From: Nocardiopsis alkaliphila YIM 80379
GTDB taxonomy: Bacteria > Actinomycetota > Actinomycetes > Streptosporangiales > Streptosporangiaceae
Direction of reading: 5' to 3'
Length of the DNA: 43,036 nucleotides
NCBI RefSeq assembly: GCF_000341005.1
Contig: NZ_ANBD01000116.1
Span: 1-43,036, forward strand
Positions 1 to 43,036 of this stretch are shown here, one piece after another (positions within the stretch are counted from its first letter, which is position 1; every line of letters begins with the position of its first letter). The translations under genes were made by a program, and so were the position numbers. Under the pieces are notes generated by a model. That model was not told where the DNA came from, searched no databases, and saw nothing but the letters and a program-made list of their open reading frames with translations.

Positions 1-142
1 GCGTCACTTGGGGTCTTGGGCAGGCGATCAACTTTGAAATCGCCCTGCCACTGCCGGCCCAGGGAACGGATGGTGACGGACCCCTGGCGACCAGTGCTGC
101 GATTTCCTCGTCAGAGGGCGTGCCCTGATCGAGAAGAGCATG
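1..142 (-). pseudogene. Possible relic of a minus-strand gene cut by the window edge
   Basis: Read on the minus strand, two adjacent frames give protein-like text: one ends in SDEEIAALVARG and the next continues SVTIRSLGRQWQGDFKV and runs off the window. They join if one base is added to the C run at 81-84 (G run on the coding strand). Neither frame has a start codon before an upstream stop, so this is a decayed gene end or a sequencing slip. I do not recognise the family. Low confidence. Confidence 0.22.
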
Positions 143-204
143 GTCCCATCATTACAGGTCAAGGACCTGACCGGCAGCAAGCCACTCAAATCACCTCAGA
201 GACA

Positions 205-233
205 TGAGCCGATTTACGTTACACTTCGGCTCA
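205..233. promoter_or_regulatory. Inverted repeat upstream of the toxin-antitoxin operon
   Basis: TGAGCCGA (205-212) and TCGGCTCA (226-233) form a perfect 8-bp inverted repeat with a 13-nt spacer, a few bases before the ribosome binding site of the antitoxin gene. A second palindrome, CAGGTC-AAG-GACCTG, lies at 155-169. Toxin-antitoxin operons are commonly autoregulated at such operators. The repeats are seen; the operator role is inferred. The 205-233 repeat could equally be an mRNA hairpin. Confidence 0.4.
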
Positions 234-251
234 CCGAGAAAGGAGTTTCAC

Positions 252-518
252 ATGGCCGATTATTCCGATCGGATGTTGGACACCTCTACCCCTCTGACCG
301 TTGTTGCCGATGTGTTGAGCGATGTGGCGACACGGCTGGGCGGTGAATACATCCACCTGGCGGAAACTTCCTCCTCCCCCGAAGAAGAAGAGCGCTTCGT
401 GGAGAAAGCCTTTGACGTCCGGGCCAGGAAGAAGAACATCGACCACGATGACCGAGAGGCCATGGTCGCGATGATCCGCGAGCTCAAGACCGAATTCGAA
501 GAACTGGAAAATCGGTGA
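252..518 (+). CDS. Putative antitoxin of a zeta-type toxin-antitoxin pair
   Basis: This 88-residue, strongly acidic protein lies directly upstream of a zeta-toxin gene, and its TGA stop overlaps the toxin's GTG start (GTGA), the usual layout of an antitoxin-toxin operon. An ATG at 204 is in frame, but 252 is preferred because AAAGGAG sits at proper distance just before it. The N-terminal half reads DVLSDVATRLGGEYIHL; the C-terminal half is charged and probably helical (DDREAMVAMIRELKTEFEELE), as expected for a small helical antitoxin. No DNA-binding motif is obvious. Its role would be to block ATP and substrate binding by the kinase-like toxin. Because the toxin gene is disrupted by an insertion sequence, the antitoxin may now have no target. 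Function is assigned from position, not from a recognised domain. Confidence 0.6.
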   Translation: MADYSDRMLDTSTPLTVVADVLSDVATRLGGEYIHLAETSSSPEEEERFVEKAFDVRARKKNIDHDDREAMVAMIRELKTEFEELENR

Positions 519-1159
519 ACGAAAAAGGATATCGCTACACCCTCGGGGATAAAGAGCTAAAGAATCGATTCAAAAAATACGTGAAGAGGCACGTATTCTC
601 AGGCCACAAGCCGTCTCAGGGGAAACCCGTTCTCGCTCTGGTGGGGGCTCAGCCCGCAGCCGGAAAAACCAAGGCCGCCAACGCTCTGGCCGCGCGCCAT
701 CCGGACATGGTCGTGCTCATCGGAGACGAGCTGAGACAGTACCATCCGGACTATACCAGGGCCATGAGGGAGAACCCTGAAATCATGCCCGAGGTCACTG
801 CACAGGCCTCGGGCAAGTGGATCGGCATGAGCGTAGAGCATGCCAGGGAGAAGGGTTACAACCTTCTCCTCGAAGGAACCTTTCGTAACACCGAAATGGT
901 GGTCGGCAATGCCGATGAGTTTGCGAATAGAAAATGGGGAGGATACACGGTCGAAGTTTCCGCGCTCGCGGTCAACGCCGACCGAAGCCTCCTCGATTCG
1001 GTCGGCCGATACCTCTACTCGGGCGAGGGGCGCTGGACCAGCGTTGCGGCCCACGATGAAGCTTACGAAGGTGTTCCGGAAACATTAAAAGCTCTGGAAA
1101 AATCGCTATCGATATCTCGTGCCGTTGTCACGGATAGATCAGGAAAAGATCTTTATTGA
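515..1159 (+). pseudogene. Zeta toxin, 5' part, interrupted by IS630-family element
   Basis: The 214 visible residues carry a zeta-toxin (PezT-like) P-loop kinase domain: Walker A GAQPAAGKT at residues 44-52, an IGDELRQYHP motif at 69-78 matching the family's D-x-x-x-x-HP active-site segment, and LLLEGTFRN around 110-120 matching the conserved EGT-R motif. Zeta toxins phosphorylate UDP-N-acetylglucosamine and so block peptidoglycan synthesis. The stop codon at 1157-1159 belongs to the left terminal repeat of an insertion sequence. Removing the element and one TA copy makes the codon TAT and continues in frame into 2260-2772, giving an original protein of about 384 residues. The truncated product keeps the kinase motifs but lacks about 170 C-terminal residues; whether it is still toxic cannot be told from sequence. 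Confidence 0.85.
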
Positions 1160-1177
1160 GCCGGAACTAGATGGTTC
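1156..1177. repeat. Left terminal inverted repeat of the IS630-family element
   Basis: TTGAGCCGGAACTAGATGGTTC matches the reverse complement of 2235-2256 at 17 of 22 positions, with conserved blocks TTGAGC, GGAA and TGGTTC. It supplies the premature stop of the disrupted toxin gene and also contains the transposase stop codon (1167-1169). Confidence 0.85.
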
Positions 1178-2216
1178 TGGTGATGTAGCTGGTGTACGGG
1201 GCCTGGAAGTAACCCCGGACATGGCCCGCGAGCCGCTGAACGCTACGAAAGAACGAACGCACCTGGGCCTGCATACGTTGACGGTCGGTGATGACCTCAT
1301 CGGCCAGGTACCGCTTCAGGTCGGCGTTGACCAGCTCGTCAGGGTTCAGGTGCGGTGAATACGGCGGTAGGAAGTGCAGCTCGATCCGCTCGGCATGATC
1401 GTGGACCCAGGCTCGCACGGCCTTGGACCGGTGGACCGCGTGCTGGTCCACCACCAGATGCACCTTGGTGTTGAAGTGCTTGATCAGCCGGTCCAGGAAG
1501 CCGATGAACACCCGGGCGGTGAAGGACCCCTCGAACACGGTGAAGTACAGCTTGCCGGTAGGGCTGATCGCGCTCATGGCGTTGACACCGAACCGGTTGC
1601 CGCTCCTGGTGGTGGTCGGCGTGTGCCCGCTCAACCCCCAGGTGCGACCCGCCAGGTGGTCCGAGCGCACCCCGACCTGGTCGGCGAACATCACCCGCTC
1701 TCCCCGGGCCCGCTCGCGCAGGGCCGGGTAGGTGTGATCGGTCCACTCCTGTTGGGCCTGGGGGTCGGCTTGGAACGCGCGCCGGTCCGGACGTTGGAAG
1801 GTCAACCCCAGGCGGCGCAGGATCTTGCGTATGCCCCGGTCGGTGAAGGTGGTGCCGAACAAGTCCTGGACCACGGCGGCGACCTTGACGGCGGTCCACA
1901 GGGTGCCGCCCACCCCCAACTGTTGGGGTTCGTAGTCCAAGAGCGCCTGGGCCAGGGCCTGTTCCTGGGCGGGGGTGAGCTTGGTGCGCTCACCGGGTTT
2001 TCGGCCCGGCCTGCCCGAGCGTAGGCCTTGAGTGCCGTCTGCTTCTTGGCGGCGGCGCCAGTTATGGATCGAGTCGGGGCTGACGCCGAAGACGCGCACG
2101 GCTTGGGCTGGGCTCATACCGTCGTTGATCGCGCCCATCACCCGCATCCGCAGGGCTTCCTGCTGGGCGGGTGCGAGCTTGCGCATGTCCACACGCAGGT
2201 CATCGTCATCGCTCAT
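1167..2216 (-). CDS. IS630-family DDE transposase
   Basis: This 349-residue protein starts with a helix-turn-helix region (about 15-60, including the IHNWRRR recognition-helix signature), followed by a second winged-helix segment and an RNase-H-like DDE domain. The catalytic triad is visible: D179 in VMFADQVGV, D257 in LVVDQHAVHRSK, and E294 in LPPYSPHLNPDELVNADLK, the hallmark of IS630 transposases. It cuts and pastes the element into TA dinucleotides. Length matches complete family members, and no frameshift is present although many IS630 relatives use two frames. The start at 2216 has only a weak AGG ribosome site, in keeping with low transposase expression. It is transcribed against the toxin gene it interrupts. 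Confidence 0.93.
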   Translation of the reverse strand: MSDDDDLRVDMRKLAPAQQEALRMRVMGAINDGMSPAQAVRVFGVSPDSIHNWRRRQEADGTQGLRSGRPGRKPGERTKLTPAQEQALAQALLDYEPQQLGVGGTLWTAVKVAAVVQDLFGTTFTDRGIRKILRRLGLTFQRPDRRAFQADPQAQQEWTDHTYPALRERARGERVMFADQVGVRSDHLAGRTWGLSGHTPTTTRSGNRFGVNAMSAISPTGKLYFTVFEGSFTARVFIGFLDRLIKHFNTKVHLVVDQHAVHRSKAVRAWVHDHAERIELHFLPPYSPHLNPDELVNADLKRYLADEVITDRQRMQAQVRSFFRSVQRLAGHVRGYFQAPYTSYITRTI

Positions 2217-2234
2217 GTACCTGTAACACCACAG

Positions 2235-2256
2235 GAACCAACAGATTCCAGCTCAA
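2235..2256. repeat. Right terminal inverted repeat of the IS630-family element
   Basis: This is the partner of 1156-1177. It abuts the second TA copy at 2257-2258, directly before the resumed toxin reading frame. Confidence 0.85.
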
Positions 2257-2772
2257 TATGTGAACGAGCGTGACTCCAACGGAGATTGGACTCGCCCTCC
2301 CAAGGCGGCAAAGTTTCTAGAACGCCACCGGAACCTCCCCTTCTCACAAGAAGAGGCGAGAGAGTGGATCAATGACTACTGGAGCCATGCGAGCGAGATG
2401 ATTCGACGCAATGAGCTCAACCCGGTAACGGCCCCCACATTCCTGAAGCTACACGATTCCGCCGACATAATTTTTCAACAAGCCCACCCTGGCGACAAAG
2501 AAGCACTAAAAGTACACCAAAGCCACCAGGCCCTACAGAAGATCGTCTTCCTTGCAGGAAAAAATGGTGCGGACAATTCAAAGCTTCCGCTTTCCCCAAA
2601 TAAATTCTTCAACGCCACCGAGGCCAGAAAATCAGAGTTCCTGGGGGAGTTCCGGAAAGCGAAAAAAGGACCCAAAAGGCAGGGATCGACGAGAGCCGCA
2701 TCACTGCTCCCGGACCAGATCCGCACCCGTCCACGGAAACAACGACCACGTGACGTAGAACCCGAACTCTGA
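2257..2772 (+). pseudogene. Zeta toxin, 3' part, displaced by the IS
   Basis: This segment encodes the C-terminal 170 residues of the interrupted zeta toxin, beginning VNERDSNGDWTRPPKAAKF right after the target-site duplication. The GTG at 2260 is an ordinary valine codon of the original gene; no ribosome binding site precedes it, so independent translation is unlikely. The sequence is mostly helical and charged, with a basic tail (KAKKGPKRQ, RKQRPRD). Base composition is lower in GC than the neighbours, like the 5' half, which supports a common, possibly transferred, origin. Confidence 0.8.
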
Positions 2773-2792
2773 TCGGAATACTCCAAGACGAT

Positions 2793-2825
2793 AAGACCAC
2801 CGGTCCGGGTGAGGACCGTGGTCTT
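2793..2825. terminator. Stem-loop after the toxin gene
   Basis: AAGACCACCGGTCC and GGACCGTGGTCTT pair over 13 bp with one bulged C and a 6-nt loop, 20 bp after the toxin stop. There is no U-tract, which is common for actinomycete terminators. It could also serve the leftward gene at 3113-3526. Confidence 0.6.
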
Positions 2826-3112
2826 CGGTGTCCTGGAAGGTTCGGACAGCGAATGCGGCCGCCTGTGGGCAGCGACGGGGACGAGGCGTCCGGCCTCGTC
2901 CCCGCATCGATGGATAAGGAGGAAGGAGCCCATCGCTCTCCCTCGACCGGGTGGGGTGAGGTCTCCTTCTTCCCCGTGGCGGAAGCCATCGGCCCCCACC
3001 TGTACTGTGCGAGTCAAGGGCGACGGCCACGGCACCACGGCGCACGAGACCACCTCGACGTGGACGGCCACGCTCACTCCGCAGGCAGGGCGGGCTCCCC
3101 CCTGGGACGGAG
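2826..3112. other. Non-coding gap between converging genes
   Basis: Open frames here lack ribosome sites and protein-like composition. I see no gene or repeat beyond the preceding stem-loop. Confidence 0.5.
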
Positions 3113-3526
3113 CTACTCCCGCAACCAGGGCTCGGGAAGCGGAGAACGTTCGACGAGGGCGTTGTTCAGTCGCGTCCAATGCCGTGAGGCTTCGGCCAGG
3201 GCCCGCCACGCGACCACCACTCCCCCGCCCTCCCGAAGCGTCTCACTCAATGAGTCATAGCAATGGTTGGCGTAGTCGTAGGCGATCCCTCGCGCGCCTG
3301 GCGGAGCGGAGGGGCGAACACGTGAGGCCAGCCACCTGGTGGGCAGGGGCAGGCCGGTGCGGATGCGCCGGTCGAGTTCAAAGAAGAGGCGATCCACTCG
3401 GGCGAGCGTGCGAGTGGCATGGGACGAACGGCCTGGATCTGCGAGGAGGCGGCTGATCTCAGCGACCAGGGCGTCGGAACGATCGGCCTCGGTGGCCCAA
3501 GAGTGTTCGGGAACGTGGAGGTTCAC
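3113..3526 (-). CDS. Hypothetical protein paired with upstream membrane protein
   Basis: This 137-residue protein is rich in Arg, Ala and Leu and appears helical (for example RSDALVAEISRLLADPGRSSHATRTLARVDRLFFELDR is one long amphipathic stretch, broken here only by its prolines). It has no signal peptide or membrane segment. GTG at 3526 is chosen as start because it overlaps the previous gene's TGA in a GTGA arrangement, with GAGGG upstream; GTG at 3535 is also in frame. The two genes form an operon divergent from the GntR-type gene at 3870. Small gene pairs of this kind beside short GntR regulators are common in actinomycetes, but I do not recognise a function. Confidence 0.6.
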   Translation of the reverse strand: MNLHVPEHSWATEADRSDALVAEISRLLADPGRSSHATRTLARVDRLFFELDRRIRTGLPLPTRWLASRVRPSAPPGARGIAYDYANHCYDSLSETLREGGGVVVAWRALAEASRHWTRLNNALVERSPLPEPWLRE

Positions 3527-3804
3527 GCGCAGCACACCCTCACGTTCGCGTCGGGGAGGTCCCTGGCGTAGCGCCGCACTCGACGAGCGCGGCGGCGGAC
3601 CTCCGAGGCGAGTTGGTGGGTGTAGCCATAGGGAGAGGTGTGCAGCCCCCGCGAGGGACGGGAGAGGCGCACGAGCATGGCGAATAGGGCCAGTAGGATA
3701 TTCAACTGTCGTCCTGTCCTGTCAGGTCGGCCATGGCCCCGGGGCGTGTTCCAGCACGCCGCCGGGGTTTCTTCATCACTACACCGTAACCATACCTTGA
3801 CCAT
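3523..3804 (-). CDS. Small hypothetical membrane-associated protein
   Basis: This protein of about 93 residues has one hydrophobic segment (LNILLALFAMLVRL), followed by an arginine-rich tail (VRRRARRVRRYARD). It may anchor to the membrane with a basic cytoplasmic end. The start is uncertain: 3804 (MVKVWLRC), 3819 and 3849 are all in frame and none has a clear ribosome site, so a leaderless transcript is possible. It overlaps the following gene by 4 bp and diverges from the GntR-type regulator. No family is recognised. Confidence 0.5.
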   Translation of the reverse strand: MVKVWLRCSDEETPAACWNTPRGHGRPDRTGRQLNILLALFAMLVRLSRPSRGLHTSPYGYTHQLASEVRRRARRVRRYARDLPDANVRVCCA

Positions 3805-3869
3805 GCCATGCACTGCCATAGCCTGACTGAGATTAATGATGCCGGTCACCCCATGCCACCGTCGGATAC

Positions 3870-4145
3870 ATGGGTGAAGCGAGCATTCCTACTGGTTACA
3901 GCGCCGACAGCGAGCTCGACCACGAAGGGCCGGACCCGGTCTGGTTGCAACTGGCCGCAGTCCTCCTGGCACGCATTGAGCGGGGTGACTATCCCGAGAA
4001 CCGACCGATTCCGAGCATCGCGGGACTGGTCCAGGAGTTCGGGCTCGCCAGAGGCACAGTCCAGAAGACGACAGCCTTCCTAGAAGAGAAGGGCCACGTA
4101 AGGATCGTTCCGGGCAAAGGTGTATTCGTCCTACCTAAGGACTGA
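3870..4145 (+). CDS. Short GntR-family DNA-binding protein
   Basis: The 91 residues are almost entirely a GntR winged helix-turn-helix: WLQLAAVLLARIERGDY, then IPSIAGLVQEFGLARGTVQKTTAFLEEKG (positions about 48-77, shown here in pieces of the standard P-S-x-x-x-L-x-x-x-F-G-v-x-R-x-T-v-x-k pattern), then the wing IVPGKGVFVLPKD. There is no effector-binding domain, so it cannot sense a ligand like full GntR proteins and may need a partner or act constitutively. The ATG at 3870 has no Shine-Dalgarno sequence, so leaderless translation is possible. It diverges from the 3523-3804/3113-3526 pair, which is its most likely target. Confidence 0.85.
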   Translation: MGEASIPTGYSADSELDHEGPDPVWLQLAAVLLARIERGDYPENRPIPSIAGLVQEFGLARGTVQKTTAFLEEKGHVRIVPGKGVFVLPKD

Positions 4146-4358
4146 TTCCTACCCAAGGCCAAAGGGATTCGGATGCCCCCAGAGGCAACGGACAACCTCT
4201 CCCGAGGTTCCAGGAAGCACGAATCCGAGATCTCCCTCGGGAATTTGTCTATTTCGCCCCCATAAGGGACGCCCCGATGAAGAAACCCTCCACCAGACCT
4301 CTGGGAACAGTCGCCAGAGCCCCTTCGACTGCTACATAATCATCACCGAGGGCGGGAA
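4146..4358. other. Intergenic region after the GntR-type gene
   Basis: No convincing coding frame or repeat was seen here; the only structure nearby is the hairpin at 4359-4396. Confidence 0.4.
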
Positions 4359-4396
4359 AGGTCCGCCGGGTTTTTCTACTCGACCTCGGCGGACCT
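4359..4396 (-). terminator. Stem-loop downstream of the channel gene
   Basis: AGGTCCGCCG (4359-4368) and CGGCGGACCT (4387-4396) are perfect 10-bp inverted copies with an 18-nt loop. The hairpin lies 42 bp past the stop of the leftward channel gene and past the end of the rightward GntR-type gene, so it could end transcription from either side. Confidence 0.5.
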
Positions 4397-4438
4397 CCTA
4401 CCTTTCCAATTCCCAGAGGTGCGCACTTATGTGGGGAC

Positions 4439-5353
4439 TCAAGCGTCGCCTCGGGAAGCGGTCTCAGGGCCGGGGTCCTCCGCTGAAATGGAGGGGGCCT
4501 CGCGGCGATCCGCGAAGGGGGCGGTGGACGCGGGGGGACCAGCGTGAGAATCCCTGCCCTGAGACCCCAACATCCCCTCCAGGCGTTCGACCTGGGCTCC
4601 GAGTTCGGCCAAGCGGTCCATCACCGCCTTGTGCTGCACCAGCTCCAGTTCTTGGTCCTCTTCCCAGCGGCCCGCGCTGAACTCCTGCTCCATCGACGTG
4701 ACGATCACACCGATCACCAGGTTCAGCATGATGAACGCGGTGAGCACGATGTAGAGCACGAAGAAGATCCACCCATAGGGGTGGTGTTCCATCACCGCGT
4801 CCGAGACGTCGGGCCAGTTCTCCGTAGTCATCAGCAGGAACATCGTGTACAGCGTGGTGCCCAGGTCGCCGAAGAACTCTGGAACGGTCTCCCCGAACAG
4901 TTGCTGCCCCAGGATCGCCGACGCGTAGATGACGATCAACAGCAGCCCGATCACCGTACCCATGCCGGGTACCGCCTTGAAGAGCGCTCCGATGATCTGC
5001 CGCATCTGCGGGACCGCGGTGATGAGCCGCAGGATCCGCAGCACCCGGAGGATCCGCAACACGGCGAACGGTCCGGCCGCCGGCACCAGCGAGATCACCA
5101 CCACCCCGAAGTCGAACCAGTTCCAGGCGTCTTTCCAGAACCCGCCTCGCCAGGCGTAGAGCTTCAAGGCCATCTCGATGACGAACACACCGATGGTGAC
5201 CCGCTCGGCGATCATTAGATACGGAAGTGCAGAATCCCCATAAGTGGCCCAACCCAATATCACGGCATTGGCCAGAATCACCATGAACATCGTGTTGGAG
5301 AACCAACGGCTCTCTACTGTTTTCGTGACCTGACCATGCCGTAATGTCACCAT
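4439..5353 (-). CDS. One-domain voltage-gated cation channel (NaChBac-like)
   Basis: This 304-residue protein has the six-segment layout of bacterial voltage-gated sodium channels: S1 near 20-37, S2 about 47-66, S3 about 78-91, the S4 sensor with arginines every third residue (R100, R103, R106, R109), S5 about 130-153, a pore helix and filter, and S6 about 194-219. A soluble tail (230-304) includes a probable coiled coil (LELVQHKAVMDRLAELGAQVERLEG), which holds the tetramer together in this family. The filter reads TTENWPD (176-182) instead of TLESW-S-M; the acidic residue at 182 aligns with the position whose change to Asp helps convert NavAb to a calcium channel (CavAb). Sodium selectivity should therefore not be assumed. 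GGAGG lies only 3 nt before ATG 5353, so GTG 5350 may be the true start. No linked regulator is visible. Confidence 0.88.
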   Translation of the reverse strand: MVTLRHGQVTKTVESRWFSNTMFMVILANAVILGWATYGDSALPYLMIAERVTIGVFVIEMALKLYAWRGGFWKDAWNWFDFGVVVISLVPAAGPFAVLRILRVLRILRLITAVPQMRQIIGALFKAVPGMGTVIGLLLIVIYASAILGQQLFGETVPEFFGDLGTTLYTMFLLMTTENWPDVSDAVMEHHPYGWIFFVLYIVLTAFIMLNLVIGVIVTSMEQEFSAGRWEEDQELELVQHKAVMDRLAELGAQVERLEGMLGSQGRDSHAGPPASTAPFADRREAPSISAEDPGPETASRGDA

Positions 5354-5724
5354 TTACCTCCGCGCCGCCACCTTGAATCAGGACAGGTGCGCCCAAATAT
5401 ATCGAAGAGCTATGTCAATTCTTGAAGCGCCTCTCACTTGTGCTCGAACGCCTCCCTCGTCGCCTCCGCGAGACCGCGCTTTCCAGAGGGTACGACGGCG
5501 TGACCAGGAAGAAAGTTGTGAGCACGGCAGGCGGGCCGGAAGCACCGTGAGGTCCTACGAGCCCGCAATGCGTCCACACCCCCTGACAGGCGTGAAGTGG
5601 CGACGCTTGGTCTGGCGACAGGGTGGAGCGAGTGCCACGGCGAACCCCACCGCTGGTATGTTCACCTCTGGCCTCGGTGAGCTCCGGGGCGCCCCTGCCC
5701 AGCGCCCGCGACCGAGGAAGAGAC
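5354..5724. other. Divergent promoter region of channel and thymidine kinase genes
   Basis: No coding frame is convincing. For the rightward kinase gene, TG-G-TATGTT at 5654-5662 resembles an extended -10 element about 60 bp before the start; no good -35 is present. Nothing comparable was recognised for the channel gene. Confidence 0.35.
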
Positions 5725-6276
5725 ATGGCGGAGCTGAAGTACTTCACCGGTTCGATGAACTCGGGCAAGAGCACGATGGCTCTCCAAGAGCACCATTCCC
5801 GTGGCGGAGAGGGCGTGCTGTACACCAAGCAGGACCGGGCCGGCTCCGGGATCATCTCGTCGAGGTTGGGCCTGACGTCCCCCGCCATCGAGGTCGGAGA
5901 CACCCTGGACCTGTACGACGACGTCGCCGACAGGAAGGCCCCATACGTCATCCTCGACGAAGCCCAGTTCTTGTCCTACAAGCAGGTGGGCCAGCTGGCG
6001 GGTGTCGTCGACGGGATGGGGATCGATGTCTACTGCTATGGGATCCTGACCGACTTTCAGGGACAGCTGTTCCCAGGGTCGAAGCGCCTGGTGGAGCTGG
6101 CGGACAAGATAGAGGTCCTGCCGGTCTATGCGCGCTGCTGGTGCGGCAATCGCGCCACGCACAACGCACGGGTCGTGGATGGCGTGATGGTGTACGTGGG
6201 TGAGCAGGTCCACATCGGCGGAAACGAGTCCTACACCACCCTGTGCCGTCACCACTTCATGGCCGGTGTGGCTTAG
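5725..6276 (+). CDS. tdk: Thymidine kinase, type II
   Basis: The enzyme phosphorylates thymidine to dTMP with ATP in the cytoplasmic pyrimidine salvage pathway. The 183 residues match type II (TK1-like) kinases in full length: P-loop GSMNSGKST at 9-17, Walker B/catalytic ILDEAQFL with E79 as the likely base, and a structural zinc site formed by C138 and C140 (CWCGNRATHN) with C174 and H177 (LCRHH). A lasso-loop region precedes the second cysteine pair. ATG 5725 is chosen because GAGGAAGAG precedes it and the protein then begins MAELKYFTGSMNSGKS as in homologues; the longer frame from 5623 adds non-conserved sequence. The gene stands alone and converges on 6301-7071. Confidence 0.95.
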   Translation: MAELKYFTGSMNSGKSTMALQEHHSRGGEGVLYTKQDRAGSGIISSRLGLTSPAIEVGDTLDLYDDVADRKAPYVILDEAQFLSYKQVGQLAGVVDGMGIDVYCYGILTDFQGQLFPGSKRLVELADKIEVLPVYARCWCGNRATHNARVVDGVMVYVGEQVHIGGNESYTTLCRHHFMAGVA

Positions 6277-6300
6277 CCGGACTTCGGACAACCCTGATGA

Positions 6301-7071
6301 TCACTCGGGGATATAACCATTGAGATCTTCATCGAGTCGCCTTTCAAATTTATTGACAGCACCCTGGTAGGCAGAAATAGGAACTTCCTGAGGAGAACTC
6401 AGGTGCATACTGATGACACTACTGCGCTTTCTCGACACAAGGTGGTAAAAGCTACCCGACCCACCCCCGGGAATGCCATAGAAATAATAGGCCTCGTCCA
6501 TAAACCCAGAAGGGCCAGACTGGGATATATTAATTTCAGTTTGCTCGAATTCAGACTTCCACAGCTCCAAATCCTCCCTTGATACATCATCTTTTCCATC
6601 CATTGGATGAAATACGATTGACCTATAGGAGAAATAGAAATCCAGTGGGTCATACTGCGCAGATCCCAGCAACACCTTTCCCGAGCACTCACCGGAACGG
6701 ACCAAGTCCCCCTGGGACGGAGAGCCTCCCTCAAACCCCTTATCCAGGGGCTCCGGATATCCAGGCTCCAAGTTCAGACCTGCCGCACTGATTGAATCAA
6801 TGATCGCACACAAATCGAACTTGTCTTCAAGAAATTCTTCCCTAGGTTCTACTGAATCCACAACTGGGGGGACAGAATTTTCTTTTTCAGGGGCTACCCC
6901 CTGAGATATGCTTGACACCAGTGTCCCCAAAAGCGCCAGAACGACACCGAAGACCCCAAAAGCAGCGAGGGTGCCGCAGCCGAAGACCGCCAGTGCGGCC
7001 TTCCAGCCGTGTAGTCCCTTCTTTGCCGGCTCCCTGGGCTTCGATTTTTCTTCAGCGGTCGTGTCCGACAA
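6301..7071 (-). CDS. Hypothetical bitopic membrane protein, last gene of leftward T4SS operon
   Basis: This 256-residue protein has a short basic cytoplasmic N-terminus (residues 1-24), one membrane helix (about 25-53, AALAVFGCGTLAAFGVFGVV onward) and an external domain of about 200 residues with two cysteines (FDLCAIID, RSGECSG) that may form a disulfide. The external part is rich in aromatic, Ser and acidic residues; I recognise no family. The start is a TTG only 2 nt after the stop of the upstream hydrolase gene, so translation is probably coupled and the protein likely works with it at the membrane-wall interface. The gene is visibly lower in GC than its neighbours, suggesting separate acquisition or relaxed selection. 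Confidence 0.7.
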   Translation of the reverse strand: MSDTTAEEKSKPREPAKKGLHGWKAALAVFGCGTLAAFGVFGVVLALLGTLVSSISQGVAPEKENSVPPVVDSVEPREEFLEDKFDLCAIIDSISAAGLNLEPGYPEPLDKGFEGGSPSQGDLVRSGECSGKVLLGSAQYDPLDFYFSYRSIVFHPMDGKDDVSREDLELWKSEFEQTEINISQSGPSGFMDEAYYFYGIPGGGSGSFYHLVSRKRSSVISMHLSSPQEVPISAYQGAVNKFERRLDEDLNGYIPE

Positions 7072-7073
7072 GG

Positions 7074-8243
7074 TTAAGCCTGCGCTTCCAGCTGAGCCTT
7101 CACTTCAGGGTGCTCAAGCGGACGGGTGAAACCCACGATGTCCGCACGATTGGGGTCATCGTACTCGCGCACCGCGATCGGTCCACAGTTGGTGCACCAC
7201 GCTTCAACCATCAGGCCATCGCCGATCACCATCGCCATATGTCCCGGGCCCGGGGGCTCTCTGGATCGAGTCACATCAAAGAAGACCAGGTCGCCGGGCT
7301 GCTCCTCCCCCATGGGTACCTTCGGACCAAAGTTCCATTGATCCTGGGAAACCCGAGGAACCGTCACGCCGATGCTCTCGTAGGCCTTCATCGTCAGCCC
7401 CGAACAGTCGAAACCATGCGGGCCGGTGCCACCCCAGATATACGGCTTACCTCGCTGGGCCAAGGCCCAATCGACCACGGCCTGAGTCAAGTCATCAGGT
7501 GCTCGCCCGATCGCTACACCTTCTTCATCGACCTGACAGATCACTGCGGCTCGAATGGAATCAGTGGTGTTGAAGTCACCTTCCGCGTACCGATCGGCCC
7601 ACTCCAGTACGTCATCCACGTACCACCACGCGTGGTTGTAGCCGTAGATCGCTTGACGAACGTCGTCCTCGATACCGTGGGCCAGGAGATAATCAGCCGC
7701 AGCGGGAATGGCGTCGGCCGGATCGTAGACGTTGACGATCCCATCACCGTTGCCGTCCACCCCGTAACCCTGCTCAGGGCGCTCCTCCACCGGCATGATC
7801 GGTTCACCTCCCCAGCTGTTGCCGGCCGCGGATCCATCCAATGAACCGAACTGCATCGGGCCTGCGGCGCCCCAGTCGTTGTGCCCCTCCGTGATACCGG
7901 GCCCGTCCCAGCGTCCATGGTGCGACTCGACCTGACCGACCCCCGCCAGGATGTTCCATGGAACCCCCCGATCCTCCCCAACCTCCTGGTAGAGCTCCAG
8001 GTAGTTCTCAGGAATGGAGTCCATGGCGTACTCACTGGTCCCGGGTTGTTCCGCGTCGGCGTTGGGTCCACAGATCACTCCTGAGGCGAACCACGAACCA
8101 ACATTGGAATTGTTGGTGATCATCGGAATCATCATCAGGGTCAGGAAGACCAGGCCCACCACACCTATCACCGCGACCATGCCGATTCGAGTCAGGCATG
8201 AGCCACCTGCTTCAGAGACCGGGGGTGTGCGCTGCCAGATCAA
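7074..8243 (-). CDS. Bifunctional wall hydrolase: lytic transglycosylase plus NlpC/P60 peptidase (VirB1-like)
   Basis: After one membrane helix (about residues 20-43) comes a lytic transglycosylase domain (about 85-230) with catalytic Glu in GVGQVESHHGRW, the GAAGPMQF motif and a calcium-binding-like loop DGNGDGIVNVYDPAD. A C-terminal NlpC/P60 domain (about 260-370) has nucleophile Cys in FDCSGLTMKAYE and His in GHMAMVIGDG. The protein would cut both glycan strands and peptide stems, opening the wall for the secretion channel, as VirB1-like proteins do in Gram-positive conjugation systems. The best start is TTG 8243, preceded by GGGGAGGAA and 4 nt after the upstream stop; longer starts at 8273 and 8312 overlap the previous gene and have no ribosome site. 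It is third in a four-gene operon. Confidence 0.88.
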   Translation of the reverse strand: MIWQRTPPVSEAGGSCLTRIGMVAVIGVVGLVFLTLMMIPMITNNSNVGSWFASGVICGPNADAEQPGTSEYAMDSIPENYLELYQEVGEDRGVPWNILAGVGQVESHHGRWDGPGITEGHNDWGAAGPMQFGSLDGSAAGNSWGGEPIMPVEERPEQGYGVDGNGDGIVNVYDPADAIPAAADYLLAHGIEDDVRQAIYGYNHAWWYVDDVLEWADRYAEGDFNTTDSIRAAVICQVDEEGVAIGRAPDDLTQAVVDWALAQRGKPYIWGGTGPHGFDCSGLTMKAYESIGVTVPRVSQDQWNFGPKVPMGEEQPGDLVFFDVTRSREPPGPGHMAMVIGDGLMVEAWCTNCGPIAVREYDDPNRADIVGFTRPLEHPEVKAQLEAQA

Positions 8244-8247
8244 CGTG

Positions 8248-8916
8248 CTATTCCTCCCCGAACTGCCCCGCATCGGCAGGCTGGAAGTCGAAGACGGCCC
8301 AAGAACCGCCATCCTGTGTCACGGTGATGGCGAACTCGCCCAGGTCCTCATCGAACTCGGAGTCTCCGGTCTCCGTAATGGATTGGGCCGTGACCACGAA
8401 GGTGATGGAGTCGCTTCCGAAGGTCCGAACCGACTCGACCTCGGCCCGGCCCTCCGCCACCGCTTCCGCCTCACTCATCTCCGCCCAGAAGGCTCCGGCA
8501 CGATTCTGGTCGGATAGGACCTCGGCGTACTCATCGGTGGCGAGGGTTTCCATCGCCGAGTAGTAGGCCTCTGGGGATTCGGAGTAGTCGATGGTCCCGT
8601 ATGCCTCCGCGAACGCCTTCGCTGTCGCCCCGGCCGCCTGGAACTCCTCTTCCGTGAAGGGAAACCATCCGAGCACATCCATGTCCTCGGTACCGGTGGT
8701 CGGGATCGGACTCGGCGGGACCGTGGCGAGCCCCCCGGGATCACTGGGCGTTTCGATCTCCCCCTGCGAAGGAGCGGTCTCCCGAGGTGGTCCTGCGACC
8801 CCTTCTTCGTCCACACCGAATCCACCGAGGCTGAAATAGATCCCGAAACCCGACAGGGCAACGATCAGACCGATCACGACCAGTCGCTGAGTACGTTCGG
8901 GGAGAGGGTTGGGCAT
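8248..8916 (-). CDS. VirB8/TcpC-like bitopic membrane protein
   Basis: The 222-residue protein has one N-terminal membrane helix (about 12-32, LVVIGLIVALSGFGIYFSL), a Pro/Thr/Ser linker (35-78) and an external domain (about 82-215) of alpha+beta character: AKAFAEAYGTIDYSESPEAYYSAM, then strands such as ITFVVTAQSIT and FAITVTQDGGSWAVFDF. This layout fits the NTF2-like fold of VirB8 and of TcpC in Gram-positive T4SSs, which form the scaffold around the channel. Assignment rests on architecture and neighbours (VirB6-like upstream, wall hydrolase downstream); sequence identity to either reference is not claimed. It lies 33 bp after the VirB6-like gene in the same operon. Confidence 0.62.
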   Translation of the reverse strand: MPNPLPERTQRLVVIGLIVALSGFGIYFSLGGFGVDEEGVAGPPRETAPSQGEIETPSDPGGLATVPPSPIPTTGTEDMDVLGWFPFTEEEFQAAGATAKAFAEAYGTIDYSESPEAYYSAMETLATDEYAEVLSDQNRAGAFWAEMSEAEAVAEGRAEVESVRTFGSDSITFVVTAQSITETGDSEFDEDLGEFAITVTQDGGSWAVFDFQPADAGQFGEE

Positions 8917-8949
8917 GGTGCTCAGTTGCCTTGTCGTCTGCTCAGTGGC

Positions 8950-11250
8950 CTAGTCATCGTTCAGCCAGAAGGGCACATCGCGCTTACGGTCGCGAGTGGT
9001 GTTTCCACCCTCACCCCAGAACGGAGTGATCGGTGCGTTGTCCCGACGTTTCTCGGAGCCACTCAGCCAACCACCTTCGCGATCACCCCGACCACTGCTC
9101 GGGGGTGGCGACGCCGGCCGTGCCTGCCTCTGGGGCGCGGGACGTTCACGCCTTTGTCTGGGGGTCCCCCAACGAGAACCCCGACTCCCGAGGTTGCCCT
9201 GTGCCGGTGTGTTCTCTCGGCCGCTGAAGATGCCACGGCCACTGCTGGGTTCGGGACGTTCGGAGCCAGCCGCACGAGAGTTCCCGGTGACACGATCACT
9301 GGAGCTCCCACTTCCACCAGCGGACGGCCTATCGCTCCGGCCACTGCTACCGAAGACCGAAGCCCAACCGGTATCCCCCGTGCCGGTGTAGCCTCCCGCC
9401 GGGCGGGGCGGGATCTTCCCACCACCCGAAGTGCCGCCGGAAAGACTCGGAGCCTGTTCTGTGGCGCGTCGAGCCTCACCGGAGCGTGTAGCGGTGGCGG
9501 CGTCGCGACGGTTGACGTTCAGCGGCGGCGCGCTCTCGTTCTCACGAACCCTGCCGTAGCCGCTCGTGCCTCGCACCCGAGTCGGCTCGCCCACCTCTCC
9601 TGGGGTCTCCTCAGGTGCTCGGGTATCGGTCGTGGCCCCGGGAGTGGTCGCGCCGTTGGCCGGAACGCCTGCGGCGGCACCAGCGATCAAGCCCGCACGG
9701 CGGCGACCCCAGTTCTGGGCCTTGAGGTAGGCGACCGGAGGCAGCGCGGCCGCGCTGTTGCCCAGTGCCTGACTTTGAGCCGCGTCGCTGACGATCCGCG
9801 AGGTGAAGGTGTTCGCGTTCACCGAGGCGAAGAGGTAAGCGAAGGTCTTCCGGTAGATGAAGAGCGCGAGTGTGAACAGAGCGAGCAGAATCATCTGCAA
9901 GCCCCACCCGAGCGGTGTCGACATGACGAGGCCGTAGCTCATGACCAACAAGGCGATCAGCAACACGACAAAGATCTGTTTGAGCAGGAAGCCCACCATC
10001 AACTCCACCCAACGAAGCAACACCATGCGTCCGTAGCCTGGGTGGATACCGATGAGTAGGAAGATCGGGGAGAGCATGAAGAGCAACATGAACCCGATCT
10101 TCAAAACGATCAGCGCAACTGATCCCGCGAGAATCAAGCCACCAGCAAAGATCGAAGCGAAGAGTGCCAGAGTTGCGACCCCGATTCGACTTCCTTGATC
10201 TTCGCCTGAGAAGAGCGGATAGATACTCGGATACTGCTGTTCGACATCAGCAGCGATAGCCTCGTAAGATTCCTGTTTCTCAGAAATCAGCGTGTTTGCA
10301 TCCAACTCTCCGTCCACAATTTGTTTCTGCTCGATTCGGCTGACAGCCTGAGCATTGACTAGGTCAGCTGCATGAGCGAAGGATGCAGATTCAGCGATAT
10401 CCCCGCTACCGAACTGCCCGGCCACCCACGGTTGGCACACCAGGCTGGACCACATCATGTCCGCGTTGCGTCGAACCTGGAAGTCCGCCTCGGATTCCCA
10501 ATCGGCACGCTCCGGTGGCGTGGCGCCGGCTGGACATGTTCCGGAACCGCCCCCGTAAGGAACCTGCCCGACAGCGCTCGTCACCAGCTGCGTGCCCGAG
10601 TTCACCAGGCTGCTGCCCAGGCCCATCACTTGGGCCGGGTTGATCAGGATCCACATTCCCAGTGCCGTGGCCGCCACCATCCAGACCGTGGACTCGATCG
10701 TGAGGGTCATCCGCTTACGGATCAGCCCGTACCAACCCAGCCAGATCGCGCCGAGGATGACGATGGTCGGGATCAGGGGCCGCCAGACCCCTTCCCGCAG
10801 CGCAACGACGACGTTCTCGACCGTCTCGGTGAAACTCGCGAGGAGTCCGTCAGAGGTCGCTGCCTGGTAAACGGTGATCGTCGACTGGTTGATGGTCTTC
10901 GACAGGTCCCAGGCGGAGTTCGCCAAGGTCGCTTGAGCGCCATTGGCCATTCCATCGACACAGGATTCGGTGATCATGTGCCACTGTTGTCCGGCCGTTC
11001 CATACTGGCCGTACATACTCGCGTCGGGAGGAAGTCCGTCCGGTGACCCCTCGATCGCGGACTGGGATTGCGGTGGGACCAGCAGTCCATCGGATCCACT
11101 TCCGGCGGATTCTGGAAGTGGCGCCGGTTGTCCCGGGCACAATGGATTCGCCGTCGCACTCGTCAGCGGCAGCAGGATGAACCCGCTCAGCATCAAGAAC
11201 GTCATCAGGAGGCGTCGCCATCCCCGCCGGTGGACGTGCTGATGCGTCAT
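8950..11250 (-). CDS. VirB6/TrbL-like polytopic membrane protein (first copy)
   Basis: This 766-residue protein starts with a signal-like segment (about 12-34), an external region (35-155), two helices around 157-203, a second external loop (about 210-345) with cysteines in GGGSGTCPAG and SSLVCQPW, and then a block of four to five helices (about 350-465). The last 300 residues are a cytoplasmic tail rich in Gly, Pro, Ser and Arg. This is the usual form of VirB6/TrbL-type channel proteins in actinobacterial T4SS loci. AGGAG lies 8 nt before ATG 11250. It heads the leftward operon and pairs functionally with the larger VirB6-like protein at 17860; the locus thus has two such proteins. Confidence 0.75.
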   Translation of the reverse strand: MTHQHVHRRGWRRLLMTFLMLSGFILLPLTSATANPLCPGQPAPLPESAGSGSDGLLVPPQSQSAIEGSPDGLPPDASMYGQYGTAGQQWHMITESCVDGMANGAQATLANSAWDLSKTINQSTITVYQAATSDGLLASFTETVENVVVALREGVWRPLIPTIVILGAIWLGWYGLIRKRMTLTIESTVWMVAATALGMWILINPAQVMGLGSSLVNSGTQLVTSAVGQVPYGGGSGTCPAGATPPERADWESEADFQVRRNADMMWSSLVCQPWVAGQFGSGDIAESASFAHAADLVNAQAVSRIEQKQIVDGELDANTLISEKQESYEAIAADVEQQYPSIYPLFSGEDQGSRIGVATLALFASIFAGGLILAGSVALIVLKIGFMLLFMLSPIFLLIGIHPGYGRMVLLRWVELMVGFLLKQIFVVLLIALLVMSYGLVMSTPLGWGLQMILLALFTLALFIYRKTFAYLFASVNANTFTSRIVSDAAQSQALGNSAAALPPVAYLKAQNWGRRRAGLIAGAAAGVPANGATTPGATTDTRAPEETPGEVGEPTRVRGTSGYGRVRENESAPPLNVNRRDAATATRSGEARRATEQAPSLSGGTSGGGKIPPRPAGGYTGTGDTGWASVFGSSGRSDRPSAGGSGSSSDRVTGNSRAAGSERPEPSSGRGIFSGRENTPAQGNLGSRGSRWGTPRQRRERPAPQRQARPASPPPSSGRGDREGGWLSGSEKRRDNAPITPFWGEGGNTTRDRKRDVPFWLNDD

Positions 11251-11785
11251 CTGCTGAGCTCCTGCGTCGTGTGTGCGTCCGGGGACGTTGGCAGACCAGG
11301 AGGCCTCGCGCCGCGCACACGCCTACGCGCCGTCCGGCACGCGATCGCCGCGGCCACAAGGCCCCCGCATGTCTTTACCCCATCCTCCATGGTGCGTCAT
11401 CACCGGGTCAGGGGGCAGGTGCAACGCCTCTGTTTTCCTGTTTCCTTCCCGGAGCAGACCGGCACCTGGGGGACGAATCACTGTTTCGCGGACGTTCGTG
11501 CAGGTAAAGACCTTGGCTGGACATCCAGAACCCCCAAAAACCGCGAGGCCACAATTTGCTATCCGAGTCGGACTATGACCGGCGTCACAGTACCCTTCGC
11601 GGCGGAAATTGGACATACAGCAATCAATCAGACTGGGACCAAGTACCATTCTCGGCTTCCGTGGGACCCACAGTCCTCATTGCCGACCGGCCGAAACGAC
11701 TCGGCCACCCCTCGCTCCGGCCCCTGTTGGGCGGTCTACGGGCCGCTCACACGGTGGGGGTGACGCAATGCGACGGCGAACCCAA
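11251..11785. other. Upstream region of the leftward T4SS operon
   Basis: Several short frames cross this stretch but none has both a ribosome site and protein-like composition. It should contain the promoter of the operon that begins at 11250; I cannot point to clear -35/-10 elements. Confidence 0.35.
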
Positions 11786-11885
11786 CACATCATGTTCACC
11801 GACCACCGGCCGGTCCTGACCGACTTCGGGATCGCCAACGCGAAGGAGGGTACGGCGCCGGCCCGGACCGATGTGTACGTCGGCC
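11786..11885 (+). pseudogene. Relic of a Ser/Thr protein kinase (activation segment)
   Basis: The plus-strand frame reads HIMFTDHRPVLTDFGIANA and then KEGTAPARTDVYVG. This matches the eukaryotic-like Ser/Thr kinase stretch N-V-x-x-x-x-x-x-R-P-V-L-T-D-F-G-I-A followed by the activation loop up to the Y-V-G-T-P motif. The match stops abruptly at about 11885 where T-P-x-Y-M would follow, and nothing kinase-like precedes it. It is a fragment of about 33 codons with no function expected, butting against the DUF6891-like relic on the opposite strand. Confidence 0.5.
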
Positions 11886-11894
11886 CTCCCATGC

Positions 11895-12297
11895 CTGGCC
11901 CCCTTCAGTCCCAGCCAATGGGGGTCCTGTTCCACCACCGGCCGACATCGGTGGGCTTGGCCACCCGCCTCGGCCAGACAACCATCACAGCATTCCAGGG
12001 CCTCGAAATAGCAGATCCCGAGCGCGTCCAGGGCCTGGCCGGCGCGTTCGAGGCGGTCGGCCTCGGTGCGCACGGGCCAGCGCCGTTGGGCACGCAGGTG
12101 CCGGGCGAAGGCAGGGTCGGTGTACTCGCGCAACAGGTGTGGGCCAGGTGCCTCCCCTTGGGGCGGGCCTCGGTTCTCCTCGATCTCCTCGGTGAGCGGA
12201 TCGATGATCTCGTCATAGCCCTGGCGTCCGGTGGTGACCCGTACGGCCTCCCGAAGGGCCGCGTGGGGGCCTCACCGATCGCCCAGTCGTCACTCAT
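11895..12297 (-). pseudogene. DUF6891-like protein, frameshifted and truncated
   Basis: The minus strand begins MSDDWAIGEAP, then continues in another frame as ALREAVRVTTGRQGYDEIID, followed by ARHLRAQRRWPVRTEADRLE and ALDALGICYFEALECCDGC. The RxWPxxTDxDRLxxAxxxLxxxGI pattern is that of DUF6891 proteins. Restoring one base in the G run at 12265-12269 joins the frames, so it is either a real frameshift or a homopolymer read error. Similarity ends near 11895 (QDPHWLGLKG), where a kinase fragment on the other strand begins, so the 3' end is lost whichever explanation holds. Function of the family is unknown to me. Confidence 0.55.
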
Positions 12298-12483
12298 CCG
12301 CTCAATGTGTCAGCCCCAGGGGCACCGTGTGGGAGGAACGGACAAGGCTCCCCAGCCCTTTCCGGTCACTGTGCCGGTCCGACCGAAAGCAGACGTCGAC
12401 GGCCACCAGCGTGAGACGGAGGAGCCCCGAGGTGCGGCACCTGGCTTTGGGCGCAGGGAGCCGGGGACGGTCACGAGTCGTCG

Positions 12484-13113
12484 CTACTTCTTGATCCAGT
12501 TACCGTCGGAGTCGACCTGCCAGCCCTGCACCTCAGGTTCGTGAACGTACAGGTCACCGGACCGCATAGTGGTCACCAGGGCGGTGGCCAGGTTCTCACG
12601 ATCCCCCTCCTTTACCCATGGGAAGAGCACCTTCCTGCCGATAGCAGTGTGGTCTTCTTCCGGGGAGGACACACAGGTAGTCGGCACCACCGCTGAACCG
12701 TAGTCCTCGGCCAACTCGAGGTACTCCACCCCCAGGTCGACCAGGTATCTAGCCACGCGGTCTTCCACGGTGCTGGTGCCTTCCAAAACCATGTCCGAAC
12801 TCTCGGCTTGCTCGAGGAGGCGCTCCAGACCCCCATCGGCGTAGTCGAAGCGATACTCCACCGCGCACTCCGAGGGGTCTTCGGAATCAGCCGCGCTGAC
12901 GGTGACAGAGTCAAGGACACGGTTCTCGACGTACTCCTCGTTCAGCTCCGCTAGCTCCCGGGGGATCGTGAACTCGATGCTGGGAACACCCTCCGCCAAG
13001 GGCTCGGTGAAGTCATAACCCTCCGCTCCACCGGAACACGCTGTCAGGGTGAGCAAAACCGTCATGCCCACGGCCACGAGGCCGGGTGTCCTGATGATCT
13101 CAGTCATCTTCAT
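12484..13113 (-). CDS. Putative lipoprotein
   Basis: The 209-residue product has a lipoprotein signal: a short charged N-terminus (MKMTEIIRTPG), a hydrophobic core (LVAVGMTVLLTL) and the lipobox LTAC followed by SGG, so Cys about 24 would be lipidated. The exported domain (25-209) is acidic with two more cysteines (PSECAVEY, VVPTTCVSS) that may pair. ATG 13113 is chosen because the signal peptide then begins properly; the frame extends to 13227 without a better ribosome site. The gene is monocistronic between two T4SS operons transcribed in opposite directions; a role in the secretion apparatus is possible but rests only on position. Confidence 0.7.
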   Translation of the reverse strand: MKMTEIIRTPGLVAVGMTVLLTLTACSGGAEGYDFTEPLAEGVPSIEFTIPRELAELNEEYVENRVLDSVTVSAADSEDPSECAVEYRFDYADGGLERLLEQAESSDMVLEGTSTVEDRVARYLVDLGVEYLELAEDYGSAVVPTTCVSSPEEDHTAIGRKVLFPWVKEGDRENLATALVTTMRSGDLYVHEPEVQGWQVDSDGNWIKK

Positions 13114-14477
13114 TCGGATTCCGCGCTTTCGGTCTTCGGCTGGGGGTAGTACTCCGCCGCCACTCTCGACGTGGCAAGCGCTGGAAAGCCTACACAAACC
13201 GGTTTTCCACGCGGGGCCAACCAGCATCTGAAATTCAACGGTCGACTACCCGACCACAGGAGAAGCCACAAAGACACCCCTTGAACTGCAAAGATCCTGA
13301 TAAACCCTTCCTCCACACAAGAAATCGAAAGGATGCCTCAGCCTCACGTACCTCCAGAGCCTTGTGGACGACAGGTCGACACGGGGTGTTCCACTACATG
13401 CCCGACTGCTCCTTGACCAGGTGTTCCTCCTTGCGAGCGCGAGGCCGGAGTCCACAGGACGTGCGGCCTTGGAGCAGAGCGCGAGCACTCTGGCCGTAAG
13501 GCACCGGTGTCGTTGAGCACCCCCTACGAGTGCGACCATCCAGGGATTCCTGCAGCGTACCGATCCGGGCGACCGAAATCCGGCTTTCATCACGAAGAAG
13601 TCACGTTCACCCCCCGAAGCCCGAGAGAGGCGAAGCCATCAAGGCCGATCCCCAGGCCCATGGCCTGGCCTCGGGGAACAGCGTTCAGGGGGAAACAAGG
13701 CGAACTCCTGAGACCTCGAAGTCCATTACACAGCGGAAACCATGAATCTCATCACATGGCCGATACCGGCCACCTCTCGCTTTCCGCCACCCCGCGCACC
13801 CCCAGCACGCACGTGACCTCGCACAACACCGAGAACCACCCCATCACTTCCCTTCCCCAGGACGCCACAGAGCACCACAAAAGGAAACAAATCCTGGCAG
13901 AATGAGAACCACGGCTACGCGCAGCGCGACTCACACCGCACGAGGCCATCAGGCCGTGTGGCACGAGAGCGGAGAAGCAGACCCGTGAAGTTCGAGTTCA
14001 CCCCACAAAAGGAGCGGGAGTCACCCCCGAACACGCTCGTGTTCGCAAGGGCGAAGGGTCAGGGGACCCGCTCCCTCCCCTGGCAGGCTGATCCTCGCGA
14101 TCGCCGAGCAGTTCAGCACTTATGCGCACACGGTCTTTCCCCGGCCCCGTACCCCACCGGGCCGCCCACTCCCCCCGGTCGAGGATTCCCTTTCCACCCT
14201 TGAGGCGTTCCTGGTCATTTTCCACTCCGGAACGGAGTGCGAACGTCTTTCCCGGCCCCGTGGGACCGGCCATGGGTGGCGGAACCGGTGTCCGGTAGGC
14301 AGCGCATCGGCCCTGGCCAGAGGCCCTGAGGACGATCGATGGCGGTTCATCCCTGACCCTCCAGGAAGTTTCGGAGCAGGGAGAACTCACGTGGGCGGCC
14401 CCGTGGAGGAATCGCAGGGGCCGATTCCCGTAGTTGCAAGGTGATGCTCGTCTACGAGCGGAAACGGAGTGAACGGC
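13114..14477. other. 1.3-kb stretch without a recognisable gene
   Basis: Frames such as 13246-13593 (minus) and 13507-13905 (plus) are open but have low-complexity composition, no ribosome site and no recognisable motif. GC drops between about 13700 and 13930. The stretch separates divergent transcription units and must contain the promoter for the large rightward T4SS operon. The long minus-strand frame at its right end (13998-15056) is antisense to the VirB3-like gene. Confidence 0.4.
14446..14459 (+). promoter_or_regulatory. Hairpin just before the first gene of the rightward operon
   Basis: GCTCG-TCTA-CGAGC with one further pair outside (14446-14459) ends 6 nt before the GGAG ribosome site of the gene starting at 14478. 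It may be an operator palindrome or an mRNA hairpin affecting translation. Confidence 0.3.
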
Positions 14478-15344
14478 GTGGCCAAGAGCATCTTCAAGAT
14501 CCCCACCAGCTTGGACCGGTCCTTCTTGGACCACGACATCGCTCTGGCCGGCGGTGGGTGGCAGATGCGCCCGGTGCCGACCAAGGTGATCCTGTTCTGG
14601 CTCGTTTCCCTGATGGCCTTGTTCTGGGTCTGCACCTCCACCTTCGTGTCCAGCGCCGACTGGTGGCTCATCTTCCTGGTGGTCGTCTGGTGGCTGGCGG
14701 CCACCGCCTTCTTCGGCCAGTACTCCAAGACCAAGGAGATGCGGTTCACGTCCCTTCCCGCCCTCGTGGAGTACACGCCCAAGCAGTCTCGCCACGTCAT
14801 CACTCGACGCGACTCCGATCCCACCCCTTTCTCCTCGGTGACGGGCATCAAGAACGTGGACGAGACCGGATACATCGAATGGTCGGACGGCACCGTCGGC
14901 CAGGTATACCTCGTGGTCGGTTCCGCCTCGGTACTGGTTTTCGACGAGGACAAGAAAGCCATCCTCAACCGTGTCGACGCTTTTTGGCGCAAGATCGATA
15001 CCGGCGTCGACTACATCTGGATCACCACCAAGGAACCCCAACGGGTCTATCGCCAACTCGGCAACCTGGAACTACTCAACCAGGGCCTCGAGGTTCGCGA
15101 CCCCGAATTGTTCGAATTGCTCGATGAACGCTACTCGATCCTCAAGGATTACGTGGGCGGGCAGTTCACCTCCATCCACCAGTACCTGGTTCTCAAGGCC
15201 GACGACCTGGAAACGTTGCGTCGAGCACACGCCCTGGTGAAGGCAGAGGTCGAGAATTCCAGTCTCATGATCAAGCAGGCCACCATGCTGGGTTCCGATG
15301 ACCTCTACGACATGCTAAGGACCATCTACACCGCCAACCGGTGA
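14478..15344 (+). CDS. VirB3/PrgI-like membrane protein with soluble C-terminal domain
   Basis: This 288-residue protein has two closely spaced membrane helices near the N-terminus (about 37-55 and 61-80), as in VirB3 and Gram-positive PrgI proteins. A cytoplasmic domain of about 200 residues follows, including IEWSDGTVGQVYLVVGSASV and KKAILNRVDAFWRKIDTGVDY, which resembles the N-terminal domain of VirB4-type proteins. In T4SSs, VirB3 docks VirB4 to the membrane, and the VirB4-like gene is next (gap 130 bp with a 7-bp hairpin, 15367-15394). GTG 14478 is chosen because GGAG is 8 nt upstream; GTG 14469 is in frame. First gene of the rightward operon. Confidence 0.65.
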   Translation: MAKSIFKIPTSLDRSFLDHDIALAGGGWQMRPVPTKVILFWLVSLMALFWVCTSTFVSSADWWLIFLVVVWWLAATAFFGQYSKTKEMRFTSLPALVEYTPKQSRHVITRRDSDPTPFSSVTGIKNVDETGYIEWSDGTVGQVYLVVGSASVLVFDEDKKAILNRVDAFWRKIDTGVDYIWITTKEPQRVYRQLGNLELLNQGLEVRDPELFELLDERYSILKDYVGGQFTSIHQYLVLKADDLETLRRAHALVKAEVENSSLMIKQATMLGSDDLYDMLRTIYTANR

Positions 15345-15474
15345 AACGGTCATCATCCTCGAATGTCCTGTCCCGAATCATCATCCAGGACAGGGCCTGG
15401 TTTCGGAACATGAGTCCGAATCTGAGGCCAGGCAGAGCATCGCATGAGACATGCGGAGAAAGTGAAGGGCACGC

Positions 15475-17859
15475 ATGAGTTCCAGCGCACGGTTCCCAGG
15501 TAGTGCGGCGGGAACCTCGCATGAGCAGCTGCCCGGTGCGCTCTCGGCGAGCGGCCGCCCCTCATCGGACACGGATCAGACGACCCCTGACCCTTGGAGC
15601 CGCCCGCAGGGGAACGTGAGCACCGAGTCGTTCGACGCTTTGTTCCCCGAATTGAAGGAACGTACGCAAAAGGCCGCTGGAGGCGCGGCTTCCCAGGACC
15701 AACGAACCGAGAGCGATCCGTCCGCGGACAACACCGAAGAACCACGTGCCGAAAAGGAGAAGTCGCGCCGGCTCTCCGGCACCTTCGACGATCATCCCCA
15801 CCTGCTCGCGATCAAACCCAAGGAACGCTACGTCTTCCGTAGCGACTACTTCCAGGTCGATGATCGCTACGCGTGCGTCCTCGGTTTCTTCCACGATGAC
15901 GGGGCACGCGACGACTTCGCCGCGTTCTGGGGCATCAACCGTATCCCCACCGGGATGCCGGAGAACGTCACCGTGGTGGTGTTCGAACAGGTCCGCCGCA
16001 TGGGTGAGAAGTGGATCGAGGAAAAGATCAAGACGGTCGAGAAACTGGATCGTCTCGAAGAGGGCGAGCAAGCCCAAGCGGGCACCATGACCTCTCGTCG
16101 CAAGGCCGCGAAGGTCAGCGACGACATGGAGATCGTCGCGGGCGAACTCCAAGACGGCGCCAGCTACCTGCACGTGCACAACCGCCTGTTGGTCCGGGCC
16201 CCCAGCCTGAAGGTCTTGGACGAAGCCGTCGAGCGAATCTCTCGGCTCTACATCGATCGGTTCGGTACCCTCACCGTCGCCGCCTATCCCGGCGAGCAGC
16301 GCCAGGAACTGACCAACCTCTTCGGCAAGAACGAGCGCAAGCGCGGTAAGGGTTTCCACTTCACCAGCGTGGAGTTCGCCGGTTCCCACTCCCTGGTCAC
16401 CAACGGTCTCAACGACCCGGCGGGGGAATACGTCGGTTCCATGATCGGTGACGTCAACAACTCCGCGGTGCTCTTCGACGTCAACGGTTACGAGCATCAC
16501 GTGGTCGTGGCCGACAACAGCGTCAACCCGGTACTGAACCGGGCGCACGTGCCCGACATGTGGGGGTCGAAGATCTCCCAGGCGGCCCTGTTGGCCAATG
16601 CCCGCACCGTGCACATCATCTTGGACGGTGCTCGCATGGACGAACTGGGCCCGCGCCTGGACTCGCTCACCGCCCGGCTGGACATGAACTCGGGCGACAT
16701 CAACATGTTCGAGATGTTCGGCGACCCCGAAGAGGAACTCGGAATCTTCCCCGCCCACTTGGAGAAGGTCGTCCTCATGGCCGAACAGGCCTATGAGACC
16801 ACCGAATCGGACCGTTCCATCATCCGTGGTTCCCTCAAGGAGACGCTCACCCAGTTCTACATCGACAAGGGCATGTGGGTTCGCAACGCCAAGCACAATC
16901 GGGACCGGTTGCGCGTGGTGGGCATCCCGCACACCCAGGTACCGCGCCTCCAGGACATCGTCACCTACTTCGACACCCGGTACCGAGCACTGGCCAACTC
17001 CACCGCCCGCGACGACGAGGCACTGCACGCCTACAACATCCTGCGTCTGGTCTTCAAGGACCTGCTCGACAACAACGGCGACCTGTTCAACACCCACACC
17101 AACGATGAGGTCGACGGGGTGGCCGACGCCCGACGAGTGCTCTACGACTTCTCGCGGCTGCTCAAGCGTGGCAAGGGGGTGGCGATGGCCCAGCTCGTCA
17201 ACGTCATCGGGTTCGCCGTCGACAACCTCGGGCTGGGTGACACGGTGATCATCCATGGCAGCGAGAACATCGACGACCGCATCAAGGAATACCTCACCGA
17301 ACAGTTCACCCACCTGTTCCTGCGCGGCGGCCGCGTCGCCTATCTGTACAACGACGTCGACAAGATGCTCGCCGACTCGACCTTCAACCGCTTCGACGCA
17401 GCGGACTGGACCGTACTGGGGCCGATGCGTGACGCGACCGTCACCGAGTACCAACGCCAAATGCACCAGGACATCCCGCCCGACCTGGAACGCCTGGTGA
17501 CCACACGTGGCGAGAACCTGGCCTACCTGCGTCGCGGCCACACCAACGTCGTCTTCCACATGGACCTGCCGCTGGGCGTCAACCCGGCCCGCGCCGAACG
17601 GCGAGCCCGAATCCTCGAGGCGGTGCAGCGTGAACAGGGTGATCGGGCCAGGCCCGAACAGTCCTCTGCGGTGGTGGCCGCCCTGGGTGAACAGGCCGAG
17701 GAAAGGGCTCAGCGCGTGGCCAGGGAAGGTGCCCAGGCACGGTTGCGCGCTGAGCGCATGAAGTCGGAAAGAAAGCCGGAACGACGCTCGAACCAGGGAA
17801 GACGGGTTCAGCCCTCGGGCCCATCGAACGAGGACGACCGCAGGAGGCGGGGGCTTTAG
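15475..17859 (+). CDS. VirB4-like T4SS protein with degenerate nucleotide-binding motifs
   Basis: The 794-residue protein has the VirB4/TrbE arrangement: a disordered N-terminus (1-95), an N-terminal domain (about 100-330), a RecA-like-sized region (about 335-720) and a basic tail. At the Walker A position, after GYEHHVVVADN, it reads VPDMWGSKISQAALLAN (about 359-375) rather than GxxxxGK[ST]. The hydrophobic strand before the expected Walker B reads RVAYLYNDVDKML (620-632), with Asp followed by Val instead of Glu. Later structural features (arginine-rich DRLRVVGIPHTQV, FSRLLKRGKGVAMAQLVNV) remain. VirB4 normally powers assembly and substrate transfer; here ATP hydrolysis looks unlikely. The frame is intact over 2.4 kb, so this is not a decayed gene. 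It lies between VirB3-like and VirB6-like genes; its TAG abuts the next ATG. Confidence 0.7.
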   Translation: MSSSARFPGSAAGTSHEQLPGALSASGRPSSDTDQTTPDPWSRPQGNVSTESFDALFPELKERTQKAAGGAASQDQRTESDPSADNTEEPRAEKEKSRRLSGTFDDHPHLLAIKPKERYVFRSDYFQVDDRYACVLGFFHDDGARDDFAAFWGINRIPTGMPENVTVVVFEQVRRMGEKWIEEKIKTVEKLDRLEEGEQAQAGTMTSRRKAAKVSDDMEIVAGELQDGASYLHVHNRLLVRAPSLKVLDEAVERISRLYIDRFGTLTVAAYPGEQRQELTNLFGKNERKRGKGFHFTSVEFAGSHSLVTNGLNDPAGEYVGSMIGDVNNSAVLFDVNGYEHHVVVADNSVNPVLNRAHVPDMWGSKISQAALLANARTVHIILDGARMDELGPRLDSLTARLDMNSGDINMFEMFGDPEEELGIFPAHLEKVVLMAEQAYETTESDRSIIRGSLKETLTQFYIDKGMWVRNAKHNRDRLRVVGIPHTQVPRLQDIVTYFDTRYRALANSTARDDEALHAYNILRLVFKDLLDNNGDLFNTHTNDEVDGVADARRVLYDFSRLLKRGKGVAMAQLVNVIGFAVDNLGLGDTVIIHGSENIDDRIKEYLTEQFTHLFLRGGRVAYLYNDVDKMLADSTFNRFDAADWTVLGPMRDATVTEYQRQMHQDIPPDLERLVTTRGENLAYLRRGHTNVVFHMDLPLGVNPARAERRARILEAVQREQGDRARPEQSSAVVAALGEQAEERAQRVAREGAQARLRAERMKSERKPERRSNQGRRVQPSGPSNEDDRRRRGL

Positions 17860-20800
17860 ATGGGTGAGAGAAAGAAGGGAGAGCGTACGAGGAACAGGGG
17901 TCTCTTTCCCGCGTTGCGAGGCCTGCTCCCTGGCAAGGACGGAACCGGTCCCTGGGCACGTCTGGGCGTGTTGGTACTGCTACTGGTCTTCCCACTGGCC
18001 CTGCTGTTGGGGGGCGCCGGTACCGTCCTCGCCGACGATGAGAACTCCCAAAGCCAAGATCCCGAAATCGACGGTCTGTCGTTCTACAGGCTCTCCTCAT
18101 CGATGACGGCGCTGTTCTCCACCGCCCAGGAGCCAGGTAGCGGTGTCAGTTTCGGGGGAGAGGGGGAGGAAGGGGAACAGACCAGCTGGGCGGAAGTGCT
18201 CCAGAGCCCGGCCAGCGCCGGGTCCATGCTGGGATACCCGGACGAGAACTACAACCCGATCATGGGATGGCTCGACTCCAGGATCGCCCAATCCTCCAAC
18301 AGCGTTGGTTACAACTCGTTGGTCGGAAGCACGGACTCGGGGGTACCCGGTGAGAAGGGTGCACGCGACTATGCGTTGTACGGTGCCACACTCAATGGCC
18401 TGGGTTTGGACAGCACCAGTACCGGTCTCTCCCTCGGATTCTTCAGTTGGCTCGCGGGCGGGCTCATCCTCGTCCTGTTCGCGATCGCGGCCGCCGTCGA
18501 CGCTCTGTGGTCGATCATCCTCAAGACCCTGATCTGGATCAACCCTTTCAGGTTGATCTACGATGCGGTCAATTCTCTCTCCGGTAGCACTTACGCCGAT
18601 GGAATGACCGCCGGAGAGGGAGCTCCGAATTTACCGGGACCATTGGATACGGTGGTCAACTGGATCAATATCGTTTATTCACACTTGATCCAGGCTTCAT
18701 GGAATTATGTAATCCCGGTGTTCGTCGGCGTTTTTTTCATCAGCATCCTCATGTTCAAGGGCATGAATAAAGGATCTGCGCTGAAAAAGCTTCTCCTTCG
18801 CATGTTCTTCATCGTCCTTGGCGTTCCACTCCTGGGCTCCATGTACAGCGGAGCACTCAACGTCATGAGTGATGCCGCGGACCAAGAGAACTCGGCCGCC
18901 GCGCAGGTGGTGCTCTCCACCTACGTCGACTTCGAGCGCTGGGCCATGGATCAGCGTCTGCGTGTACCCGCATCCGATGATGCGGTCATCGAGTGGAACA
19001 TGGAACAGAACGCTCCTTCGGGGGCGTCCCAGTCGGGCGTGACCGATCTGGCTTTACTGATCAATTACCAGACCATGGGTTTGCCAAGCAGTTCCGTGCA
19101 ACTCACCGGTGAGGGTTCATGGGACCAGAGCATGCCGGCGGAAGGTGACTCCGGATTCGAGGAAAGTCACTACTCCGCGGTCATGGACATCCTGCGCCGC
19201 TACATGGACGGGTCCCACGTCAACGCCTCTTCGTTCGAGTCCGAGGCCAAGGCGACTCTGACCAGTAACACCAGCGGCGAAGCACGCTCTTGGTTCAAGG
19301 AGTACATCGGAGATCCAGAAAGTATTCAAAAAAAAGAGGAGCCTCAAAAGAACCCACTGCTCGCGGTGCAGAACGGAACAGGTCTGACTTCCACCCCGAA
19401 TGGGGAAGACAAAATCCGCTTCAGCACCTCGGGGGGTACCCAGGATTGCGGTCTCGAACTTTCCGAAGACGACGATGATGCCAGCCCCAAAGCGTGCAAC
19501 CTCGCGCCTTTGGCTATGTACAACTACCTCAACACGGACTTCGGATCGACCTCCTACACCGCCTATTCCTCGGGAAAGACCAGCAGTGAAGCGACCCGGT
19601 CCATCCACAACTCGGTGAACCTGGTGGGCACCGGCGTGATGAGCTTCGTGTACTGGCTCAACGCCGTCGTGCTCTTGGGCGCTTTCGTCTTCATCGGCGT
19701 CGGTTACGCCGTCGCGTTGGTGATCGCCAACCTGCGACGCACCTTCCAGTTGATCACCGCGGTCCCCTTCGCGGTGCTCGGCGTGGTCTCGGGTATCGCC
19801 AAGGTCATCGTCTACACGGTCGCGATGCTCATGGAAATCCTCATCACGATGTTCATGTACAAGTTGGTACAGAGCTTCTTGCTGGGCATCCCCGGGTTCA
19901 TCACCGCCCCGTTCGCCGAGGCCATCGGCGACAACGATGGCCGGTCGACCCTCCTGTCGTTCCTGGCCGCGTCCGGTTTCCTCCACATGGTGATCACCCT
20001 GTTGTCGATCACCGTGGTCATCGTCTTCACGGTCATGGCGATGCGGCTGCGCAAGACCCTGGTCAAGGCCGTGGAGGACACCACCACCAAACTGGTCGAG
20101 AAGTTCACCGACTCCAAGGTCCCGCCCGCTGGCGGTAACAACGTGAAGCCGGGCAAGCCCGGCGGGGGTGGCAAGGGTGTCGAGTCGGCTTCGGGTAACC
20201 GAACGATGGGCGGCGCCACCGGTCTCAAGAACCCCCGTGGCACGAGCGCGGGTGGCACCGTCGCAGGTGGCGGCCTCGATGGGACGTCCTCCTCATCCGC
20301 TGAGAGCGATGAGACCAGGGTGAGCGGGGACGTGGACACCGACGGCAAGTTGGAGGGCCCCGGCCAGATGTTCGGCGAGGATCGATCGGGCTCTGGCCTG
20401 GAACCCAGTACCCAGGAACGGGACGCCGCGGGAGAGACCGCACTCGGGCGACGGGTCGAGAGTGATGGCCTGTCCGATGATCCATTGGAGACCATGGCCG
20501 GTTCCGTCCGGCAGTCCGCAGCGGACTACGCCGAGTCCGACAAGCACAGACTCGGTGCGGCGACGGACGGTGTCAAGGCCACCGGCCACGCCGCGATCGC
20601 CGTTGGTCGCGGCGTGGCCGGAGACGGGGTCGGGGCGGCCGAGTCGGCGGGCAAGGCCGCTGAAAAGGGCGGGTCGGCCATGGCGGGGAACGCACGAGCC
20701 AACCAGGCGTCGGAACGGGCCGGAAAGTCCGCACTCGACAATCCGGCCCCCAGCGCCCGGCATCAACGGCAGATCCAGAAGGGCCAACAGGTCCAAGAGG

Positions 20801-21012
20801 TGGGAAGTACCGTCTCCAAGGTCGCCGGCGTAGCCGGTGGCACCGGTGGCGGTGGCAGCGCCCCGAAGGGCCCACAGGCCCAGCCGATACCGAAGAAATC
20901 TCCCAGTGGAAGCAAGGGTTCGGAGTCCGCGGCCAACGCGGCCAGGCGGGCCCGCTCCCAAAGGCAGGGACCCAAACCACCCAGTCAGCCCAAGCCCCCC
21001 AAGCGAAAGTGA
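17860..21012 (+). CDS. Large VirB6-like polytopic membrane protein
   Basis: The 1050 residues include an N-terminal signal/anchor helix (about 32-58), helices around 190-225, 280-300 and 310-330, a very large extracellular loop (about 335-590) and a second membrane block (about 590-730: AVVLLGAFVFIGVGYAVALVI, AVPFAVLGVVSGIAKVIVYTV, ITLLSITVVIVFTVMAMRL). The last 320 residues are a Gly/Ser/Ala-rich cytoplasmic tail ending in a basic stretch (PSQPKPPKRK). VirB6-type proteins line the inner-membrane channel; large forms with exposed loops occur in Gram-positive systems. ATG 17860 follows the VirB4 stop directly, with GGAGGCGGGGG upstream, so translation is coupled. The codons at 18590-18830 and 19280-19400 are less GC-rich than the rest, matching variable surface loops. 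Confidence 0.75.
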   Translation: MGERKKGERTRNRGLFPALRGLLPGKDGTGPWARLGVLVLLLVFPLALLLGGAGTVLADDENSQSQDPEIDGLSFYRLSSSMTALFSTAQEPGSGVSFGGEGEEGEQTSWAEVLQSPASAGSMLGYPDENYNPIMGWLDSRIAQSSNSVGYNSLVGSTDSGVPGEKGARDYALYGATLNGLGLDSTSTGLSLGFFSWLAGGLILVLFAIAAAVDALWSIILKTLIWINPFRLIYDAVNSLSGSTYADGMTAGEGAPNLPGPLDTVVNWINIVYSHLIQASWNYVIPVFVGVFFISILMFKGMNKGSALKKLLLRMFFIVLGVPLLGSMYSGALNVMSDAADQENSAAAQVVLSTYVDFERWAMDQRLRVPASDDAVIEWNMEQNAPSGASQSGVTDLALLINYQTMGLPSSSVQLTGEGSWDQSMPAEGDSGFEESHYSAVMDILRRYMDGSHVNASSFESEAKATLTSNTSGEARSWFKEYIGDPESIQKKEEPQKNPLLAVQNGTGLTSTPNGEDKIRFSTSGGTQDCGLELSEDDDDASPKACNLAPLAMYNYLNTDFGSTSYTAYSSGKTSSEATRSIHNSVNLVGTGVMSFVYWLNAVVLLGAFVFIGVGYAVALVIANLRRTFQLITAVPFAVLGVVSGIAKVIVYTVAMLMEILITMFMYKLVQSFLLGIPGFITAPFAEAIGDNDGRSTLLSFLAASGFLHMVITLLSITVVIVFTVMAMRLRKTLVKAVEDTTTKLVEKFTDSKVPPAGGNNVKPGKPGGGGKGVESASGNRTMGGATGLKNPRGTSAGGTVAGGGLDGTSSSSAESDETRVSGDVDTDGKLEGPGQMFGEDRSGSGLEPSTQERDAAGETALGRRVESDGLSDDPLETMAGSVRQSAADYAESDKHRLGAATDGVKATGHAAIAVGRGVAGDGVGAAESAGKAAEKGGSAMAGNARANQASERAGKSALDNPAPSARHQRQIQKGQQVQEVGSTVSKVAGVAGGTGGGGSAPKGPQAQPIPKKSPSGSKGSESAANAARRARSQRQGPKPPSQPKPPKRK

Positions 21013-21155
21013 TTTCAACCACCGACCACAAAACCCGTGAGCACCGATATGGGGAACCTCAAGGGAACCATTCGGCTTCACCCTGAGGACCCGAAGAGGA
21101 CTCCATTCCGCCAGTCTCACCCACCCTCATCCGGATTGGAAGCGTGACAAAAAAG

Positions 21156-21185
21156 TTGCTCCCAACAAAGCCTGACAGTTACAAT
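21156..21185 (+). promoter_or_regulatory. Candidate promoter of the pilin gene
   Basis: TTGCTC (21156-21161) and TACAAT (21180-21185) are separated by 18 nt, a fair match to the vegetative sigma factor consensus, in the 306-bp gap before the VirB2-like gene. The transcript would have an untranslated leader of about 125 nt. The remainder of the gap holds no gene. Confidence 0.5.
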
Positions 21186-21318
21186 AAGCCCGGAAAGTCC
21201 TAATTAGAACGCGCACACCCTCGACGTTGCTCTCCTCAAACCAATCCCCTTGAGATCTCCAACGTCACGCGTACATTCATCGGACCAAACCGGGACCAGA
21301 GAACAAGGACCATAGAAA

Positions 21319-21642
21319 ATGAACATGAGCAACCTTCCCTCCGCGTCATGGGACCTCCTCTCATTTCTTGAGAGCGCCACCAACTACGTGCGTGTGGCAG
21401 GCGGATCCCTCCTCGCCCTGATGGGCACCGCCGGTGTCGTCTGGGGTGGCGTTCTCCTCATCAAGAAACTCATGGCCTCCCAGCAGGATCAGACCAGTTG
21501 GGCCAAGATCATCGGTCTGATCCTTATCGGCGGTGCCCTCATGGTCGGTGGTTTCAGTCTTATTTCCACCATTGCCGCAGGTGGACGTACCACCATTGAG
21601 GACCTGGGCGGAGGCATGATCCTCCTAGGGCTCACCGACTAA
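21319..21642 (+). CDS. VirB2-like pilin / small two-helix membrane protein
   Basis: The 107-residue product has two hydrophobic helices (about 24-48, AGGSLLALMGTAGVVWGGVLL, and 64-88, IIGLILIGGALMVGGFSLI) joined by a short charged loop (KKLMASQQDQTSWAK). This is the topology of VirB2/TrbC-type pilins and their Gram-positive equivalents, which are the most abundant subunit of the extracellular conduit. The N-terminal 20 residues are polar without a classic long signal peptide. The gene stands apart within the operon: its own candidate promoter lies upstream and strong inverted repeats follow it, in keeping with a need for high expression. Similar small two-helix proteins without pilin function exist, so the call is by size, topology and context. 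Confidence 0.62.
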   Translation: MNMSNLPSASWDLLSFLESATNYVRVAGGSLLALMGTAGVVWGGVLLIKKLMASQQDQTSWAKIIGLILIGGALMVGGFSLISTIAAGGRTTIEDLGGGMILLGLTD

Positions 21643-21702
21643 GGCAAGGCACCATCGCACCATCGTCCTGAAACGTGGCAGCGCAAAAGTAGGCACCAAT
21701 GA

Positions 21703-21755
21703 GGGTCGACGGCGTAAGCAATCGTCGGCCCTTTACGCTTCCCACGGGTCGACCC
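21703..21755 (+). promoter_or_regulatory. Nested inverted repeats after the pilin gene
   Basis: GGGTCGAC (21703-21710) pairs with GTCGACCC (21748-21755), and inside it GCGTAA (21712-21717) pairs with TTACGC (21733-21738). The structure lies between the pilin stop and the next ribosome site. It may act as a partial terminator or a 3' stabiliser allowing more pilin mRNA than downstream mRNA. Confidence 0.4.
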
Positions 21756-21786
21756 ATGCTTGAGTGAGGCGGCAGGAGAACGTCAC

Positions 21787-23088
21787 GTGAGTTTAAGAGA
21801 AACCTTAACGACGTATGCGGCGAAGATGAAACTGGGACCCCACCACGCCATCGAGCGATTCGGGGTCGTAACCGCCTGTTTCACCGTAACATTCGCCGTC
21901 CTCTTGACCGGCACCATTGTTTCGGCCACCGCCAACAATCGGGCTCGGTTGAGCGAGACCGCGCTTTACACCACCTCGTTCACCACGTCCAGGACCGAAC
22001 TGTCCGGCAACGTCGAGGGGGTCTACACCAACAGCGACAACGACCGAGCACTGGTCCTCATGCGGTTCCGGGACTCCAGTGCCGGGTCGTTCTCGGCGGA
22101 CGCCGCCAACTACCAGGCCTTTCTCACCGGCTCCAACGAGCGACTCGACACCCAGGCGCTCAGCACGGACATCACCGGATCCATCGTCGTCTTCGGTTCC
22201 ACCGGCTACCTGGGGGTGGTCCTCGAGTCCGACGCGCCATTCGCCCAACAGATCATGAGCCTGACCTTGCGGGCCAACAGTGAATTGGTCTACTCGGAGG
22301 ATTCGAATCGAAAACTACGTGAAGACCTTCAGGACGACGGCTCCTTCCTCGAGTTCGACCAATGGCGCGTATTCCTCAATCCCGGCGCCTCCGGCACCAT
22401 AGAAGCGAATTCCCTTGAAGGAGGCCGTGTCGATCCGAACTCCCTCTACTACGAACTGGTGGTAGCCGAACAGGAGGAGGAAATACGCGCTGAAATGGAA
22501 GAGCAACTTCTTCAGATGCGTGCGGCACTCAACCGTATCGCCGAATATGACGGAGAGATGAGCCGCGTCAACGTGGACGGAGTGTTCATCGAACCACCTG
22601 AAGTTCCGCGACAAATATCCGGTGACAGCATCACAGGGCAAGAGGCCGAAGAAGAAAACGAGTCCACACTGGCATTGGAGACCGACTGGGTACACCCGCG
22701 CGGTTACGACTTCGACTGGCGTAAAGGCTCGGTCGATGAAGGTTACCTAGACGACATCATGCCTGCGGAAGAAACCTCTTACGTCACCTTCCTGAATGAA
22801 AAAGCCCGCGCCTCGGATGAAGAAAGCTCCCTCATCTCCGCCAACGATATCGAATGGCTTCTGACCGATGGAAACAACCTCAAGGAATACGGTCATTCCG
22901 ATCAGTCGATAAAACCCCTACGAGACATCATGAACAACATGACGACGGCCTATCAGGATTACTCTCGCCTCAAAACCGGCTATCAAGTCGACTCCTACAG
23001 CGCTCTGTTGGAACTGGAAGTAATGTTGCGCGGCGTTGAATCATCCGGGTCGGTCAACACGGATGAAGAGGTCTTGATCACCTACTGA
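21787..23088 (+). CDS. Bitopic membrane protein of the T4SS locus, unknown family
   Basis: The 433-residue protein has a short cytoplasmic N-terminus, one membrane helix (about 22-46, VVTACFTVTFAVLLTGTIVSA) and a large external part. Its first external domain (about 50-165) contains the ordered motifs LSGNVEGVYTNSDNDRALVLM and SIVVFGSTGYLGVVLE, suggesting a beta-rich fold; a helical, charged region follows (about 230-270, AEQEEEIRAEMEEQLLQMR). The C-terminal 150 residues are acidic. GTG 21787 is chosen because AGGAG lies 8 nt upstream; the frame opens at TTG 21760. Placed between pilin and wall-hydrolase genes, it probably belongs to the envelope-spanning part of the machine. I do not recognise the family by name. 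Confidence 0.65.
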   Translation: MSLRETLTTYAAKMKLGPHHAIERFGVVTACFTVTFAVLLTGTIVSATANNRARLSETALYTTSFTTSRTELSGNVEGVYTNSDNDRALVLMRFRDSSAGSFSADAANYQAFLTGSNERLDTQALSTDITGSIVVFGSTGYLGVVLESDAPFAQQIMSLTLRANSELVYSEDSNRKLREDLQDDGSFLEFDQWRVFLNPGASGTIEANSLEGGRVDPNSLYYELVVAEQEEEIRAEMEEQLLQMRAALNRIAEYDGEMSRVNVDGVFIEPPEVPRQISGDSITGQEAEEENESTLALETDWVHPRGYDFDWRKGSVDEGYLDDIMPAEETSYVTFLNEKARASDEESSLISANDIEWLLTDGNNLKEYGHSDQSIKPLRDIMNNMTTAYQDYSRLKTGYQVDSYSALLELEVMLRGVESSGSVNTDEEVLITY

Positions 23089-23153
23089 CCCCGATCGATG
23101 GTGCGGATTATCCAGGGGAATTCAGCGAAGCAAAGGGAAGAAGAGAGGGCACC

Positions 23154-25067
23154 ATGTCGGAAATCGCTGGTGGGGCCGGGGGGACGCGGCCCTCGATCCC
23201 AGGGTCGAGTGGTAACCCCTTAGGCCCTGGGGCGGGAGACAAACCCTTGGGCCCCGGCTCGGGAAATAATCCCTTGGGTGGATCCGGGGCGGCCGGACAG
23301 GACGTCGCGAAGGGGAGACCCGACACCGGTGACGGCTCCAAGATCGGCCCGGGCACAGGTGCCGAGGAGGGGTCGGAGGCAGGAGGGGGCGCAGGACGGG
23401 CCACGCCCCCCGATCCGGCGAAGGGCCCGGCCGGTGCTTCGGAAGGCGCGAGCGATGAGGGCACCCCCTCGTTAGGTGCGGGCGGCACTTCCGAGGCCGC
23501 CAAGGACGGCCCCGAGGGGAACATGGGCAGCGTCGCCAAGGGGGCTGGAGCGGCCGTGGCCGTCCCCGCCGTCGGGGTCGCCGGCCAGCTCATGATCTTC
23601 ATGATGTTCCTCAAGTGGCTCAAGAGCCTGATGGCCCAAATAGCGGCCATGCTGTTGAACTGGTTGAACGCCCTGTGGAATCTCCTCATCGCCTTTGTGA
23701 AGCCCTTGGTCGGTATCGCGCTGGCCGTGGGTGGAGCGATCGCCGCGCTCGCGGGCGGAGCCGTCAGTGTGGCGGTCGGGGCCGTGGTCTCGGGCACCGC
23801 CGTACTCATGGCCTTGGTCTCCGTCGCCGTCGTCGTGGCGAACGCCGTCACCCAGGGCAACAGTGCCGCCCAGCATGACGCCCTTCCCCCGGACTGTCGG
23901 CCCATGACCGAGGCGACCGTGCGCGAGATCGACGACAACACCCGGTCCGCGAACAACAGTAAGGCCATGGACGAGATGGCCGAAAAGCTGTATTCAATCC
24001 TTTCTGCATGGGGAATGCAAGACGAGAATATCGCCGGTGTTCTAGGAAACTTCGAAGCCGAATCGAACATCGATCCGACAACCGTTGAGACGATCTACGA
24101 CGAGGCTTATGAGATCGGCCCGCGAACGAAGGCGGCGGAGGAGAACGGCTTCAAGATCGAACTCATCGACGCCACATACGCTGAGGAATGGCCCGCCATC
24201 GAGTTGGCGGGAATCGGGCTGGGGCAGTGGACCAACGGCCGCAACAAGATGCTCACCGACTACGCCGAAAAGACCGGTGGAAAATGGTCCGATCTCGAAA
24301 CCCAGCTCAGTTTCATGATCTCTGACGATGATCCTACCCGGGTTCGCTTCGTGAAGGACCTCATCGAGGAGCCCTCCGGGTCGATTTCGGAGTCCACCGA
24401 AGACTGGATGGTCGAATGGGAAGGCTTGTCGCTGAGTGTTCCCGCCAACCCACCACGACTGGCCGAACGCCAAGAGCTCGCCAACAGGTGGTTCGCGAAG
24501 ATGGACGCCTGGGAGGCGGACGAGGAACTGGCCGACTCCATCCTGGAGCAAGCCGAGGCCACTCTGGGTCAAGCCAACCAGAACCGCCGTTCCGCGGTGA
24601 TTCAGGATTGCCGCACCGCCAACATCGGTAGTGGAAGCGTGGTCCAGGCCGGTGAGCAGATCCCCTGTGACTCCCTAGGGGCGATGCACCCGCACGCCTG
24701 TGCCATGCATGAACACCTCCAAGAGGAGTTCGGTGGATTCTTCCTCTCGGCCGGGGGCCAGCGCAACGAGCCGGGCAGTAACCACCACAACGGCCAGGCC
24801 ATCGACTACATGATGGCCGACTTGGGTGAAGTTCCCAGCCAGGAGATGTACGACTCGGCGATCATCGTCATCAACCACCTCATCGCCAACTCCGAAGAAC
24901 TCAATATCAGCGGAATCCTGTGGGACGAACGTAAGTGGGCGGCCGGTAACGACCCGGTCGGGGAGTGGGGCGATGAGATAACCCGGGACGCGGGCGGTCG
25001 TGGGAGCAACACACAGAACCACATCGACCACATCCACGTGAGTGTGGGTCCCGATCCCTTCATGTGA
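23154..25067 (+). CDS. Membrane-anchored wall hydrolase: tail-lysozyme domain plus VanY/LAS-type peptidase domain
   Basis: Domains of the 637-residue protein, in order: a Gly/Pro-rich N-terminus (1-130) with three NPLG-like repeats; a hydrophobic block of several helices (about 132-236); a phage tail-tip lysozyme-like domain (about 265-435) with probable catalytic Glu in LGNFEAESNIDP and the typical GLGQWTNGRNKMLTDYA; a linker; and a C-terminal domain (about 505-637) with HHNGQAIDYM and NHIDHIHVSVG, the zinc-ligand pattern (HxxGxAxD, HxH) of LAS/VanY-type peptidases. The protein would cleave glycan strands and peptide stems around the secretion channel. It is the second bifunctional hydrolase of the locus and uses different enzyme families from the one at 7074-8243. 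GAGAGGG precedes ATG 23154. Confidence 0.8.
   Translation: MSEIAGGAGGTRPSIPGSSGNPLGPGAGDKPLGPGSGNNPLGGSGAAGQDVAKGRPDTGDGSKIGPGTGAEEGSEAGGGAGRATPPDPAKGPAGASEGASDEGTPSLGAGGTSEAAKDGPEGNMGSVAKGAGAAVAVPAVGVAGQLMIFMMFLKWLKSLMAQIAAMLLNWLNALWNLLIAFVKPLVGIALAVGGAIAALAGGAVSVAVGAVVSGTAVLMALVSVAVVVANAVTQGNSAAQHDALPPDCRPMTEATVREIDDNTRSANNSKAMDEMAEKLYSILSAWGMQDENIAGVLGNFEAESNIDPTTVETIYDEAYEIGPRTKAAEENGFKIELIDATYAEEWPAIELAGIGLGQWTNGRNKMLTDYAEKTGGKWSDLETQLSFMISDDDPTRVRFVKDLIEEPSGSISESTEDWMVEWEGLSLSVPANPPRLAERQELANRWFAKMDAWEADEELADSILEQAEATLGQANQNRRSAVIQDCRTANIGSGSVVQAGEQIPCDSLGAMHPHACAMHEHLQEEFGGFFLSAGGQRNEPGSNHHNGQAIDYMMADLGEVPSQEMYDSAIIVINHLIANSEELNISGILWDERKWAAGNDPVGEWGDEITRDAGGRGSNTQNHIDHIHVSVGPDPFM
23211..23290 (+). 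repeat. Short tandem repeat encoding NPLG-type units
   Basis: Three diverged copies, each about 28 bp, encode NPLGPGAG, KPLGPGSG and NPLGGSG near the N-terminus of the wall hydrolase. They form a flexible cytoplasmic region that could vary in length by slippage. Confidence 0.5.
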
Positions 25068-25131
25068 TCAACGAAGAGGGGCCTCAAAGAGAAAAGAACT
25101 TCGGATAGCGATACCGCGGGGAGAACGAAGG

Positions 25132-26067
25132 GTGACCGAGAAAAAACCCTGGCACCGGATGAGTCGCGAGGAGGTGATGGGACGCCTCGACGACTACCAG
25201 GCCAAGCGGAGGGCCGACCGTAGAAGGTTGACCGGCGACGACGTGCAAGAGATGTTGCGCGAGCGCCGGGCCGAGCGCCGAAGACTCAAGAGGGAACGCA
25301 AGGCACAACGTGCCAACGGGCCCAAGGCCCGCCGCGATGTGGGCCGAACGATGCGGTCGAGCCTGGGCTGGGCGCTGTTGGCCGGAGTGGTCGGCATCGG
25401 GTCATTGGCGGTCTCGAGCACCGACACCGCTCAGGAGCGGTTCGAGGACAACGAGCGGACCATACTCCTGCTCACGGGAGAGATCCGCGCTTTGGAGGAG
25501 AACACGTGGGACGAGGCGGAGGCCTCGGGCCTCGAAGAGCGGCTGGAGCAGGCCTTGGAGCAGGCCCGTGAGAAGGGCGAGCACATCGCCCGGGCACAGA
25601 ACACCTACCAGGAACTCCTCGTCGACACCAACGGCACGGAACCACCCGAGGGCGGAGAGGCGAGCGAAGCGTTCGCGGCCGTGGGCGAACATCGCGAAGA
25701 ACTCGTCGACCTCTTCGATGATTCGGCTCGGATCATCAAGGACGAGGAGTCCTACCACCCCGGCGCGGACAGGTTCTACGGGCCCGGTGAGATCGACGTG
25801 CTCTCACCCTGGTACATCCGCTACAGCGATGAGAACCGCGGTACCTACGCCAAGGCCTCGCTGAACTCCTGGGAACTGGTGGCGGTGTCCCTGAGCGATT
25901 CGCCCGACTCCATCCACGTGTCCTGGCTCAACCAGGAAGCCTCCACCGGTGACCTGTTGGCCTGGGCAAGGGCCACCTACGACATCCACACCGAGGTGTT
26001 CCACAGCCTCTACGTCGGACAGACCACGATCGGGGACCGCCCCGTGGACGTTCCGGATCAGGAGTAG
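25132..26067 (+). CDS. Bitopic membrane protein A of a duplicated module
   Basis: The 311-residue protein has a very basic cytoplasmic N-terminus (1-75, repeated Arg/Lys clusters), one membrane helix (about 82-101, LGWALLAGVVGIGSLAVSS), a coiled-coil-like stretch (about 105-155), the motif GEHIARAQNTYQ, and a C-terminal domain ending in DLLAWARATYDIHTEVFHSLY and IGDRPV. The gene at 26874-27818 shares this layout and both motifs, so the two are paralogues. GTG 25132 is preferred (GGGGAG 8 nt upstream); the frame from 25042 would overlap the hydrolase gene. The downstream partner starts 5 nt after the stop. Probably a scaffold in the membrane complex; no family is recognised. Confidence 0.68.
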   Translation: MTEKKPWHRMSREEVMGRLDDYQAKRRADRRRLTGDDVQEMLRERRAERRRLKRERKAQRANGPKARRDVGRTMRSSLGWALLAGVVGIGSLAVSSTDTAQERFEDNERTILLLTGEIRALEENTWDEAEASGLEERLEQALEQAREKGEHIARAQNTYQELLVDTNGTEPPEGGEASEAFAAVGEHREELVDLFDDSARIIKDEESYHPGADRFYGPGEIDVLSPWYIRYSDENRGTYAKASLNSWELVAVSLSDSPDSIHVSWLNQEASTGDLLAWARATYDIHTEVFHSLYVGQTTIGDRPVDVPDQE

Positions 26068-26072
26068 GTTCG

Positions 26073-26723
26073 ATGGGTTTCTTCCAGCGCAACGCCTTCC
26101 CCTTGGTCGCGGCCGTGATCCTCGTCGTGGCGGGTGGCTCCTTCCTCAGCACACGAAGTTCCCAAGAGGCCTCCCTGCAAGAGCAGGAGCAGCACATATC
26201 CGAGCTGGAGGAACGCAAGGCCGAACTGGAGGCCGAACACGACGAGCGAGAGCGTTCGATCAACGACCAGGTGTCGGGGACCGACTCCGCACGTTTGGAG
26301 GCCGACGAAAACCTCATCCACCAGCTGCTGAACACCGCGTTGACCTGGGAGAGCCATGCCGAGTACGAGAGTGCGCGTACCACCATGACGAACGTCTACG
26401 GCCTTCCCGAGGACTCCACCTTCATGACGGCGTTCCTACCCGAGGCACCGTTGAACGTGGACGGTGAGGGCACCGAGTATCCGCTCATCGACCTGCTGGG
26501 CCTCGACTCACGGGTGAATGATTTCCACACCGAGGTGATATCGGTCCAGGGCACCGAGTACGCCTATTTGGTGTTGGTCGATGTATGGACCACCTCCGAC
26601 GACGGTCAGGCCAGTGCCCGGAACACGGCGACGGTCATGTTGACCACCGATGGTGCCGGTGGAGTATCCGAGGTCGAAGGATACGCCGCCACCTCCCGGG
26701 TGCGTTCCTCCGGTCCCGACTGA
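26073..26723 (+). CDS. Bitopic membrane protein B of a duplicated module
   Basis: This 216-residue protein has a short N-terminus, one membrane helix (about 9-27), a coiled coil (about 30-65, QEQEQHISELEERKAELEAE) and an external alpha+beta domain (about 75-210) with TEVISVQGTEYAYLVLVDVW. The protein at 27815-28483 shares the order of elements and the F-x-x-V-x-x-x-x-V-G-x-Y-x-Y-x-x-x-V-D-V motif, so these are paralogues. The external domain could be an NTF2-like VirB8-type fold, but this is only suggested by size and topology. It follows protein A with a 5-nt gap and precedes an AT-rich junction. Confidence 0.65.
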   Translation: MGFFQRNAFPLVAAVILVVAGGSFLSTRSSQEASLQEQEQHISELEERKAELEAEHDERERSINDQVSGTDSARLEADENLIHQLLNTALTWESHAEYESARTTMTNVYGLPEDSTFMTAFLPEAPLNVDGEGTEYPLIDLLGLDSRVNDFHTEVISVQGTEYAYLVLVDVWTTSDDGQASARNTATVMLTTDGAGGVSEVEGYAATSRVRSSGPD

Positions 26724-26873
26724 CCCGTCCCCGGTGTCCGCTGAATGTAAGCGACTTCGCACTAGGGCTTCTTCACGTCCCAGGTGTACATGATTAGTCA
26801 CTATTGTGGTTCTACAGAACTATTTTTATATATGTCAGAAATGCCTCATGGTCGCATAAGGGAGGAGGTCAAC

Positions 26874-27818
26874 GTGGCCGATGGTACGAACGAACCCTCG
26901 ACCCCGCCATCGTCTTCCGACGACCTGACCGGACGTCCGGGCGCAGCCCTTTCCACACCACAGGACGAGCCCTCCTCGGCTCGGCGTTCCCAGGGCGGAT
27001 GCGGAACCCTTCTACTGCGGATCGCGTACTGGTCGGGAACCGGCCTGGGGCTCTTGGGTGCGCTGGTGCTGATGGTCATAGCGGGTGCGATCAGTACCCA
27101 GCACCAAGCGCGGTTGGAAGAACAGGCACAGGCCGGGTTCGACGCACAGCAGGACATCACCGCCGCGCAGCAGGACTTGGAGGACCTACCCGCTCAGAAC
27201 GAGGCCAAGCGCTGGCTACATCAGGCCACCACCGTGGGCGAGAACATCGCCGAAGCACAGAACACCTACCTGGAGAACAGCGGGCCACTTCTCCTCGACG
27301 ATCTGCCCACCCGAACACCCGGGCTGGGTGAGCGCGATGAGTGCTCTTCCTACCTCGATGAGGTACCGACCGACACACGCGAGTACACCGACAAGGAGCT
27401 CACCACCTGCGCCAAGGGACTACGTGAGGAAGCGACCGATGGTCTGGAGCGGCGGCTGATCCCGCATTTCACCACGCGAGTGCTCGATACGGACGGCTTC
27501 GACGCGGTGAGCCAGTGGCACTCCCGGATACCGACCTTGGAATCGGACACCTCTTTGGCCGACCATACCTGGACCGCTCACGAAGCCCTCCTTTTCACGC
27601 AGGATCTGTCGATCCCCCTGGTCTGGACCCTGACCGACGAGACCGGGCAGATGGTCGCCTGGGTGCACGGGACCTACGATCCGCTGGTCAAGAAGTTCGA
27701 CCGGATGGTGTTCGGTGCGATCGCCGTCGGCGACACCGAAGAAAACCTCGGCGCCATCGACAGCGATGACGACGGCGAAGAGGAACGAGAGAACGAGGGC
27801 GAAGGTGACCAGGGATGA
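26874..27818 (+). CDS. Bitopic membrane protein A' (paralogue of 25132-26067)
   Basis: The 314 residues comprise a polar, Pro/Ser-rich N-terminus (1-45), a membrane helix (about 55-80, GLGLLGALVLMVIAGAI), a helical stretch with GENIAEAQNTYLE, a cysteine pair (DECSSYL, LTTCAKG) absent from the first copy, and a C-terminal domain with QMVAWVHGTYDPLVKKFDRMV and AVGDTEENL. These match GEHIARAQNTYQ and LLAWARATYDIHTEVFHSLY of the first copy in the same order. GTG 26874 is chosen because GGAGGAGG ends 5 nt before it; the frame opens at 26784 inside AT-rich sequence. The tail is acidic. ATGA overlap couples it to the next gene. Confidence 0.66.
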   Translation: MADGTNEPSTPPSSSDDLTGRPGAALSTPQDEPSSARRSQGGCGTLLLRIAYWSGTGLGLLGALVLMVIAGAISTQHQARLEEQAQAGFDAQQDITAAQQDLEDLPAQNEAKRWLHQATTVGENIAEAQNTYLENSGPLLLDDLPTRTPGLGERDECSSYLDEVPTDTREYTDKELTTCAKGLREEATDGLERRLIPHFTTRVLDTDGFDAVSQWHSRIPTLESDTSLADHTWTAHEALLFTQDLSIPLVWTLTDETGQMVAWVHGTYDPLVKKFDRMVFGAIAVGDTEENLGAIDSDDDGEEERENEGEGDQG

Positions 27819-28483
27819 GCCTGGCCGAGATCGAAGCCTACGAGCGTGAGCGCCGGCGTCGTCGCGAGAGGATCCGGCGCATCGTCTCCTGGGCTCCTCT
27901 GGGGACGGCCGTACTGATGCTGGCCGTGGGCGGGCTGTCCGTGTGGTCGGCGTCCTCGGGGCATGAAGCCGACCAGGCCGAGGTGGCGACCCTGGTGGAA
28001 GACCTCGAAAGCGAGGCGGAGGAAGCCGAAGCCGACTTCCACACCGCCTGGATCAAGTCGGTGGAGGACTCCTCGCCGACACGGGTCGAACGCGTAGCGA
28101 CCGACGGCGAGACGATGCACGCGCTGTTGCGCGAGGTCGTAGCGGCAGAGGATGACGTCTGGGATCCGCCGCCCACCACCGACGACGAGATCCTCGATCC
28201 GCTCCACGCTCTGGTCTCCGAGGGCGTCCCCGGGCTGGATACGGGTTCACGGGCCAGGTTGGGAACCTTCGATCCGGTACTCGTCGACATCGAGGTCGGT
28301 TCCTACTCCTACTTCGCCTACGTCGACGTTTTCGACACCGACGACGTCACGGAGGAGGAGGACGAAGAAGACGACCGAGAACCTGCGGTCGCGGCACTGT
28401 CGGTGTCCTGGACGACCGCGAACGAAGGTGCGATCACCCGGATCGACGCCCATTGGACCGACGGAATCCCCGAACACTCCTAA
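27815..28483 (+). CDS. Bitopic membrane protein B' (paralogue of 26073-26723)
   Basis: This 222-residue protein has an Arg-rich cytoplasmic N-terminus (YERERRRRRERIRRIV), one membrane helix (about 28-48), a helical acidic stretch (about 50-80, EVATLVEDLESEAEEAEADF) and an external domain with FDPVLVDIEVGSYSYFAYVDV, matching the same motif in protein B. An acidic insert (VTEEEDEEDDRE) interrupts the domain. Its ATG overlaps the stop of protein A', as expected for partners made in fixed ratio. Function unknown; likely part of the membrane-spanning scaffold. Confidence 0.65.
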   Translation: MSLAEIEAYERERRRRRERIRRIVSWAPLGTAVLMLAVGGLSVWSASSGHEADQAEVATLVEDLESEAEEAEADFHTAWIKSVEDSSPTRVERVATDGETMHALLREVVAAEDDVWDPPPTTDDEILDPLHALVSEGVPGLDTGSRARLGTFDPVLVDIEVGSYSYFAYVDVFDTDDVTEEEDEEDDREPAVAALSVSWTTANEGAITRIDAHWTDGIPEHS

Positions 28484-28514
28484 CACACCCACGCCCCTGC
28501 CAGGAGAACAATCC

Positions 28515-29012
28515 ATGAGTCCCGCTCCGTCGGCCCCCAAAAAGAAGACGAAACCCTCCACGACCACATCGACCAAACCCGAAAGGAAGCGACGGGCCAA
28601 GGAGAGCGCCGCACCGCGAGCCATCGCGGCCGAACAGGTCGACCAGAACGTCGCGGGACCTGCCTTGGGAGCGCGTATCCGCGCGCGTCTGGGGCCGGGT
28701 GGAGCACGTTCGTTGATGCTGGCCACGCGCATCGGTTCGATGGTCGTCTCCGGCTTGGCCGGCTATGTCGTGGCGATGTTCGCCGCGGTGACCGTGGTCC
28801 CCAACGTCTTCCTCATGGTGGCCACCGGTACCGGCATCGGCCCGGCTTCCCCCTTGGAGACACAACTGGCGCACTGGCTGGCGCCCAGCCTTTTCCTCAT
28901 AGGTTTGATCTTCGTCCTGGTGCTGGTCGTGGTGCGCTGGTTGTGGCGTGCCCAGCGCCGACTGAGTGAGAAGGTCCGGCGTGCCCTGTTGGGCGAGGAA
29001 GTCGATCGCTGA
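28515..29012 (+). CDS. Two-helix membrane protein with basic N-terminus
   Basis: The 165 residues start with a Lys/Thr/Pro-rich cytoplasmic segment (1-65, PKKKTKPSTTTSTKPERKRR), then two membrane helices (about 75-103 and 124-146) and a basic C-terminus (WRAQRRLSEKVRRALLGEE). AGGAG lies 9 nt before ATG 28515. The product is probably a small inner component of the T4SS complex. I do not recognise a family. Spacing of 31 bp from the previous gene suggests co-transcription. Confidence 0.65.
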   Translation: MSPAPSAPKKKTKPSTTTSTKPERKRRAKESAAPRAIAAEQVDQNVAGPALGARIRARLGPGGARSLMLATRIGSMVVSGLAGYVVAMFAAVTVVPNVFLMVATGTGIGPASPLETQLAHWLAPSLFLIGLIFVLVLVVVRWLWRAQRRLSEKVRRALLGEEVDR

Positions 29013-29040
29013 CCCCCGAGATCGAAGAAAGGCGATCCGC

Positions 29041-29982
29041 GTGATAATCGCACCCCTGCGGATGACCGACCCGTGGTTCCACCGCTTGGCCCGAAACGAC
29101 GAGGCCGACGCGCAGACCTTGAACGGCGTGTCCTGTGACATCGCCGTGCGTATGGAGACGGTGTCGATCCTCCACCATGACGCCGACCAGAACTACCGTC
29201 CCTACCTGCATCTACGTGGACAGCTCACCCGGATCCGACCCGACGTCGTCCTGCCCCACGGCATCACCGAACTGCGGTTTCGTTCCGGGTCGGAACCGAC
29301 CATCGACGCTTTCTACGAGTTCGACACCGATCAACTGAGCGAACTGGTCCGCAAGGGCTACTTCGGTCCCCGTTTCCGGGTGCCCGACTCCATGATCGGG
29401 ATCATGTGGGAACTGCCCGCCGAAGCCGACCTCCTCGTGATCGCACCGGAGGACGTCGACCAGCCCCCGCTGGTGTTCGTGGACGTCCGCGAGCAGAACA
29501 GTGCCGTGCTCACCGAGGAGAACAGTGGATACGCCCTCGCCGAGTACTTCCCCGACTATTCGATCGAGAATTCAGAGCAGATGGTGGCCGAAGCCCAGAC
29601 CGCGGTGCCCACACACTCGGAGCAGATTCAGGATCTGTTCGCCGACGAGGAGCTCGACGAAACCCCTCACGGCCGAGCGGGGTTCTCGCGTCGTGACGTG
29701 CCATCGGGACAGAGCGCGATGGAGCCGCTCCCCAAGGGCGCGTTCGATCGCTTGCTGGAAGAGGTGGAGGCTCGGCGTCGCGTTGAGGAGGCCGCCAAGA
29801 AACCCGGAGTGGACTACGTCCCCGATAGCCCCGAAGGGCTCCTGCGGGAAAGGATCACCCCCGCTGTGGAGCAGGCCTTGGTCGACAGGCTGGAACGTCG
29901 CACCGAACACGTCGTCGAGGTCGATCCCGACTTCGATGGCTTCCTCGACTTGGACGTCGAGGACGAGGATGGAGTCCGATGA
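29041..29982 (+). CDS. Soluble protein of unknown function, last gene of the rightward operon
   Basis: This 313-residue protein has no signal peptide or membrane segment. The first 190 residues look like a compact alpha+beta domain (MRMTDPWFHRLARNDE-like start, then LHLRGQLTRIRPDVVLP and IGIMWELPAEADLLVI). The rest is acidic and probably disordered, with a helical segment (DRLLEEVEARRRVEEAAKK) and an acidic end (DLDVEDEDGVR). GTG 29041 is chosen because AAAGG lies at suitable distance. A cytoplasmic accessory role, such as an adaptor for substrate or ATPase, would fit its position but is not shown by sequence. Confidence 0.6.
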   Translation: MIIAPLRMTDPWFHRLARNDEADAQTLNGVSCDIAVRMETVSILHHDADQNYRPYLHLRGQLTRIRPDVVLPHGITELRFRSGSEPTIDAFYEFDTDQLSELVRKGYFGPRFRVPDSMIGIMWELPAEADLLVIAPEDVDQPPLVFVDVREQNSAVLTEENSGYALAEYFPDYSIENSEQMVAEAQTAVPTHSEQIQDLFADEELDETPHGRAGFSRRDVPSGQSAMEPLPKGAFDRLLEEVEARRRVEEAAKKPGVDYVPDSPEGLLRERITPAVEQALVDRLERRTEHVVEVDPDFDGFLDLDVEDEDGVR

Positions 29983-30402
29983 GACGGGTGTGCCCACCGT
30001 GGGTCTGGCTCAGAGGAACCCGCACGGGCGTTCCGCGGCCCGGCACGCAGGGGGCGAGCGGCAAAAACGGGAGGGCGACCATCGGCCTGGCGTTTGATCC
30101 GGACTCGCACAGGACGTACCGACCTGATGGGCCCACCAAGGCCCTGGGCCCACGCGTCTCACGGAAGGAAGCGGGGCGGACGGGTCCGCGCTCGGATAGC
30201 CGGTGACCGTGCTGTGGACAGTGGGAAGGTGTGGCTTTGTGAGCCCATCGGGAAGGTGTGGGCGAAGCACACCTCATTCGCGCGGCCATCGCGAGACCCC
30301 GGAGCTTTTCTTGGTTTCCCGATCCGCGAAGAAGTGGTTTCTTCTTTACCTTTGAGGCTTGATGGATAGTCGCATTCCAGCTGCTTGGCAGGCCCACTCT
30401 CA

Positions 30403-30420
30403 ATGGCCATTTATGGCCAT
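30403..30420. promoter_or_regulatory. Double palindrome, possible operator
   Basis: Two copies of the 8-bp palindrome ATGGCCAT (30403-30410, 30413-30420) lie 2 bp apart and about 40 bp before the candidate -10 of the AAA+ gene. Such a pair would suit a dimeric regulator; none is identified in the window. Confidence 0.4.
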
Positions 30421-30460
30421 CCCAAAAAGGCTTCTACCCTGCCACCACAACATGGTGACG

Positions 30461-30469
30461 TGCTAAAAT
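30461..30469 (+). promoter_or_regulatory. Extended -10 promoter of the AAA+ / VirD4 block
   Basis: TGCTAAAAT matches the extended -10 pattern TGnTAnAAT. No strong -35 is seen, as is usual for extended -10 promoters. Transcription would start near 30475, leaving a leader of about 70 nt before the TTG start at 30547. Confidence 0.45.
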
Positions 30470-30473
30470 CTTG

Positions 30474-30518
30474 ATGATTTATGAGCAAAATATGAGTGGA
30501 ATTGAAACGCAGTCGTAA
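30474..30518 (+). CDS. Possible 14-residue leader peptide
   Basis: An ATG-to-TAA frame encodes MIYEQNMSGIETQS. Its stop codon (30516-30518) directly touches the hairpin that covers the ribosome site of the AAA+ gene, the arrangement used in translational attenuation. An in-frame ATG at 30492 would give an eight-residue version. The first ATG is so close to the expected transcript start that it would be leaderless. Short frames like this occur by chance, so the call is tentative. Confidence 0.25.
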   Translation: MIYEQNMSGIETQS

Positions 30519-30537
30519 CCTTCTTGTCCACAGAAGG
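30519..30537 (+). promoter_or_regulatory. Hairpin sequestering the ribosome site of the AAA+ gene
   Basis: CCTTCT (30519-30524) pairs with AGAAGG (30532-30537) around the 7-nt loop TGTCCAC. The right arm is the Shine-Dalgarno sequence for TTG 30547, so the hairpin should lower translation unless opened. The weak TTG start adds to the impression of tight control. Confidence 0.45.
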
Positions 30538-30546
30538 CGGTGTTAG

Positions 30547-32331
30547 TTGTTCACCAGGCCTGACGGCTCCTTCGACGACGAGCGCAGCGCTCTCTATCCG
30601 AAGTTGGCCAAGTACAGCGACCCTCTCAAATCCCCCGAGCGTGAGATCGTCGGTCGCGAATATGAGATTTCCCAGCTCATGGCTGCTATGTCTCGGCCTG
30701 AACTGTGCAACGCTCTTTTGCTGGCCCCTCCCGGATCGGGCAAGACCGCATTGGTTCAGGCAGCCATGGTGGTGGACTCCAAGCGGGTCTATCTGGAAGT
30801 GGACCTGGCTCGAATGATCTCCGGTCTGAGTACCCCCGACGAGATGGCGGCACTGCTCAAGGGCCTGTTCGACGAAGCTGAACGGTTCAGCGTCGAAGAA
30901 CAAGTGGAACTAGTGCTGTTCATCGACGAGTTCCACCAAGTAGTCCAACTCAGCTCCGCCTCCGTCGAGGCGCTCAAACCGGTGCTGGCGGCCTCTGGTT
31001 CACGTGGTATCCGGGTCATCGCGGCTACCACGTTCGACGAGTTCCATAAGTACGTAGCACCGAACCAACCGCTCATGGAACGTCTCCAACGCATCAACGT
31101 GAGTCCACCTGACCAAAGGACCACGATTGAAATCCTCAAGGGAATGGCCCGGCGTTACGAGGTGGAAGATCAGTTCTACGACGACCACCTTTTCGAACTG
31201 ATCTACGATTACACCAACCGGTACATTCCAGCTTCGACCCAGCCCCGCAAGTCGATCCTGGTACTGGACTCGATGGTGGGTTGGCATCGCTACAGCGGAC
31301 GCCCGATGGACCGCGCCCTACTGGCCGACGTCCTCATGGAATCAACCAACGTCAACGTAGCCTTCAGTGTTGACGCGGTGAAAATCAAACAACAACTCGA
31401 CAGTGCGGTGTTCTCCCAGGATTTCGCTACCAGTGTGGTCGCCAAAAGGTTGCAACTATGCGTTGCAGACCTTAACGATAAGACGAAGCCGATGTCTTCC
31501 TTTTTGCTCACCGGCTCAACTGGCACAGGAAAAACCGAGCTCACCAAACAGCTCGCTAAATTGCTGTTCGGTGACGACCAACGCCACCTTATCCGGTTTG
31601 ACATGTCCGAGTTCGCGCGCGAAGAGTCTCTGGATCTGTTCCGCTCGGAACTGACCAAGCGCGTATGGGACATGGGACATGCTGTTCTACTCTTCGATGA
31701 GATCGAAAAGGCTGCCTCAGCTATTACAAGAGTTCTTCTCCAAGTACTCGATGACGGCAGGCTTTCTGATGACAACGGCCGCCAGGTATCGTTCCTCAAC
31801 ACCTACATCGTTCTCACTACCAACGCGGGATCAGAGATTTACGAAACGATCGCCCAGTACAACGTGGACGATAGCGGGTCGGGCAAGGAATTGTTAGAAA
31901 AAATGAAGGAGATCCGCAGGTCGATCTCCACCACTCAGGGTGATAACAAGTTTCCGCCCGAACTGCTGGGACGAATCGACGCTATCGTCCCTTTCCAGCC
32001 GCTCTCACGCGAGACACAACGAAAGATCGTCAAAAACAAGCTTCGTGAGATGCGCCGCGAAATCATGGTCAAACATGGGGTTCGGGTCGAGATCGCTGAA
32101 CGGGTACTCCAATACCTTATCGACGACCACGGGGACACCGACTCCAACGCCGGAGGCGCTCGTGCGGCGATCTCGAAGATGACCGAAGAGGTCACCACTT
32201 CCCTCGCCGCCTTCATCAACGCCCACCCTTATGAACGAGTCCTACGGGTGGACGTACGCGGGACGATGCGTAGCGAGGACAAGGGGCTGCGCAAGAGTGA
32301 CTCCTATGTCGAGGTGACCGCGGCCCGGTAA
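30547..32331 (+). CDS. Clp-like double AAA+ ATPase of the T4SS locus
   Basis: The 594-residue protein has two AAA+ modules of the ClpA/B/C type. Module 1: Walker A APPGSGKT (60-67), Walker B LFIDEFHQ (124-131), sensor IRVIAATT. Module 2: Walker A GSTGTGKT (323-330), Walker B LLFDEIEK (381-388), LLQVLDDGRLSDDNGR, TNAGSE, PPELLGRIDAIVPF and the sensor-2 GGAR. It lacks the Clp N-domain and middle domain. The second-module pore segment (APPGYVGYEEGGQL in Clp proteins) is replaced by a short stretch after FDMSEFAREES, and the first-module pore loop is also not recognisable, so normal substrate threading is doubtful. The in-frame TAG before TTG 30547 forces this start. First gene of the block leading to VirD4; a candidate assembly or energising motor. 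Confidence 0.85.
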   Translation: MFTRPDGSFDDERSALYPKLAKYSDPLKSPEREIVGREYEISQLMAAMSRPELCNALLLAPPGSGKTALVQAAMVVDSKRVYLEVDLARMISGLSTPDEMAALLKGLFDEAERFSVEEQVELVLFIDEFHQVVQLSSASVEALKPVLAASGSRGIRVIAATTFDEFHKYVAPNQPLMERLQRINVSPPDQRTTIEILKGMARRYEVEDQFYDDHLFELIYDYTNRYIPASTQPRKSILVLDSMVGWHRYSGRPMDRALLADVLMESTNVNVAFSVDAVKIKQQLDSAVFSQDFATSVVAKRLQLCVADLNDKTKPMSSFLLTGSTGTGKTELTKQLAKLLFGDDQRHLIRFDMSEFAREESLDLFRSELTKRVWDMGHAVLLFDEIEKAASAITRVLLQVLDDGRLSDDNGRQVSFLNTYIVLTTNAGSEIYETIAQYNVDDSGSGKELLEKMKEIRRSISTTQGDNKFPPELLGRIDAIVPFQPLSRETQRKIVKNKLREMRREIMVKHGVRVEIAERVLQYLIDDHGDTDSNAGGARAAISKMTEEVTTSLAAFINAHPYERVLRVDVRGTMRSEDKGLRKSDSYVEVTAAR

Positions 32332-32438
32332 GGAGATCGCCGGAGGAGGCAAGGTCTCATCAGGCCGAAAGTGCCTCTACAAAGGCTGATGAAAAAGCTG
32401 GTTCGATACGTCTGGTACGGATGAGAGAGGGTGTGCCG

Positions 32439-34676
32439 ATGGGATTCCTCGATGGCATGCGAAAGAAGGGGGCGGTCGATGACACGTCCTCCACCGGTCC
32501 GAAATCGAGCGCCTCGCAGAGCGGCGACGGCAAGAGACGCGCCAAACGACGAAAGCCCGAGGAGATGCTGGCCAGTGTGGTGCGAGAGAGCACCGTCAAC
32601 GCCGTCATCGACCTGCTCGGACAGAACGATCCCTTCGTTCTCCCCGGCGGCAACTCCTGGGTCGCCTTGGCCTTGCCGGTGGAGCACATCGGCGGGTTGA
32701 ACAAAAAGCAGCAGAAGGACGAAGCCAAGGGCTCGCTCATCGAGCTGATCAACAACGACCTCATCCAGGCCATCACCACTCGCTACCTCCTCGACCGGGA
32801 GATCCTGGGAATCATCCCCACTCCCCGGACCCTGGAACGTATGGAAGAGTATTCGCTGCTCACCAACGCCAGGTACCACTGGATGGTGCTGAGTCCGAGC
32901 TCGGATGGCCAAGAGCTGGTGGTCAGCCCCATCAACGACAAGGAGGTCGGTTACGCCGACGCGGTGGCCGTCGCCAACGGCAGCCGCGACTTGACCGACT
33001 ACTTGCCGCACGTGTGGGCCTGGACCCAGGCCATCGACGACCCCGCCACCCCCTCGAACGCCACGGGCGTCACCGAGGCGGGCCCGCTTCCCCACATCGA
33101 CGCCACGGGCCCTGGTGAAGACGGTGGCGACCGCGTGGCCACCCCCATCGACGACGGTTCTCCCTTGACGGACGCGGCGCGCCCGGAGGTCGAGGAGGGT
33201 CTCGACGACGAACCGAACGAGGCCCCCTCGCTCGGCGAGGACTGGCTGGGTTACGAGGAACCCGAGGAGCCGCTCAGCGGGGAGGCCGATGAGGGCGTGG
33301 ACCAGTGGGTCTCCGACGACCTCGGTGGTGTTGAAGCGGTCGAATACGATGAGGACGACCACGGGGAGGAAGAGCCCGGCCCCCGGACGCGGTACGTGGA
33401 ACACAATCGGGACCGAGAGTTCACCGAAGAGCAGGTTCGTGCCACCATCGCACGGCGTTTCCTATCCGAGGACTTGGACCTCGAGGTCGCCCTCGACGAA
33501 TTCGAGGCCACGTTCAACACCCAGGCCCCGGCGATACGACTGGAACCGGGTGGCAAGGCCACCGACTGGCTCGGCGAACAGGTCTCCTTGCTGGCCGACC
33601 AGGCCAACTCCGAGTTGGAAAGACTCCACCACGACCATCGCGAAGAACTACGCAACCTCTTCGTCGAGACGATGAGCCTGCACGCCGAGTCGGTCATGCG
33701 GGCGGTGGACGAACAGCGTGAAGGTTCGATCTACCACATGCTCTTGGCCGCTGCCGAGAAGGAGCACGGCGAGCTCAAGGCCAAGGCGCCCGAGGACATC
33801 AGCAACCGGCGCACCGAGATCACCCGGCATTATGAAAAGGATGCCGATGATCGAGCCGAGATCGCGGCGGCCCAAGCCCGACAGGCCTTCTGGGACAGGA
33901 ATCGTCCGGAGTTCGAGCGCAGAATCGCCGATGTGGCCCTGGAGATCGAGCGTCGAAACGAAGAGCGCTACACCCACCAGCGCCAACTGATGTTGGAAAT
34001 GCGCCGCAAGGACGCGCACACGCGAATGCAGATGGGCGCCACACGCGCCTTCCAATTGCTGTCGGAGCGTGAAGCAGTCCATCGCGAAGCCGAGATGGAG
34101 TTGTTCGATCGCTGGAACGTGAAGATCACGCGTTACATCGACGATAATCGAAAACAGGATATCGCCCGCGCCGAGGCACTGGCCGAACAACTGAAATTGG
34201 ACACCAGTATCGAGAAGATGAAAGCCGAGCACGCTCAGCGAGCAGAAGAACTCAAGAGCGAACACGAGGCTCAGATACGCAGACTACAAGGCGAACTGAG
34301 CAGGCTGACATCCGAACTGGAACGCAACCGTGAACAGGCCGCTGCTCGGATTCGTGAACGCGAGGAATCCTGGCAGCACAAATCCCAAGCCAACAACCAA
34401 ATGTACACCGATCTGGTTGAGAAGACGCGCAGCATGACCAACACCATGCACCAGGAGTACTCAAGCCAACTTGCTGCGCTGGACCGCGCCAACCGCTCCA
34501 GCGCCGAGGAACTGAATCGCATAAACAAGGCCCAGAGTCGCACCAACAAGATCCTCTTCGTTCTCATGGCCGTGATCTCTATGGTGGCCATTGGTGTAGG
34601 AATCATCATCGGGTGGTGGCTCGGGTACGACACCTTCAGCCCTAACGCAATGATTCTCCCAGTGTGGTTCAACTAG
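32439..34676 (+). CDS. Tail-anchored coiled-coil protein of the T4SS locus
   Basis: The 745-residue protein has a basic N-terminus, a folded domain (about 40-200, PEEMLASVVRESTVNAVIDLL, TTRYLLDREILGIIPTPRTLE), an acidic disordered linker (about 200-325), a long helical and coiled-coil region (about 330-700, rich in Glu, Arg, Gln, Ala) and a single membrane helix near the C-terminus (about 708-733, ILFVLMAVISMVAIGVGIIIG) followed by a 12-residue tail. It would be anchored with its bulk in the cytoplasm, possibly as a scaffold or receptor linking the AAA+ protein to VirD4, whose genes flank it. ATG 32439 is chosen (GAGAGGG upstream); ATG 32421 is in frame. I do not recognise a named family. Confidence 0.7.
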   Translation: MGFLDGMRKKGAVDDTSSTGPKSSASQSGDGKRRAKRRKPEEMLASVVRESTVNAVIDLLGQNDPFVLPGGNSWVALALPVEHIGGLNKKQQKDEAKGSLIELINNDLIQAITTRYLLDREILGIIPTPRTLERMEEYSLLTNARYHWMVLSPSSDGQELVVSPINDKEVGYADAVAVANGSRDLTDYLPHVWAWTQAIDDPATPSNATGVTEAGPLPHIDATGPGEDGGDRVATPIDDGSPLTDAARPEVEEGLDDEPNEAPSLGEDWLGYEEPEEPLSGEADEGVDQWVSDDLGGVEAVEYDEDDHGEEEPGPRTRYVEHNRDREFTEEQVRATIARRFLSEDLDLEVALDEFEATFNTQAPAIRLEPGGKATDWLGEQVSLLADQANSELERLHHDHREELRNLFVETMSLHAESVMRAVDEQREGSIYHMLLAAAEKEHGELKAKAPEDISNRRTEITRHYEKDADDRAEIAAAQARQAFWDRNRPEFERRIADVALEIERRNEERYTHQRQLMLEMRRKDAHTRMQMGATRAFQLLSEREAVHREAEMELFDRWNVKITRYIDDNRKQDIARAEALAEQLKLDTSIEKMKAEHAQRAEELKSEHEAQIRRLQGELSRLTSELERNREQAAARIREREESWQHKSQANNQMYTDLVEKTRSMTNTMHQEYSSQLAALDRANRSSAEELNRINKAQSRTNKILFVLMAVISMVAIGVGIIIGWWLGYDTFSPNAMILPVWFN

Positions 34677-34748
34677 ACCCATCAAAACCATGAAGCAGAT
34701 CAACGGTTACATCCAAGGCCCTAACTCCATAACTAGAGGAAACGCCTT

Positions 34749-34777
34749 TTGACACACTCGGAAAAATTATTTGATTT
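34749..34777 (+). promoter_or_regulatory. Candidate promoter of the VirD4-like gene
   Basis: TTGACA (34749-34754), a perfect -35 consensus, is followed after 17 nt by TGATTT (34772-34777), a weak -10, within an AT-rich 157-bp gap. The leader would be about 50 nt. Confidence 0.35.
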
Positions 34778-34833
34778 CCGTTGGGTCAGCAGATTGATCG
34801 ATTTCAAGCGCATGCACCAATGAAAGGCGCACC

Positions 34834-37800
34834 ATGGCCAGGAGAAGTTCTAGCCCTAGATCGGGCGCCTGGGACAAGCTCTCCTCACGCAAAACCAAGG
34901 AGACGAACGCCAACCGCGACGTCTACGAATCTCAGCAGCTCGATCGTTCCCGCATCGAACGTAAGCGAAGTCGTACCTCACGCAGCGTGCTCGCCGTCAC
35001 GGCGAGCATTCTCGTCGCCATGTTGGTGTGGGCCCTGTGGTCGGCGGGTCAGGCCACGGTGAGCATCGTGACCGCCTCCTTCGGTGGGCCCGTGGTCCCC
35101 GACTTCATCGAACGCGAGAGGCTCTCCCCCACCCGGTACTGCTACCACGTCCTGGACGAGACCGGGCAGGTGATGACCGAACGGCCGTGCCACGAGACCG
35201 AGGATGAGGCTCTGGAAGACCCACCTCAGTGGGTACTCGACGACCTGACGGCCCAGCAGAGAGAACTCGACGCCGAACGTGAGGGCCGACCCGACACGCT
35301 CTTGGGCTGGATCCTTCATCTGGACTGGAGCAAGCCGGTCGTCAGTCTCGGCACCGGCCTGGCCCTGTTCGGTGTGCTCTACCCACGCCTCATGCGCAAT
35401 CTGGACTCGCAGAACCTGCTGCACGACACCAGCGACATCAACCAGAACCACGGCGACCAGCACATCGCCCTGCCACAGGAGATCGTGCGCAAGTTCGACT
35501 GGTTCCCCGATGCCGGTGCCCACTCGGGTGTACAGCCCAACTCGATGATCAGCCACGTCATGATCACGAACAAGGGTCTGGCACCGATCCCGGTCGCTCA
35601 ACGCGCGAAGGAAGACGTCCACGACTCCGAGGGCGACATCGAATACCTCCAGGGCGAGATCTTGCGCGATGACGAGGATCAGGCGATCACCAGGAAAATG
35701 CCGTTCATCGACGAGAAGTTCGGCGACGCCCTGTTCGAGGCCTCGGGCCTACCTAAGGACAAGTCCCTCCGTAAACGTTTCGACACCACGAAGATCCCCT
35801 ACAACCCAGATGGCAAGGACCGCGAAAAACTCGGAAAGTACAAGACCGTCGCGGAAATGATCAACGATGACTGGACCTTCCCCGAATATGAGGTCCAGCG
35901 TCCCGCCGGTGCCTACATCGTCGACACCGCCCCGGTCAACACGATGGTCTTGGCCATCACCCGCGCCGGCAAGGGCCAGACCTACATCGAGCCGATGATC
36001 GACATGTGGTTGCGCGAGAAGCAGCCCAACAACATGGTCATCAACGACCCCAAGGGTGAGCTACTGGTCAAGCACTATGTGCGGGCCGCCATGCGCGGCT
36101 TCCAGGTGGTGCAGTTCAACCTCATCAACGCCATGAAGACCGACATCTACAACCCGCTCGGGATGGCGGCGGAAGCGGCACGCGAAGGAGACTCCACCAA
36201 GTGTGCGATGTACATCGAAAACATCGCCGATGTCTTCTTCCCCCTCGACAGCGGCGAGGACCCGGTATGGCCCAACGCCGCCAACAACGCCTTCAAGCGC
36301 GCCGCCTACGGTCTCATCGACTACTACTTGGAAGAAGAGCGTGAACTACGCGCCTACGCCGCCCGGGTGGGCATGGACCCCAAGGTCTTGGAGACCAAAC
36401 TCGATGAGAAATGGGGCAAGGTCACGCTGTACAACTGCTACCAGCTGTTCGTGCAGCTCTCGGCCAAGAAGGTGAAGAACCCGGTCCAACTGGTCGAAGA
36501 GAAGGCCCAAAGAGGCGACTACGGAAACCCCGACGATGGCACGTTCCGTGACGCCGAAGCAGAAGCCGATCTCGAGGAAGCCGAACGCAAGGTTTTCTTG
36601 TGGGAGGGCAAGGAAGAGCTGGACATGCTCACCTTGTTCTTCAATGCTACCAACGCGCTCCCGAACAACTCGATGCGCACCTTGGTCGGCAACGCCGACA
36701 ACGCCCTGCGAGCCATGGGGGCGGCCGAGAAGATGCTCGCGTCCGTGTACGGGATCGCGATCACCGCGATGAGTTTCTTCACCGACCCGACCATCTCCAC
36801 GCTCACCTCGGGCACTCCCAGTCAGAACACCGACCTGGGCGGCCTGAGTTTCCCTCGGCGCATGGGGGTGCGGTTCACCATGAACTACCTCAAGCGCGAC
36901 CACCTGATCGGCTCCCAGGCCAAGTGGGACGCCTACTCCGACCCCATGTTCACGGAGGCGTTGGGCGCGGACTTCGAACACGAGGACATCGTCTCCCGCG
37001 AAGGTTGGGCCCGCTTCTACTTCAAGGGCAAGTTCAGCAGCGATGTCGCCTACATCCGGCTGCGTCTGTTGAACCCGCAGAGCGGCATGCTGATCCGAAC
37101 CTTCTACTTCAAGTTCACCAAGGACTACCAGACCTCACTCAACGGCCGATTCTTCATCACCGACCCGGTCACCGACCAAAAGATCGTACGTAACGGCATT
37201 CTGCTGGAGCTGAAGAAAACCGATGACGGTTCCTTCGAACCGGGCCACACCACCTACCCCCAGGTGCGACTGACCAACATCACCGGGGACCTTCCTCAAA
37301 AGGAAATGAGCCAGGCCAACGCCATCGTGCAGACCATGGTGCGCTATTCGGAGCAACCCAAGGCGGTTTTCTTGGTGACGCCGCCGCACCTGATGAAGTA
37401 CGCCAAACTCATCCTGATCCTGATCAAGCAGCTCGTCGATTTGAACTTCGACAAGTCGTACATGACCAAGGAGAACCAAAAACCGCTCTACAAAACCCGA
37501 TTCATGCTCGATGAGCTCGGCAACCTCCAATCCGAGGGCCATGGAATCTCCGGGTTCGAGACGATGCTCTCCATCGGCCTGGGCCAAGACCAGCAGTTCA
37601 CGCTCATCCTCCAGACCCTGCAGCAGCTGCGTGACGTCTACGGTGAGAGCGTGGACAAGATCGTGCAGGGCAACACCTCCAACATCGTCTTTCTCAAGAG
37701 CACTGACGACTCGATGCTCGAGACGTTGGAAAAGATGTCGGGGAAACGCCACACCACCTACATGGATTCCAAGACCGTGACCCAGGACAAGGGTCGGCTG

Positions 37801-38838
37801 ATCAAGGGTACGAACGTGGAGAGCAAGGTCTCCTACACCATGTCGACCAGGGAAGAGCCGGTCATCAGCTACAACGACTTGGCATTCATCTCCGAACGCA
37901 ACTCGATCGTGTTCCGAGCGGGAGACCCGCCCGTGTGGAATCGCAACGAGATGATCCTGCCGATGAGTTGGCGATTGTTCAAAGACACGATCACGCACCC
38001 TGGCCATGACTACACGCTCCAGACCATTCCCACACTGTCCAGCGCGGTGGACTTCGACGTACGCATGAACCAGCCCGATTTCGAGGCGATGCTGGCCAAG
38101 CGCATGCAGCAGGCCGAACTGGCCGTGGAGTGCCGTGAAAAGCACAAGGCGGCACATGGCCTTTCCGAGGCCGACATCGCACGATTGGACCCCGACACCT
38201 ACGCCAACGAGGTCATGGAACTCGTGGACGCGGCACGCGGTGAGGAGTACGCCCAAGAGCAGGGCCTGAGTGGTTCCGCCGAAGTCGACCCCGAGGACCT
38301 GCAGGGCGTCATCGACATGGACGACATGGACTGGGAGTACGACCAGGCCCTGCAACAGTTCGTCGACATCCAGCAAACACGGATGGACGAGTTCCGGATG
38401 AAGCGCTACGCCGACAGACTGATCAGTCGTGACATGTTGGTCCACTTCTCCTCCGATCCTGAACGGCCTCACGCAGGCGCACTGGATGGTCCGTTGGACG
38501 GACAGATCATCGAGGCGTACAAGAGGGCGCGGTCGGCACTGGAACAGGACGGCGACCACTTCTCCACGGGCGTCGACGGCTCCCTGCGCAGTGCCGACGG
38601 CTCGACGGTCTACATCTCCCCCCAGGACGAGTCCGAGGCGATGCGACGACTCCAGCAGGCCAACGAACGCGATGGGGAACGGGTGTTCTTCGAGGATCCC
38701 GAGCAGTTGGCCGACCTGCACGGCTTCCGTGTTCACGGAGCGTTCTACGAATTCCTCGCCGAGAAGAACGGTTGGCAGGACTTGGCCCGCGGTGAGTTCG
38801 ACCAGGCCATGGCCGATGTCATGAGAGAGCAAGGGTAG
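34834..38838 (+). CDS. VirD4/TraG-type coupling ATPase, unusually large
   Basis: Coupling proteins bring substrates to a T4SS at the expense of ATP. This 1334-residue protein has a basic N-terminus, membrane helices at about 50-72 and 168-187 with an external loop between, then the VirD4 ATPase: Walker A ITRAGKGQT (375-383), the NDPKGEL strand (404-410), FNLINAMKTDIYNPLG (the family's F-N-P/Y-N-P-L region), and Walker B MLDELGNL (891-898) followed by the LILQTLQQLRDVYG sensor motif. The segment between Walker A and B is about 500 residues, far longer than in typical VirD4, so an insertion (about 480-860) is likely, perhaps an all-alpha or substrate-binding domain. A C-terminal acidic region (1090-1334) may bind substrates. 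Unlike the VirB4-like protein, its nucleotide-binding motifs look intact. AAAGG precedes ATG 34834. Confidence 0.9.
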   Translation: MARRSSSPRSGAWDKLSSRKTKETNANRDVYESQQLDRSRIERKRSRTSRSVLAVTASILVAMLVWALWSAGQATVSIVTASFGGPVVPDFIERERLSPTRYCYHVLDETGQVMTERPCHETEDEALEDPPQWVLDDLTAQQRELDAEREGRPDTLLGWILHLDWSKPVVSLGTGLALFGVLYPRLMRNLDSQNLLHDTSDINQNHGDQHIALPQEIVRKFDWFPDAGAHSGVQPNSMISHVMITNKGLAPIPVAQRAKEDVHDSEGDIEYLQGEILRDDEDQAITRKMPFIDEKFGDALFEASGLPKDKSLRKRFDTTKIPYNPDGKDREKLGKYKTVAEMINDDWTFPEYEVQRPAGAYIVDTAPVNTMVLAITRAGKGQTYIEPMIDMWLREKQPNNMVINDPKGELLVKHYVRAAMRGFQVVQFNLINAMKTDIYNPLGMAAEAAREGDSTKCAMYIENIADVFFPLDSGEDPVWPNAANNAFKRAAYGLIDYYLEEERELRAYAARVGMDPKVLETKLDEKWGKVTLYNCYQLFVQLSAKKVKNPVQLVEEKAQRGDYGNPDDGTFRDAEAEADLEEAERKVFLWEGKEELDMLTLFFNATNALPNNSMRTLVGNADNALRAMGAAEKMLASVYGIAITAMSFFTDPTISTLTSGTPSQNTDLGGLSFPRRMGVRFTMNYLKRDHLIGSQAKWDAYSDPMFTEALGADFEHEDIVSREGWARFYFKGKFSSDVAYIRLRLLNPQSGMLIRTFYFKFTKDYQTSLNGRFFITDPVTDQKIVRNGILLELKKTDDGSFEPGHTTYPQVRLTNITGDLPQKEMSQANAIVQTMVRYSEQPKAVFLVTPPHLMKYAKLILILIKQLVDLNFDKSYMTKENQKPLYKTRFMLDELGNLQSEGHGISGFETMLSIGLGQDQQFTLILQTLQQLRDVYGESVDKIVQGNTSNIVFLKSTDDSMLETLEKMSGKRHTTYMDSKTVTQDKGRLIKGTNVESKVSYTMSTREEPVISYNDLAFISERNSIVFRAGDPPVWNRNEMILPMSWRLFKDTITHPGHDYTLQTIPTLSSAVDFDVRMNQPDFEAMLAKRMQQAELAVECREKHKAAHGLSEADIARLDPDTYANEVMELVDAARGEEYAQEQGLSGSAEVDPEDLQGVIDMDDMDWEYDQALQQFVDIQQTRMDEFRMKRYADRLISRDMLVHFSSDPERPHAGALDGPLDGQIIEAYKRARSALEQDGDHFSTGVDGSLRSADGSTVYISPQDESEAMRRLQQANERDGERVFFEDPEQLADLHGFRVHGAFYEFLAEKNGWQDLARGEFDQAMADVMREQG

Positions 38839-38852
38839 CCACGGCAAGAGCC

Positions 38853-38888
38853 GGTGAGGGGAGCGCGGTCGATCGAGCTCCCCTCACC
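38853..38888 (+). terminator. Stem-loop after the VirD4-like gene
   Basis: GGTGAGGGGAGC (38853-38864) and GCTCCCCTCACC (38877-38888) are perfect 12-bp inverted copies with a 12-nt loop, 14 bp after the stop codon. No U-tract follows. Confidence 0.75.
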
Positions 38889-39271
38889 CGCCCGCAAGCC
38901 TTGGCGGACGAGTCCAGAGCAGGGCTGTTCCAGACTCGGAGACGGTCGGCGTCAGCATGTGTTCCGACACGGTGCCCGTACGTCGACGTGGGGATGGCTG
39001 AAAAGTCGCCATCGAACCGCGACCGGTCAGACGACTCCTGGTTCGGCGCGAAGAGTCGATGACTTCCGCCGGCGAATCCGGACGAGCGAAGACCTCGCCC
39101 CTTGGATCCTTTCAAGCACGCTACCGGGGCCTCCCCACACTCCTGAACGGCTTGGCCGGCATCGCTCACCGAGGATGGAAAGATCCTGATCCCGGCCGAA
39201 CAGCCAGGCTTCTCCATTGACAGCAAACCTTAGGATGGTTTCCGAATCAGCCTGCATATGAGGAGAAAAAC
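38889..39271. other. Intergenic region before the small membrane protein gene
   Basis: No gene is supported. Near its end, TAGGAT (39231-39236) resembles an actinomycete -10 element about 36 bp before the next start. A TTGACA at 39217-39222 is too close to pair with it. Confidence 0.4.
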
Positions 39272-39538
39272 ATGCCCCCCAACCGAGTCAGAACTCTCAA
39301 CCTACGTCGTTTTCTTGGCGCGTGTATCGCCTTAGCGATGCTGTGGGGTTTGTTCTGGCTGTTATTCCTGTCCGGGTTGACAGATCCGTTGTTGGAATTG
39401 GCCCGTCCCGGCTTCGATTATTTGATCGCGATGGTCAATGAGCCACTGGGGATCGACTGGGGCGGACGACTACTGGCCATTGCCGTGATCGCCATCCCTC
39501 ACCTTCTTGTGCTGCTCTTCATCTTCGACCAGAACTAG
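39272..39538 (+). CDS. Small two-helix membrane protein
   Basis: The 88-residue product has a basic N-terminus (MPPNRVRTLNLRRFLG), a membrane helix (about 13-34, CIALAMLWGLFWLLFLSGL), a short loop and a second helix (about 66-84). GAGGAG ends 5 nt before the ATG. It has its own terminator and probably its own promoter, so it is monocistronic. Size and topology resemble small T4SS inner-membrane subunits, but also many unrelated proteins; function unknown. Confidence 0.7.
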   Translation: MPPNRVRTLNLRRFLGACIALAMLWGLFWLLFLSGLTDPLLELARPGFDYLIAMVNEPLGIDWGGRLLAIAVIAIPHLLVLLFIFDQN

Positions 39539-39547
39539 TGCCGTAGA

Positions 39548-39585
39548 AAGGGACATCAGGGGGTTCTCTCCTCCTGATGTCCCTT
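39548..39585. terminator. Strong bidirectional stem-loop
   Basis: AAGGGACATCAGG (39548-39560) and CCTGATGTCCCTT (39573-39585) are perfect 13-bp inverted copies with a 12-nt loop, 10 bp after the small membrane protein gene and downstream of the converging gene at 39699. It likely ends both transcripts. Confidence 0.85.
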
Positions 39586-39698
39586 CCCGGCCTTCTTTCG
39601 GCGTCGGCAGGTTCTGAACCCACGGTCAGAGAAGATAGGATGACAGGTCGAACGTTTCACTCGAGGCTCTTGGGACCCGGTGCGGAGCAACCACTCTA

Positions 39699-39932
39699 CT
39701 AAGACTCACCGCTCTCGATCTCGAGCCTGGGCGTACGCCCGTTCTGGCCCTGATCGAGCATCTTCTGTTCCGCGGGCCAGTCCGTCTCGGCAGCCCGTTG
39801 CATGTCCCAGCCGATGCCACCCTCCCGCGCGATGCGCTCCGCTGCGTCCCTTTCCATCTTCTCCCATAGCTCATCATCTTCACCCGGCACGAAGCCGAGA
39901 ACTCTCTTGAGAACTTCTTCAAAGGGTTCCAT
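39699..39932 (-). CDS. Small acidic hypothetical protein
   Basis: This 77-residue protein is mostly helical and acidic (FEEVLKRVLGFVPGEDDELWEK, then MERDAAERIAREGG), with a polar disordered C-terminus. AAAGGCGGCAGG immediately precedes ATG 39932, a convincing ribosome site. It follows the 613-residue gene by 57 bp on the same strand and may be co-transcribed. No DNA-binding motif is recognised; an adaptor or small chaperone role is conceivable but unsupported. Confidence 0.65.
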   Translation of the reverse strand: MEPFEEVLKRVLGFVPGEDDELWEKMERDAAERIAREGGIGWDMQRAAETDWPAEQKMLDQGQNGRTPRLEIESGES

Positions 39933-39989
39933 CCTGCCGCCTTTCCCTCTTCTGATAATGCTCGATGTTCATCTTGTGGGGACTGTTAC

Positions 39990-41831
39990 TCAGTCACCGA
40001 ATTCGTGATCCCCGGATGGCTTTGCTCTTGGAGCACTCGCCTTCGGGGGCGTCTCGTCAGGCCGTGTTCCCTGTGCGGCCAACGTTCTCAAGGCCGTCCC
40101 ACCAGGAGCTCTGTGCCGCCCCGGAGGCCTGCCCGACGCGAACGCTCGCGACGTCTCCGGCCTCTGCTGCCCTGGAGCCGGCTCCTCGTGCACGGCCCCT
40201 ACCCCGGTCTCGGCGAAGGTCCCGGGCTCGACCCTTCGCCAATGGTCCCGCTTCGGCTCGGCCCGGACCCGCGCGTCCTGTGGCCGCTCCCGATCCCAGG
40301 GCGCCCCCTCATCGAAGTCTCCGTATTCTTCGATGAGATCACGCACTCCTCGTTCCCAGTCGGGTCCCAGGGCCCGGCTCCACTGCGTCGCCATCTGTGG
40401 ATGCGTACGCTCCAGCTCCCGCCAGGCCTCCAGGACCCCGCCCATGTGAACCAGTTTCTGTTCTTGGGCACTGAGTCCGTCCTCACGCATGGACGTGAAC
40501 ATCGCACGAGAGCGCTCGAGTCGAGCACGTGCCGTGGGGTCCTCGGTCAACTCGACCGATTCGGGGTATTCACGGGTGGCCGAGCCGATGGCGTACTGCT
40601 CCAGGACCTCGCCGAACTCCGCCGGGCCACGCGCGCCGGCGAGTTCTCCGTACACGGTCCGAGCCACTGCGGTGCGATGCTCCTCCGCGCTCATCGGCTC
40701 TCGCAGCGTGAAGGCTCCGCCGGTGATCACGTCCCCGGCGTAGGCGTCGACGTAGTCCCCGGACCAGAGCTTCGCCGAGCGGTCGGTACCGGGCAAGATG
40801 ACGTTCTGCGGTTCGCTCTTGATGAACCTGCCGTGTCCCAGCTCGGAGAAGACCGCCGCTTGTGCGGGGTCGCGTTCGATGAGTCGACCGACGATGACGC
40901 GCATGTCGCGCTGCACCGCCTCACGGTCCAACCCATCCTCGTCCACGTAACCGTAGAGTGCGCTCAGGGCACTCTCGTAGTTCTGCTTGATCAGTTCCCG
41001 GTCGGCGCCGGGTTCGCGCATCTGGTCGTAGGCGTTCTGGGCGATACCCACGTGCGCCAGTGCGGCACTGCGTTCGGTGAACAGGTCGCGGTCGCCTCGT
41101 TCCATCCTTTCGATGCGTTCCAGGCGCTTGCGGTGCCGGCGGCTCATGCCCTCGCGTCCTTGGCCGGTCCTGGCGTGGTGTGCGGCCTCCTTCGCGCGGG
41201 ACTTCTCACCCTGGGCGAGGATTTTGGCTTCGCGCCGGGACCGTCTGTCGATCTCCCACCCCATGCCGGTGGCCACCTGTGCGACCTGGTCGCCCACGTA
41301 GGCACGGAAGTTGGGTGAAAGCAACCACATCGCCGTACTCATGCCCACGGTGGAGAGCACGTTTTTGAAGTTGACCCCGCGTCGGAGCGGCTTGAGGCAG
41401 TGGGCCACCATCCTCGACACGTACTCCTGGTGCCGAGCGCTGAGTTTCCTGCGTCGAGCCTGATGCCCCTGTCCTGGTGCGGTGACATCCGATTCACGTA
41501 GGTAGCGAATGAACTGCTCCTGCGCGCGCTGAGTATCGAGTTCGAGTTGGGCCAGAGGGTCTCCGTTCGCCGCTTCACGCCTGATTCGTCGTTGCTCGCG
41601 GCTCAGTTCGCGCTCATACCGTTTGCTCTGTTCACGCGGATCAGCGCTCTTGCGCTCACCGCGCTGCCGGTGTGCTCGCCGTATCCGTTGCCCCGCACGG
41701 GCACCGGCATCGCGTACCTTCTCCCCCAAGGTTTCGATGATCTCGGCGCTCACGACCCTGTCATCCGACCCCGGTGTACTGGGGTCCGGATGCTTGGCGG
41801 CACCCAGGTTCCTTTTCTTCGCCCTCGCCAC
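39990..41831 (-). CDS. Large basic protein of unknown function at the right end of the T4SS locus
   Basis: This product of about 613 residues has a highly basic, helical N-terminal third (RIRRAHRQRGERKSADPREQ, RYERELSREQRRIRREA), one mildly hydrophobic stretch (about 165-185, NVLSTVGMSTAMWLLSPNF), more charged helices (SRRHRKRLERIERMERGDRD), and a C-terminal half with acidic helices ending in a Pro/Arg-rich tail. It could bind nucleic acid or membranes. I found no relaxase signature: no HUH pair, no tyrosine motif in context. GTG 41831 is chosen (AGGAAGG 8 nt upstream); ATG 41849 is in frame but its AAAGGG lies too close. Its orientation opposes the VirD4 block. Membership of the T4SS is inferred from position. 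Confidence 0.6.
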   Translation of the reverse strand: MARAKKRNLGAAKHPDPSTPGSDDRVVSAEIIETLGEKVRDAGARAGQRIRRAHRQRGERKSADPREQSKRYERELSREQRRIRREAANGDPLAQLELDTQRAQEQFIRYLRESDVTAPGQGHQARRRKLSARHQEYVSRMVAHCLKPLRRGVNFKNVLSTVGMSTAMWLLSPNFRAYVGDQVAQVATGMGWEIDRRSRREAKILAQGEKSRAKEAAHHARTGQGREGMSRRHRKRLERIERMERGDRDLFTERSAALAHVGIAQNAYDQMREPGADRELIKQNYESALSALYGYVDEDGLDREAVQRDMRVIVGRLIERDPAQAAVFSELGHGRFIKSEPQNVILPGTDRSAKLWSGDYVDAYAGDVITGGAFTLREPMSAEEHRTAVARTVYGELAGARGPAEFGEVLEQYAIGSATREYPESVELTEDPTARARLERSRAMFTSMREDGLSAQEQKLVHMGGVLEAWRELERTHPQMATQWSRALGPDWERGVRDLIEEYGDFDEGAPWDRERPQDARVRAEPKRDHWRRVEPGTFAETGVGAVHEEPAPGQQRPETSRAFASGRPPGRHRAPGGTALRTLAAQGTRPDETPPKASAPRAKPSGDHEFGD

Positions 41832-42536
41832 GACCCGTTCCTTCCTCATCCCTTTGATCCGCCTCGATCCGGAGCCGGGCCGAGGCGCGCGCTTGGATCC
41901 CCATCTGCGGGACGGCCCTTCCGGCCGCCGGTCACGGCCTCCATCGCCTACGCGAACCCTGTGTCGTCGCAGGTGAAAGCATTCACTTCCGGAACCGGCC
42001 TTGAGAAATGCCCCTATTCTCTCGGCCGCTTCCGCATATGGATGCAGAATTTTCTTCAGCTATCAGCATTTTTCCAAAGCACATATTAACCGAATCTCGC
42101 ATGAGTCCTCAATGTCCAGAGGGCGGCATCTACTCAGGCTCCCGTCCTGCCTACGCGGGAGCGAGCGGAGCGAAGACATCCTCCATGGCCCTCCATCGCA
42201 CTTTGAATTACGCATCTCTTCGCCCTTGACCTGCTGTGAAATCATCAGCATCGGCGAACCCGAACACCGACGTGGACACGGTTTCCTCGGCCTCCTCATC
42301 CTCTACCGCCTGGTCCTTTGCGCTCCTTGGATCAACGGATCACAAAACGGACACTCGCCACGGCGGACCGCGAGCCACTCCGACATCCGCCGGTCCTGGT
42401 GCGAACCAGAGGATGGCCATGCCTTGCTCTCACCTCCGTCAAGTCCTTCCAAGAAACAGCACTCCAGGGCCGCGCTCGGACTTGGTCACGCCACCCGGCC
42501 ATCAGTCGACGCATGCGTGCCTAGTAATTTCCTGAC
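41832..42536. other. Non-coding boundary region
   Basis: Several frames cross this 700-bp stretch (for example 42001-42546 plus) but none shows a ribosome site or protein-like composition. GC dips at 42020-42110. TAGTAAT at 42522-42528 resembles a -10 element 8 bp before the DUF418-type gene, whose start lacks a Shine-Dalgarno sequence, so that mRNA may be leaderless. No att-like repeat or tRNA was seen. Confidence 0.4.
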
Positions 42537-43036
42537 ATGCACATGAACGGAGGGACGCGAACACCGGCACGAGAGCCGGGATCCGACTCCGATCGACGCC
42601 TGCTCGTCCCGGACCTGGCGCGAGGAGCGATGCTCCTGCTCATCGCCGCCGCCAACACCCACTATTGGTTCCGCCAAACCCCCGAAGCCCCCGCCGTGAC
42701 CGAGGACCTCGTATCGAACCTGCTGCATTTGCTGGTCGACGCGAGGATCTACCCCCTCTTCGCGCTCCTGTTCGGCTTCGGCCTGGCCACGCTCGCGCAC
42801 GAATCCATTCGGACGGGGTCGACCACCGGGCTCGACCGCGGACAGGCCGAGGAGCGGGCCACGGCGCTCCTGCGCGGCCGGGGTCTGGGGTTGGTGGTCT
42901 TCGGAGCCGTGCACGCATTGTTCTTCGCCCAAGACATCTTGGGTGTCTACGGCCTCATCACGATCTTGGTCGCCGGCATCGTCACCACCCGCCGCCGGCG
43001 GGCAGCGCTGGCACTGGCCGGGACCGTCTGCGTGCT
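42537..43036 (+). CDS. DUF418-type membrane protein, partial at window end
   Basis: The frame runs off the right edge with 166 codons visible. After a polar N-terminus it reads LLVPDLARGAMLLLIAAANTH, then IYPLFALLFGFGLATLAHES and FGAVHALFFAQDILGVYGLI, the order and wording of the N-terminal half of DUF418 (YeiB-like) proteins. At least three membrane helices are visible. DUF418 proteins are polytopic membrane proteins of poorly known function, possibly transport-related. ATG 42537 and 42543 are both possible starts; neither has a ribosome site. It probably belongs to the ordinary chromosome flanking the T4SS locus. Confidence 0.8.
   Translation, partial: MHMNGGTRTPAREPGSDSDRRLLVPDLARGAMLLLIAAANTHYWFRQTPEAPAVTEDLVSNLLHLLVDARIYPLFALLFGFGLATLAHESIRTGSTTGLDRGQAEERATALLRGRGLGLVVFGAVHALFFAQDILGVYGLITILVAGIVTTRRRRAALALAGTVCV

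What the first reader, a model, noticed from the sequence alone, without database searches (positions are those of the whole stretch)
15475..32331. T4SS with a VirB4-like protein lacking Walker motifs and a Clp-like AAA+ ATPase without pore loops
Seen: the VirB4-like protein (15475-17859) has WGSKIS where GxxxxGK[ST] is expected and NDVD at the Walker B position, yet an intact 794-codon frame. In the same locus a double AAA+ protein (30547-32331) keeps both Walker A/B pairs but has lost the Clp N-domain, middle domain and the GYVG-type pore segment. Known: VirB4 is normally the essential ATPase of T4SSs, and Clp-type ATPases normally thread substrates through pore loops. Inference: energising may have moved from VirB4 to a repurposed Clp-like motor, with VirB4 kept as a structural platform. 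This would be a distinct T4SS subtype, loosely recalling how T6SS uses ClpV.
Basis: partly seen in the sequence, partly recalled or inferred. Interest (0 to 1): 0.82.

Follow-up and report, generated by a model that had tools for sequence, protein, structure and literature searches.

The report
Conjugation machine with dead VirB4 motor
A predicted bacterial DNA-transfer machine keeps its usual motor protein only in a form without the ATP-binding residues, and a chaperone-like ATPase found with it in 37 of 38 genomes checked likely supplies the power instead, which matters because a plasmid with the same pair carries vancomycin resistance between enterococci.

Summary

The double AAA+ protein keeps both catalytic sites but no GYVG pore loop, N-domain or M-domain. 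The two genes go together: 37 of 38 genomes; the same 12 of 40 Nocardiopsis genomes; distances correlate at r = 0.978 over 16 chosen pairs. The pair also sits on pELF2, reported conjugative, where a P-loop pattern scan finds only the Clp-like protein and an FtsK-type protein.

This supports a distinct T4SS subtype with a non-hydrolysing VirB4 platform. That the Clp-like hexamer took over energising is likely but untested. Against exclusivity: two plasmids with intact VirB4 carry Clp-like proteins of another lineage.

The parts
15475..17859 (+). VirB4-like protein without Walker A/B (794 aa); RecA-like domain about residues 310-702
16549..16572 (+). codons 359-366 (VPDMWGSK): G-K-S columns of three intact VirB4s fall on 359-361; W363 and K366 invariant in A2
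17242..17259 (+). codons 590-595 (TVIIHG): Walker B strand, DE replaced by HG
30547..32331 (+). double AAA+ (Clp/HSP100-type) ATPase without N-domain, M-domain or pore loops, both catalytic sites kept (594 aa)
14469..15344 (+). [quoted passage not shown] an ORF also precedes the gene in pGKT2, pJM1A, SAP020A and pELF2
   Evidence: no Pfam hit
17860..21012 (+). large protein with many hydrophobic stretches, VirB6-like by position (inferred)
   Evidence: no Pfam hit
21319..21642 (+). small hydrophobic protein, VirB2/pilin-like by size and position (inferred)
   Evidence: weak hits below cut-off only
23154..25067 (+). cell-wall hydrolase with Phage_lysozyme2 domain (VirB1-like)
   Evidence: E 5.1e-31
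32421..34676 (+). long charged, coiled-coil-looking protein with a C-terminal hydrophobic stretch, between the Clp-like and coupling-protein genes
   Evidence: no confident family; similar-looking proteins in pZY2 and SAP020A
34834..38838 (+). VirD4-type coupling protein with P-loop AITRAGKG and Walker B FMLDE
   Evidence: (T4SS-DNA_transf 1.1e-21)
8950..11250 (-). TrbL/VirB6-like membrane protein (25.5 bits, just under the 25.9 cut-off)
7074..8312 (-). NlpC/P60 plus SLT cell-wall hydrolase

Best explanation
The locus encodes a predicted conjugative type IV secretion system whose predicted VirB4-fold protein has lost the Walker residues for ATP binding and hydrolysis, and the two-domain Clp-type ATPase without pore loops that accompanies it in 37 of 38 genomes likely supplies the ATP-driven work that VirB4 would normally do. 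Shown: no Walker A, and HG in place of the Walker B DE, across the family examined; intact catalytic residues but no pore loops in the Clp-like partner; co-occurrence and congruent divergence of the two genes across Actinomycetota and Bacillota. Predicted: the VirB4 fold. Inferred: the dead VirB4 forms a structural platform at the membrane, and the Clp-like hexamer docks on it and remodels or cycles it by ATP-driven conformational change rather than by threading a polypeptide, in the place that VirB4's own catalysis or VirB11 holds elsewhere. The coupling protein (VirD4-type here, probably FtsK-type on pELF2) would still drive the DNA.
Against: No physical or genetic link between the two proteins was tested. 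Clp-like genes also occur beside intact VirB4 in pL1277-2 and pBE15_1, so a Clp-like ATPase is not only a substitute. In many copies the two genes are 50-250 kb apart (18 of the 28 on one contig), with no shared operon; in 9 of 37 they are on different contigs. pJM1A also has a VirB11-type ATPase, which could be the energiser there. One genome of 38 (a MAG) lacks the Clp-like gene. The 38 genomes came from four conserved peptide patterns, which favours close relatives. Other VirB4-type ATPases exist in host genomes. The scan pattern misses deviant P-loops such as ParA or VirD4-type GKG; pELF2 has an annotated AAA ATPase at 3689-4507 that it did not report. No mutant of either gene was found in the papers searched.
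Confidence: 0.5

Rival explanations
1. The Clp-like ATPase is a dedicated assembly or recycling chaperone of the transfer machine (remodelling relaxosome, coupling protein or pilin), the VirB4-like protein is only a scaffold, and all transport energy comes from the coupling protein.
For: Clp relatives are chaperones; intact-VirB4 plasmids also carry a Clp-like gene; a P-loop coupling protein or FtsK-type candidate is present in the window, pGKT2 and pELF2.
Against: Loss of both pore loops argues against classical unfoldase work; a general chaperone need not co-diverge with VirB4 at r 0.978 while the coupling-protein class seems to change.
Confidence: 0.3
2. The VirB4-like protein still binds or hydrolyses nucleotide through a non-canonical site built around the conserved W363, K366 and H594.
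For: W363, K366, Q369, H594 and G595 are invariant in 79 rows of A2; W363, K366 and HG hold in 40 of 40 genome loci, so the region is under selection.
Against: K366 is replaced in the pELF2, pZY2, Pediococcus, L. salivarius and S. argenteus members; the DE columns hold HG or YG in all degenerate members aligned there.
Confidence: 0.1
3. A host VirB4-type ATPase works in trans: an AAA_10 gene lies on another contig of the same genome.
For: G000:C117:3213-4232 matches AAA_10 at 6.6e-70; P-loop_TraG matches occur in 7 of 12 Nocardiopsis genomes with the element, though not in G000.
Against: The AAA_10 gene is in 40 of 40 Nocardiopsis genomes, with or without the element, and far from it where contigs are long; it cannot serve pELF2 in enterococci unless they have one too (not tested).
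Confidence: 0.06
4. The locus is a decaying, non-functional transfer region.
For: Dead VirB4 site; IS insertion at 1167-2216; one relative, Nocardiopsis sp. CNR-923, has its Clp-like gene in two frames.
Against: Long open frames, 1166 homologues, conserved replacement residues, and related plasmids reported to transfer.
Confidence: 0.03

Closest known systems
VirB4 of pLS20-type conjugation systems (pLS20, pL1277-2, pBE15_1)
   Same: Alignable over the RecA-like domain; FYI..GMW segment shared by pL1277-2, pBE15_1 and the window protein
   Different: They keep GxxxxGKS and DE; the window protein and its family have neither
Clp/HSP100 ATPases (ClpC, ClpB, ClpA)
   Different: No N-domain, M-domain or GYVG/YRG pore loops; far below the curated ClpA, ClpB and ClpV cut-offs
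ClpV (TssH) of type VI secretion
   Same: HSP100-type ATPase serving a secretion machine
   Different: ClpV threads its substrate with pore loops (recalled); absent here; 240 against 885 bits
Rickettsia VirB4b (PMC2653234, passages read)
   Same: VirB4 with altered nucleotide-binding cleft, proposed structural role
   Different: It accompanies VirB4a and VirB11; here no intact VirB4 was found in the window, nor by the P-loop scan of pELF2
Torsins with LAP1/LULL1 (recalled, no call)
   Same: HSP100-related ATPase said to lack pore loops and to act on a catalytically dead partner
   Different: Eukaryotic, single AAA+ domain; only an analogy

Membership tests
VirB4 (T4SS ATPase family) | VirB4 fold (N-domain plus RecA-like C-domain) | tested here: met
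VirB4 (T4SS ATPase family) | Walker A GxxxxGK[ST] and Walker B DE | tested here: not met
VirB4 (T4SS ATPase family) | Encoded in a T4SS gene set next to a VirB3/PrgI-like membrane protein | tested here: inconclusive
   Coupling protein, lysozyme and TrbL-like genes present; upstream protein has no family hit
VirB4 (T4SS ATPase family) | ATPase activity | not testable with these tools
   needs purified protein
Clp/HSP100 | Two AAA+ domains with Walker A/B, sensor 1, sensor 2, arginine finger | tested here: met
   15 of 15 aligned proteins keep both Walker pairs
Clp/HSP100 | Aromatic pore loops (GYVG in D2, YRG in D1) | tested here: not met
   0 of 121 examined have GYVG; 0 of 16 paired Clp-like proteins and 5 of 5 housekeeping controls have GY[VI]G
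Clp/HSP100 | N-domain and M-domain | tested here: not met
   alignment boundaries
Type VI ClpV | Curated TssH score cut-off | tested here: not met
   240.2 against 884.95 bits
VirB11 slot | T2SSE-family ATPase in the window | tested here: not met
   no T2SSE hit among the 20 window proteins scanned; the P-loop scan adds a thymidine-kinase-like frame and three matches judged chance; genes beyond the contig ends not covered

The most novel reading that the evidence does not exclude
A widespread class of Gram-positive T4SS, spanning Actinomycetota and Bacillota and including the linear vanA plasmid pELF2, is energised by a pore-less HSP100 double ATPase that replaced VirB4 catalysis, with VirB4 retained as an ATP-free platform.
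Probability: 0.45. Interest if true: 0.92.

Novelty: new variant of a known kind. Interest (0 to 1): 0.8.

Why it matters
VirB4 is treated as the defining ATPase of T4SSs (recalled); a 2025 review states that Gram-positive VirB4s retain Walker A and B (PMC12857230, section 13 read). Here a large family spanning two phyla does not, and it sits on pELF2, a conjugative linear plasmid for which the passages read name only ftsK as a specific transfer gene. Typing tools miss these systems: of 135 plasmid records matching the enterococcal form (107 of them Enterococcus), 114 are labelled non-mobilizable, 18 mobilizable and 3 conjugative, and pELF2 itself is labelled non-mobilizable. The survey PMC3218068 (passages) used AAA_10 to find VirB4 in Actinobacteria; the window protein has no AAA_10 hit. 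The pair also makes a testable question: can a T4SS run without VirB4 catalysis, and what does an HSP100 do without pore loops?

Tried and rejected
NDVD as Walker B: rejected, it lies on the following strand. 'A[LM]L[NS]NGKT' as a displaced Walker A: rejected, not conserved (R in 45 of 79 A2 rows at that K) and in a helix-strand turn. A DE-like regex hit in P0085, P0104 and P0121 was not looked at in place, but these three also carry the HG motif (121 of 121). Sequence search of the VirB4 protein and profile against PDB found nothing meaningful, so membership rests on predicted structure and on alignment to intact relatives. pMG1 (AB206333) is not in the collection, so whether pMG1-type plasmids belong was not tested. 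The Lactococcus pNP40 system (PMC8194271, passages) is described with a PrgI-family Tra13 and a TraE ATPase and has no mention of pJM1A or Clp; not compared by sequence. PMC8955417: the searched terms do not occur. PADLOC hits to the Clp-like protein: nine, each covering part of one AAA region in its best stretch; not read as defence. The Clp-like proteins of pL1277-2 and pBE15_1 were kept out of the co-divergence test because their VirB4 is intact; in the tree they group with housekeeping Clps (support 100). First Clp tree discarded: one housekeeping row was an antisense frame; redone. The VirB4 alignment had P0002 appended to P0001 by a file-reading slip; redone. The W-motif regex missed C in place of G364 and flagged 29 loci wrongly; replaced by the aligned columns.
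Full report
What is there. The window is G000:C116:1-43036, from a 5.2-Mb draft genome in 212 contigs. Its genus is Nocardiopsis: G312, listed as the same genus, gives the same places as the genome of the named N. prasina locus L011. It holds a T4SS-like gene set: VirD4-type coupling protein, lysozymes, TrbL/VirB6-like protein, and the two genes of the finding.

Linkage. A scan of genome contigs with four peptide patterns gave 40 loci with the VirB4-like gene; they lie in 38 genomes, all of which were searched. 37 have a Clp-like match of this type (best E 1.3e-180 or lower; six broken at one point, as by an intein; CNR-923 split in two frames). One Kocuria MAG has only housekeeping-type Clp matches near 1e-42. 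In 28 of 37 the two genes share a contig, 1.1 to 248 kb apart; in 9 they are on different contigs. In Nocardiopsis, 12 of 40 genomes have each gene and they are the same 12; eight of these give the same places as members of the 38, so the two counts overlap. In a class-wide sample 2 of 296 genomes had the Clp-like gene, both Nocardiopsis with the VirB4-like gene; that search scored few candidates per genome. Distances of the two proteins over 16 pairs correlate at r = 0.978.

Energy accounting. pELF2 was scanned in three pieces: standard P-loops in ORFs of 120 aa or more occur only in the Clp-like protein and an FtsK/SpoIIIE-type protein. A ParA-type or VirD4-type variant P-loop would be missed; an annotated AAA ATPase at 3689-4507 was. 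pELF2 transfers by filter and broth mating, and pELF1 was judged self-transmissible (PMC7142295 and PMC6863802, passages). pGKT2 transfer is reported second hand in PMC5640721 (passages); pGKT2 was not scanned whole. In the window's genome a chromosomal AAA_10 gene exists, but it is in 40 of 40 Nocardiopsis genomes; P-loop_TraG matches occur in 7 of the 12 element-bearing Nocardiopsis genomes and not in G000.

Counter-evidence. Two plasmids with intact VirB4 carry Clp-like proteins, also without GYVG; those group with housekeeping Clps rather than with the dead-VirB4 partners. A search with one of them finds 309 plasmid records, whose VirB4s were not examined. pLS20 has an intact VirB4 and a T2SSE-type ATPase, and no significant Clp-like match in the 50 of 66 kb read. 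pJM1A has a dead VirB4, a Clp-like protein and a VirB11-type ATPase. A helper ATPase thus seems to be a recurrent slot in these systems (inference), filled by VirB11-like or Clp-like proteins; in the dead-VirB4 group the Clp-like one is near-obligate.

Mechanism. Best reading: an ATP-free VirB4 platform worked on by a Clp-like hexamer that acts by conformational change, not threading. The dead site (by sequence) and the pairing are shown; docking, hexamer and energising are inferred.

Literature. Searches for VirB4 with Walker/Clp terms, catalytically inactive VirB4, Clp or AAA+ in conjugation and pELF with T4SS/VirB4 listed no paper whose title or abstract start describes this pair. This covers only the open-licence library. 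Rickettsia VirB4b is the one published degenerate VirB4 seen (PMC2653234, passages). PMC12613866 (pHTbeta) was read whole and PMC8212935 in passages; neither bears on this pair.

Noticed in passing
Streptomyces genomes G341, G346, G348, G350, G356, G361; proteins such as P0134 and P0138: The Clp-like gene is interrupted at the D2 P-loop, the match breaking near the position of K329/T330 (GK|T); PF14528 homing-endonuclease domains in long homologues suggest inteins there.
   Followed up: partly
L003 14818-16551; [quoted passage not shown]
   Followed up: partly
G000:C117:3213-4232: AAA_10 (VirB4-type) gene present in 40 of 40 Nocardiopsis genomes, function unknown.
   Followed up: partly
window 204-1159: Zeta-toxin gene with a small upstream ORF, a likely toxin-antitoxin pair.
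   Followed up: no
window 1167-2216 (-): Transposase with DDE_3 and a weak IS630-type HTH hit next to the zeta toxin gene.
   Followed up: no
window 4439-5353 (-): Voltage-gated ion-channel-type protein (Ion_trans, E 9e-45) on the element contig.
   Followed up: no
window 5596-6276 (+): Frame with a P-loop that looks like thymidine kinase (GSMNSGKS; label recalled), not examined further.
   Followed up: no
L051, L055, L056, L053 directly after the Clp-like gene: Large proteins (1064-1312 aa) without credible P-loop or family (DUF3659 in pELF2), in the same position beside the Clp-like gene in Bacillota.
   Followed up: no
L044, contig CANQZG010000008.1: VirB4-like gene at 55 percent identity in a MAG labelled Muribaculaceae (Bacteroidota), possibly a misbinned contig.
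   Followed up: no
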